From: Ornithodoros turicata
Lineage: Eukaryota > Arthropoda > Arachnida > Ixodida > Argasidae
Direction of reading: 5' to 3'
DNA: 64,000 nucleotides
Assembly (NCBI RefSeq): GCF_037126465.1
Contig: NC_088209.1
Span: 1,860,001 to 1,924,000 of the forward strand
Shown: positions 1 to 64,000 of the stretch, piece after piece
How positions within the stretch are numbered: the first letter of the stretch is position 1
Layout of the letters: every line of letters begins with the position of its first letter
Translations under genes and position numbers: made by a program
The notes under the pieces: model-generated
Told to the model about the DNA's origin: nothing
Database searches by the model: none
What the model saw: the letters and a program-made list of their open reading frames with translations, nothing else

Positions 1-1393
1 CTTTAGTGGATATATATATCTGTAATATATATCTGATATATCTATAATACAGCGATTGTGCCCCACATTCTTTTCTTAAGAGTTGCGCAGTGTCATACCT
101 TTAAGGGTGGTAATGGCTTATCACCAATCTCAGCCCAAAAATGTGTGAAGTTCACCCTGTACCTGTCACCGTGACCACTGTTCAACCCTGGACATATATG
201 GGTCCTGACTTTACCACCCTGGTTCTCAAACGTATATACCGAAATGTCCAAAAATGTAAATAAAATAAATTGTTTTTCTCACAATGGAGAAGGCTTAATT
301 CATATTATTTTGGAAATCTCGCTCACTTCTTTGCAGAGTTGTGTAGACTAATTGTTGTCTAGCGAAACACGTGTTCGAGACAGTCATACATTCATTACCA
401 CTGAGTAAATGTACGAATTCCAGATTACTTCGTCAGTTATGGTTACAGATTACATTGTAGTTACACGTTACGGAACATTGTACTTTGACTTCAGGCTAGT
501 TCCATCTCAAATCAAACAATCCGGTACACTTGATGTCTCGAATGGAGGAGAAAAAATATATGTCGAAGCCATCAGTTAGTTAGGAGAAATAAACGCTTTC
601 AGAATTCTCTGCGCTGCGCGGTTCGGGAAATAGGAGAGGAGGAGAAACTGCCTCTCAGAAGACGATGTCGTCGCGCGCAGGTTTGAGCGTTCCCTACAAG
701 GCTATTTCTTATCGCATCGTAGTAATTTCTTGATCTGGCTTTAGACCATCTAGGGCACAATAGGCTCCTGGGTTGGCAGTAATGTGTCAGTTTTTGTTTG
801 TCTGCAAAAAAATATTAAAGTTGATTCAAAGCGTCGAAAAGCACCATATTCACTGCAACTTTGCGGGCGATGTAAAAAACGCGTAAGATTGAACTTCATG
901 CCGTTTAATTTGTCGTTCATGGGACTATCGAATTATATATAATTTGCTACTCTACTCTCTCGGGAACGTAAGCGCATACCACCGAAAAATGACCAATTTC
1001 GGAAGTCTTTATCTAAAAAACCCCACCAAAACTTGCCTCAAAAATTGTATATGTATTAGTTAGTCCCTTTGACTATGCACAGAAGAAAAATCAAAATTCG
1101 GACTTGATCGGTAGGCGCACTGTGATTTTTTTGCCACCCCTATACGCGGAGCGCATTCAAGCAGTGGCACCGTGTCCCGCGTGTTGCGAAATCGAATTTT
1201 CCAAAGACACTTTCAACTTATGTCTTTACATGAAAGTAATTGCTACAGTTTGAAGCCGTTCTGAGCGTTTATGTTCATAACAGTGTTGTAATCGCTGAAT
1301 GTAGATTGTGGGACAACCAGATGTGCTAGCACTTTTTGCGGGATGTCAAACATCCATTGCAAGTGCTGGGAGCCTTCAAGTTCAACAAGCAAG
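1..1393. other. Unassigned AT-rich DNA
   Basis: No ORF or RNA gene is recognisable here. The first 50 bases are TA-rich microsatellite-like sequence. The remainder has the mixed composition of decayed repeats, with several poly-T and poly-A runs. I see no protein family and no delimitable element. Confidence 0.6.
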
Positions 1394-1431
1394 TTCCATG
1401 ATTTCATTCTTTGTAGAATGAAATCATGGAA
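1394..1431. repeat. Perfect 17-bp hairpin at the composite edge
   Basis: TTCCATGATTTCATTCT (1394-1410) is followed by the loop TTGT and then its exact reverse complement (1415-1431). Immediately downstream, 1424-1457 contains two near-identical copies of an ATCATGGAA-(G/A)TCGCGGA motif. The structure sits about 20 bp outside the left edge of the large inverted repeat. It could be an element terminus, a repair scar or an unrelated palindrome. Confidence 0.6.
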
Positions 1432-2419
1432 GTCGCGGAATCATGGAAATCGCGGAGGGTTGCCCGAGCGCTTATCGGCGAGGGGAGGGCTGCGTGCGCG
1501 CTTACACTCTCACATTTTTCAGCCTGGGCCAACTTCTTTCGTCATTTCTCTGCCTGGGATGACTTCAATCGCAATTTTTTTCCCGCTACAACAGGTGTCC
1601 AGTGGGCGGTTTACATGCAAAGGATAGCCATACACAAAAGTACAAGTGAAAATATATTTATTAAAGTCATTAGTGTCAGGAGTTATGTTATGACTCTGTG
1701 TGAAGGAGAAGAACTTAGCCAAAACATCTGATGCAATAGCATTGAAGGGGCATCACAATTTTTTTTATTAGTGATAATCACACAAGTTTTCAATTAAGAA
1801 GAAGGTGTAGCACATCTTAATCAAATGAGATATGTTTAATCAATATGATTACAATCAAAATTAAAAGTTTTATTATAAAAAGTCTAACATTATTATACGT
1901 GGCCACCATAGTGGAGCTTTAATTACAAGTGCCGATAGATGTATGTAATTAATTGCGGACAGCAGAGAACCTGGAAGATCATGGGACACGAATGACAAGA
2001 ATGACACGAACACAAGAGGAAATAAAATCTATAACACTACATTTAACCAAAGAAGACAACCAAAGAACAACAGAGGACGAGCACAATCTATCATTTTAAC
2101 TCTCATAAAATCATCCTCATGACTTAATCTAGTCTAACCCCATACAATATTCATTCTAAGAGGCACTACAAACCTCACTTTGGTTTATGAATCCAACACA
2201 AAAAATGATATTAAAAAATGAACTTCACTGCATAACACGCTCCTAGCCAACAACCAGCTCTAATAATATCTGCCCTGATTTGTTGAAGACGGGAGGCGTA
2301 CGCCTGTTTTGTGACAGTTATGAATATTTTCGAGCGCAATAGGGCAGATAAGTTGATTATTCCAACATTACAGAACTTTTAGTTAATCAATTTCTTATTA
2401 AGTAAACAGCATAGACATA

Positions 2420-3190
2420 CGGAAACAATGAGAAACAAAACGATCAACAGCTAGCATTAATTGAGAGCCAAAACAATGCACAATCCAACGTGTAAACAAC
2501 AGACACATGCTGGGAAATAATTGAAAAAGAATCTATCAAAACAAGAAACATGCACTGAATAGCAGAGAAACACTTTGAACGGCACAATATCCACACGTAA
2601 ACAAGCACACACGCAAGGAAACAATTAGAAACACGATCAACAGCTAATCGAGAACCAAAACCCATCACATAAACAAGAGGTACACAAAGGATAAATAATT
2701 GAAAAAGAATCTATCAAAACGAGAAACATGACGAATTTAATACAGCACAGAGCTAACGCTGAATACCAGACAAACACTTTGAACGGTGCATCATCCACAC
2801 GTCAACAATAGATACATGCAAGGAAATAATGAGAAACAAGATGACCAGCTAATAGAGAGCCAAAACAGTGCACAATCCAACGTGTCAACAACAGACACAT
2901 GCAGGAAAATAATTGAAAAAGAATCTATAAAAACGAGAAACATGCACGGATGAACAGCAGAGAAACACTTTGAACGGCACACCATCCACACGTAAACAAT
3001 AGGTACATGCAATGGAATAATGAGAAATACAATCAACAGCTAATAGAGAACCAAAACCCATCACGTAAACAAGAGGTACACAAAAGAAAATAACTGAAAA
3101 AACAATATATCAAAACGATAAACATGCACAGATGAATAGCAGAGAAACGCTTTGAACGATGCATCTGCCAACATGTAAACTACACACAGG
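2420..3190. repeat. Four-copy tandem repeat in left arm, units about 180-205 bp
   Basis: The motif CACTTTGAACGG or a close variant recurs with TTTGAAC near 2574, 2778, 2969 and 3151, giving spacings of about 204, 191 and 182 bp. Each unit also carries a variant of AATAATTGAAAAAGAATCTA and an AACGAGAAACATG-like block. The same four units occur inverted in the right arm. Short ORFs across this stretch are by-products of the repeat. Confidence 0.8.
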
Positions 3191-3272
3191 AAAATAATAG
3201 TGAAACAAACTATCAAACATTAATAAATTGAAATGGAAGTAATCTAACTTTTGAACTATCATAAAATCATCC

Positions 3273-3812
3273 TTGCGACCTAACAATATAGAATTTTCAT
3301 CATACTCAGGCACTATAAACATTACCTTGACAGAGGTATCAAAAACACGCAGCACAACTAAGCTTTACACAGTACAGCCAGACTTGAGACCGGCAGGGTC
3401 ACTCTCTCCCTCTATACACCACAAAAGCAAAGATACCGCACATCCCTTGTCAATCTGTGGAGTGGGGAAACCCTCTCTCTTTTTCACATTCTTTCCTCCA
3501 AAAGGAAATATTCTTTGGACCGGTGTACAGAGGCGAAATTTTTTATTGATCGCAAATAGACATTGCAATTATTCGATTCTCAAGAACACAATAAGAATTC
3601 TACCAACAAACAATAGCACGCAAAAAAGCAAAGAATATACTTTTATGTCAGTGCAAACTGCTTTTAGAGAAACATTATCTAAGCAAACGAGAAATATTAT
3701 CGGCGCAAACAATACTCAACAAAAACGAGAAACGCTGCATTTAATGCATTTCAGATCTGACACAACTATTATGCATACATTATTCTCAACTCACAACATA
3801 TCAATCGAGTAA
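3273..3812 (+). other. ORF of unknown nature, also open in the opposite arm
   Basis: The ORF is 179 codons. Its central 125 or so codons are also open in the right-arm copy (9937-9548, minus). Shared short motifs include SPSIHHKSKDTAHPLS and TFFPPKGNILWTGVQ. I see no signal peptide, membrane segment or known domain. Many differences between the copies change the amino acid (for example Cys/Trp, Ala/Gly, His/Tyr), so there is no sign of selection for protein. It is probably a chance ORF in repeat DNA. Confidence 0.25.
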
Positions 3813-4073
3813 ATATCTGAAGCAAAGAGAGAAAGTCAAATTTATTCAATGATAGACACACTACGCATTTGAAAACGAGAATCAAATTTAATTCCATCGT
3901 TTTATGATAACTTTGTAATAGTATTTTCTACATGCAGAAGCCACAAACAACTCATCTGAAATGCAAATTAATGTAAAAGTTTGCTACAGTGAAAATCAAC
4001 GCACACAACTTAAAAATACTTTCCCAACTAGTAGAATATTTTTATTAATATCAATCGAGCAATCATCTGAAGC

Positions 4074-4848
4074 AATTGCTAAAATTTATCAGATCACATT
4101 CCGGAGCAGTAGTGATATATCACACATCACTAAGTGTTTAATTAAAATTTGAACTGCTGCCGCAATTTACGAACTGAGTTGTAGAAAGTGTAATTTCACA
4201 GCTTCAGCTGGCTCACTTTGATACGCGAAGGTTTTAAGAACTCTTTCACGATGACAAAGAATTTAATCGAGTGTATTGATATTTTCTATATACTCTATAA
4301 CGTAATGTGAATTCTCCATATCGCGGATAGTAAAAGTTACGAATATTTTTTGAACTAAATTTACTTAAAACTCGAAGAAATGGTCACCCGCGTCGTCGAA
4401 TGCGTTTCGGCAACACGCCGTGCAGCGTTTCCCGGTCACCGTTTCGAAACCGAACGCGATTCGGCGCCCGACGCGTTAACGCGGCACCCCACGAGAGCGT
4501 GTTCCTTTCTTCCGGAAACGGGTTCTACGACGCGGGTGAACATTTCTTCGAGTTTTAAGTAAATTTCGTTCGAAAAATATTCGTAACTTTTACTATCCGC
4601 GACATTGAGGATTCACATTACGTTATAGAGCATATAGAAAATATCAATACACTTGATTAAATTCTTTGTCATCGTGAAAGAGTTCTTAAAACCTTCGCGT
4701 ATCAAAGTGAGCCAGCTAAAGCTGTGAAATTACACTTTCTACAACTCAGTTCGTAAATTGCGGCAGCAGTTCAAATTTGAATTAAAAACTTACTGCTGTG
4801 TGATAGTCACCACTGCTCCGGAATGTGATCTGATAAATTTTAGCAATT
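4074..4848. repeat. 775-bp foldback palindrome with CpG-rich core
   Basis: AATTGCTAAAATTTATCAGA (from 4074) is matched in reverse complement at the other end, finishing with TTTTAGCAATT (4848). The two arms (about 4074-4400 and 4540-4848) pair along almost their whole length, with a few indels. The unpaired centre (about 4400-4540) is GC- and CpG-rich within very AT-rich arms. The palindrome begins exactly where the 2.6-kb inverted-repeat homology ends. A nested foldback element is one reading. An original hairpin centre of the larger element is another. Confidence 0.8.
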
Positions 4849-5398
4849 AATGTACAAACAAATATCTTGTATACAATGTGTGACTATATAGACAGCTTTT
4901 TAATCTATATCTTAAAAAATTGTAAGAAAGAGTGTACAGTTTTGACTTTGACAATTTAAACAAGAACCTTTGGTGTTGGAGTTTGCATTTTGTTTCATTA
5001 TGAGCTAAAATCTTCTAAAATTAAAGTATGTCCTTCCCATTTGTAGTGCCTCATATGCCGTGACATAATGAATAGACTCATAGTTTTCAGTATGGCTAAT
5101 GAAAAAACCTTGGGTACATTCTGTGAATTGGAGCTTCGTTTATGTGTGCTTATGTGTGGTTAAGTTTGCAAAAGGAATATTTACTTATTATAATTACGTA
5201 TATTCCATTGTGTTTATGCATAGTGCTCATCTTCATTGTATAGTGGTTAAACGTTTCTGATGACAGTTGTGTGATTCGATTCTCCCACAATCTTATTGGA
5301 ACTGTGTGCCGCATGTTATGATGACTAGAATTGTAGACTCCGCCTGCGCATCATGCTTGTCCATCACTTGCATCGCGTCATTTGATAATAGATTCCTT
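4849..5398. other. AT-rich centre of composite, no gene
   Basis: This stretch has no supported ORF. It is unique within the window and not part of either arm. Confidence 0.5.
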
Positions 5399-5692
5399 TC
5401 AATATAGTATTGTTAACTGTCCAATCGTTTGAGAAAATATATGCACTGTGCAATTTAATTCATAAAATAAGCTTTCGCAAAATATTAGTGATCCTCTTTT
5501 GTAAACAAAGATTGATGTAACATGCCTCCAAATTTCTATTAACGATTCTTCTCCAATTCTTTCCTTCGGGTGTCGGTGTTGTATAGACTGTGGTCGTGTA
5601 AAACCTCTTTGATTACCGGCGCTGATTCCATGCGAAGATCCTTGTACATAGTGTGGAATAAACGTCTCCTTAGCAATCTTCAATCTGATCAT
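5399..5692 (-). CDS. Unrecognised 97-aa ORF
   Basis: This minus-strand ORF lies between the inverted arms, just downstream of two other minus-strand ORFs. The translation is mixed basic and hydrophobic (it contains GNQRGFTRPQSIQHRHPKER) with no domain I can name. Being in line with its neighbours is the only support for it being a gene. It may be a chance ORF. Confidence 0.2.
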   Translation of the reverse strand: MIRLKIAKETFIPHYVQGSSHGISAGNQRGFTRPQSIQHRHPKERIGEESLIEIWRHVTSIFVYKRGSLIFCESLFYELNCTVHIFSQTIGQLTILY

Positions 5693-5792
5693 AAGCTGTT
5701 TTCGTTGCGATGTGTAGAATACATTACAGTGATGACAAAGAATACAATTATTATTTCAATTATACACTTGTTTATTTCGATAAATTACAGTT

Positions 5793-6143
5793 CTATTCCA
5801 AACTCTGAAGTTTTCGTTTGTTGTCTTGATTGATGAATTCCGAAGACATCAAGCAGTTTATTCTGATTATTGGGCGCTTGAATCCAGCGTTGATTAACGC
5901 AGTTGATATGTTGTCGCCGTGTTTGTATCCCTTCAACAATTTGCACTTTGTCGCGATGAACTTGCACAGTCTCTTATTGATGTTTCCTTTCTTTGTATGA
6001 AGATTCTTGAATGGCGTACAAGAGAGTATTACATGAAACTCGTCCGGTGGTCCACCGCAATTGATATGTTTGTTGAGTTTCAATATGTGATGATACATCA
6101 GACCTTGCACGACAATATTGAACTTCTGTTCATTCGACATCAT
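5793..6143 (-). CDS. Unrecognised 116-aa basic protein ORF
   Basis: The ORF starts with ATG-ATG at 6143 and is the longest ORF with an ATG in the centre of the composite. The product is lysine- and asparagine-rich (contains LHTKKGNINKRLCKFIATKC) with no signal peptide or transmembrane run. I recognise no family. It follows the upstream ORF on the same strand after only about 60 bp, a compact spacing more typical of viral or large-transposon genes than of animal genes. An AATAAA-like signal lies on the minus strand just downstream, near 5770. Confidence 0.3.
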   Translation of the reverse strand: MMSNEQKFNIVVQGLMYHHILKLNKHINCGGPPDEFHVILSCTPFKNLHTKKGNINKRLCKFIATKCKLLKGYKHGDNISTALINAGFKRPIIRINCLMSSEFINQDNKRKLQSLE

Positions 6144-6206
6144 TGACTGATAGAAGAAAATAAATGTGTAGAGGCTCTAGGTGGAATATATCACGTGATA
6201 AGATTT

Positions 6207-6656
6207 TTATGTACTTTCCATTTCAACCGTTAGGTGTAATTTCAACAAATCCGTTATGAATCGTGCGATATAGACTGTTTGTATATGATAATTTGATCTG
6301 ATTCCTTTCTTGATTAATGCAATGCCCATTGCAATGATTACAATTACGTTTGGTCTAGTGTATTTCAATTCTTCGTTAGCAAACCTCAAAAACTCCACCA
6401 TCAATCCCAGTGGTCCTTCCGATGTTGACGTGCAAATATTTTTATAACTACTGTAGATTCGACATACAAGTTATCGCATCATGAATTCCATAATTTGCAC
6501 CATATCTCCGAATACGACCATGTCTAGGACGTGTTGAAATGCAGCGATTATTGAATCGTTTCGAGGCTCCTCCTTTTCGAAGCAGCTTTTTATCAGGTCC
6601 TCCCATGGCCTATGGTAACGAGTACAAAATCCGTCCATCTCTTTAATGTACAGCAA
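6207..6656 (-). pseudogene. Unrecognised ORF broken by one in-frame stop
   Basis: Two open stretches, 6656-6474 and 6470-6207, share one reading frame. A single TAA at 6473-6471 separates them and no other stop intervenes over about 150 codons. The first part contains CTRYHRPWEDLIKSC. The second contains RPNVIVIIAMGIALIKKGIR, a hydrophobic stretch flanked by charge. No clear ATG opens the frame upstream: a TAA lies about 19 codons before the first Met-compatible codon. I cannot assign a family. One stop in a long frame suggests a recently broken gene, or chance. Confidence 0.35.
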
Positions 6657-7088
6657 TTGTCTGTTCTGTTTTGTAGTGTGCCTCGACTCTTAATTAAATC
6701 ATATCGGTGCTAATTTTATTTGTTAAAAATTTATTATGTTATCACGTCTAGAATATTATTAATATCCACCTGACGTGAGAATTATGAAAGTCAATTTACA
6801 AAAAAAGATGTGATGAGCGAGACAAACCTAGAAGAACCCTCAATTCCCGGTTTGAGTTGTTGGAGTTAGTTTATGACTTTGACCACGACCATTGTGGGAT
6901 CCCACTTCTCCCTGCGGGGCGTAACCTTGGCGAAAGTGCATGGGAGCTCAGCTTCCCTCTCTCACTTTCTCTTTTTCTTCTTTCTTTTTTTTTGTTAGTA
7001 GGCTCTGAATGAAAAAGGTGTGTTCCTGTGATGTATCGTCCTGCTTGGGCAGAAAGTGTTTCCCTAAATTAATTACTGCTTTGAGTTT
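6657..7088. other. Unassigned DNA with polypyrimidine tract
   Basis: A pyrimidine-rich run occupies about 6951-6995 (CT-rich, ending in a poly-T). Nothing else is recognised before the right arm starts near 7089. Confidence 0.5.
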
Positions 7089-7397
7089 GCTTCAGATGAT
7101 CGCTCGATTGATATGAATAAAATATTCTACTAGTTGGGAAAGTATTTTTAAGTTGTGTGCGTTGATTTTCACGGTAGCAAACTTTTACGTTAATTTGCAT
7201 TTCAGATGAGTTGTTTGCGGCTTCTGCGTGTAGAAATTGCTGCTGCAAAGTTATCATAAAATGATGTAATTAAATTTGATTCTCGTTTTCAAATGAGCAT
7301 TGTGTCTATCATTGAATAAATTTGACTTTATCTCTTTGCTTCAGATATTTACTCGATTGATATTTTGTGAGTTGAGAATAATGTATGTATAATAGTT

Positions 7398-9555
7398 CCC
7401 AGTCAACACCTACTGTTGGTGGAACGTAGATCTACGTTGTATAATGTTGAATTTAGAATCATAACGCTGAACCAACGCTGTTTCAACTGTACCTGGTCAT
7501 TGGTAGATTGTGAAGATAAAGAAAAACGTTGATTTTTCATGAAAGAATCAACTGTAGTTTTACGCAGCAAATAGTTGCGTTGGCTATACATTGTACCTTC
7601 AACATATTATCACGAATGGAAACCCGTTGCTTCTTCAGCGTGCACCCAATTGTTTCGCACTGTATTTTATTTTTACGTTCCATTGTGCTGTTCGCGTGTA
7701 GAGTAAGGCCTGTATGACGTGGTATTTATATCACTCATGCTGCCATTACTTTTTACCCATATTTGTAAACGACTCATCACGAATCGCACGTATTCAGTAA
7801 ACAAAGAAAAAAAAACATATTTTACGCCATTATAATGATCGGTCACGGAGGTTGAGGGTTATAACAATAAATCAATTTCTCAACAAGCGCGAGCCGAGCG
7901 CAACTACGTCTGCCTCATCGCAATCGACATTCTCTAACCGCCGTTTCAAATAGTCAAGGCTGGCGAGGCGCGTCGTCGTGGCAGTTCGGTAGGATGGACG
8001 ATGGACATTCATTTTGACACAGGGAAAGGTCTTGGGAACGTCAGCATCACGCGTATTTTGTACTGCAATCTCTGGAGCATCGAGGCAGTACTGGCCAATG
8101 CGGTGAACAACTATGTTGAGCGAATGCCGTAGCGTGCGAGAGGCAGCGTTTCTATGTTCTCCGCCCTTCAAGTTTCACAGGTGAGTTTTCTTTCTTCATT
8201 TTGCCTCACTTAAGATATGTGCGTTCTTGTTTTTACAACGATTACATGTGGTTGAAATGTGGTGCATAACAGTTTAGTATCCGAAGTAAACAGCTTTGTC
8301 GTTTTCTGTAGCTGCAGAATCTGGTTGCGTGTCACTGACAAATTTATGCGAACTGTGGGACTGTGTGTGGTGTGCGTTTGTGATATGTAGTTTGGTGTAT
8401 CCGAATGTTTATTAAATATGCTCTGATGATATCCTACTGGGGTCAGGTTTAATGCTGTCTGGATTATGGATGCTGTAAATGCCTTTTCAGTGTCGACATC
8501 AGTTCGCAACGGAGCTTTACTCCATTGTTGCAGTCGCGCGTTCAAACAGTACGTAGCGCAGGTATTTCAGAGGTTGCAAGTTGCAAAATGCAGATATCTT
8601 TGTTCACATCTCTTCGATTCATGCACTATTTTATAGGTGCTCGTGATATCTTGAACTGGGAGTGGTGAAAGCAGCGGTTGCCTATTCTACGAGCAGTCTG
8701 ATAGTACAGATAAGCTTGGCTGCAAAGGAAATGAGTTACCTTTCCACATCTGACTGCGCTAAGGTTCCTTGTTTTTTGTATAACCGCTTATCTGGTTGTT
8801 GAGTGAGCTAGTGTCGCTGTTTGTAGTTTTGCATGAACTAACATCTTCTGTTACAGTTGTCAGAGAGCTTGAACTGCGTGTGATTTCGTCACATCGATAG
8901 ACAGCGTCAAGCATGTGTAAAGGACCTGGTGTCTCTCTACAACAATGAAGAGCAGGGCATAAACCCGAAGACAAAGACATCGCTTTGCTGCTTCCGCATC
9001 ACACCATCTATACTCCGAAAGAGGCTGCGGTAGGTGTCGTGCACGTGTTCCCAGTGGTTGTAGAGTGTCTGTGACGTCTATTTATGGTAGTGTTTGAGCT
9101 GCTATCCCATTAGATGGAATGACCTATGTTATTGGTTATCTTTTAGAGATGACCATTGCGAAGAGGCGTAGCGACCATCCATGTGGTTATTATTATATGA
9201 CCATTATCACTGATTATCTTTTTTGTACATGTTTCATTACTTGATTTAAGATTTTAATATACACGTACATAAACGGTCATGCCCCTCACTATCTTATTGA
9301 ATATTCATTATTATACATTTGCACTACAGTTAGGTTTGGGGATACCTGCGCTTTTGCCCCAGCAGAAGTGGAGTAGCATAATAGGAAGAGGTAGCAATAG
9401 ACAAAGTAGAATAAACAGTAATTCCCAACATTTGGTGAACGTTCTATCAACGTAGAAAAAACGAGAATCTCACAACACCATCGCAGAATCTACGATGGTG
9501 TTGTAGATTTGCAAGGTTATTTCAACGTTGATTCTACGTTTCGTGGTTCACTGGG
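7398..9555. mobile_element. TIR element T1, CCCAGT ends, 2-bp TT target duplication
   Basis: The element opens CCCAGTCAACACC and closes GGTTCACTGGG, so both ends read 5'-CCCAGT(C/G)AAC inward. TT at 7396-7397 and 9556-9557 flanks it. The sister arm has the empty site with a single AA/TT at 3764-3765, which proves insertion of exactly this segment with a 2-bp duplication. Both ends carry short palindromic motifs: AACGTAGATCTACGTT near 7424, and CAACGTTG plus ACGTAGA/TCTACGT variants near 9440-9540. No transposase was recognised, so it is probably non-autonomous. The superfamily is uncertain. Confidence 0.85.
7872..8171 (-). CDS. Unrecognised 99-aa ORF inside element T1
   Basis: A minus-strand ORF in the middle of T1, with arginine-rich N-terminal residues and a leucine- and aspartate-rich C-terminus (contains SLDYLKRRLENVDCDEADVV). 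This part of T1 has a more GC-rich, coding-like composition than the AT-rich ends. It could be a captured exon or transposase relic. I recognise no domain and no catalytic motif. Confidence 0.25.
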   Translation of the reverse strand: MKGGEHRNAASRTLRHSLNIVVHRIGQYCLDAPEIAVQNTRDADVPKTFPCVKMNVHRPSYRTATTTRLASLDYLKRRLENVDCDEADVVALGSRLLRN

Positions 9556-10977
9556 TTCTGTCTGATCTAAAATACATTAAATGCAGCGTTTCTCGTTTTC
9601 GTTGAGTATTGTTTGCGCCAATAATATTTCTCGTTTGCTTAGAAAATGTTTCTCTAAAACCAGTTTGCACTGACATAAAAGTATATTCTTTGCTTTTTTG
9701 TGCGCTATTGTTTGTTGATAGAATTGTCATTGTATTCTTGAGAATCGAATAATTCCAATGTCTATTTGCGATCAATAAAAAATTTCGCCTCTGTACACCG
9801 GTCCAAAGAATATTTCCTTTTGGAGGAAAGAATGTGAAAAAGAGAGAGGGTTTCCCCACCCCACAGACTGACAAGGGATGTGCGGTATCTTTGCTTTTGT
9901 GGTGTATAGAGGGAGAGACTGACCCCACCGGTCTCAAGTCTGGCTGTACCGTGTAAAGCTTAATTGTGCTGCGTGTTTGGATACCTCTGTCAAGGTAATG
10001 TTTATAGTGCCTGAGTAGGATGAAAATTCTATATTGTTAGGTCGCATCGATGATTTCATGATAGTTCAAACGATAGATTACTTCCATTTCAATTTATTAA
10101 TGTTTGATAGTTTGTTTCGCTATTATTTTCCTGTGTGTTGTTTACATGTTGGCAGATGCATCGTACAAAGCGTTTCTCTGCTATTCATCTGTGCATGTTT
10201 ATTGTTTTGATAGATTGTCTTTTCAATTATTTTCTTTTGTGTACCTCTTGTTTACGTGATGGGTTTTGGTTCTCTATTAGCTGTTGATTGTATTTCTCAT
10301 TCTTTCATTGCATGTACCTATTGTTTACGTGTGGATGGTGTGTCGTTCAAAGTATTACTCTGCTATTCATCCGTGCATGTTTCTCGTTTTGATAGATTTT
10401 TTTTTCAATCATTTTCCTGCATGTGTCTGTTGTTTACACGTTGGATTGTGCATTGTTTTGGCTCTCTATTAGCTGGTCATCTTGTTTCTCATTATTTCCT
10501 TGCATGTATCTATTGTTTACATGTGGATGATGCACCGTTCAAAGTGTTTGTTTGCTATTCAGCGTTAGCTCTGTGCTGTATCAAATTCGTCATGTTTCTC
10601 GTTTTGATAGGTTCTTTTTCAATTATTTATCCTTTGTGTACCTCTTGTTTATGTGATGGGTTTTGGTTCTCTATTAGCTGTTGATCGTGTTTCTAATTGT
10701 TTCCTTGCGTGTGTGCTTGTTTACGTGTGGACATTGTGCCGTTCAAAGTGTTTCTCTGCTATTGAGTGCTAGCTCCGTGCATGTTTCTCCCCTTTGGTAG
10801 ATTCTTTTTTCAATTATTTTCCTGCATTTGTCTGTTGTTTACACGTTGGATCGTGCATTGTTTTGGCCCTCTATTAATGCTAGCTGTTGATCGTTTTGTT
10901 TCTCATTATTTCCGTATGTCTATGCTGTTTACTTAATAAGAAATTCCCTATTGCGCCTTCCCTATTGCGCTCGAAAA

Positions 10978-11986
10978 CAGGGTGTCAGAGCGAACCGAAA
11001 ACCGAAAAAAACCGCTATTTTGGTGCGAACCGGAACGGAATCGAAACCGTATACGTTTTTTTCGCTCAGGAGGGAAACTGAAAAATATATCTAACGGTTT
11101 TCGGCCCAAGAAAAAAACTTTTTGCCGGTTTGGACTCCGGATAGGCGAATGAAACAGACGTCGTGTGCTCTGAAGTCATGTCATGGATACTATACGAGGG
11201 TTACGGTTACGGTAGAATGTATGTCGGTATGACCCTTAGGCTCCCTTTGTAATGGTTTATCGTTCGCGCACGCACACAGACTTAGAGGTACATGTGACTC
11301 TCTAGCAATGTGCCGTAGTGCTAGTTTTAATTTGATCCCCCCAAACTCTCCTCAACTAAACAGCGACCCAAGGGGGCTGCATAACGGCTTCTTTATCGGT
11401 AATGTCGCGCAACGCGTCCCTTGTGTGAGAGCAGCTAAGTTGAATACATTTACGTATACGCGAGGGCAAGCCCGTGCGAAGTGGCAACTCTTTTGTGGAC
11501 AGGACACGGAGAAAATAAAACGGAGCCGTCAAGCGCTTTTGTGAGTGAGGGTGTTCCTCGATTTGCGTCGTACGCGGTGGTGCTAGCTGGCTAGACAGTA
11601 GCAACTGATATTCGGATGGGACGCGATCGCTCCAACCCAGCAAGAAAGTACTTTATGTAAGACATCACGACAAACAAGTCCGTTTGTAGCATGTACATCA
11701 AGAAAGGAGAAAGCCCATTTGAACAGACAGTAACCTACAGGAACCAGGAGCTACCAATTTCACAGCTGTCTATTAATATTAAATACCATGTATGCGGAAT
11801 AAACGGGTTTACATTTTGTAACATTGTTTTTTTTTGTGGGGATGAATATTCCTAGCAGAAGCGGAACCGGTTCAAAAACCGGTATGAACCGTTATTTTTT
11901 TGCTCCGGAGCAGAACCGGTACCGGATCGTTTATGATGTAACCGGAACGAAAACCGGAACGAAAAACGTTTCGGTTCGACACCCAG
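10978..11986. mobile_element. hAT-like non-autonomous element, 1009 bp, 8-bp target duplication
   Basis: The ends are CAGGGTGTC (10978) and GACACCCAG (11986), a 9-bp TIR with one mismatch. CTCGAAAA flanks both sides (10970-10977 and 11987-11994), and the single-copy empty site TTTTCGAG is preserved in the left arm at 2327-2334. CAGGG-type ends with an 8-bp duplication are diagnostic of the hAT superfamily. AACCGGAACG-like motifs repeat within about 130 bp of each end, as expected for subterminal transposase sites. No transposase ORF is present, so movement would depend on an enzyme elsewhere. Confidence 0.88.
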
Positions 11987-12819
11987 CTCGAAAATGTTCA
12001 TAAGTGTCACAATACAGGCGTACGCCTCCCGTCTTCAACAAATCAGGGCAGATATTGTTAGAGCTGGCTGTTGGCTAGGAGCGTGCTATGCGGTGAAGTT
12101 CATTTTTTTAATATATTTTCTGTGTTGTTAAGGTTTGTAGTGTCTCTTAGAATGAAAGCTGTATGGGGTTCGACTAGATTATGTCATGAGGATGATTTTA
12201 TGATAATTAAAATGATAGATTATGCTCCTCCTCTGTTATTTTGATTAAGAATATCTTCTTTGGTTAAATGTAATGTTATAGATTTTATTTCCTCTTGTGT
12301 TCCTGTCATTCTTGTCATTCGTGACCCATCGTCTTCCAGGTTCTCTGCTGTCCGCAATTAACTACATACATCTATCGGCACTTGTAATTAAAGCTCCACT
12401 GTGGTGGTCACGTATAAGAATGTAATCATATTGATTAAAAATATCTCCTTTGATTAAGATGTGGTACTCCTTCTGCTTAATTGAAAACTTGCGTGATTAT
12501 CACTAATAAAACAATTGTGGTACCCCTTCAATGCTATTGCATCAGATTTTTTTAGTTTTTCTCCTTCTCACAGAGTCATAACATAATTCATGACACTAAT
12601 GACTTTAATAAATATATTTTCACTTGTACTTTTGTGTATGGCTATCCTTTGTATGTAAACCGCCTACTGCACACCTGTTGTGTCGGGAAAAAAAATTTAG
12701 ATTGAAGTCGTCCTGGGAGGAGAAATGACGAAAGAAGTTGGCCCAGGCTGAAAAATACGAGAGTGTAAGCGCGCACGCAGCCCTGCCCCCGCCGATAAGC
12801 GCGCGGACAACCCTCCGCA

Positions 12820-12937
12820 CACGCGCCGTGCGGGGAAAAATACACGACGGTGGCCCAGACGCCGTGGGGTTCGAACCAGACACCTATAGAACGTGCTCGC
12901 CCCCGATCTCTCTCGGCCAGCCCTTATACTACTTGTG
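12820..12937 (-). repeat. tRNA-derived SINE head (A and B boxes)
   Basis: On the minus strand, TGGCCGAGAGA (12919-12909) matches a Pol III A box of the Leu/Ser tRNA type, and GGTTCGAACC (12877-12868) is a perfect B box. Their spacing of about 42 nt is as in tRNAs. There is no proper acceptor stem or cloverleaf, so this is a SINE promoter rather than a tRNA gene. It interrupts the RT of gypsy element C at about 12937 and runs directly into the outer end of the right arm. The SINE body may therefore be part of the arm's terminal sequence. Confidence 0.6.
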
Positions 12938-13683
12938 TTCATAACGCACAGCATACAACTGTCATGGTCAAGCACAACTTGCCAAAACCCATGCGCGGCG
13001 TCCAACTCTGAAATGTATTTTGCACCATACAGCTTGTGCGTTACGTCGTCGAGGGTCGACAAAAGGTAATGCTCACGCAAGAGCACTTTGTTGAGCTCTT
13101 CCGGGTCCAGACAGATACGAATCTTGTCGCCTTTTTGAACCACTACCATGTCACTGGCCCAGCCACTTGGTTCAGTCACTATCTCAATGATGCCGTCGCG
13201 GACCATCCTGTCTAGCTCTTGCTTTATTTGCTTCTTTAATGCTATCGGTACTGTTCTTGCTGGCATTACGACTCCCATACTACCTGGCTGAATCTTCATG
13301 GGATAAACGAAGTCTTTGATTGCGCCAACCCCTTTGAAAACATCGCTCAACTCTCCTGCCAAATCGCGGTTGGCGGTCTCGACAACGTAAAGTCGCTTTA
13401 CTAGTTCCAACTCTTCGGAAGCTGATTCACTCAGCGTAAATGGAACTGCTTCCCTGACTACAAAGAACAGTGGTTTTGTCTTTGCGCCTTGGTAGTCGAG
13501 ACGAAGCTTCACTAGTCCTATTGTTCGCACACTGTCCCCGAAGAATCCCTTAAGTATTGCTGAGCAAGGTTTCATTTCGCGATTATGACGCTTAAGGTCA
13601 CCTACGAAATGACACAGCAATCCGCCCCGGAATCTATTCTTGCAACTTGCCTCTTTCCTTCGCAATTGATCTTGACTGCCCAA
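12938..13683 (-). pseudogene. pol: gypsy C protease-RT fragment
   Basis: The frame begins in the protease C-terminal part. The RT fingers and palm follow: RTVPIALKKQIKQELDRMV, then a GWASDMVVVQK-KIRICLDPEELN stretch that corresponds to the Ty3/gypsy fingers. ISELDAAHGFWQVVLD follows, which includes the first catalytic Asp of RT motif A. The frame ends at LCVMNT, where family members continue into PFG and the YxDD motif, so the second half of the active site is lost. Beyond 12937 the frame reads into SINE sequence and is not meaningful. Confidence 0.8.
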
Positions 13684-13845
13684 AAAGAAGAGTCTCGGCT
13701 TGCGGCATTTACCCGAAGGGTGTTAAAGTGATAGTCACTATCATCCTGGCTTTCGGAAGATACCTCTTCGTAGTCTAGCCCTTTGATTTTCCTGGACCTT
13801 CGTCCCCCTTGCGAATATTACCTTGTCGACTGCTGTTGTAGAGCA

Positions 13846-14331
13846 TTATGGTGCTAACCAGCAGTTCCTCGCAAAATGATCTCTTTTTCCGCACTTTTTA
13901 CGAGTCTTTCCCTTAGCTAGACATGTCCTGTTTCCATGACGTTCATAACCACATTGCTTGCAGTTGGCATATTTAGCGGCATCAGGATTCTTCAGCGCGC
14001 GAACATCTTGTTCGTATGTCGGGTTTGACACTTCTTTTACTTGGATTCGTTCACATTGTTCTTTACACTTCTCGTGCGTTTGACAAGCGGACACCACACG
14101 ATCATAACTTGAGTCATCCTTGATCAATTGCCTTTGTAGGTCCTTGTCTTTAGTGCCTGGAATGATTCTTGTCCGCAACATTCGATTTTCCATCTCTCCA
14201 AAATCGCATTGCTTTGCTAGGAGCCTTAACTCTGTTAACCACTCGTCGAATCGCTCATCAGGTCTTTGGTCTCTGGTGCCGAACAAATAGTCCCGGTATG
14301 TCAAACTGACAGACGATTCATCGTTCTTCAA
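13846..14331 (-). pseudogene. gag: gypsy C gag fragment with zinc knuckles
   Basis: The frame contains a retrotransposon-gag-like helical region (FGTRDQRPDERFDEWLTELR) and then CKQCGYERHGNRTC, an intact CX2CX4HX4C knuckle. A second knuckle, CGKRDHFARNC, has lost its first cysteine. Gag N-terminal sequence continues in another frame to about 14540, so it is frameshifted. Gag would package element RNA; this copy cannot be full length. Confidence 0.75.
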
Positions 14332-14534
14332 ATTTCTTTTTCACGGCTTCGATATCGTTCTTCTCTTCCTCGGTACCAGATTGAACTCACTAGACCAGAC
14401 TTTCCATGCCATGGCGAGGTCCGTGTTCGTCGTATCCAGAGGCTTTGGAGGTGGCAGCAGGCTACTGAACAGTGTGGTTGGTGTCGCCGTTGCTTGGATA
14501 TCCTGCACACCGGTGGGAAGCCTATTGCTGCTCG

Positions 14535-14551
14535 TCAAACTCCTGACACCA
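14535..14551 (-). promoter_or_regulatory. Primer binding site, tRNA-Leu-like
   Basis: The minus-strand sequence TGGTGTCAGGAG directly follows the LTR end. It matches the usual complement of a leucine tRNA 3' end (TGGTGTCAGAAG-type) used to prime minus-strand DNA synthesis in many gypsy elements. Its position fixes the LTR boundary at 14552. Confidence 0.65.
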
Positions 14552-14738
14552 TGTAGACGATGTCTGCCGTAGCATTGAAGCGTACACCCAGCCGAGTCTA
14601 ACCAAACTGAACAAGTTTATTTGTGTCTCATAGCTTAGGTAAGGTACAACAGCGGGTGGGGCGTATTGCATCGCACGAGACGATATCTTATCGCTGGCTT
14701 CTGATAACAAAGGAACATCTTAGATGCTTTATGTTACA
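14552..14738 (-). repeat. 5' LTR of gypsy element C (187 bp)
   Basis: On the minus strand it begins TGTAACAT and ends GTCTACA, with the canonical TG...CA ends. It is followed at once by the primer binding site and carries an AATAAA signal (CACAAATAAACTTG). The 3' LTR is absent, so LTR divergence cannot date it. Confidence 0.65.
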
Positions 14739-14739
14739 C

Positions 14740-15486
14740 TACTGTCCTTTACCATAATTCGTGAAAATTCGGGTCACGTTATACACTTCTCGATTCCTCA
14801 ATTGCCGAATGCCATAAGCTGTATAACTTCTGACATTACACAACAAGCAAGTAATAACGCGAATTAGTTTTAACACCCACGTCAAATGCGTATTCTGCTT
14901 TAAATCTGAGTCCAAATGTATACCAAGATGTTTTATGCATGACATGAAGACCATGGGCGTACAGCCACAATTACAACACCTGTTACCATGTAAGTAAAAA
15001 GGAAAATTGCATACAATACTCTTTAGGGGAGTAAGAAAAAGGATAAGCCTTGATTTTACTGGGTTAACACTTATAGCATTATCAGCAAACCAATTCATAA
15101 TATGGGAGGCGTCATCCTTCAGTAAACGTAAAGCATCACTATACGACGAATGAATGAGAGCAAAAGCGTATCACCTGCACACTGAAAAATATACGAGGTC
15201 TAAGGAATGTTGCCCAGCTCACTCACAAAAATATTGAAATGAAGAGTGGGGCTAGACATGATGCTAGAGGAACATCAGAATTTATTTCGGCAATACCACC
15301 GCGCATATTCTCTATTATCACTAGTTGGGACCTATATTCCAGGTAGGACTGAAACCACTTAAGGAAAGGTCCTCTAAACCCAAAATAATAGAGCCTTTCT
15401 AAAATACCAGAGATTAATCGTGTCAAAAGCTTGCCCAAGATCCACGGAGAGTGCAGTTGCAACAAGATTTTTGTCAAGAGCAGCAT
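14740..15486 (-). pseudogene. LINE reverse transcriptase fragment, decayed
   Basis: 15486-15223 encodes GFRGPFLKWFQSYLEYRSQ, a typical CR1/jockey-group LINE RT palm segment. The usual GVPQGSVLGPLLF motif follows in eroded form (DVPLASCLAPLF). 15098-14739 continues with NWFADNAISVN and IKHLGIHLDSDLK, the RT thumb region. The FADD catalytic box between them is not intact, and there is at least one frameshift. The fragment ends abruptly at the LTR of gypsy C. Confidence 0.75.
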
Positions 15487-15553
15487 ACAGATTCAACATG
15501 TCTTCAAGAAGGCTACCCTTGTACCCTTACCCCGTACAAACCCGTATTGAGAT

Positions 15554-15653
15554 TTTATTATTATTATTATTATTATTATTATAAGGCTCTGGCCAAGGCT
15601 CCAAGGCCCTTGCCGTTCTTGAGCACGTTAATAAAGATTATTATTATTACCTA
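15554..15653 (+). repeat. (TTA)n microsatellite and LINE-tail-like end
   Basis: About ten TTA units (15554-15583) are followed by GGCTCTGGCCAAGGCTCCAA and then CACGTTAATAAAGATTATTATTATTA. The AATAAA plus (ATT)n ending is what CR1-like LINE 3' tails look like, but no coding part is attached. Confidence 0.5.
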
Positions 15654-17160
15654 GTACTATAAAGGTCCGGTTTCACCAACCCTGGTTAACCGTGAAGTTA
15701 TCTCGGAATTTTTTTTCGTAAACGTTAGTAGGTTAGTAGGTGACGTGATGAATGTTTCAGTAACAGTAACTCCCTCTGGTGAAGTATAGTTAATCCTTAG
15801 CGAAGATAGCGAAGGGTCATTAGCGAATATAAGATGAATTGCTTACGTGTCCTGAGTGCGTCTTGTGTGCGTTTGCCCTGGGTATTTTTTCCTCGAAAGA
15901 TGTTCCGATTTGAACCCAGAACCGTGTGGAGCTTTTTGCACTAGGCCTCACACCACCCAAAAAATACATTGCGAACAAGATTACTAATGTATTGTTATTG
16001 AAAAGGGAATATTAATTGGCTTGGTGCGTCCGTCCGCGCCACTACGACAATGGGTACGAAATAATGAAGTAGCATACTTTCACTGAAGATAATTTGAAGT
16101 CACGTTCACAATGATGTGATTAAAATGGTTAATTATAATCTACTGGGCAGAAGAAGGCGTGCTACAGTGCTGCATTCGGTGCCAGCAACAGGAAATTCCT
16201 CTGGGCCGTCAGTGCCACTATAAGCAAGACTGCGCGTTGTTTTCAAAATCGCAACGCACACAGTTTGAAACATGAACGCTGGCGGAGCATTCTGCTTATA
16301 TTACTCTCGCAGCGTCCAGCTCCTCGTCCAAATATTTTGAAAGACGTGACGGAAAAAGGATACGTTTATTACAGCCTGCTGGTCGGCATCAGCCCCATCT
16401 CATCATCGTATCTTTATGCGCGCGCGTGTGTGTGTGTTATTACTGCTGCTGCGAGTTGGGAAGGACACGAATATAAGGGCGAGCACCCGAGCAGCCGAAG
16501 TTAAGGCGAAACAGGTAAGTGTGATTGATTTGCTTTGATAATGTGCGAGCAATGTTGATGACAGCAGTTTCGATGTGCCATGTCAGTATCAGTCACTGCG
16601 GCGACGAAAGCTTGTTGAAACATGTTACGAAAACTATTCTAGTTTAATGAAAGGCCGAATGGTACGAATCTCGCGCTCAAGAGGATTCCATCAGTGACTC
16701 GCATGATTTCGATTGTTCTACCGAAAACGTATGAAGCAATGAAGCTCTGATGCGATAACAAAAAGACAAGAGGTCTCGCGATCTACCTAACTGTTTGAGA
16801 ATGCAGAGTGGGTATCTGCTATACTTTAGTACACGTATAAAATATGTGGGGTCTACGCGCCCGATGGGGTCTTGGATAGTGGGGATCAATCCCAGGAAGC
16901 TCTCCTGAGGGGATGTAAAGGGTCAAGCTGGACCTCATACTACGATGGAGAGATTAAAAGCGCTGAAAACAGATGAGCGCACTAACAACAAGTTTATTTT
17001 ACACAAGAGCCGGGTTTTAAAAGACCCAGCGACGTCCATTTGCTTGTCGCATACTAATGGACGCGATTGTTGAACGGCGCTTTTCCATTATCAAGAAGGT
17101 CGTCTCCCCCCCCCCCCCAGCACCAAAAAACTCTTCCTATAAACCCACAGAACCTTCCTT
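15654..17160. other. No gene recognised
   Basis: Contains a (GT)n stretch at about 16427-16438 and a 13-bp poly-C run at 17106-17118. A minus-strand AATAAACTTGTTGTTAGTGC at about 16990-17005 resembles the polyadenylation region of short gypsy LTRs, but LTR ends cannot be placed. Short ORFs show no domain. Confidence 0.5.
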
Positions 17161-18150
17161 TTTATCTTTATTTATTTATTTTTATTATTATAGCTGCAAC
17201 GCCGGGGGGCATTACAGTAGGGGAGTGGGAACAACGCAAAGTAAAAATACAACAAAAAGTAATTTTAGAAACACCACTACGCCACAAACTGCATACAAGG
17301 TTACATGGTATACAGGAGCTGATAAAAGCGTCACGTTCGTCAACAAGATGGACAGGCAATGTATTGCATTCAGAAACAGTCCAGGGAGAAAAAAGAGTAT
17401 TTAAAAACATCAGTTCTGCACACATATTCAGCAAGATATTTGGTATGATCCAACCTGGATGACACATAAGTAGGCGAACGTATATGCTGGGATGGCTCTA
17501 ATGCAGACTTACAATTATAGATGGTGTGAAAAAATGTGAGCCTAAGACACCTTCTCCGAACAGTCAGTGAGTCCCACCTCAACTTGGTCCTCATTTCAAT
17601 GACGCTTTCACCAAACCCATAGAGTGAGGAAACAAATCTGGCCGCATCATTTTGAACTTTTTCAATAGTGTTAATGCACCCTGAAGCTGAGGTACCCCAA
17701 TACAACTGAGGCGTACTCCAAGATCGGTCGAACAAATGTAACATACGTTACTTCTCTCACGTTTTGGGGCGCACTCTTGAAATTCCTAACTATGAGACGT
17801 AACATGCGGTTGGCCTTCTCAGTGATTAACCGATTGTGACTGTTCCACTTAAGATCAGAAGAGAAGATTATACCGAGGTATTTAAAGTCATTAACAACTT
17901 GAAGATCACAATTATTCAAAGTGTACGACGTGGTAAACAGTTCCTTCTTCTATGTGAATGACATTACCTTAAATTTGGTAAAATTTAGCGGTAAGTGCCA
18001 ATTAATCGACCAATTAAATAGCGTGTGAATATCCTGTTGCGAGGTGAGTGCATCATTACTCCCATGAATCTCCCTATACAACAAACAATCATCCACAAAA
18101 AGTTTCACTCTGGACTCGGAACACAACAAGATATACCGGCTCACAGCGCG
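17161..18150 (-). pseudogene. 5'-truncated LINE, RT 3' half and tail
   Basis: On the minus strand: VKLFVDDCLLYREIHG (18108-18082 region) is the RT catalytic box, with FVDD in place of F/YADD. It is followed by KYLGIIFSSDLKWNSH and RPILEYASVV (17919-17671) and EKVQNDAARFVSSLYG (about 17670-17630), the thumb and C-terminal regions of CR1/jockey-type LINEs. The coding part moves between frames. The 3' end at about 17161-17195 is an AATAA/AAATA-rich tail, the expected LINE terminus. 5' truncation near 18150 is typical of incomplete target-primed reverse transcription. Confidence 0.8.
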
Positions 18151-18907
18151 ACCTATGCTTAGATAGTGTTTTGAGATCTTGCCAACGCATTACAGCGGTG
18201 TCCGCGTAATCCTGCATTTACACGACAGCGGCTCTGCTCTAGATAAACATGGCCACGAGACGCTGTGTAAGTTTAGTCTGCGAAATCTGCAGTTATACGA
18301 TAAATTCCTAAGATTTCACACGATCTTAAAGGAACATTAAGGTGATACCTAACATGGGGAAAAACTGCTGCCGCCTTTTACAGCGGTGTATCAAAATAAT
18401 TATCATGAAATATTTCCGCCCAATGTTTTTCGTTTCTTTTTATCACTGCGACGCAATTTCGTTTACAAAATCGCTGCGAGAGCCTCGAGCGCTCGAACGG
18501 TAGACAACACCCGTCTATAGTGTGACGCCTGTGACTGAGCCTTGTCATTCGTTGGTAGAAAGAAATCGTTTGCTACGAGGAGCTACGAGCATGAAGAGCT
18601 GTTTCTTCTTCACTGGCGCGCGTTATCTCAAAGTTATCTCAAAACTAATCCCAACTGAAGAATACTACGAGCACCATATTACAACTACATGATAAAAGAA
18701 GTTGTCGAATCCAAGTTTACCAGTGTGATGTCACTCTTTCCAAAGAAAGAGGGTCATTGGCTAATCATGTTGTGCATGTCTGCTGCATGTCTGGCATGCA
18801 GAATTCATAGCTATCCACCATCGTAACATACCTGACACTCAGTTTTCACGTAGTTTAGTATATAGTGGTATGCTGTGCCTTCTTTTGTCTATAGGTAGCA
18901 TTAATGT
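18151..18907. other. No gene recognised
   Basis: Unique within the window, with no convincing ORF and no element boundary. It looks like old repeat or intergenic DNA. Confidence 0.5.
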
Positions 18908-19861
18908 CCCAGACAGAACATTATCTCCTGCGGATGTCCGAAATAGATCCTAACGTCCATGTCTTGAAATGAATGTCAGGTGGACATCCCTCGAAGCTAC
19001 ATGAATGGACATCCCTAACCGTACATCCGCAGGATGTACCGTAACGGACGTTTGAAGAATTGTCCAAATAGGAACCCTGACGGGATGTTACGTGGAGCAT
19101 TATCGTAGGAGAGAGAGAAACAAGGCACGGCGCATCGTGGCGTGAGTTTGACTTTCGATGAACAAACTAGACGCTTTACACCAAAAAGAGCAAGAAACAT
19201 AAATGTTGCATCATAATGAGTTAATGCGCCAAGCAGTTCTTCAGTCCATTGTTATTGGTATACGCAATCACGTTAAACTTAAACACCCCCTTTTAGTTTG
19301 ACTTGCATGCAAACTGGACTCTCGAATTTTCGGAAGCTCACGAGACAAGCAATATATAGTACCTGTTTTGGCTTTGGAAAGGTATGCACTGCCTTTCTAA
19401 GTGATCTTCATGGTTCTAAGAGATTGTACATGTACGTCTTTATTTTTACTTTTTAAAACTTCGTGCTCATTGTCCGTAACGGGAATACGAGAAACAAACG
19501 AAAAGGAGCAACGATGCAGTGGCCGAACCCGAAACAAAATGTCGAAGAAAAAAAAAAAGAAGCACGCCTACGGGCCTAGTAAGAATCTGTCCTCTTACGC
19601 GGCAACTCAATAAAGCAGTATGAATAATAATGAGGAAATGCAGGGCACTGAGCATGTACGCAAGTAAGTCCGTGCAACGTCCGGGTATCTCCGTGTAACT
19701 TCCTGCGAGGACAAACGGCGGATATTTGTGGGAAGTTCGAACCGTGGCCACCCGGAGATGTGGGGGACGTCCGTCGGAAAAATGTCTGTCTCCCAGGGAG
19801 ATCCGAATTTCCCAGAAAGGATATCCCCAGGAACACCATGGGAAGTTTTGTTCCGTTTGGG
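18908..19861. mobile_element. TIR element T2a (954 bp), CCCAGACAGAAC end, GT flanks
   Basis: The left end CCCAGACAGAACATTATCTC pairs with the complement of the right end (CCCAAACGGAACAAAACTTC); GT flanks both sides (18906-18907 and 19862-19863). It is the same family as 22195-23119: similar ends, similar GAGAGAGAAAC internal block, similar size. GGACATCC, GGATATCC and GGACGTCC-type palindromes crowd the outer 200 bp at each end. No coding capacity. Confidence 0.75.
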
Positions 19862-20007
19862 GTATATGTTAAGGTCCTTAAATTGGGAAAAGTACCACCA
19901 TGAATTGATATTGCCGATGCGACCTTGAAGCTTTGATGGCGACCGCACCATGCAAACCTATGCCGCCATTAAAGCTCCAAGGTCCGGCGGGGAAGAGATG
20001 TTTCTAC

Positions 20008-20482
20008 CAGGGTATCGAACCAATCCAGAACCGGAAACTGTACTGGAACCGTTATTTTCGCCGGAACCGAACCCGGACAGAAATTTTCATGACAGTGTCG
20101 AACCCGAACAGGAGCAGAAACTGCAAAAATATTAGCGGTTCCTGGTTTCGCAACGAAACGGTTTGGGCATAAAAGACGTCATCGTAAGTGTTCAAGTGCT
20201 CTCAATCCCACCCCGAACGAGGACACATTGGTCTCCATATTAAAGATATTTTGACGTTTTTAGACACCATAGGACTTCCATCCTTACTGTGAAGGGGCTC
20301 GTTACTGCGTTCCCCACACCACGATCAGCAATGGGGTAGCGTATTCCATTGGCGATGAAGTTTTGTGCTGAACCGGTTCGTGAACCTGTTCAATCTTTGG
20401 CGCGGCCTAATCGGAAAGAAATCCAATTAATGCGAACCCGAACCAGAACCGCGCCCGTATTTTTTGCAGTTCGACAACCTAG
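20008..20482. mobile_element. Short hAT-like element (about 475 bp)
   Basis: The left end CAGGGTATCGAACC and the right end complement CTAGGTTGTCGAAC form an imperfect TIR resembling that of 10978-11986. Both ends carry GAACCGG/CCGGAAC repeats and the phrase ACCGTTATTTT also seen in the larger element, so it is probably a related or shortened family member. The flanks TTTCTAC and TTCCTACC suggest an eroded 8-bp duplication. No ORF of note. Confidence 0.6.
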
Positions 20483-22039
20483 TTCCTACCTTTCGAGATG
20501 CAAGGACTTTAGTGTTCATCGACTGACGCTTTCTCACCTTTCTCTATGCAGGAGCATGAGGGGATTCGTTGTTGTTGTCTTTGTACCCGGGCACTTGAGG
20601 CAATCACTGTGTACCCTTGTCGGTAGAAATATACAAACAGGACGGCGGCTACAGAAACATTATGGCCGCTATCTACAGGCACCTAAGTTGCAACTCAGTT
20701 ACCAGCTGCTGGATAATATAAAGGTAAAAGCTATTTCATAATAAGCATATCTGCTTGTACAAACAGCATCAGCTATAAATTTCCTTTTTTGCGCCTAAGG
20801 CAACAGAAATTAGCTTTTACCCCTACTATATGATGGCCTATTTCGTGGACCACTGCTCTGATAAAAGGCGCCATTTTGAAATCGACCAAAATTATTATTC
20901 TTTTGCGGTCATTAAATACCGGTAGAGTCGGCGATGTTGTTCAGCATCATAAGTATGTCGCACCAATTAAATTACCTCTGTTAGTTGTTGAGACCAGTCT
21001 TGGGAAGTTATTACGCTTATAAAGTAGCTGAGTTACAAGGAGGACTAGTCTACGCCAATAGTAACTAGTTGAGTTACATGGCGAGTAAACTAGTGACATT
21101 GACAGTAGTATATATCCGGGGCACACAACAGCCAGTATTTTCTGATCTAGTTCTAGGAATTTCTAATCCACCACCACCCAATTCAAATCCAACACAAGCC
21201 AGTTCTAAGCCATCCGATTGGTGGCCCCACTTCGATTGACAGGCCCCCTTTTTGGCTCTGCCCCTTCACGGTGGTCGATCTAATGTCTACTTGATTGCCT
21301 ATCCTTCGTCGCCACCCTATCAATTGACGTACTCATAGACACCCAAATGGTCTATTCTATTCATTTCCAATCCTAGTGGTTCGCTCAAGAAATTCTATTC
21401 TATTAATTTCTAAGTCTGCTCATAGGCCCCCCAAATTGCTCACCTCTCTATTGGTCCAGGGACACCATTTCTGAAGCTAGTGATTGGCTCAGGATTCTAT
21501 TGGCTGCCTATTGTACACGCTCTATATACAGATTGGTGAATTCCCCTCACAGGCTACTCGCTCATATGCTTTCAACTGCTTATTGGTTCATAATTTCAAC
21601 CGCAACATAGACAACCGCTCGTGGGTCAATCACATTAATTTCTGGGCCAGCTCACAGTCCCCCCAAATTGCATATTGGCTTGGGATGCTTTCTAGTTATG
21701 CCAGGACAACGCTTCGGAACGGTAGGCACATAGAAAAACATGGGAAATAGTTTTCAATATTTATTAAACACATTATGGCATTCTCAGAGAGGTTGTAGTT
21801 CTCTCTGGGGCACTTCCAGACACACACTGGACATTTTCGCCCGCCTCCATCGTGTTTTTCGCATAAGCACCATGTGGATCACCCAGGCGCTCATCCTTCT
21901 CCGTCCACGGCCCAGTCCCAGACCACATGAGAGAACAGCATGTCACAGAAGTATCAGTTCTCTTCCTGCACATCTTCTAGAGTGAAAAAAGAACATTATG
22001 AGCTTCACTATTTACATCATCCATTTAAACTTACCATAT
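20483..22039. other. No gene recognised
   Basis: Contains loosely repeated TTCTATTCTATT and CCCCCAAATTG motifs (21340-21680). No known protein domain on either strand. Confidence 0.5.
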
Positions 22040-22192
22040 TCACAGCTTCCATAAGGGTAGGATTCGATGATGACATCGCGGCAATTGCCTGGCAGGGCGC
22101 GCATAGTGGATGCAGAGGTATCGGTTGTCGTCATATGCCATCAGACTTCTTTTGATGTTTCTGATGGTGTACGTGCACTGTTTCTTTCCAAC
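22040..22192 (-). pseudogene. polB: Protein-primed DNA polymerase B, C-terminal piece
   Basis: The minus-strand frame contains CTYTIRNIKRSLMAYDDNRY. The terminal DDxRY with an upstream basic helix is the conserved C-terminus of DNA_pol_B_2 enzymes of Polintons and adintoviruses (usually DDKRY). It lies immediately beyond TIR element T2b, and the frame joins the piece at 23120 when T2b is removed. The end after RYLCIHYARP is eroded. Confidence 0.75.
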
Positions 22193-22194
22193 TA

Positions 22195-23119
22195 CCCAGA
22201 CAGAACACCATCTCCTACGGACGTCCGAAATAGATCCCAATGTCCATATCCGAAAACTGACCTCCGTGGGACTCTCCTCGGATATTTGTGGAAGGATATC
22301 CGTAGCCGTATATCCGCAGGAGGTCCTGTTGCAGCCGTTTCACGGATTGTCCGAATGAGCTCCGTGATGGGATGCTGTACGGATCATGTATTTGAAGAGA
22401 GAGAGAAACGCGGGACGATGTAGCACTGCAGAAAATCGGCTTTCCATGAACCAACTCACTTACTTCAAGCTACATGAGTAAGAAACAGAGACATTACCTC
22501 TACGCCGACCTAATACGCCATACAATTTCTCATTTCGCCGTTGTTTGTGCACGCAATCGAGTTAAAGTTAGACAGCTCACCCTTCATTTCGACTCACATG
22601 CGAAAAGGGCTCTCGAATGTGTAGAAGCTCGCGAGAACACCAATGTACAGTGTCTGTTCCCTGTTTGGAAGTTAATGCAACTTCATTTCCAAAACATTTC
22701 GGCTGAGTGGTGCTCTTGTTGCTGTTTCTTCTTTTTTTTTCTTTTTTTGAAACGCCGCGTTGATTTTCCCTTATGGGAAGCAAAGCGGAGCAACAGAAAG
22801 TGAAACGAGCGGTGACAGTGGCAGATGTTAAAAACAATAGCGGAAACACGCTTTATATTTTACTACAAAGCGTATACTTACTTCTGAAAAATAACAAAGT
22901 AACACACGCTCGAGATACACGCTACATCCCAGAGAGCTCCTGTTTCTGTCCGTATCTCCTGGTTATGTCCGCAAAGTGCACGTTCGTAGGAAGTTCGAAG
23001 CCCGGCCAAGTGGATCTCCGTGGTATCTCCACTGGAGGAATTTCATTATTCTGCGGATATCCGTATCTCCGTGAAAGTATATCCGATGGACATCTGTAGG
23101 ACAGAATTTTCTGACTGGG
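22195..23119. mobile_element. TIR element T2b (925 bp), CCCAG ends, TA duplication
   Basis: The ends are CCCAGACAGAACACCATCTC and the complement CCCAGTCAGAAAATTCTGTC. TA flanks it at 22193-22194 and 23120-23121. It sits inside the polymerase B gene, and removing the element with one TA restores that reading frame across the site, so the boundaries and the 2-bp duplication are well supported. The palindromes GGACGTCC, GGATATCC and CGGATATCCG are concentrated near both ends. Second copy of the T2a family; non-coding. Confidence 0.88.
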
Positions 23120-24063
23120 TATTGGCACTTTCTCATTCGATACGCTCATGTTGTTGAATAAGGTATCACAGTATTTCTCATGAAGGAGGTGCTTGCGACA
23201 ATATTTTTTTTACCCCTTTAGCTCTTGCAATTTGCTTTTTTCCAGCTAGTTTGATGGAGTACATTTTAGCTTTCAAGCATATTATTCTTCGATAGGTACA
23301 CTACTAGTTTCGCTTTTGAAAGCCCCAAGTCTCCCATGATTCTTTTCACCGTGCAGTGGATGATTCCGGTCGAAGGAAGACAAATCTAAGTGGTCGTCGG
23401 CAATCGCTCGTAACTGACCGTCGTAGTCCTTGCAGAATAGGCCGAGGATCAGAGAATCCGTGTCAAAGTAACAGATAATCACTGGACAAGTGAGCTTACT
23501 CAACAGGGTTTCGTAGTAGAATGAGTACATGTTTAATTTACTCAGTTCCAAAATCGTAAACCCAATCTGGAGTGGGAAATCGCATTGCACTTTTCTTTTG
23601 CGCATTTCATACATGACACAATCCGGGGGACAAAATTTCCATCATCACGCGTTCCGCCCGAATCCCGAGGCGACTCGCCGTCTCCTCATCGAAGGATACT
23701 CAAATGTCCCGCATGTTAAGTTTATTTAAAAGCGTTCTTCCGAATACCGTGTTATTTGAGAGATTATAGAAATTTATTTAGGTATAAAGAACGTCGTGCT
23801 CGAGGCAACGCGTCTGGCAACATTGTCCTCGATGTAGGGACGCAGGGATGATGTCTGGCGAGATTTTAGAATTCTGTGAATTTTCGTCACTCTCATACCC
23901 AATCTACAATAGAGTGCGAGCAGCACGTAATGAAAGACATACTAGACCTTGTCCTTGCACGTGAGCAGCAGCTTTTTTGGTGTTAGCTCGCGATACATCA
24001 ATTCTTCGAGGAGCCCTCGCTGGAATGGCAAGAGCCAATCCTTCGGGACGACCATCTTCTCAG
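23120..24063 (-). pseudogene. polB: Protein-primed DNA polymerase B, palm-to-C-terminal piece
   Basis: In minus-strand order: WLLPFQRGLLEE (about 24040), then a YVFHYVLLALYCRLG segment in a shifted frame, TKIHRIL, and SSLRPYIEDN (about 23830). These match the pPolB region just before motif B. Next, LQIGFTILELSKLNMYSFYY and ICYFDTDSLIL (about 23490-23440) carry motif C with both catalytic aspartates. AKMYSIKLAGKKQIARAKGV follows in another frame. Motif B has not survived cleanly, and at least two frameshifts and one stop are present. The enzyme would replicate a Polinton or adintovirus-like genome; this copy is dead. Confidence 0.85.
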
Positions 24064-24214
24064 TGTGATAGAGCTTCAGGTGATGAAGCTAAGGTTGATT
24101 TTGGCTCGCGCTGAGTGGTTGTTTTGTGTGCTTGTTTTGCCAGTCCGCGCTGCATTCCAGTCGCGGTTCCACCTTGGAATAAGCATTGCTGTTGCTACTC
24201 TATGTCTCTACTAG
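24064..24214 (+). repeat. Inverted LTR of gypsy A (truncated by 8 bp)
   Basis: Matches the LTR at 28416-28573 in opposite orientation, from TGTGATAGAG to CTCTACTAG, lacking the final TTCTCACA. Its first seven bases, TGTGATA, lie in a 9-bp AGTGTGATA (24062-24070) that also occurs at the far edge of the block (31683-31691). Confidence 0.8.
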
Positions 24215-24392
24215 TGTAATGATCTGCAACGGTCCAGGAGGTGGCAACGAAGAGTAAGGAACTGTAGGACAGCTCAGAGAACTTGGGAACGTGCGCTCCT
24301 GGCATCGAACTCCGGATCACTTCGTCGCTCGTGCCTTGCAGACGTGCGCCCTCTTTTATTTCTTCTGTGGCAACACATCTCACAACATTACA
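24215..24392 (-). repeat. 3' LTR of gypsy element B (178 bp)
   Basis: On the minus strand it begins TGTAATGTTG and ends GATCATTACA, with inverted TGTAAT/ATTACA ends and an AATAAA signal (GAAGAAATAAAAG). The purine-rich tract GGGTATGGGGGAAGGGA precedes it, as expected of the polypurine primer. It abuts the inverted A LTR at CTAG. Confidence 0.8.
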
Positions 24393-24499
24393 TCCCTTCC
24401 CCCATACCCAAACACATAGATAGGTTCAAACACAAAATGAAAACTACCCAACAATGAACAGTCAAGTGTTTACGGCTGATACCGGTCAACTGGTCGTCG

Positions 24500-25253
24500 T
24501 CAAGTAGACCGCCGCAGAACGGGCGGTGATGGTGCCGCCATAGCCGCTTGCGATGGTCCAGCATTACCAATTGCGTCTGGGAGTGGACGGACGTTGTCCC
24601 GCCCAGGACTCGACGCAGCAGGTCCCGCAGGAGGGGGAATCAGGTCCGCGGTTGGTGACGCAGGCATGGATGGCGCCGCCCGCACAGGACTTCCAGGAGG
24701 ATTCTGCGAAGTGCTGTTGTTTTGTGGTCCCCTTACGAAGTCGGAATGTCTATGCCAGGTGCTACCATCGGAGAGCCGCACGTCCACAGACGACGAACTT
24801 GCCCTGTGGGAAACTTCACCTGGAACCCAGTTTGGTCCTGGTCTGAAATTCCGAGCATAGACTGTATCCCCTGGCAACAACTCTGGGCTATTCCTAGCAT
24901 GCTGATCGTGCCATATATTCTGTTTCAGCTGGTGATAGGCCACGTTTTGCCGCAAGGCAGGGCGAAGACAGTCCAACGCCGTTTTTAGCTTCCTCCCCAT
25001 GAGCAGTTCGGCTGGTGTCCGTCCAGTAACCGCATGTGGTTGGGTGCGGTAGTGCAACAAAAACCTGGCGACCTGGGTCTTGAAATCCCCTGTAGTACTT
25101 TTCTTCAGCTTGGCCTTTACCGTCTGCACTACCCTTTCCACTGCGCCATTTGATGCAGGGTGATATGGTGGAATGAGCAGCAGTCTGATGTTGTTCCGCT
25201 TAAGGAAAGCCCTGTACTCATTGCTCACAAATGCAGGCCCATTGTCTGAGACC
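24500..25253 (-). pseudogene. pol: gypsy B integrase, second half
   Basis: Begins VSDNGPAFVSNEYRAFLK, the segment with the second catalytic Asp, then LLIPPYHPASNGAVERVVQT, containing the catalytic Glu of the DDE triad. QTQPHAVTGRTPAELLMGRK is close to the family consensus. The C-terminal region (LPGDTVYARNF, WVPGEV) is the small beta-barrel domain, and a proline/alanine-rich tail follows. The open frame is long and well preserved, so the break by T3 is probably recent. Confidence 0.85.
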
Positions 25254-25264
25254 AACCCAGGCGA

Positions 25265-25740
25265 AAATTTTTTGAACTGGTACCAGTTGAACTGTGTTAT
25301 CGAACAGGGACCAGTTCAACCGGCCCCAGATCAACTGGTCCCTGTTCGATAACACAGTTCACCCAGTCCCAGTTGCAACCGGTCCCAGTTGAGACTGGGA
25401 CTGGTTAGAAACCAGTTGGGCCAACTGGTACCGGTTGAGACTGGGACCGACCAGAAACCAGTTGGGCCAACTGGTACCAGTTGATCAAACTGGTCCCTGT
25501 TCGATAACACAGCTCACCCAGTCCCAGTTGAGCTGGTCCAGTTGCAACTGGGACTGGGCGAACTGTGTTATCAAACAGGGACCAGTTCGATCAACTGGTA
25601 CCAGTTGGCCCAACTGGTTTCTGGCCGGTCCCAGTCTCAACTTGTACCAGTTGGCCCAACTGGTTTCTAACCGGTTGCAGTCTCGATGGGAACTGCTTGC
25701 GAACCTCATTGTTGAGCTGGGACCGGTTGAAGTGGCTTCA
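25265..25740. repeat. Left subterminal palindrome array of T3
   Basis: At least ten overlapping AACTGGTACCAGTT-type half or full palindromes occur, interspersed with CTGTTCGATAACACAGTTC and its complement. The latter allow hairpins of over 100 bp. The chance ORFs here on both strands are repeat by-products. Confidence 0.8.
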
Positions 25741-26964
25741 CTTAGAGCGGCCTGTTCAGGCAGAGGTTAGCTTGTATGTAACCGGTGCCCCTTTGCAGAA
25801 TCGCTGTTCCCAGCAACAGCAGATCCAAAGAACTGCAATGCAAAATTGCATTTTATTTGTAGTCAAACATTACACATATTCTAATGTACATGTAGCGTAA
25901 CTATAACATAATTAAATTATAGCAGTAGATGAACTACAGAGTTACATGGAATAGATAATACTTCATGGTTGATTGGTCCCTTGCTTGACTGCCTTGTGGA
26001 CATCTTGAACCATTCAACAAAGTATTTGAGATGTTCTTAATTGCACACGATGCATCGATATTTTCCTTTGAGCCCCAGCAGCCAGCAGCTAAGGTTTCTG
26101 GAAAGTTGAAAAGGCACAAGTGAATATGCATTCAATTGCAACATGTAACTGTGGTGTGTGCCTGGACAATCACTCAATCTGAGCAGTCGTGGCCCCGGAA
26201 AGTACGCGAATCTCTCAACATTTCCGTTGTGCAGTAGTTGGACCTTTCAACTAAGAGATTCGCCGGCTTTCGGGGGCAATGAGTACTACTCTGCGCACTA
26301 CGCTAGTTCGACAACATCCGTGGTGCGAAGGATCTAAAACACGAGAATGAACGAAAAAAAAAAGCAAAAACAAAAACATGAATAGAAAAAGTTGCTGGTA
26401 ACGTTAACATAAACCGGATGTTACTCGTAAAACGTGAAAGGTGTCACGAATGTGACGCAGAACAAAGAGAAGCGGTTGTAGTGGAAGTAATATTTCTAAA
26501 TGATGCACAAGGGAAAAGCACTTAAGTATATAGTACTCACGATATAAAGCGGTCTCCACAGTTGTAGTCGAGCTGTAATCCTATAACACCCACCCGCCCG
26601 GCCGCTGGCGCTCATTGTACTGTCGCACTGTCGTAACTTGTAGAAAAATCCTTTAGATTATAAAACCAACGCCTATGTCACACATCACGCTAAGAACATA
26701 CTGGGCAATAATCGCTGTACAAGCATGCTGCTAAGCAAGCGACCGTTGCACAGTAAACGCATGATTCATCGCGGGAGCAGGAACGCATAAAATACAACTA
26801 TAAGAGTTCCAAAATAACTTTCGTTAACACTAACGAACTTTACCAAAAATTGAAATATGATTATTTCTACTAATCAAGTTACTTTCTGATCGTTTTTATA
26901 ACTTCATCTTGCAATCTTCATATTAACCTGTCCTGGCACTCAAACCGAAACTTCCCCCAAATAT

Positions 26965-27262
26965 GTAAACTGGTCCAGTTCGAACTGGCACCACCTCACT
27001 TCCACTTGCTACCAGTCCAGCTTGAACTGGTACCAGTTCACTTTCCAGTTGCCGCCATCCCAGCTTAAACTGGTACCTGTTTACTTCCCAGTTGCTACCA
27101 GTCCAGTTTGAACTGGTACCACAAAGTGCCCAGTTGCCACCAGCCCAGCTTGAACTGGTACCAGTTTACTTTCCAGCTGCCACCAGTTTGGTACCAGTTG
27201 GTTCCAGTTCACCGCCAGTTGGTGCGAACTGGGAACGAGCTGGTACCAGTTGACTTCCCAGC
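26965..27262. repeat. Right subterminal palindrome array of T3
   Basis: GAACTGGTACC, with the phrases CCAGTTGCCACCAG or CCAGTTGCTACCAG between, repeats at roughly 50-60 bp spacing. It is the same core motif as the left array but arranged differently. Confidence 0.8.
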
Positions 27263-27281
27263 TCAAATTTTCGCCTGGGAA

Positions 27282-28415
27282 GGTATCCGGCAGGCTATGC
27301 GTCGCAAAGATGTCGCGTAAACACGTGATCGTTGTGGTAGCCGATGGTGACGTCACTGGTATGACCTCAACCCACTTGGAAAAAGCATCGACCAACACCA
27401 AGAAATAGTGTCCCTCGAACGGTCCTCCGAAGTCGATGTGGAGTCTGGACCACGGCTTTTCTGGGTACGGCCTCGAAGTCATCACGACGCGCCTAGGCAT
27501 GTTCTGTTGTTACTGGCACACGCTACAACCTCGGACGGTTTCGGCCACGTCGCTGTCCAGCCCCGGCCACCATACATGACTTCTCGCAACAGCTTTCACC
27601 TTTTCAATTCCGGGGTGTCCTTCATGTAGGACTTGCAGTACCGCCGCGCGGAGCTCCTGGGGAATAACCAGTCTGGCTCCAAACAGTAGGCATCCATCAT
27701 GCAAGCTGAGATCCTGGGAACGAGCTCTGTATGAAATGAAACATGCGTCCATTGGAAGCGAGATCCCATGCCTTACGGCTTCTCGCACGCTGTGAAGAAT
27801 GGTGTCCCTCATTGTCGCTTCCCGCACAACGGTTGGTGACAGAATGTCCGAATATGCCCTTTCCAGCATGTATATTTCCGCGGGGCGGTCAATTTCCTGG
27901 GGCTTGGTTTCCAACGGAATGCGACTCAGCCCGTCCGCGTGGGCGATTCGGGTCCCGGCCCTGTGAACCAGCTCGTACTTATACGATGACAGGAGTAGTG
28001 CCCACCGCAGGAGTCTCGGAGAGCCGTGCAAAGGTATCGGCTTCTCTGGCCCGAGAAGACCCAGCAGCGGTTTATGGTCAGTGACAATCTCGAACGCTCT
28101 TCCCCAGAGGTACTGGCGGAACTTTGTAACGTCAAAAACTACACCCAGGGCTTCCTTGTCGAGCTGGCTGTAATTAACTTCTGCTGGTGCCAAACTTCTC
28201 GATGCAAACGCAATCGGACGTTCTTCTCCAGATTTGCATCGGTGGCTCAGTACCGCGCTAACGCCATGAGGCGAGGCGTCATAGCAAAGGATAACCGGAA
28301 GGTCCGGATTATAGTGTACACAGACCTTAGCTGACGTCAGTAGTTTTTTGCCGTTTTTTGCTGTTGTCGACATGGTCTTGGTCTGATGTCCCGGTTATCA
28401 AGATATCGTCCAAGT
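27282..28415 (-). pseudogene. pol: gypsy B RT remnant, RNase H and integrase first half
   Basis: Near 28410-28385 the RT box LDDILITGTSDQDH is readable. It is followed almost at once by the connection region LLTSAKVCVHYNPDLPVILC, so the RT thumb (over 100 residues) is deleted. RNase H features follow: YDASPHGVSAVLSH and YSQLDKEALGVVFDVTKFR, with TDHKPLLGLLG. The integrase starts with an HHCC finger (LHEGHPGIEKV...CSVCQ) and the first catalytic Asp (LHIDFGGPF), and reads to SLPDT, where T3 is inserted. A frame change lies near 27505. Confidence 0.82.
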
Positions 28416-28573
28416 TGTGAGAACTAGTAGAGACATTGAGTAGCAACAGCAACGTTTATTCCAAGGTGGAACCGCGACTGGAATGCAGCGCGGACTGGCA
28501 AACAAGCACACAAAACAACCACTCAGCGCGAGCCAAAATCAACCTTAGCTTCGTCACCTGAAGCTCTATCACA
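28416..28573 (-). repeat. 3' LTR of gypsy element A (158 bp)
   Basis: On the minus strand it begins TGTGATAGAG and ends TTCTCACA, with TGTGA/TCACA inverted ends, an AATAAA signal (GTGGAATAAACG), and a polypurine tract AAAGGGGGAAG directly upstream. It lies in inverse orientation to the copy at 24064-24214. Confidence 0.85.
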
Positions 28574-28830
28574 CTTCCCCCTTTAAGCAACACCATATCT
28601 GTCTGGTTCACGACGACTGCGTAACCGGTAGCGACGACTGCCCGTGACGGACTCGCGCTCGTGCTCGTGCTCGCGCTCGTGCGCTCGGACGCTCCGAAGT
28701 GCGACTGCATTTGTGATCCGCTTCTGTCGATAAGATATGAGGGCGGTCGGAATGAGGAAACTGTCAGGAGGTTCCGCGTGACGACCCTTCCACTTCCGGA
28801 AACGGCAAGGGAAACTCTTCATTAGGATCG

Positions 28831-29775
28831 TCAATCGCTGCAGGGCGACATCGTACATCGGAAGCGGGAATGTTCTTCGAACATTTCGGAGCCCTGCTTG
28901 CTCACAATCGTCCCTGTCTTCCAGTGTCCCTTCTTGGAGTTGTCCAACATCCAAACTCCTTGGTCGACAGAGAACTGTCTGTCCTGAGTTCGTCTGTCGT
29001 AATTTCGCTTTTGACGCTCCGGTGCCAGACTATCTCTTCCGGAACACGCCACCTCAGATGGACGGACGAGATCAAGTAGAGAACGATACTGTCTGTTATT
29101 CAACAGCTCACAAGGAGGACGGCCTGTGGTGACATGCGGTGTCACTCTGTATTTAAAAAGAAAGTCACAAAGTCTGTCCTTGCCACCTCCCTCTTCGAAC
29201 CGACGTGGAGTGGTCTTGAAAGTTCTCACAAAATTCTCCGCCAGACCATTTGACTGCGGATGGTATGGCGGAGTGAGGACGTGGTGTATTCCTCGTTGTT
29301 TCAAGAAATCCTCGAAGACCTGACTTGTGAATGGCGGTCCGTTGTCTGTGACGAGAACTTCCGGTAGTCCGTTTTGGACAAAAATATCTTGAAAAGCACT
29401 GATCGTTTTCAGAGCATTGGTACCGGTCATCTGGATGATGTCGGGCCATTTGCTGAAGGCATCAATAACAATCAAATAGTGCTTCCCATGAAGCTCTGCG
29501 AAATCCGCGTGAAGGCGATGCCACGCCTTGTCAGGTTGCTCCCACTGATGAAAGGGAACAGGGATCTCCTGCGCAGCCACTGCCGAGCACTGCTCGCAGT
29601 TCCTGACCCTGGATTCAATGTCCTTATCTAGACCAGGCCACCAAATATACGAACGAGCAAACATCTTCATTTTCGATTGGCCGATATGGCAGTCATGCAG
29701 AATATCCAGAAGTTTGTGCCTCAACTTGGTTGCCACAACTGTGCGCATTCCCCAAAGTATGCAGCCCTTGTGCAT
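28831..29775 (-). pseudogene. pol: gypsy A integrase
   Basis: The frame is 314 codons long. It has the zinc finger HDCHIGQSKMKM...RNCEQC near residues 30-60. The catalytic core has LHADFAELHGKHYLIVIDAF (first Asp), LVTDNGPPFTSQVF (second Asp) and PPYHPQSNGLAENFVRTF (Glu). TPHVTTGRPPCELL follows. All three DDE residues are present, so this part looks intact. The C-terminal stretch (28954-28583) is in another frame and ends in a short Arg/Glu/His-rich repeat. Confidence 0.88.
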
Positions 29776-29859
29776 CGTTAACTCTGTCTGCCGCTGGTAA
29801 AACTGGGATAGATTCGGTGCAACATGACCTGGCCATCCACGTAAAACATATTTCGTTAC

Positions 29860-30254
29860 CTATGTTAGCATGGGCTCCTCAAGAGTGGCAGCGGCAATGT
29901 CCTTAGCCGTCACCGGAAGGGTTGACATGTGGTAATCTTGGACCGCAAAAATTTCGTCCGTTCCAACGCTAAAAACACACTCTTCTGCAGCTTTGTCAAA
30001 TTCATGGTCCGGTCCTTCCGGAAGCCGGGAGAGACCGTCTGTGTTCGCAATTTTAGACGATCCCTTGACTGGATGTCGAAACTGTAGGACATTAGGATGA
30101 GTGCCCAACGCTGTAACCGGCTTGCTGTCGTTACAGGGATACCTCTTGATGGCCCAAAAATTACCGTAAGGGGCTTGTGGTCGGTGTACAATATGAATTT
30201 CCGGCCCCACAGGTACTGGTGGAATTTCCTAACGCCGAAAAAAATTATGGCCAA
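29860..30254 (-). pseudogene. pol: gypsy A RNase H
   Basis: FFGVRKFHQYLWGRKFILYT and DHKPLTVIFGPSRGIPV are the characteristic RNase H of Ty3/gypsy elements. The segment is split between two overlapping frames (30254-29910 and 30210-29860) and separated from RT by a further frameshift near 30350. Confidence 0.8.
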
Positions 30255-30299
30255 GGCCTCTCGTTCAATTTGGGCATACTTTTTCTCTGCAACTGTGAG

Positions 30300-31378
30300 T
30301 GTCTTTGACGCGTGCGCGATTGGTCTATCACCCCGTGGAGCCGGTGGTAGATAACTGCTCTGAGACCTTTTGAAGAGGCGTCGACTGCCAAGAAAATTTC
30401 CTTAGTGGGATCGTAGTGTGTTAATACCTTCGCTGAAGCTAGCATGCTCTTGATGCTCTCAAAGGCTTCGACGCACGCAGAAGTCCAACACCACGACGCT
30501 CCCTTCTTGAGTAAATCATTTAAAGGTGAACACACATCCGCCAGACCTTCCAAGTATTTGCCATAGTGCTGAACCATGCCTAAGAAAGAACGTAGTTCTG
30601 ATACTTGATTGGGCGGTGGCAAGTTAAGGATCGCTGACACCTTCTTCGGAGAGGGCCGAAATCCGTCGGCATCTACGATGTGACCGAGATACTCCACTTG
30701 GGTTTGCAGGAAAGCACATTTCTCCCGCTTCAGAGTGAATCCGAATTCTTGCAGTCTTGCTAGGACCTTAGACAGATTGCTGAGATGTTCTTCGTCGTTA
30801 CGGCCCGTGACAATAATGTCGTCGAGATAGCAAGCCACAGACGGCAGTCCTGAGATAACTTGCTCCATCGTGCGCTGGAAAACAGCAGGTGCCGAGGCTA
30901 TCCCGAAGGGCATACGATTGAATTGGAAGAGACCCTTGTGCGTATTTATAACCAGCATTTTTTTTTTTTTTGCTTCTTCGTCGAGTTCCATTTGAAGGTG
31001 TGCCTCTGAGAGATCGAGCTTCGTGAATTTCTCACCGCCGTTGAGAACCGCCAGGAGCTCTTCCGGCCTTGGAATGGGATATTGTGCAATGGCCAGCTGC
31101 GGGTTAACCGTGACACTAAAGTCTCCGCAGACACGGACGGCCCCGTTTGGTTTGGGCACGACCACGATTGGTGTCGCCCAATCTGATACCTCCACCGGTT
31201 GCAACACTCCACTCTTCACCTGACGTTGTAAATCGGTCTCTACTGCCTGTCTTGTGGCAAAAGGTATAGGACGTGGTTTGAAGAACTTCGGTGGTGCCCT
31301 CTCACGTACATGAAGATGGACCAGCAACTTCGTGCACCTTCCGAGGCCAGGGCGGAAGAGCGCTGAAAATTTTCCCAA
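30300..31378 (-). pseudogene. pol: gypsy A reverse transcriptase
   Basis: The reading order is WATPIVVVPKPNGAVRVCGD (fingers), KFTKLDLSEAHLQMELDEE (motif A, with Ala-His where Ala-Tyr is usual), FNRMPFGIASAPAVFQRTME, ACYLDDIIVTGRNDEEH (YLDD active site), KCAFLQTQVEYLGHIVDADG and LRSFLGMVQHYGKYL. All RT blocks are present in one frame. A poly-A/T run at about 30959-30971 encodes a lysine cluster (EEAKKKK) and may be a slippage site. Confidence 0.9.
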
Positions 31379-31390
31379 AAGCTCGTTTAG

Positions 31391-31682
31391 TCACTCCTTT
31401 GCAATACCGACGCTCCCCACAAACAGCCTGTTGAGGTCGATATCCAGTCGCCTAATCCACTCTCTTCCAAGTAAATTCGTGTGTTCCATTCGTGTGAACA
31501 ACACCTGCAACCTTTGCGTTCGGTTTCCGAACGAAACATCCAATTCCGTTTGTCCACGAAGTGGAATTTCGCCCTTATTCAAACAGCGTAGTCGATAAGG
31601 CGAAGTCTCTAGCTTCGGCTTCCCAAGCTTTATAAACGTGCGGACATCCAGCAGCGTGGCCCGTGAACCAGTATCCACTTGG
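31391..31682 (-). pseudogene. pol: gypsy A aspartic protease
   Basis: LQVDTGSRATLLD at the start is the D-T-G active site of retropepsins. LLGREWIRRLDID corresponds to the conserved C-terminal LLGRD/EW motif. The start lies directly on the junction with polymerase B sequence, so anything upstream of the active site is missing. Confidence 0.82.
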
Positions 31683-32760
31683 AGTGTGATACTCAGGAGC
31701 CAGGGGAGAGTACCGTGTCAGTGCGTGGACAGATTTTGGATACTCCAAGTCACATACATACACGTAACCAACGTCTGAATCAGTGGGGTGACGCATAAAA
31801 TCCACAGAGCTAAGATCCTCGACCCATTCGAAACCACCGACTGGGAGGTGTTTTATCATACTGAATCCGTAAAGATTGTTGCAATCTATGTATGATATAG
31901 GGGTACACTTCCACTGTATCAGGATCGTACCCACTGCACAGAGGGTTGTTGGCACGTAAATGACGTCTGCTCGCCTGACAGAGTCCGCCTCTAACACCCG
32001 ATTCAATGGTTCTGTACATGTCCTCTTCGGTGAACAATTCCAATTTTGCCTGCGTGTAATTTAGGGCGCATTGCCACGAATAGGATGCCAGAGAAACACA
32101 ATGACGCAATTCCAATCTGCGTGCACCGTAGCAAAGGCGTTGGAAATGCTGCTTATGTCTGCCTGTAACAAGGCATCCGTTTTCAGGTACAATGCGTTAT
32201 AATCCTGTAAACTCGAGCACCCAAAATATTCAAATACATGCAGAACATACTGGTAGTCTACGTCACTTATATCTTCCCCAGATCATTTCGAAAGGCGGAT
32301 TTTTCTGGTAGGGCCGATTCATCGTACACTGCGAAAGAACTAATATAGCTGTACGGGAATACACCTTTACGAAGCAAAATTTTGATTTTGTAGTCGTCTC
32401 CAAATCTTGCTTAAGGCATTGGAACGCCTCTATGCCCCCCATGCATTTGACAGTTTCCACTAGCTCCCCCCGCAACGAATTTAGGTACTGCATGGTATCT
32501 CTGAAGAGGAAGGTGCCAATTTCGAACAAACTAATTTTTTCCATGGAGCTGGCTACAATGAAGGGAGGTCGCTTCCACCCGAGAACGTGAAATTCACGTA
32601 ACAGTCCAGCCAAATCGTAAGACAAATTGTGGACCATGATCGGCAATTTTTCTCTGGTAGTGCACGCGACATTGCAGGGGTTACACATTCGAACCAAAGA
32701 GATAAAAATTGAAATGTAACAATATCATGCCATGACAGTACGTGATCAATACATATCACA
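31683..32760 (-). pseudogene. polB: Protein-primed DNA polymerase B, exonuclease to palm motif A
   Basis: In minus-strand order: CNPCNVACTTREKLPIMVHN with following SYDLAGLL is the Exo II-type motif of DNA_pol_B_2. SMEKISLFEIGTFLFRDTMQ follows, then DYNALYLKTDALL (Exo III region). ALNYTQAKLELFTEEDMYRT and IESGVRGGLCQASRRH are the protein-primed-specific region, and YIDCNNLYGFSM is palm motif A. CDLEYPKSVHALTRYSPLAP runs to the junction with gypsy A. Frame changes occur near 32263 and 32000. The gene is Polinton/adintovirus-like; whether it came from a transposon or an integrated virus cannot be told from this gene alone. Confidence 0.88.
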
Positions 32761-33830
32761 CGTAGAGGCCAGTAGTCCTGAATAAGCTGATGGTTTCACA
32801 GCATGAACATTCGCTGTGACTCAGAATTTACATTTCATTCACCTTACAGCACACATACTGAACATTCCTAATAAATGGAAACTTCTCATACTCACCACCC
32901 GAAACAGATTCCATCAAGCTGTGATACAAATTGACCACTTTTTTTGTATTGTTGACTCTATGAGATGCGGCACAGAAGATTGTGTGCTCATCTTCCTAAA
33001 CGTTCCTTAACCATTTAGCCCGCTTGTTATTCACATGTTGCCTATTTCTATCCTTGAGTAAACAACTGAAACAAGTTCTAAAACATTGCCACATTGCTAT
33101 CACACTGAAGTGCAGCATCCCATCGCATACTCTCGAGGAGTACCAACACCGCTGTGCTTCACATTTAAACCACCCCGCATATGTAAGCAATTCCCTCCCC
33201 TGGAGAGCTTTAAAATGCTGGGAAACATCATTTCTTTCATACTTACTCACTGAAGTGGAACTTGATGATCCCGTCCACCATCCTAAAGCCTTTACACTGC
33301 CGCTGTTTCAAGAAGTCTTGCGGCCCCAGACGTAACATTTCCCCCGAGCCACATGCCCACATAATAGCTGACCATATTCCTAAATTTCGCCCTGCCTCCA
33401 TCAATCACCTCCACGAAAAACCCTACACTTATGAAGCCAAACTTGATAGAATTTCTGCGGCCACTAATAGATAGAATCTTTGCCGCTTCTTAACTACCTG
33501 TGCGATATGAATCCCCACAGCTGGTTCAAAAGTTAGACTGCTGAATCCAAATTATTTTTTGAGGCATAACCACAGGTATGCAGGCACTTTACGCTCAAAA
33601 ATTGCATGTTTTGCTGTTTCTGCGCGACTACAAAGTGCGCTGCTCCGTCTACTGGTTTTACCCATAAGTAGAATCTGTTTTTCACAGGCAGAACTCCATG
33701 CCCTATTCTCCACAAAAACGATTTCCTTTTACTTTGAACCAGAAGTTATTCATTATTCACCGTCCCTCTCGTGTTATCTGGGAAGAGGAGTTCTCAACTA
33801 ATTCTTCCCTAAAAATAAATAAGTAAATTT
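32761..33830. other. No recognised gene between polymerase B and the LINE
   Basis: A plus-strand ORF of about 100 codons (33024-33335), continued in a shifted frame to 33474, has no family I can name (it contains HPAYVSNSLPWRALKCWE). No capsid, integrase or ATPase gene of a Polinton was recognised beside the polymerase. Confidence 0.45.
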
Positions 33831-35233
33831 CTGTTTCTGTAAATTTCCACGTCCTTGCAATCGCCATAGTCTTAATTATTGTTCAACTTTTTAAGCTGTA
33901 CAAGGGCCTCTTTCGCTACTTTGTATAGTCTTGACTGGTTTTCATACATGGGCTCTCTATGATCAATCCTCTCTCGCCGAGAATGTTTTATGTCAGTGCC
34001 CTGATAAAATCTCGATAACAGTTTCCCGGAACGTTCCTGAGCTAGCATCCTGTAATTTCCCTGTACTGCGTATGCCTCTGCCAAACGTCGAAAGTCCGGA
34101 ATTTGCGGGCCACCATCATTCACTGGAAGCCTTAATCTTTCTTGCGCCACACACTGAGTATTCCCGCTCCAAAGGAACCTAAAACAACGTTTCTCTATTC
34201 CTCGGCATACATCCCGAGACGGGTGAATGACAGAGAACAAGTAGGCGTACTTTTGTACCACGATAGATTTAATGACCTGTGCTCTAGCCATCAGAGACAT
34301 TGCAGGCTCTCTTTTCAATTGCTTCCTTCAAGTGCGACGAATCATTGCAAGACGCTCCACACTTATCAAATAGGATTCCTAAAATGTTTACTTCATCAAC
34401 AATCCTAAGCCCTAGATCTTTTCTCGGGTACTCGCCCCCCCCCCATGTACAACATTTTCCATTGCTCTTTGTTAATTCTCGCTCCTCTTCTTGTCCCATA
34501 ATCTTCTAAAACCCGCAATGTGTTCTCCACGTCCTTTTCACTCTGAACAATCATGGACAAGTCGTCTGCATAGGCGACTATTGGCTGTGTCTGTGCTGAG
34601 CCAGGTATTTCCGCTCCCTTGATTAATCAACGCAGATAGAGCTCTCGCAGGAGGCGATCAAATGCCAGTACGTATAAAAGAGGAGAAAGAGCACAACCCT
34701 GCGTTACACCTTTTCTGATCATAAATTCCCTCCCTAGACAACCGTTGATGAACAATGTGCTCTTGCCTCCTCTATGCATCGCTCCAACAGTGTTTACTAT
34801 TTCATTTTCTGCTTTAATTTGTTCTAGGATTTCCTTCAAAAACGCATGTTTCAACTTATCAAAAGGCTTTTCTTGAACAAAGCCCACCAAGATATTTCGT
34901 ACATCCCTCTCAGGTAACCGCTGTATTACATCCCTGATTTCCCAAAGTCTGCCCTGTATTTTTCGACCACAGACTGCTACCCTCTGAAACGGCGATATCC
35001 AATTTTCAATGTTTTTTAGCACCCTCTTTACTAGAGCCTTTGCTAGAATTTTTGTCATCCACGTTTAATAGTGTTATCGGCCTCCAGGATCCCAACTGTT
35101 CCTTTCGCTGGGGGTCCTTGCACAACAAAGTAACGGTTGCCTCCATAAACTCATCTGGTAATGATCCCTTGTTTTAGAGAGTCATTCAGCACCTTAACCA
35201 GAGCGGAACCAAGAATGCTCCAGCACTGCTTCC
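33831..35233 (-). pseudogene. Tx1/L1-like LINE ORF2, RT to C-terminus
   Basis: In minus-strand order: SILGSALVKVLNDSLKQG, QLGSWRPITLLNVD and DKILAKALVKRVLKNIENWI (RT motifs 1-2); GVTQGCALSPLLYVLAFD (34700 region), then AYADDLS (34578-34561), the catalytic box. RAQVIKSIVVQKYAYLFSV and CFRFLWSGN (34318 onward) are the thumb and C-terminal regions of the L1/Tx1 group. Frameshifts lie near 35050, 34620 and 34320-34500. The RT N-terminal motif region is missing; upstream DNA is the satellite array. 3' UTR-like AT-rich sequence follows 33871, but the exact 3' end is unclear. Confidence 0.82.
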
Positions 35234-35259
35234 TTGCGTGTATCCCACACGTGTATCCC

Positions 35260-38200
35260 ACACAAAACATGCGTGTATCCCAGATAGGGAACAACTGAAG
35301 AAGTGAATTTAATGACAAGAATTCATTCCGTTTCTTCTCATCGTTTCTGTTTCAAAACATGCGTGTATCCCCGATAGAGAACACCTGAAGAAGTGCATTT
35401 AATGACAAGAATTCAGTGCCCTTCCTTCTCATCGTTTCTGTTTGAAAACATGCGTGTATCCCCGATAGAGAATGACTGACGAAGTGCATTTAATGACAAG
35501 AATTCCGCCCCTTTCCTCCTCATCGTTTCTGTTTGAAAACACGCGTGTATCCCAGATAGGGAAGAACTGAAGAAGTGCATTTAATGACAAGAATTCAGTC
35601 CCCTTCTTCTCATCGTTTCTGTTTGAAAACATGCGTGTACCCCCGATAGAGAACACCTGAAGAAGTGCATTTAATGGCAAGAATTCAGTGCCCTTCCTTC
35701 TCATCGTTTCTGTTTGAAAACACGCGTGTATCCCGATAGAGAACACCTGAAGAAGTGCATTTAATGACAAGGATTCCGCCCCCTTCCTTCTCATCGTTTC
35801 TGTTTGAAAACATGCGTGTATCCCCGATAGAGAATAACTGAAGAAGTTCATTTAATGACAAGAATTCAGTGCCCTTCCTTCTCATCGTTTCTGTTTGAAA
35901 ACATGCGTGTATCACCGATAGAGAACACCTGAAGAAGTGCATTTAATGCCAAGAATTCCGCCCCTTCCTTCTCATCGTTTCTGTTTGAAAACATGCGTGT
36001 ATCCCCGATAGAGAACACCTGAAGAAGTGCATTTAATGCCAAGAATTCCGCCCCCTGCCTTCTCATCGTTTCCGTTTGAAAACATGCGTGTATCCCCGAT
36101 AGAGAACACCTGAAGAAGTGCATTTAATGACAAGAATTCTGCCCCTTCCTTCTCATCGTTTCTGTTTGAAAACATGCGTGTATCACCGATAGAGAACACC
36201 TGAAGAAGTGCATTTAATGACAAGAATTCCGCCCCCTTCCTCCTCATTGTTTCTGTTTGAAAACATGCGTGTATCCCGATAGAGAACACCTGAAGAAGTG
36301 CATTTAATGACAAGAATTCCGCCCCTTCCTTCTCATCGTTTCTGTTTGAAAACATGCGTGTATCACCGATAGAGAACACCTGAAGAAGTGCATTTAATGC
36401 CAAGAATTCCGCCCCCTACCTTCTCATCGTTTCCGTTTGAAAACATGCGTGTATCCCCGATAGAGAATAACTGAAGAAGTTCATTTAATGACAAGAATTC
36501 AGTGCCCTTCCTTCTCATCGTTTCTGTTTGAAAACATGCGTGTATCACCGATAGAGAACACCTGAAGAAGTGCATTTAATGCCAAGAATTCCGCCCCTTC
36601 CTTCCCATCGTTTCTGTTTGAAAACATGCTTGTATCCCCGATAGAGAACACCTGAAGAAGTGCATTTAATGACAAGAATTCAGTGCCCTTCCTTGTCATC
36701 GTTTCTGTTTGAAAACATGCGTGTGTCCCGATGGAGAACACCTGGAGAAGTGCATTTAATGACAAGAATTCCGCCCCCTTCCTCCTCATCGTTTCTCTTT
36801 TAAAACATGCGTGTATCCCCGATAGAGAACACCTGAAGAAGTGCATTTAATGACAAGAATTCAGTGCCCTTCCTTCTCATCGTTTCTGTTTGAAAACATG
36901 CGTGTGTCCCGATAGAAAACACCTGAAGAAGTGCATTTAATGACAAGAATTCCGCCCCCTTCCTCCTCATCGTTTCTGTTTGAAAACATGCGTGTATCCC
37001 AGATAGGGAACAACCGAAGAAGTGCATTTAATGACAAGAATACAGTGCCCTTCCTTCTCATCGTTTCTGTTTGAAAACATGCGTGTATCCCCGATAGAGA
37101 ACACCTGAAGAAGTGCATTTAATGACAAGAATTCCGCCCCCTTCCTCCTCATCGTTTCTGTTTGAAAACATGCGTGTATCCCCGATAGAGAACACCTGAA
37201 GAAGTGCATTTAATGACAAGAATTCAGTGCCCTTCCTTCTCATCGTTTCTGTTTGAAAACATGCGTGTATCCCAGATAGGGAACAACTGAAGAAGTGAAT
37301 TTAATGACAAGAATTCATTCCGCTTCTTCTCATCGTTTCTGTTTCAAAACATGCGTGTATCCCCGATAGAGAACACCTGAAGAAGTGCATTTAATGACAA
37401 GAATTCAGTGCCCTTCCTTCTCATCGTTTCTGTTTGAAAACATGCGTGTATCCCCGATAGAGAATAACTGACGAAGTGCATTTAATGACAAGAATTCCGC
37501 CCCTTTCCTCCTCATCGTTTCTGTTTGAAAACACGCGTGTATCCCAGATAGGGAAGAACTGAAGAAGTGCATTTAATGACAAGAATTCAGTCCCCTTCTT
37601 CTCATCGTTTCTGTTTGAAAACATGCGTGTATCCCCGATAGAGAACACCTGAAGAAGTGCATTTAATGGCAAGAATTCAGTGCCCTTCCTTCTCATCGTT
37701 TCTGTTTAAAAACACGCGTGTATCCCGATAGAGAACACCTGAAGAAGTGCATTTAATGACAAGAATTCCGCCCCCTTCCTTCTCATCGTTTCTGTTTGAA
37801 AACATGCGTGTATCCCCGATAGAGAATAACTGAAGAAGTTCATTTAATGACAAGAATTCAGTGCCCTTCCTTCTCATCGTTTCTGTTTGAAAACATGCGT
37901 GTATCACCGATAGAGAACACCTGAAGAAGTGCATTTAATGCCAAGAATTCCGCCCCTTCCTTCTCATCGTTTCTGTTTGAAAACATGCGTGTATCCCCGA
38001 TAGAGAACACCTGAAGAAGTGCATTTAATGCCAAGAATTCCGCCCCCTGCCTTCTCATCGTTTCCGTTTGAAAACATGCGTGTATCCCCGATAGAGGACA
38101 CCTGAAGAAGTGCATTTAATGACAAGAATTCTGCCCCTTCCTTCTCATCGTTTCTGTTTGAAAACATGCGTGTATCACCGATAGAGAACACCTGAAGAAG

Positions 38201-38400
38201 TGCATTTAATGACAAGAATTCCGCCCCCTTCCTCCTCATTGTTTCTGTTTGAAAACATGCGTGTATCCCGATAGAGAACACCTGAAGAAGTGCATTTAAT
38301 GACAAGAATTCCGCCCCTTCCTTCTCATCGTTTCTGTTTGAAAACATGCGTGTATCACCGATAGAGAACACCTGAAGAAGTGCATTTAATGCCAAGAATT
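35260..38400. repeat. Higher-order block duplication, period 1992 bp
   Basis: The variant order from about 35260-36400 recurs at 37252-38395 almost unchanged (offset 1992 bp, 22 monomers), including the rare GTTTCAAAACATG variant at both 35350 and 37340. Confidence 0.8.
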
Positions 38401-41400
38401 CCGCCCCCTACCTTCTCATCGTTTCCGTTTGAAAACATGCGTGTATCCCCGATAGAGAACACCTGAAGAAGTGCATTTAATGCCAAGAATTCCGCCCCTT
38501 CCTTCTCATCGTTTCTGTTTGAAAACATGCGTGTATCACCGATAGAGAACACCTGAAGAAGTGCATTTAATGCCAAGAATTCCGCCCCTTCCTTCTCATC
38601 GTTTCTGTTTGAAAACATGCGTGTATCACCGATAGAGAAGACCTGAAGAAGTGCATTTAATGCCAAGAATTCCGCCCCCTGCCTTCTCATCGTTTCCGTT
38701 TGAAAACATGCGTGTATCCCCGATAGAGAACACCTGAAGAAGTGCATTTAATGACAAGAATTCCGCCCCTTCCTTCTCATCGTTTCTGTTTGAAAACATG
38801 CGTGTATCCCCGATAGAGAACACCTGAAGAAGTGCATTTAATGACAAGAATTCCGCCCCCTTCCTCCTCATCGTTTCTGTTTGAAAACATGCGTGTATCC
38901 CGATAGAGAACACCTGAAGAAGTGCATTTAATGACAAGAATTCCGCCCCTTTCTTCTCATCGTTTCTGTTTGAAAACATGCGTGTATCCCCGATAGAGAA
39001 TAACTGAAGAAGTTCATTTAATGACAAGAATTCAGTACCCTTCCTTCTCGTCGTTTCTGTTTGAAAACATGCGTGTATCACCGATAGAGAACACCTGAAG
39101 AAGTGCATTTAATGACAAGAATTCCGCCCCTTCCTTCTCATCGTTTCTGTTTGAAAACATGCGTGTATCCCCGATAGAGAATAACTGAAGAAGTTCATTT
39201 AATGACAAGAATTCCGCCCCCTTCTTTCTCATCGTTTCTGTTTGAAAACATGCGTGTATCCCCGATAGAGAACACCTGAATAAGTGCATTTAATGACAAG
39301 AATTCCGCCCCTTCCTTCTCATCGTTTCTGTTTGAAAACATGCGTGTATCCCCGATAGAGAACACCTGAAGAAGTGCATTTAATGACAAGAATTGAGTGC
39401 CCTTCCTTCTCATCGTTTCTGTTTGAAAACATGCGTGTATCCCGATACAGAACACCTGAAGAAGTGCATTTAATGACAAGAATTCCGCCCCTTCCTCCTC
39501 ATCGTTTCTGTTTGAAAACATGCGTGTATCCCCGATAGAGAACACCTGAAGAAGTGCATTTAATGACAAGAATTCAGTGCCCTTCCTTCTCATCGTTTCT
39601 GTTTGAAAAGATGCGTGTATCCCCGATAGAGAACACCTGAAGAAGTGCATTTAATGACAAGAATTCAGTGCCCTTCCTTCTCATCGTTTCTCTTTTAAAA
39701 CATGCGTGTATCCCCGATAGAGAACACCTGAAGAAGTGCATTTAATGACAAGAATTCAGTGCCCTTCCTTCTCATCGTTTCTGTTTGAAAACATGCGTGT
39801 ATCCCAGATAGGAACAACTGAAGAAGTGCATTTAATGACAAGAATTCATTCCGCTTCTTCTCATCGTTTCTGTTTGAAAACATGCGTGTATCCCCGATAG
39901 AGAACACCTAAAGAAGTGCATTTAATGACAAGAATTCAGTGCCCTTCCTTCTCATCGTTTCTGTTTGAAAACATGCGTGTATCCCCGATAGAGAATAACT
40001 GAAGAAGTGCATTTAATGACAAGAATTCCGCCCCTTTCCTCCTCATCGTTTCTGTTTGAAAACATGCGTGTATTCCAGATAGGGAACAACTGAAGAAGTG
40101 CATTTAATGACAAGAATTCAGTCCCCTTCTTCTCATCGTTTCTGTTTGAAAACATGCGTGTATCCCCGATAGAGAACACCTGAGGAAGTGCATTTAATGG
40201 CAAGAATTCAGTGCCCTTCCTTCTCATCGTTTCTGTTTGAAAACATGCGTGTATCCCCGATAGAGAACACCTGAAGAAGTGCATTTAATGACAAGAATTC
40301 AGTGCCCTTCCTTCTCATCGTTTCTGTTTGAAAACATGCGTGTATCCCAGATAGGAACAACTGAAGAAGTGAATTTAATGACAAGAATTCATTCCGCTTC
40401 TTCTCATCGTTTCTGTTTGAAAACATGCGTGTATCCCCGATAGAGAACACCTGAAGAAGTGCATTTAATGACAAGAATTCAGTGCCCTTCCTTCTCATCG
40501 TTTCTGTTTGAAAACATGCGTGTATCCCCGATAGAGAATAACTGACGAAGTGCATTTAATGACAAGAATTCCGCCCCTTTCCTCCTCATCGTTTCTGTTT
40601 GAAAACATGCGTGTATCCCAGATAGGGAACAACTGAAGAAGTGCATTTAATGACAAGAATTCAGTCCCCTTCTTCTCATCGTTTCTGTTTGAAAACATGC
40701 GTGTATCCCCGATAGAGAACACCTGAAGAAGTGCATTTAATGGAAGAATTCAGTGCCCTTCCTTCTCATCGTTTCTGTTTGAAAACATGCGTGTATCCCG
40801 ATAGAGAGCACCTGAAGAAGTGCATTTAATGACAAGAATTCGGCCCCCTTCCTTCTCATCGTTTCTCTTTGAAAACATGCGTGTATCCCCGATAGAGAAT
40901 AACTGAAGAAGTTCATTTAATGACAAGAATTCAGTGCCCTTCCTTCTCATCGTTTCTGTTTGAAAACATGCGTGTATCACCGATGAGAACACCTGAAGAA
41001 GTGCATTTAATGCCAAGAATTCCGCCCCTTCCTTCTCATCGTTTCTGTTTGAAAACATGCGTGTATCCCAGATAGGGAACAACTGAAGAAGTGCATTTAA
41101 TGACAAGAATTCAGTCCCCTTCTTCTCATCGTTTCTGTTTGAAAACATGCGTGTATCCCCGATAGAGAACACCTGAGGAAGTGCATTTAATGGCAAGAAT
41201 TCAGTGCCCTTCCTTCTCATCGTTTCTGTTTGAAAACATGCGTGTATCCCCGATAGAGAACACCTGAAGAAGTGCATTTAATGACAAGAATTCAGTGCCC
41301 TTCCTTCTCATCGTTTCTGTTTGAAAACATGCGTGTATCCCAGATAGGGAACAACTGAAGAAGTGAATTTAATGACAAAATTCATTCCGCTTCTTCTCAT

Positions 41401-41833
41401 CGTTTCTGTTTGAAAACATGCGTGTATCCCCGATAGAGAACACCTGAAGAAGTGCATTTAATGACAAGAATTCAGTGCCCTTCCTTCTCATCGTTTCTGT
41501 TTGAAAACATGCGTGTATCCCCGATAGAGAATAACTGACGAAGTGCATTTAATGACAAGAATTCCGCCCCTTTCCTCCTCATCGTTTCTGTTTGAAAACA
41601 TGCGTGTATCCCAGATAGGGAACAACTGAAGAAGTGCATTTAATGACAAGAATTCAGTCCCCTTCTTCTCATCGTTTCTGTTTGAAAACATGCGTGTATC
41701 CCGATAGAGAACACCTGAAGAAGTGCATTTAATGACAAGAATTCGGCCCCCTTCCTTCTCATCGTTTCTCTTTGAAAACATGCGTGTATCCCCGATAGAG
41801 AATAACTGAAGAAGTTCATTTAATGACAAGAAT

Positions 41834-44800
41834 TCAGTGCCCTTCCTTCTCATCGTTTCTGTTTGAAAACATGCGTGTATCACCGATAGAGAACACCTGA
41901 AGAAGTGCATTTAATGCCAAGAATTCCGCCCCTTCCTTCTCATCGTTTCTGTTTGAAAACATGCGTGTATCCCCGATAGAGAACACCTGAAGAAGTGCAT
42001 TTAATGACAAGAATTCAGTGCCCTTCCTTCTCATCGTTTCTGTTTGAAAACATGCGTGTATCCCCGATAGAGAATAACTGACGAAGTGCATTTAATGACA
42101 AGAATTCCGCCCCTTTCCTCCTCATCGTTTCTGTTTGAAAACATGCGTGTATCCCAGATAGGGAACAACTGAAGAAGTGCATTTAATGACAAGAATTCAG
42201 TCCCCTTCTTCTCATCGTTTCTGTTTGAAAACATGCGTGTATCCCCGATAGAGAACACCTGAAGAAGTGCATTTAATGCCAAGAATTCCGCCCCTTCCTT
42301 CTCATCGTTTCTGTTTGAAAACATGCGTGTATCCCAGATAGGGAACAACTGAAGAAGTGCATTTAATGACAAGAATTCAGTCCCCTTCTTCTCATCGTTT
42401 CTGTTTGAAAACATGCGTGTATCCCCGATAGAGAACACCTGAAGAAGTGCATTTAATGGCAAGAATTCAGTGCCCTTCCTTCTCATCGTTTCTGTTTGAA
42501 AACACGCGTGTATCCCGATAGAGAACACCTGAAGAAGTGCATTTAATGACAAGAATTCCGCCCCCTTCCTTCTCATCGTTTCTGTTTCAAAACATGCGTG
42601 TATCCCCGATAGAGAATAACTGAAGAAGTTCATTTAATGACAAGAATTCAGTGCCCTTCCTTCTCATCGTTTCTGTTTGAAAACATGCGTGTATCACCGA
42701 TAGAGAACACCTGAAGAAGTGCATTTAATGCCAAGAATTCCGCCCCTTCCTTCTCATCGTTTCTGTTTGAAAACATCCGTGTATCCCCGATAGAGAACAC
42801 CTGAAGAAGTGCATTTAATGCCAAGAATTCCGCCCCCTGCCTTCTCATCGTTTCCGTTTGAAAACATGCGTGTATCCCCGATAGAGAACACCTGAAGAAG
42901 TGCATTTAATGACAAGAATTCCGCCCCTTCTTCTCATCGTTTCTGTTTGAAAACATGCGTGTATCCCCGATAGAGAACACCTGAAGAAGTGCATTTAATG
43001 ACAAGAATTCAGTGCCCTTCCTTCTCATCGTTTCTGTTTGAAAACATGCGTGCATCCCCGATAGAGAGCACCTGAAGAAGTGCATTTAATGACAAGAATT
43101 CCGCCCCTTCCTTCTCATCGTTTCTGTTTGAAAACATGCGTGTATCCCCGATAGAGAACACCTGAAGAAGTGCATTTAATGACAAGAATTGAGTGCCCTT
43201 CCTTCTCATCGTTTCTGTTTGAAAACATGCGTGTATCCCGATACAGAACACCTGAAGAAGTGCATTTAATGACAAGAATTCCGCCCCTTCCTCCTCATCG
43301 TTTCTGTTTGAAAACATGCGTGTATCCCCGATAGAGAATACCTGAAGAAGTGCATTTAATGACAAGAATTGAGTGCCCTTCCTTCTCATCGTTTCTGTTT
43401 GAAAACATGCGTGTATCCCGATACAGAACACCTGAAGAAGTGCATTTAATGACAAGAATTCCGCCCCTTCCTCCTCATCGTTTCTGTTTGAAAACATGCG
43501 TGTATCCCCGATAGAGAACACCTGAAGAAGTGCATTTAATGACAAGAATTCAGTGCCCTTCCTTCTCATCGTTTCTGTTTGAAAAGATGCGTGTATCCCC
43601 GATAGAGAACACCTGAAGAAGTGCATTTAATGACAAGAATTCAGTGCCCTTCCTTCTCATCGTTTCTCTTTTAAAACATGCGTGTATCCCCGATAGAGAA
43701 CACCTGAAGAAGTGCATTTAATGACAAGAATTCAGTGCCCTTCCTTCTCATCGTTTCTGTTTGAAAACATGCGTGTATCCCAGATAGGGAACAACTGAAG
43801 AAGTGCATTTAATGACAAGAATTCATTCCGCTTCTTCTCATCGTTTCTGTTTGAAAACATGCGTGTATCCCCGATAGAGAACACCTAAAGAAGTGCATTT
43901 AATGACAAGAATTCAGTGCCCTTCCTTCTCATCGTTTCTGTTTGAAAACATGCGTGTATCCCCGATAGAGAATAACTGAAGAAGTGCATTTAATGACAAG
44001 AATTCCGCCCCTTTCCTCCTCATCGTTTCTGTTTGAAAACATGCGTGTATTCCAGATAGGGAACAACTGAAGAAGTGCATTTAATGACAAGAATTCAGTC
44101 CCCTTCTTCTCATCGTTTCTGTTTGAAAACATGCGTGTATCCCCGATAGAGAACACCTGAGGAAGTGCATTTAATGGCAAGAATTCAGTGCCCTTCCTTC
44201 TCATCGTTTCTGTTTGAAAACATGCGTGTATCCCCGATAGAGAACACCTGAAGAAGTGCATTTAATGACAAGAATTCAGTGCCCTTCCTTCTCATCGTTT
44301 CTGTTTGAAAACATGCGTGTATCCCAGATAGGGAACAACTGAAGAAGTGAATTTAATGACAAGAATTCATTCCGCTTCTTCTCATCGTTTCTGTTTGAAA
44401 ACATGCGTGTATCCCCGATAGAGAACACCTGAAGAAGTGCATTTAATGACAAGAATTCAGTGCCCTTCCTTCTCATCGTTTCTGTTTGAAAACATGCGTG
44501 TATCCCCGATAGAGAATAACTGACGAAGTGCATTTAATGACAAGAATTCCGCCCCTTTCCTCCTCATCGTTTCTGTTTGAAAACATGCGTGTATCCCAGA
44601 TAGGAACAACTGAAGAAGTGCATTTAATGACAAGAATTCAGTCCCCTTCCTTCTCATCGTTTCTGTTTGAAAACATGCGTGTATCCCCGATAGAGAACAC
44701 CTGAAGAAGTGCATTTAATGGAAGAATTCAGTGCCCTTCCTTCTCATCGTTTCTGTTTGAAAACATGCGTGTATCCCGATAGAGAGCACCTGAAGAAGTG

Positions 44801-46884
44801 CATTTAATGACAAGAATTCGGCCCCCTTCCTTCTCATCGTTTCTCTTTGAAAACATGCGTGTATCCCCGATAGAGAATAACTGAAGAAGTTCATTTAATG
44901 ACAAGAATTCAGTGCCCTTCCTTCTCATCGTTTCTGTTTGAAAACATGCGTGTATCACCGATGGAGAACACCTGAAGAAGTGCATTTAATGCCAAGAATT
45001 CCGCCCCTTCCTTCTCATCGTTTCTGTTTGAAAACATGCGTGTATCCCAGATAGAGAACAACTGAAGAAGTGCATTTAATGACAAGAATTCAGTCCCCTT
45101 CTTCTCATCGTTTCTGTTTGAAAACATGCGTGTATCCCCGATAGAGAACACCTGAGGAAGTGCATTTAATGGCAAGAATTCAGTGCCCTTCCTTCTCATC
45201 GTTTCTGTTTGAAAACATGCGTGTATCCCCGATAGAGAACACCTGAAGAAGTGCATTTAATGACAAGAATTCAGTGCCCTTCCTTCTCATCGTTTCTGTT
45301 TGAAAACATGCGTGTATCCCAGATAGGGAACAACTGAAGAAGTGAATTTAATGACAAAAATTCATTCCGCTTCTTCTCATCGTTTCTGTTTGAAAACATG
45401 CGTGTATCCCCGATAGAGAACACCTGAAGAAGTGCATTTAATGACAAGAATTCAGTGCCCTTCCTTCTCATCGTTTCTGTTTGAAAACATGCGTGTATCC
45501 CCGATAGAGAATAACTGACGAAGTGCATTTAATGACAAGAATTCCGCCCCTTTCCTCCTCATCGTTTCTGTTTGAAAACATGCGTGTATCCCAGATAGGG
45601 AACAACTGAAGAAGTGCATTTAATGACAAGAATTCAGTCCCCTTCTTCTCATCGTTTCTGTTTGAAAACATGCGTGTATCCCGATAGAGAACACCTGAAG
45701 AAGTGCATTTAATGACAAGAATTCGGCCCCCTTCCTTCTCATCGTTTCTCTTTGAAAACATGCGTGTATCCCCGATAGAGAATAACTGAAGAAGTTCATT
45801 TAATGACAAGAATTCAGTGCCCTTCCTTCTCATCGTTTCTGTTTGAAAACATGCGTGTATCACCGATAGAGAACACCTGAAGAAGTGCATTTAATGCCAA
45901 GAATTCCGCCCCTTCCTTCTCATCGTTTCTGTTTGAAAACATGCGTGTATCCCCGATAGAGAACACCTGAAGAAGTGCATTTAATGACAAGAATTCAGTG
46001 CCCTTCCTTCTCATCGTTTTTGTTTGAAAACATGCGTGTATCCCCGATAGAGAATAACTGACGAAGTGCATTTAATGACAAGAATTCCGCCCCTTTCCTC
46101 CTCATCGTTTCTGTTTGAAAACATGCGTGTATCCCAGATAGGGAACAACTGAAGAAGTGCATTTAATGACAAGAATTCAGTCCCCTTCTTCTCATCGTTT
46201 CTGTTTGAAAACATGCGTGTATCCCCGATAGAGAACACCTGAAGAAGTGCATTTAATGCCAAGAATTCCGCCCCTTCCTTCTCATCGTTTCTGTTTGAAA
46301 ACATGCGTGTATCCCAGATAGGGAACAACTGAAGAAGTGCATTTAATGACAAGAATTCAGTCCCCTTCTTCTCATCGTTTCTGTTTGAAAACATGCGTGT
46401 ATCCCGATAGAGAACACCTGAAGAAGTGCATTTAATGGCAAGAATTCAGTGCCCTTCCTTCTCATCGTTTCTGTTTGAAAACACGCGTGTATCCCGATAG
46501 AGAACACCTGAAGAAGTGCATTTAATGACAAGAATTCCGCCCCCTTCCTTCTCATCGTTTCTGTTTCAAAACATGCGTGTATCCCCGATAGAGAATAACT
46601 GAAGAAGTTCATTTAATGACAAGAATTCAGTGCCCTTCCTTCTCATCGTTTCTGTTTGAAAACATGCGTGTATCACCGATAGAGAACACCTGAAGAAGTG
46701 CATTTAATGCCAAGAATTCCGCCCCTTCCTTCTCATCGTTTCTGTTTGAAAACATCCGTGTATCCCCGATAGAGAACACCTGAAGAAGTGCATTTAATGC
46801 CAAGAATTCCGCCCCCTGCCTTCTCATCGTTTCCGTTTGAAAACATGCGTGTATCCCCGATAGAGAACACCTGAAGAAGTGCAT
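41834..46884. repeat. Higher-order block duplication, period about 3980 bp
   Basis: 41834-42905 recurs at 45814-46884 with an offset of 3980, falling to 3979 bp (44 monomers), including the rare AACATCCGTG variant (42775 and 46752). A nested 995-bp copy (11 monomers) links 44276-44533 to 45271-45528. Confidence 0.8.
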
Positions 46885-49199
46885 TTAATGACAAGAATTC
46901 CGCCCCTTCCTTCTCATCGTTTCTGTTTGAAAACATGCGTGTATCCCCGATAGAGAACACCTGAAGAAGTGCATTTAATGACAAGAATTCAGTGCCCTTC
47001 CTTCTCATCGTTTCTGTTTGAAAACATGCGTGCATCCCCGATAGAGAGCACCTGAAGAAGTGCATTTAATGACAAGAATTCCGCCCCTTCCTTCTCATCG
47101 TTTCTGTTTGAAAACATGCGTGTATCCCCGATAGAGAACACCTGAAGAAGTGCATTTAATGACAAGAATTGAGTGCCCTTCCTTCTCATCGTTTCTGTTT
47201 GAAAACATGCGTGTATCCCGATACAGAACACCTGAAGAAGTGCATTTAATGACAAGAATTCCGCCCCTTCCTCCTCATCGTTTCTGTTTGAAAACATGCG
47301 TGTATCCCCGATAGAGAATACCTGAAGAAGTGCATTTAATGACAAGAATTCAGTGCCCTTCCTTCTCATCGTTTCTGTTTGAAAAGATGCGTGTATCCCC
47401 GATAGAGAACACCTGAAGAAGTGCATTTAATGACAAGAATTCAGTGCCCTTCCTTCTCATCGTTTCTCTTTTAAAAAATGCGTGTATCCCGATAGAGAAC
47501 ACCTGAAGAAGTGCATTTAATGACAAGAATTCAGTGCCCTTCCTTCTCATCGTTTCTGTTTGAAAACATGCGTGTATCCCAGATAGGGAACAACTGAAGA
47601 AGTGCATTTAATGACAAGAATTCATTCCGCTTCTTCTCATCGTTTCTGTTTGAAAACATGCGTGTATCCCCGATAGAGAACACCTGAAGAAGTGCATTTA
47701 ATGACAAGAATTCAGTGCCCTTCCTTCTCATCGTTTCTGTTTGAAAACATGCGTGTATCCCGATAGAGAACACCTGAAGAAGTGCATTTAATGACAAGAA
47801 TTCCGCCCCTTCCTTCTCATCGTTTCTGTTTGAAAACATGCGTGTATCACCGATAGAGAACACCTGAAGAAGTGCATTTAATGCCAAGAATTCCGCCCCT
47901 TTCCTCCTCATCGTTTCTGTTTGAAAACATGCGTGTATCCCAGATAGGGAACAACTGAAGAAGTGCATTTAATGACAAGAATTCAGTCCCCTTCTTCTCA
48001 TCGTTTCTGTTTGAAAACATGCGTGTATCCCCGATAGAGAACACCTGAAGAAGTGCATTTAATGGCAAGAATTCAGTGTCCTTCCTTCTCATCGTTTCTG
48101 TTTGAAAACACGCGTGTATCCCGATAGAAAACACCTGAAGAAGTGCATTTAATGACAAGAATTCCGCCCCTTCCTTCTCATCGTTTCTGTTTGAAAACAT
48201 GCGTGTATCCCCGATAGAGAATAACTGAAGAAGTTCATTTAATGACAAGAATTCAGTGCCCTTCCTTCTCATCGTTTCTGTTTGAAAACATGCGTGTATC
48301 ACCGATAGAGAACACCTGAAGAAGTGCATTTAATGCCAAGAATTCCGCCCCTTCCTTCGCATCGTTTCTGTTTGAAAACATGCGTGTATCCCAGATAGGG
48401 AACAACTGAAGAAGTGCATTTAATGACAAGAATTCAGTCCCCTTCTTCTCATCGTTTCTGTTTGAAAACATGCGTGTATCCCCGATAGAGAACACCTGAA
48501 GAAGTGCATTTAATGGCAAGAATTCAGTGCCCTTCCTTCTCATCGTTTCTGTTTGAAAACACGCGTGTATCCCGATAGAGAACACCTGAAGAAGTGCATT
48601 TAATGACAAGAATTCCGCCCCCTTCCTTCTCATCGTTTCTGTTTCAAAACATGCGTGTATCCCCGATAGAGAATAACTGAAGAAGTTCATTTAATGACAA
48701 GAATTCAGTGCCTTCCTTCTCATCGTTTCTGTTTGAAAACATGCGTGTATCACCGATAGAGAACACCTGAAGAAGTGCATTTAATGCCAAGAATTCCGCC
48801 CCTTCCTTCTCATCGTTTCTGTTTGAAAACATGCGTTATCCCCGATAGAGAACACCTGAAGAAGTGCATTTAATGCCAAGAATTCCGCCCCCTGCCTTCT
48901 CATCGTTTCCGTTTGAAAACATGCGTGTATCCCCGATAGAGAACACCTGAAGAAGTGCATTTAATGACAAGAATTCCGCCCCTTCCTTCTCATCGTTTCT
49001 GTTTGAAAACATGCGTGTATCCCCGATAGAGAACACCTGAAGAAGTGCATTTAATGACAAGAATTCCGCCCCCTTCCTCCTCATTGTTTCTGTTTGAAAA
49101 CATGCGTGTATCCCGATAGAGAACACCTGAAGAAGTGCATTTAATGACAAGAATTCCGCCCCTTCCTTCTCATCGTTTCTGTTTGAAAACATGCGTGTA

Positions 49200-52100
49200 T
49201 CACCGATAGAGAACACCTGAAGAAGTGCATTTAATGCCAAGAATTCCGCCCCCTGCCTTCTCATCGTTTCCGTTTGAAAACATGCGTGTATCCCCGATAG
49301 AGAACACCTGAAGAAGTGCATTTAATGACAAGAATTCCGCCCCTTCCTTCTCATCGTTTCTGTTTGAAAACATGCGTGTATCACCGATAGAGAACACCTG
49401 AAGAAATGCATTTAATGCTAAGAATTCCGCACCTTCCTTCTCATCGTTTCTGTTTGAAAACATGCGTGTATCACCGATAGAGAACACCTGAAGAAGTGCA
49501 TTTAATGCCAAGAATTCCGCCCCTTCCTTCTCATCGTTTCTGTTTGAAAACATGCGTGTATCACCGATAGAGAACACCTGAAGAAGTGCATTTAATGCCA
49601 AGAATTCCGCCCCCTGCCTTCTCATCGTTTCCGTTTGAAAACATGCGTGTATCCCCGATAGAGAACACCTGAAGAAGTGCATTTAATGACAAGAATTCCG
49701 CCCCTTCCTTCTCATCGTTTCTGTTTGAAAACATGCGTGTATCCCCGATAGAGAACACCTGAAGAAGTGCATTTAATGACAAGAATTCCGCCCCCTTCCT
49801 CCTCATCGTTTCTGTTTGAAAACATGCGTGTATCCCGATAGAGAACACCTGAAGAAGTGCATTTAATGACAAGAATTCCGCCCCTTCCTTCTCATCGTTT
49901 CTGTTTGAAAACATGCGTGTATCCCCGATAGAGAATAACTGAAGAAGTTCATTTAATGACAAGAATTCCGCCCCTTCCTTCTCATCGTTTCTGTTTGAAA
50001 ACATGCGTGTATCCCGATAGAGAACACCTGAAGAAGTGCATTTAATGACAAGAATTCCGCCCCTTCCTTCTCATCGTTTCTGTTTGAAAACATGCGTGTA
50101 TCCCCGATAGAGAACACCTGAAGAAGTTCATTTAATGACAAGAATTCCGCCCCTTCCTTCTCATCGTTTCTGTTTGAAAACATGCGTGTATCCCCGATAG
50201 AGAATAACTGAAGAAGTTCATTTAATGACAAGAATTCCGCCCCCTTCTTTCTCATCGTTTCTGTTTGAAAACATGCGTGTATCCCCGATAGAGAACACCT
50301 GAAGAAGTGCATTTAATGACAAGAATTCCGCCCCTTCCTCCTCATCGTTTCTGTTTGAAAACATGCGTGTATCCCCGATAGAGAACACCTGAAGAAGTGC
50401 ATTTAATGACAAGAATTCAGTGCCCTTCCTTCTCATCGTTTCTGTTTGAAAAGATGCGTGTATCCCCGATAGAGAACACCTGAAGAAGTGCATTTAATGA
50501 CAAGAATTCAGTGCCCTTCCTTCTCATCGTTTCTGTTTGAAAACATGCGTGTATCCCAGATAGGGAACAACTGAAGAAGTGCATTTAATGACAAGAATTC
50601 ATTCCGCTTCTTCTCATCGTTTCTGTTTGAAAACATGCGTGTATCCCCGATAGAGAACACCTGAAGAAGTGCATTTAATGCGAAGAATTCAGTGCCCTTC
50701 CTTCTCATCGTTTCTGTTTGAAAACATGCGTGTATCCCCGATAGAGAATAACTGAAGAAATGCATTTAATGACAAGAATTCCGCCCCTTTCCTCCTCATC
50801 GTTTCTGTTTAAAAACATGCGTGTATTCCAGATAGGGAACAACTGAAGAAGTGCATTTAATGACAAGAATTCAGTCCCCTTCTTCTCATCGTTTCTGTTT
50901 GAAAACATGCGTGTATCCCCGATAGAGAACACCTGAGGAAGTGCATTTAATGGCAAGAATTCAGTGCCCTTCCTTCTCATCGTTTCTGTTTGAAAACATG
51001 CGTGTATCCCCGATAGAGAACACCTGAAGAAGTGTATTTAATGACAAGAATTCAGTGCCCTTCCTTCTCATCGTTTCTGTTTGAAAACATGCGTGTATCC
51101 CGATAGAGAACACCTGAAGAAGTGCATTTAATGAGAAGAATTCCGCCCCCTTCCTCCTCATCGTTTCTGTTTGAAAACATGCGTGTATCCCCGATAGAGA
51201 ACACCTGAGGAAGTGCATTTAATGGCAAGAATTCAGTGCCCTTCCTTCTCATCGTTTCTGTTTGAAAACACGCGTGTATCCCGATAGAGAACACCTGAAG
51301 AAGTGCATTTAATGACAACAATTCCGCCCCCTTCCTTCTCATCGTTTCTCTTTGAAAACATGCGTGTATCCCCGATAGAGAATAACTGAAGAAGTTCATT
51401 TAATGACAAGAATTCAGTGCCCTTCCTTCTCATCGTTTCTGTTTGAAAACATGCGTGTATCACCGATAGAGAACACCTGAAGAAGTGCATTTAATGCCAA
51501 GAATTCCGCCCCTTCCTTCTCATCGTTTCTGTTTGAAAACATGCGTGTATCCCAGATAGGGAACAACTGAAGAAGTGCATTTAATGACAAGAATTCAGTC
51601 CCCTTCTTCTCATCGTTTCTGTTTGAAAACATGCGTGTATCACCGATAGAGAACACCTGAAGAAGTGCATTTAATGGCAAGAATTCAGTGCCCTTCCTTC
51701 TCATCGTTTCTGTTTGAAAACACGCGTGTATCCCGATAGAGAACACCTGAAGAAGTGCATTTAATGACAAGAATTCCGCCCCCTTCCTTCTCATCGTTTC
51801 TGTTTCAAAACATGCGTGTATCCCCGATAGAGAATAACTGAAGAAGTTCATTTAATGACAAGAATTCAGTGCCCTTCCTTCTCATCGTTTCTGTTTGAAA
51901 ACATGCGTGTATCACCGATAGAGAACACCTGAAGAAGTGCATTTAATGCCAAGAATTCCGCCCCTTCCTTCTCATCGTTTCTGTTTGAAAACATGCGTGT
52001 ATCCCAGATAGGGAACAACTGAAGAAGTGCATTTAATGACAAGAATTCAGTCCCCTTCTTCTCATCGTTTCTGTTTGAAAACATGCGTGTATCCCCGATA

Positions 52101-55100
52101 GAGAACACCTGAAGAAGTGCATTTAATGGCAAGAATTCAGTGCCCTTCCTTCTCATCGTTTCTGTTTGAAAACATGCGTGTATCACCGATAGAGAACACC
52201 TGAAGAAGTGCATTTAATGCCAAGAATTCCGCCCCTTCCTTCTCATCGTTTCTGTTTGAAAACATGCGTGTATCCCCGATAGAGAACACCTGAAGAAGTG
52301 CATTTAATGCCAAGAATTCCGCCCCCTGCCTTCTCATCGTTTCCGTTTGAAAACATGCCTGTATCCCCGATAGAGAACACCTGAAGAAGTGCATTTAATG
52401 ACAAGAATTCCGCCCCTTCCTTCTCATCGTTTCTGTTTGAAAACATGCGTGTATCCCCGATAGAGAACACCTGAAGAAGTGCATTTAATGACAAGAATTC
52501 CGCCCCCTTCCTCCTCATTGTTTCTGTTTGAAAACATGCGTGTATCCCGATAGAGAACACCTGAAGAAGTGCATTTAATGACAAGAATTCCGCCCCTTCC
52601 TTCTCATCGTTTCTGTTTGAAAACATGCGTGTATCACCGATAGAGAACACCTGAAGAAGTGCATTTAATGCCAAGAATTCCGCCCCCTGCCTTCTCATCG
52701 TTTCCGTTTGAAAACATGCGTGTATCCCCGATAGAGAACACCTGAAGAAGTGCATTTAATGACAAGAATTCCGCCCCTTCCTTCTCATCGTTTCTGTTTG
52801 AAAACATGCGTGTATCACCGATAGAGAACACCTGAAGAAGTGCATTTAATGCCAAGAATTCCGCCCCTTCCTTCTCATCGTTTCTGTTTGAAAACATGCG
52901 TGTATCACCGATAGAGAACACCTGAAGAAGTGCATTTAATGCCAAGAATTCCGCCCCTTCCTTCTCATCGTTTCTGTTTGAAAACATGCGTGTATCACCG
53001 ATAGAGAACACCTGAAGAAGTGCATTTAATGCCAAGAATTCCGCCCCCTGCCTTCTCATCGTTTCCGTTTGAAAACATGCGTGTATCCCCGATAGAGAAC
53101 ACCTGAAGAAGTGCATTTAATGACAAGAATTCCGCCCCTTCCTTCTCATCGTTTCTGTTTGAAAACATGCGTGTATCCCCGATAGAGAACACCTGAAGAA
53201 GTGCATTTAATGACAAGAATTCCGCCCCCTTCCTCCTCATCGTTTCTGTTTGAAAACATGCGTGTATCCCGATAGAGAACACCTGAAGAAGTGCATTTAA
53301 TGACAAGAATTCCGCCCCTTCCTTCTCATCGTTTCTGTTTGAAAACATGCGTGTATCCCCGATAGAGAATAACTGAAGAAGTTCATTTAATGACAAGAAT
53401 TCCGCCCCTTCCTTCTCATCGTTTCTGTTTGAAAACATGCGTGTATCCCGATAGAGAACACCTGAAGAAGTGCATTTAATGACAAGAATTCCGCCCCTTC
53501 CTTCTCATCGTTTCTGTTTGAAAACATGCGTGTATCCCCGATAGAGAATAACTGAAGAAGTTCATTTAATGACAAGAATTCCGCCCCCTTCTTTCTCATC
53601 GTTTCTGTTTGAAAACATGCGTGTATCCCCGATAGAGAACACCTGAAGAAGTGCATTTAATGACAAGAATTCCGCCCCCTTCCTCCTCATCGTTTCTGTT
53701 TGAAAACATGCGTGTATCCCGATAGAGAACACCTGAAGAAGTGCATTTAATGACAAGAATTCCGCCCCTTCCTTCTCATCGTTTCTGTTTGAAAACATGC
53801 GTGTATCCCCGATAGAGAACACCTGAAGAAGTGCATTTAATGACAAGAATTCCGCCCCTTCCTTCTCATCGTTTCTGTTTGAAAACATGCGTGTATCCCC
53901 GATAGAGAATAACTGAAGAAGTTCATTTAATGACAAGAATTCCGCCCCCTTCTTTCTCATCGTTTCTGTTTGAAAACATGCGTGTATCCCCGATAGAGAA
54001 CACCTGAAGAAGTGCATTTAATGACAAGAATTCCGCCCCTTCCTTCTCATCGTTTCTGTTTGAAAACATGCGTGTATCCCCGATAGAGAACACCTGAAGA
54101 AGTGCATTTAATGACAAGAATTGAGTGCCCTTCCTTCTCATCGTTTCTGTTTGAAAACATGCGTGTATCCCGATACAGAACACCTGAAGAAGTGCATTTA
54201 ATGACAAGAATTCCGCCCCTTCCTCCTCATCGTTTCTGTTTGAAAACATGCGTGTATCCCCGATAGAGAACACCTGAAGAAGTGCATTTAATGACAAGAA
54301 TTCAGTGCCCTTCCTTCTCATCGTTTCTGTTTGAAAAGATGCGTGTATCCCCGATAGAGAACACCTGAAGAAGTGCATTTAATGAGAAGAATTCAGTGCC
54401 CTTCCTTCTCATCGTTTCTGTTTGAAAACATGCGTGTATCCCAGATAGGGAACAACTGAAGAAGTGCATTTAATGACAAGAATTCATTCCGCTTCTTCTC
54501 ATCGTTTCTGTTTGAAAACATGCGTGTATCCCCGATAGAGAACACCTGAAGAAGTGCATTTAATGCGAAGAATTCAGTGCCCTTCCTTCTCATCGTTTCT
54601 GTTTGAAAACATGCGTGTATCCCCGATAGAGAATAACTGAAGAAATGCATTTAATGACAAGAATTCCGCCCCTTTCCTCCTCATCGTTCCTGTTTAAAAA
54701 CATGCGTGTATTCCAGATAGGGAACAACTGAAGAAGTGCATTTAATGACAAGAATTCAGTCCCCTTCTTCTCATCGTTTCTGTTTGAAAACATGCGTGTA
54801 TCCCCGATAGAGAACACCTGAGGAAGTGCATTTAATGGCAAGAATTCAGTGCCCTTCCTTCTCATCGTTTCTGTTTGAAAACATGCGTGTATCCCCGATA
54901 GAGAACACCTGAAGAAGTGTATTTAATGACAAGAATTCAGTGCCTTTCCTTCTCATCGTTTCTGTTTGAAAACATGCGTGTATCCCGATAGAGAACACCT
55001 GAAGAAGTGCATTTAATGAGAAGAATTCCGCCCCCTTCCTCCTCATCGTTTCTGCTTGAAAACATGCGTGTATCCCCGATAGAGAACACCTGAAGAAGTG

Positions 55101-55103
55101 CAT
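49200..55103. repeat. Two overlapping block duplications, 3434 and 3885 bp
   Basis: 49200-50004 recurs at 52634-53438 (offset 3434, 38 monomers). 50508-51218 recurs at 54393-55103 (offset 3885, 43 monomers). The change in offset means about five extra monomers lie between the blocks in the second copy. Confidence 0.8.
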
Positions 55104-56039
55104 TTAATGACAAGAATTCAGTGCCCTTCCTTCTCATCGTTTCTGTTTGAAAACATGCGTGTATCCCCGATAGAGAATAACTGACGAAGTGCATTTAATG
55201 ACAAGAATTCCGCCCCTTTCCTCCTCATCGTTTCTGTTTGAAAACATGCGTGTATCCCAGATAGGGAACAACTGAAGAAGTGCATTTAATGACAAGAATT
55301 CAGTCCCCTTCTTCTCATCGTTTCTGTTTGAAAACATGCGTGTATCCCCGATAGAGAACACCTGAAGAAGTGCATTTAATGGCAAGAATTCAGTGCCCTT
55401 CCTTCTCATCGTTTCTGTTTGAAAACACGCATGTATCCCGATAGAGAACACGTGAAGAAGTGCATTTAATTACAAGAATTCCGCCCCCTTCCTTCTCATC
55501 GTTTCTGTTTGAAAACATGCGTGTATCCCCGATAGAGAATAACTGAAGAAGTTCATTTAATGACAAGAATTCAATGCCCTTCCTTCTCATCGTTTCTGTT
55601 TGAAAACATGCGTGTATCACCGATAGAGAACACCTGAAGAAGTGCATTTAATGCCAAGAATTCCGCCCCTTCCTTCTCATCGTTTCTGTTTGAAAACATG
55701 CGTGTATCCCCGATAGAGAACACCTAAAGAAGTGCATTTAATGACAAGAATTCAGTGCCCTTCCTTCTCATCGTTTCTGTTTGAAAACATGCGTGTATCC
55801 CCGATAGAGAATAACTGAAGAAGTGCATTTAATGACAAGAATTCCGCCCCTTTCCTCCTCATCGTTTCTGTTTGAAAACATGCGTGTATTCCAGATAGGG
55901 AACAACTGAAGAAGTGCATTTAATGACAAGAATTCAGTCCCCTTCTTCTCATCGTTTCTGTTTGAAAACATGCGTGTATCCCCGATAGAGAACACCTGAG
56001 GAAGTGCATTTAATGGCAAGAATTCAGTGCCCTTCCTTC

Positions 56040-59000
56040 TCATCGTTTCTGTTTGAAAACATGCTTGTATCCCCGATAGAGAACACCTGAAGAAGTGCAT
56101 TTAATGACAAGAATACAGTGCCCTTCCTTCTCATCGTTTCTGTTTGAAAACATGCGTGTATCCCAGATAGGGAACAACTGAAGAAGTGAATTTAATGACA
56201 AGAATTCATTCCGCTTCTTCTCATCGTTTCTGTTTGAAAACATGCGTGTATCCCCGATAGAGAACACCTGAAGAAGTGCATTTAATGGCAAGAATTCAGT
56301 GCCCTTCCTTCTCATCGTTTCTGTTTGAAAACACGCGTGTATCCCGATAGAGAACACCTGAAGAAGTGCATTTAATGACAAGAATTCCGCCCCCTTCCTT
56401 CTCATCGTTTCTGTTTGAAAACATGCGTGTATCCCCGATAGAGAATAACTGAAGAAGTTCATTTAATGACAAGAATTCAGTGCCCTTCCTTCTCATCGTT
56501 TCTGTTTGAAAACATGCGTGTATCACCGATAGAGAACACCTGAAGAAGTGCATTTAATGCCAAGAATTCCGCCCCTTCCTTCTCATCGTTTCTGTTTGAA
56601 AACATGCTTGTATCCCCGATAGAGAACACCTGAAGAAGTGCATTTAATGGCAAGAATTCAGTGCCCTTCCTTCTCATCGTTTCTGTTTGAAAACACGCGT
56701 GTATCCCGATAGAGAACACCTGAAGAAGTGCATTTAATGACAAGAATTCCGCCCCTTTCCTCCTCATCGTTTCTGTTTGAAAACATGCGTGTATTCCAGA
56801 TAGGGAACAACTGAAGAAGTGCATTTAATGACAAGAATTCAGTCCCCTTCTTCTCATCGTTTCTGTTTGAAAACATGCGTGTATCCCCGATAGAGAACAC
56901 CTGAAGAAGTGCATTTAATGACAAGAATTCAGTGCCCTTCCTTCTCATCGTTTCTGTTTGAAAACATGCGTGTATCCCCGATAGAGAATAACTGACGAAG
57001 TGCATTTAATGACAAGAATTCCGCCCCTTTCCTCCTCATCGTTTCTGTTTGAAAACACGCGTGTATCCCAGATAGGGAACAACTGAAGAAGTGCATTTAA
57101 TGACAAGAATTCAGTCCCCTTCTTCTCATCGTTTCTGTTTGAAAACATGCGTGTATCCCCGATAGAGAACACCTGAAGAAGTGCATTTAATGGCAAGAAT
57201 TCAGTGCCCTTCCTTCTCATCGTTTCTGTTTGAAAACACGCGTGTATCCCGATAGAGAACACCTGAAGAAGTGCATTTAATGACAAGAATTCCGCCCCCT
57301 TCCTTCTCATCGTTTCTGTTTGAAAACATGCGTGTATCCCCGATAGAGAATAACTGAAGAAGTTCATTTAATGACAAGAATTCAGTGCCCTTCCTTCTCA
57401 TCGTTTCTGTTTGAAAACATGCGTGTATCACCGATAGAGAACACCTGAAGAAGTGCATTTAATGCCAAGAATTCCGCCCCTTCCTTCTCATCGTTTCTGT
57501 TTGAAAACATGCTTGTATCCCCGATAGAGAACACCTGAAGAAGTGCATTTAATGACAAGAATTCAGTGCCCTTCCTTGTCATCGTTTCTGTTTGAAAACA
57601 TGCGTGTGTCCCGATGGAGAACACCTGGAGAAGTGCATTTAATGACAAGAATTCCGCCCCCTTCCTCCTCATCGTTTCTCTTTTAAAACATGCGTGTATC
57701 CCCGATAGAGAACACCTGAAGAAGTGCATTTAATGACAAGAATTCAGTGCCCTTCCTTCTCATCGTTTCTGTTTGAAAACATGCGTGTATCCCCGATAGA
57801 GAACACCTGAAGAAGTGCATTTAATGACAAGAATTCCGCCCCTTTCCTCCTCATCGTTTCTGTTTGAAAACATGCGTGTATTCCAGATAGGGAACAACTG
57901 AAGAAGTGCATTTAATGACAAGAATTGAGTCCCCTTCTTCTCATCGTTTCTGTTTGAAAACATGCGTGTATCCCCGATAGAGAACACCTGAGGAAGTGCA
58001 TTTAATGGCAAGAATTCAGTGCCCTTCCTTCTCATCGTTTCTGTTTGAAAACATGCTTGTATCCCCGATAGAGAACACCTGAAGAAGTGCATTTAATGAC
58101 AAGAATACAGTGCCCTTCCTTCTCATCGTTTCTGTTTGAAAACATGCGTGTATCCCAGATAGGGAACAACTGAAGAAGTGAATTTAATGACAAGAATTCA
58201 TTCCGCTTCTTCTCATCGTTTCTGTTTGAAAACATGCGTGTATCCCCGATAGAGAACACCTGAAGAAGTGCATTTAATGGCAAGAATTCAGTGCCCTTCC
58301 TTCTCATCGTTTCTGTTTGAAAACACGCGTGTATCCCGATAGAGAACACCTGAAGAAGTGCATTTAATGACAAGAATTCCGCCCCCTTCCTTCTCATCGT
58401 TTCTGTTTGAAAACATGCGTGTATCCCCGATAGAGAATAACTGAAGAAGTTCATTTAATGACAAGAATTCAGTGCCCTTCCTTCTCATCGTTTCTGTTTG
58501 AAAACATGCTTGTATCCCCGATAGAGAACACCTGAAGAAGTGCATTTAATGGCAAGAATTCAGTGCCCTTCCTTCTCATCGTTTCTGTTTGAAAACACGC
58601 GTGTATCCCGATAGAGAACACCTGAAGAAGTGCATTTAATGACAAGAATTCCGCCCCTTTCCTCCTCATCGTTTCTGTTTGAAAACATGCGTGTATTCCA
58701 GATAGGGAACAACTGAAGAAGTGCATTTAATGACAAGAATTCAGTCCCCTTCTTCTCATCGTTTCTGTTTGAAAACATGCGTGTATCCCCGATAGAGAAC
58801 ACCTGAAGAAGTGCATTTAATGACAAGAATTCAGTGCCCTTCCTTCTCATCGTTTCTGTTTGAAAACATGCGTGTATCCCCGATAGAGAATAACTGACGA
58901 AGTGCATTTAATGACAAGAATTCCGCCCCTTTCCTCCTCATCGTTTCTGTTTGAAAACACGCGTGTATCCCAGATAGGGAACAACTGAAGAAGTGCATTT

Positions 59001-59631
59001 AATGACAAGAATTCAGTCCCCTTCTTCTCATCGTTTCTGTTTGAAAACATGCGTGTATCCCCGATAGAGAACACCTGAAGAAGTGCATTTAATGGCAAGA
59101 ATTCAGTGCCCTTCCTTCTCATCGTTTCTGTTTGAAAACACGCGTGTATCCCGATAGAGAACACCTGAAGAAGTGCATTTAATGACAAGAATTCCGCCCC
59201 CTTCCTTCTCATCGTTTCTGTTTGAAAACATGCGTGTATCCCCGATAGAGAATAACTGAAGAAGTTCATTTAATGACAAGAATTCAGTGCCCTTCCTTCT
59301 CATCGTTTCTGTTTGAAAACATGCGTGTATCACCGATAGAGAACACCTGAAGAAGTGCATTTAATGCCAAGAATTCCGCCCCTTCCTTCTCATCGTTTCT
59401 GTTTGAAAACATGCTTGTATCCCCGATAGAGAACACCTGAAGAAGTGCATTTAATGACAAGAATTCAGTCCCCTTCCTTGTCATCGTTTCTGTTTGAAAA
59501 CATGCGTGTGTCCCGATGGAGAACACCTGGAGAAGTGCATTTAATGACAAGAATTCCGCCCCCTTCCTCCTCATCGTTTCTCTTTTAAAACATGCGTGTA
59601 TCCCCGATAGAGAACACCTGAAGAAGTGCAT
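56040..59631. repeat. Block duplication, period 1992 then 1902 bp
   Basis: 56040-56700 recurs with offset 1992 and 56945-57729 with offset 1902, a one-monomer loss in the second copy. The TCCTTGTCATCG plus CGATGGAGAACACCTGGAG variant pair inside this block (57570-57640, 59475-59540) is also found at 36690-36750, about 21 kb away. Confidence 0.8.
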
Positions 59632-61383
59632 TTAATGACAAGAATTCAGTGCCCTTCCTTCTCATCGTTTCTGTTTGAAAACATGCGTGTATCCCCGATA
59701 GAGAACACCTGAAGAAGTGCATTTAATGACAAGAATTCCGCCCCCTTCCTCCTCATCGTTTCTGTTTGAAAACATGCGTGTATCCCAGATAGGGAACAAC
59801 CGAAGAAGTGCATTTAATGACAAGAATTCAGTGCCCTTCCTTCTCATCGTTTCTGTTTGAAAACATGCGTGTATCCCCGATAGAGAACACCTGAAGAAGT
59901 GCATTTAATGACAAGAATTCCGCCCCCTTCCTCCTCATCGTTTCTGTTTGAAAACATGCGTGTATCCCCGATAGAGAACACCTGAAGAAGTGCATTTAAT
60001 GACAAGAATTCAGTGCCCTTCCTTCTCATCGTTTCTGTTTGAAAACACGCGTGTATCCCGATAGAGAACACCTGAAGAAGTGCATTTAATGACAAGAATT
60101 CCGCCCCCTTCCTTCTCATCGTTTCTGTTTGAAAACATGCGTGTATCCCCGATAGAGAATAACTGAAGAAGTTCATTTAATGACAAGAATTCAGTGCCCT
60201 TCCTTCTCATCGTTTCTGTTTGAAAACATGCGTGTATCACCGATAGAGAACACCTGAAGAAGTGCATTTAATGCCAAGAATTCCGCCCCTTCCTTCTCAT
60301 CGTTTCTGTTTGAAAACATGCGTGTATCCCAGATAGGGAACAACTGAAGAAGTGCATTTAATGACAAGAATTCAGTCCCCTTCTTCTCATCGTTTCTGTT
60401 TGAAAACATGCGTGTATCCCCGATAGAGGACACCTGAAGAAGTGCATTTAATGGCAAGAATTCAGTGCCCTCCCTTCTCATCGTTTCTGTTTGAAAACAC
60501 GCGTGTATCCCGATAGAGAACACCTGAAGAAGTGCATTTAATGACAAGAATTCCGCCCCCTTCCTTCTCATCGTTTCTGTTTGAAAACATGCGTGTATCC
60601 CCGATAGAGAATAACTGAAGAAGTTCATTTAATGACACGAATTCAGCGCCCTTCCTTCTCATCGTTTCTGTTTGAAAACATGCGTGTATCACCGATAGAG
60701 AACACCTGAAGAAGTGCATTTAATGCCAAGAATTCCGCCCCTTCCTTCTCATCCTTTCTGTTTGAAAACATGCGTGTATCCCCGATAGAGAACACCTGAA
60801 GAAGTGCATTTAATGCCAAGAATTCCGCCCCCTGCCTTCTCATCGTTTCCGTTTGAAAACATGCGTGTATCCCCAATAGAGAACACCTGAAGAAGTGCAT
60901 TTAATGACAAGAATTCCGCCCCTTCCTTCTCATCGTTTCTGTTTGAAAACATGCGTGTATCCCCGATAGAGAACACCTGAAGAAGTGCATTTAATGACAA
61001 GAATTCCGCCCCCTTCCTCCTCATTGTTTCTGTTTGAAAACATGCGTGTATCCCGATAGAGAACACCTGAAGAAGTGCATTTAATGACAAGAATTCCGCC
61101 CCTTCCTTCTCATCGTTTCTGTTTGAAAACATGCGTGTATCACCGATAGAGAACACCTGAAGAAGTGCATTTAATGCCAAGAATTCCGCCCCTTCCTTCT
61201 CATCGTTTCTGTTTGAAAACATGCGTGTATCACCGATAGAGAACACCTGAAGAAGTGCATTTAATGCCAAGAATTCCGCCCCTTCCTTCTCATCGTTTCT
61301 GTTTGAAAACATGCGTGTATCACCGATAGAGAACACCTGAAGAAGTGCATTTAATGCCAAGAATTCCGCCCCCTGCCTTCTCA

Positions 61384-62600
61384 GCTTCCTTCTCAACTTT
61401 ATTTTTCGCCGCCAAGTACCTTACTGCCTCCCACTGCTCCTCCCTCAGGAGTGCCAGGTGATCGTTGACAGAAGAAAATGTCACACCGGGAAGAAAGCCA
61501 GTGCTGGTTTGATGAAGTTGGATGTCAAAGCACGCTTCTCATGGGCCTGTTTCTGGCCCCTTGCTCTCAGACAGTTCCACATGTCATCTTTGAGTTTCAC
61601 CCACCAATCATATATGCACCGTCACTCTCTTGGACCGCTCTCTCAATTAAGGTCTGTATGTCCGCACGAACTTCTAGACACCGCAGTAATTTGGTGTTCA
61701 TGCGCCAGGGGTGTCGGGAGCCTGGAGGACCCACTTTTGTTAACTCAACTAAAACTCCCTTGCGATCAGAGATGTCAATGGCCTTAATCGTCAGAATATT
61801 TTGTATTCTGTTGTTAGTGCGCCCTCCGTGTGTGTCGTCCTCGTCTGTTTTTAGCGCTTTTAATCAGGCGCTTTTAATCATAGCGCTTTTAATGCAGGCA
61901 AACCACCAACAGGCCCAATTCCACATTTTGAGGAATATTTTCTACACTACACAGCAAGTAACCTCACACATAAACTCTGTCTAGTCTACTTTCCCCCAAT
62001 TTATTTAGTCGTGTAAACCCATTTCCTACTCCTGTCTGCCAAGTTTATAGCATTAATTGCCCGCCGCACTCTGCAGCTCCAGAAACTGTTTATGTACACC
62101 CGATGATGTATCTTTCGCACCAATTACACAGTTGAAGTCAACTCGCACTATGAAACCGTAAGTTTCAATGAAATAGTAAGGGTGCTCATCTCCATAAAAC
62201 TTCCCCGACTCACTGGCTATATTTGGCACATATATTTATAAGTCTAAGCAACGTGCCATCATTATCTATGTCTACGGTTACTATTATCCCGTGCAGGTCT
62301 TGCTCAAACTTCATAAGTTTTACCTCTATTGATCTTAAGAAGATAATGCCGACCCCTCTTCAGTTTTGCGATCCGTAGCTCCAATAGGACACTGTGTTAA
62401 AAAATTCGTATTCTTTTGCCGTCAGCTGTTTGTGCTAGTGAATATACGGTCCCCGCCTAAAAACTTGGCTAGGTCTATGACTTCGTTTTGTTTGACTCTA
62501 AATCCTCTTACATTAAACGTTAATAATTTGAAACTCATTGACGAATTCCGGGGAGGTTTCATGAAAAACGTAGCACAGCGGAGGACAGCAATCTTATATA
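61384..62600 (-). pseudogene. Tx1/L1-like LINE ORF2, endonuclease and linker
   Basis: The minus-strand start has FNVRGFRVKQNEVIDLAKFL (about 62500-62540), motif I of APE-type endonucleases. RVDFNCVIGAKDTSSG (62149-62117 region) is the GGDFN catalytic segment with Gly-Gly eroded to Arg-Val. A linker SRHPWRMNTKLLRCLEVRAD and NCLRARGQKQAHEKRALTSN (61720-61520) follows, ending in REEQWEAVRYLAAKNKVEKE at the edge of the satellite. Several frameshifts and stops are present. RT continues on the other side of the array in the same orientation. Confidence 0.8.
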
Positions 62601-62610
62601 GACAAGCACC

Positions 62611-63831
62611 TTAGACGCATTTACTCTCCCTCTTCTTCCTTCTCAATATCCTCCTCCTTTTCAGAGTCATTCCTCTATCATTCCTATCACTACTGTTACT
62701 CACACGCCTTTCACTTTCAGATACCAGAGCAGCTACGCTCTCTCCACTATCCGACGACTCGTTCTTTGACCCAGGAGACGCACACAGCGTTGCTGTCGTT
62801 GATGAATTCGACATATTCCCTGGGTCATCATTAGAGCGATTTTCGAGCAGCACAACATTCTTTATGTCCACCCTACTACACCGTTCCACATCCTCCGACT
62901 CCTCCTCTAACCTAGCTTTCGTCATCCTCAGCGTCCTGCTTGTTCTGATCCTGAACCTGATTAAAGACAGCACTTTCCTCCTGAGGTGCCCGCTTAGTTT
63001 CTTTATCTCCTTTTCCCGCAATATTCTCCTGCATTTCTACAGAATTTTCACCACCGCGATTCGCATCTACAAAATTTTCCACATTCTCAGCGACTCCATT
63101 GTTCCCCTCCAGGTCCTTGTCTGTGTTTCCCAAACAAGGAAAATTTTCGTCGGAAATCCACGAAGTGCGAACAGGATCAGGAACTCCTCCCCACACCGAA
63201 ACTCTAACGTCGGCTGGGACGTTCCGTTTCCTCTCCTTGTCTGCCTTACAATTCCGACATTCTCCTTCATAGAAGGAGCCACACCATCGGCATCTAAGTG
63301 CCTCACAGTCGCGAGCTGAATGGTCTGTTGCATCACACTTGGCACACCTTCGTGTAAGCACGTGGTACAGACATTCAACGCGTGTCCCTCTCATCGTCAC
63401 AAAGTTGGGTAGTTCCCCTGTAAGTTCCATGAGAACAAATCGCGTACCCGTCCCGCAGTCCTCGCGGTCACCACTGTACTTCTCTCTCTACGTCTTAATT
63501 ACAACTCTGTAGTTCCCCAGTTCCTTCTCTAACTCTGTGTGAGGATAATCAATCGGGTACCTTTAGATCGTGACCCTCCTCACCTTTGCTCCCAAATAAA
63601 ACGCATCCAACCTCCCCCTCCCCAAATCACAACCGATCCCTCCCTCTTAAGCAACCTCACTCCTTCCAAATCATGGATTACCACCTCATGATAACCATAC
63701 CCTTGATTCTGCGCACCACGAACTTTACCAGGCGCGACACGTTTACAAGTATCCAACATATCTTTTCCAAAGTAACTCTGCGGTGCTCGCACTTTGAACA
63801 CCGGGATGTGATCATCTTGGTTGTCGCACAT
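62611..63831 (-). pseudogene. LINE ORF1, gag-like with CCHC knuckle
   Basis: The N-terminal part (63831-63580) contains HIPVFKVRAPQSYFGKD and GYGYHEVVIHDLEGV, resembling the RNA-binding N-terminal region of LINE ORF1. 63430-62912 has RRCAKCDATDHSARDC, a perfect CX2CX4HX4C knuckle, and a second cysteine cluster CRWCGSFYEGECRNC. The tail is acidic and serine-rich and ends in a basic run (KRRRILRRKKRESK) at 62611, in a third frame. ORF2 begins about 50-75 bp downstream, the usual LINE arrangement. At least two frameshifts, so non-functional. Confidence 0.75.
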
Positions 63832-64000
63832 TTTCGCTTAGCCGGTGTCTCAACCTGGAAACGGGGCTTCGCACCCAGTTATTCAACAAAAAAAGTTGCA
63901 GTTACAAGCAACGAAGAGTGTAAATTTATAAAAGAAATAAGTCCACTAGGCCTAACAACAGTATACATCTTCGTATTCATAACGAAAGCTTGCCCACATC
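63832..64000. other. Possible LINE 5' UTR, cut by window edge
   Basis: No ORF. It lies upstream of the LINE ORF1 start on the minus strand and could be the element's 5' UTR. Confidence 0.35.

Follow-up and report, generated by a model that had tools for sequence, protein, structure and literature searches.

Four elements with terminal inverted repeats (TIRs), E1 to E4, lie within 64,000 nucleotides of the genome of the soft tick Ornithodoros turicata (the window, that is, the whole stretch analysed), and all of them begin with CCC. The locus raises the question of whether they form one coherent group, as a preliminary description had proposed, and of which transposase moves them. Our main conclusion is that E1 to E4 are very probably non-autonomous families of the TRC (Transposon Related to CACTA) branch of CACTA/EnSpm, moved in trans; their coherence is upheld by the same CCC tip and exact 2-bp rule across the collected families.

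Four elements in the window

The coordinates first given for E1 to E4 proved exact to the base on re-checking, and the ends are, as described, CCCAG throughout the window, with CCCAAAC at the right end of E2 as the sole exception. The features are listed here with their target-site duplications (TSDs).

7398..9555, forward strand: E1, a TIR element in which no transposase was recognised; TIR CCCAGTCAACACC / CCCAGTGAACCAC (window sequence and 20 genomic copies)
7396..7397, unstranded: left copy of the E1 TSD, TT (window sequence)
9556..9557, unstranded: right copy of the E1 TSD, TT (window sequence)
3764..3765, reverse strand: unoccupied E1 target, within an inverted paralogue of the E1 flanks at 2389-4075 (window self-comparison)
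7423..7438, unstranded: 16-bp palindrome of E1, AACGTAGATCTACGTT (palindrome count)
9523..9530, unstranded: right subterminal palindrome of E1, CAACGTTG (palindrome and motif counts)
18908..19861, forward strand: E2, TIR element, TIR CCCAGACAGAACA / CCCAAACGGAACA, with GGAYRTCC motifs near the ends (window and genomic copies)
18906-18907 and 19862-19863: E2 TSD, GT (window sequence)
22195..23119, forward strand: E3, relative of E2, TIR CCCAGACAGAAC / CCCAGTCAGAA (window copy)
22193-22194 and 23120-23121: E3 TSD, TA (window sequence)
25256..27279, forward strand: E4, TIR element, TIR CCCAGGCGAAAATTT at both ends (window and genomic copies)
25254-25255 and 27280-27281: E4 TSD, AA (window sequence)
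25275..25691, unstranded: left subterminal array of E4, CTGGTACCAG / AACTGG motifs with inverted repeats (self-comparison, palindrome and motif counts)
26973..27248, unstranded: right subterminal array of E4, CTGGTACCAG motifs (self-comparison, palindrome and motif counts)
24500..28394, reverse strand: integrase/RNase H region of a Gypsy-type retrotransposon, split by E4 (reading frames)

When the flanks of E4 are joined at a single AA, the Gypsy-type frame stays open across the junction. Three empty sites had been claimed; those of E1 and E4 were reproduced and no third was, the flanks of E2 and E3 being unrepeated in the window self-comparison.

Pairs of CCCA..TGGG with a 2-bp TSD were counted in the window, excluding a tandem array, and in 40 Markov control sequences. 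At 10 or more TIR matches out of 14, the window holds seven pairs (E1 to E4 and three others) against a Markov mean of 1.30 (maximum 4); at 11 or more, it holds three (E2, E3 and E4) against 0.30 (maximum 2). If the window is taken by itself, the evidence from the short E1, E2 and E3 TIRs is weak, and the reality of E1, E2 and E4 is settled by their genome copies rather than by these TIRs. For E3 the evidence is the window copy and its likeness to E2 (68% identity across 465 bp), and statements below on multiple copies cover E1, E2 and E4.

Two of these observations would suit a chance convergence on CCCAG by four unrelated families, of which the one with the TA duplication might be Tc1/mariner, for example: E2 and E3 are the only matching pair among the four elements in the window self-comparison, and chance also yields short TIR pairs. 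Scans of the window with Rfam and for tRNAs found nothing, and E4 patterns had no match in viral contigs in one scan and a single, unrelated phage site in another.

Duplications and subterminal motifs in genome copies

Genome searches returned at least 88 matches for E1 (40 of 579 candidates scored), 42 for E2 (40 of 1,582) and 143 for E4 (40 of 726), and 20 copies per family, mostly the best-scoring, were fetched. An exact 2-bp TSD flanks 15/20 copies of E1, 19/20 of E2 and 17/20 of E4. Once copies sharing a left flank and one E1 copy in which the two ends are not both present (L048) were dropped, the counts became 15/18, 17/18 and 17/20, or 49 of 56 together. Flanks matched over 3 bp or more in just one of these 56 non-duplicate copies, and registers shifted by 1 to 7 bp gave a match in 0 to 4 copies per family. 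The table of flanking dinucleotides that had been called for thus upholds the 2-bp rule for E1, E2 and E4, with 14 of the 16 dinucleotides represented among the duplicated sites, and the duplications are, as first claimed, genuine and not fixed in sequence; for E3 this concerns the window copy. TA accounts for 6 of the 49 duplicated sites and AT for 7, so that the TA-only target of Tc1/mariner does not apply. The CCC tip is present in the E1, E2 and E4 copies (a few are mutated) and in the window copy of E3. That E1, E2 and E4 obey one exact 2-bp rule with this tip argues against chance convergence of unrelated families, as do the further CCCAG-ended stretches described below, and we regard such convergence as extremely unlikely.

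Each family was also said to carry its own motif array near the ends, and the copies of E1, E2 and E4 bear this out. The E1 motif, AACGTAGA/AACGTTGA, occurs in both orientations; AACGTAGA was counted 62 times in the ends and never in the middle of 19 copies, GGACATCC of E2 33 times and never (20 copies), and CTGGTACCAG of E4 125 and 43 times, or 10.4 versus 1.4 per kb (20 copies), the copies within each family being related and the counts therefore not independent. Short subterminal motifs in both orientations, as present in the copies of all three families, are a CACTA/EnSpm trait, known from maize En/Spm.

The accompanying claim of a palindrome for every family stands in part. Perfect 8-mer palindromes are in clear excess in E4 (20 versus a shuffled mean of 7.1, maximum 13) and borderline in E2 (7 versus 3.2, maximum 7); against shuffled controls there is no excess in E1 (11 versus 9.3) or E3 (4 versus 3.3). 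E1 does hold the single 16-bp palindrome, with an expectation of 0.03, the 14-base core of which is found in none of 19 other E1 copies.

Longer E4 copies and the ISL2EU question

The E4 TIR 15-mer occurs genome-wide 127 times in forward and 116 times in reverse orientation, and a reversed-pattern control gave 0. Among the first 100 of these 243 places, eight pairs exceeded 2.8 kb, and six of the eight were fetched; equal 2-bp flanks were seen in only three of the six. Five are E4 copies carrying nested inserts, as in L071 to L074, and the sixth, L075, combines the ends and right part of E4 with a different interior and frames of at most 151 aa. At three of these loci, CCCAG-ended stretches with equal 2-bp flanks are nested in other elements: L070 3701-5081 (TA), L072 966-3337 (CA), and two in L073, 1291-3688 (TA) and 1533-3018 (TT). 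Throughout the fetched E1, E2 and E4 loci, flanks included, no open frame exceeds 209 aa, which would hold for non-autonomous elements of any kind, and two E1 frames had no match in Pfam.

Two candidates for a coding E4 were rejected. The 7.6-kb pair L070, in which DDE_Tnp_4, HTH_Tnp_4 and YqaJ were detected, is an E4 copy that continues across a nested GGTGG-ended element containing the genes. L077 appeared to be an E4 with a Transposase_21 gene, which a second copy, L081, places in an element starting with CCCTATC. The start of this element cuts abruptly into an E4 copy, the remainder of which was not found within 15 kb; neither a second end nor a TSD was found for the element.

ISL2EU had been put forward as a candidate superfamily. 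According to the published description, ISL2EU (PHIS superfamily) makes AT duplications (A|AT|T), its TIRs usually begin with GG, and it encodes a DDE (DDE_Tnp_4) and YqaJ pair (PMC4482050). Mobilisation of the tick group by such a pair would account for duplications of 2 bp, and relatives of ISL2EU-type transposases are common in the tick genome (at least 117 matches, 114 of 1,613 candidates scored). The 14 dinucleotides and CCC ends contradict the AT target and usual GG ends; the sole ISL2EU-type element delimited is the one nested in L070, with GGTGG ends of its own; and at L076, the single further relative of the transposase that was inspected, no CCCAG end pair was found. An ISL2EU-like origin is accordingly very improbable.

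Transposase_21 and the TRC branch

The TRC elements of animals form a CACTA branch; they are described as having Transposase_21, TIRs with a CCC core and direct repeats of 2 bp (PMC1636069). The TIR reported for TRC of Aedes aegypti, CCCAGTCAAC, begins 12/20 left and 15/19 right ends of the fetched E1 copies. Unlike E1 to E4, which have no recognised transposase, the Aedes element, 9.2 kb long, codes for a TRC protein; its description never uses the word "subterminal" (PMC1636069). Hydra Spongebob, or EnSpm-4N1_HM, with TIR CCCAGCCAACATTGAC, is classed as TRC and resembles the tick families in its 2-bp TSD, its many copies and the want of a recognised transposase, which in Hydra is obscured by stops or frameshifts; it differs in its length of 5.8 kb and its host, and the likeness is drawn from its published description (PMC4298943). 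CACTA termini are usually CAC..GTG (PMC6004678), and CMCT lineages mostly have 5'-CA..TG-3' (PMC12730594). Because the ends here are CCCAG, and do not start with CAC, we propose a TRC-type and not a canonical CACTA assignment. A literature search for a 2-bp TSD together with CCCAG gave no match.

Transposase_21 (PF02992) has at least 63 matches in the tick genome (150 of 169 candidates scored), 56 of them over the cut-off, and none in 14 control genomes, so that frames of the TRC branch are common in the tick genome itself. Six loci of the 63, representing four lineages, were inspected, and in none does a Transposase_21 gene lie between CCCAG ends, which counts against the TRC assignment. One lineage has CCCGTAC ends, and of its two copies one is complete; another has the single CCCTATC end; in L078 and L079 no ends could be recognised over a distance of about 4 kb. 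For the TRC element SmTRC1, multiple alternatively spliced transcripts have been reported.

The complete copy, on C2 (L083 reverse complement plus L085), measures 9,551 bp and has an open 775-aa Transposase_21 frame, CCCGTAC ends, a TIR matching at 20/25 positions and an AT TSD; its flanks joined at a single AT give an open frame. The C3 copy (L082 plus L084) is without a matching right end. The C2 element shares CCC tips, a 2-bp TSD and its genome with E1 to E4, and differs from them in its CCCGTAC tip, its long frame and its sparse terminal motifs. These motifs, picked by eye, number 2 in 800 bp of ends versus 2 in 8,751 bp for CCTGAATC, 4 versus 0 for CCGGAAT and 1 versus 2 for ATTCCGG. E1 to E4 had no match with L082 or L083.

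A separate, new superfamily, whose transposase escapes recognition and whose CCC tip and 2-bp stagger are shared with TRC by coincidence, would fit the finding of no transposase inside the CCCAG-ended elements examined, and the CCCGTAC or CCCTATC tips of the TRC elements in this genome. Against it, the ends of the E1 family match the reported Aedes TRC TIR across ten bases and resemble those of Hydra EnSpm-4N1, and the tip and stagger of E1 to E4 are the same as in the complete C2 element. We consider this alternative very improbable.

For non-autonomous TRC families, a Transposase_21 protein supplied in trans, possibly dimeric or aided by a TNPA-like helper protein, would bind the subterminal motifs, pair both element ends and then cut at the CCC tip. 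The element would be joined to target strands cut 2 bp apart, repair yielding the 2-bp duplication, and families would diverge by a changed subterminal motif with constant tip and stagger. The dimeric DNA-binding subunit with a site for each family that had been proposed would resemble TNPA of maize En/Spm, which binds subterminal motifs in inverted arrangement. It is possible, if somewhat doubtful, that TRC families diverge mainly by swapping the near-palindromic docking site of a dimeric transposase or helper, with the CCC tip and 2-bp cut fixed. If so, motif switching would be an escape from cross-mobilisation by another family, and the many co-resident tick families would offer a natural series in which to follow it; the motif arrays of each family make co-divergence of transposase and site testable.

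The assignment places a tick group of short elements in the animal CACTA branch, with the 2-bp rule shown across 56 sites. In tick annotation, CCCAG..CTGGG elements with variable 2-bp repeats become TRC/EnSpm candidates instead of unknown. Relatives of the L079 Transposase_21 protein, among 120 of 263 listed, come from Ixodes, Dermacentor, Rhipicephalus, fish, insects and a coral.

Four elements in the window and their empty sites

The window is soft-tick nuclear DNA carrying several retrotransposon genes, among them a gypsy-type reverse transcriptase (30248-31390, minus strand) with 100% identity to an O. turicata protein over 82% of the query. Four elements with terminal inverted repeats (TIRs) lie in it, and the positions, ends and flanking dinucleotides claimed in a preliminary description match the sequence exactly:

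7398-9555: E1, ends CCCAG, flanked by TT
18908-19861: E2, left end CCCAG, right end CCCAAAC, flanked by GT
22195-23119: E3, ends CCCAG, flanked by TA
25256-27279: E4, ends CCCAG, flanked by AA

Two of the three empty sites reported there were reproduced; the third was not found in the window. An inverted copy of the E1 flanks (2389-4075) lacks the element and carries a single TT, and E4 sits within a gypsy-type integrase gene, whose reading frame continues without a stop when the two flanks are joined with one AA. Window self-comparison relates E2 to E3 (68% over 465 bp) and matches no other pair among the four. Judged from the window by itself, E1 to E3 have short TIRs that exceed chance just moderately, and three further pairs score equal to E1; it is therefore copies elsewhere in the genome that decide.

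Genomic copies, duplications and subterminal motifs

Whole-genome searches gave at least 88 match rows for E1 (40 of 579 candidates scored), at least 42 for E2 (40 of 1582) and at least 143 for E4 (40 of 726), all lower bounds because 40 candidates were scored per family. The 15-base TIR of E4 has 127 forward and 116 reverse occurrences in the genome, and its reversed pattern, used as a control, has 0. Twenty copies per family were fetched, mainly the best-scoring, a few with seemingly incomplete ends being left out; exact 2-bp repeats flank 19 (E2), 15 (E1) and 17 (E4) of them. After removal of copies sharing a left flank and of one E1 copy without both ends, the fractions are 17/18, 15/18 and 17/20, or 49 of 56 in total; end placement by two scripts disagrees for one E1 copy. 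The flanks match over 3 bp or more in 1 of these 56, and registers shifted by 1 to 7 bp match in 0 to 4 copies per family. Among the 49 duplicated sites 14 of the 16 dinucleotides are represented, with A or T in 35 of the 49 at the first position and in 35 at the second. The tabulation of flanking dinucleotides that had been proposed as a check thus upholds, for E1, E2 and E4, 2-bp duplications of no fixed sequence.

Motif crowding near the ends is likewise a property of these three families, as had been described. Counts at the ends compared with the middle, which are not independent because the copies are related, are 62 versus 0 for AACGTAGA (outer 300 bp, 19 E1 copies), 33 versus 0 for GGACATCC and 21 versus 0 for GGACGTCC (outer 200 bp, 20 E2 copies), and 125 versus 43 for CTGGTACCAG (20 E4 copies), which corresponds to densities of 10.4 and 1.4 per kb. 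The palindromic nature ascribed to the motifs fits E4 well and E2 roughly, with no clear excess in E1 and E3: perfect 8-base palindromes in the window copies, set against dinucleotide shuffles, number 20 in E4 (shuffled mean 7.1, maximum 13; the sole clear excess), 7 in E2 (mean 3.2, maximum 7), 11 in E1 (mean 9.3) and 4 in E3 (mean 3.3). The core of the 16-bp palindrome of E1 is absent from 19 other E1 copies; these carry a half-site as the unit, present in either orientation.

Pairs of E4 TIRs more than 2.8 kb apart number 8 among the first 100 of 243 places listed. Of the six fetched, three have equal 2-bp flanks, and five proved to be copies of E4 carrying nested inserts. Locus L075 (G000:C1:212143964-212147135) has E4 ends and right part, a different interior of about 2 kb, frames of at most 151 aa and equal CC flanks. 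The CCCAG group is larger than was visible from the window, as the fetched loci contain further CCCAG-ended stretches with equal 2-bp flanks:

L070, 3701-5081: TA, inside an ISL2EU-type element
L072, 966-3337: CA, nested insert
L073, 1291-3688: TA, nested insert
L073, 1533-3018: TT, inside the preceding stretch

Probable affiliation with TRC elements

The candidate superfamily initially put forward was ISL2EU. Its published members (PMC4482050) encode a DDE protein together with YqaJ, duplicate AT and usually have TIRs starting with GG, as against the 14 dinucleotides and CCC ends found here; the literature points instead to TRC (Transposon Related to CACTA). ISL2EU-type genes are present in the genome, with Pfam support and at least 117 match rows for one transposase. 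Locus L070 (G000:C1:108306978-108314821) was considered as an autonomous E4 and rejected, its ISL2EU-type genes belonging to a nested element that is bounded by GGTGG ends of its own. This element (about 880-6540) carries DDE_Tnp_4/HTH_Tnp_4 and YqaJ frames and lies inside an E4 copy, a CCCAG-ended stretch being located between its YqaJ frames.

Animal TRC elements are described by DeMarco et al. 2006 (PMC1636069) as having Transposase_21, a CCC core in their TIRs and 2-bp direct repeats, the latter reported for SmTRC1 in 7 of 14 copies, three against empty sites. The TIR given there for an Aedes TRC element, CCCAGTCAAC, starts 12 of 20 left and 15 of 19 right ends of E1 copies with its exact ten bases. 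Hydra Spongebob (EnSpm-4N1_HM), with TIR CCCAGCCAACATTGAC and 2-bp duplications, is also termed TRC (PMC4298943).

A genome search with PF02992 (Transposase_21), in which 150 of 169 candidates were scored, gave 63 matches, 56 of them over cut-off, in frames of up to 830 aa, and 0 across 14 control genomes. The matches listed for one such tick protein (L079) include homologues from other ticks, insects, a coral and fish. Six loci of four lineages were inspected, none of which has CCCAG ends. Two, L082 and L083, carry a common element, and the 99.6% identity of its copies on contigs C2 and C3 suggests recent movement. The C2 copy (L083 reverse complement and L085, G000:C2:21841800-21855800) spans 9,551 bp, has CCCGTAC at both ends (TIR 20/25 alike) and contains an open 775-aa Transposase_21 frame; flanked by AT on either side, it interrupts a gypsy-type gene that is open with a single AT. 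It shares with E1-E4 the CCC tip, the 2-bp stagger and the genome, but its tip is CCCGTAC, not CCCAG. Near its ends (800 bp in total, against a middle of 8,751 bp), motifs chosen by eye are sparse: CCTGAATC counts are 2 at the ends and 2 in the middle, those of CCGGAAT 4 and 0, and those of ATTCCGG 1 and 2. It therefore shows no arrays as dense as those of E1-E4. A matching right end was not found for the C3 copy. A second lineage starts with CCCTATC abruptly within an E4 copy, its other end not being found, and the remaining two showed no recognisable ends within about 4 kb.

E1, E2 and E4 combine CCC tips, a 2-bp stagger, near-free target choice and terminal motif crowding, and their fetched loci have no open frame above 209 aa. 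We consider it very probable that E1-E4 are non-autonomous TRC-type CACTA families; an autonomous element with CCCAG ends was not found among the loci examined. A Transposase_21 protein would read the motif arrays and mobilize E1-E4 in trans. In maize En/Spm, TNPA binds inverted subterminal motifs, to which the tick arrays may be compared.

Other features of the window and loci

Several E1 copies have short open frames at the same place (about positions 650-1550 of the fetched loci); in the window copy, GTGAGT comes after one of them. A Pfam scan of two frames from the window gave no match, and these recurrent frames could be a captured host fragment. A 775-bp sequence (4074-4848), 88% its own reverse complement and not CCC-ended, starts at the end of the 3764-4075/7087-7397 homology and is possibly a foldback insertion. 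A 26-kb tandem array (35264-61383) is built of 289 copies of a 91-bp unit with 92% matches, the unit being alternatively read as 181 bp, and has many open stretches of 100-220 aa on the minus strand. On a phage contig (L001, 10462-10540), two copies and one partial copy of ACTGGTACCAGT are closely spaced; we read them as a repressor operator, unrelated to E4.
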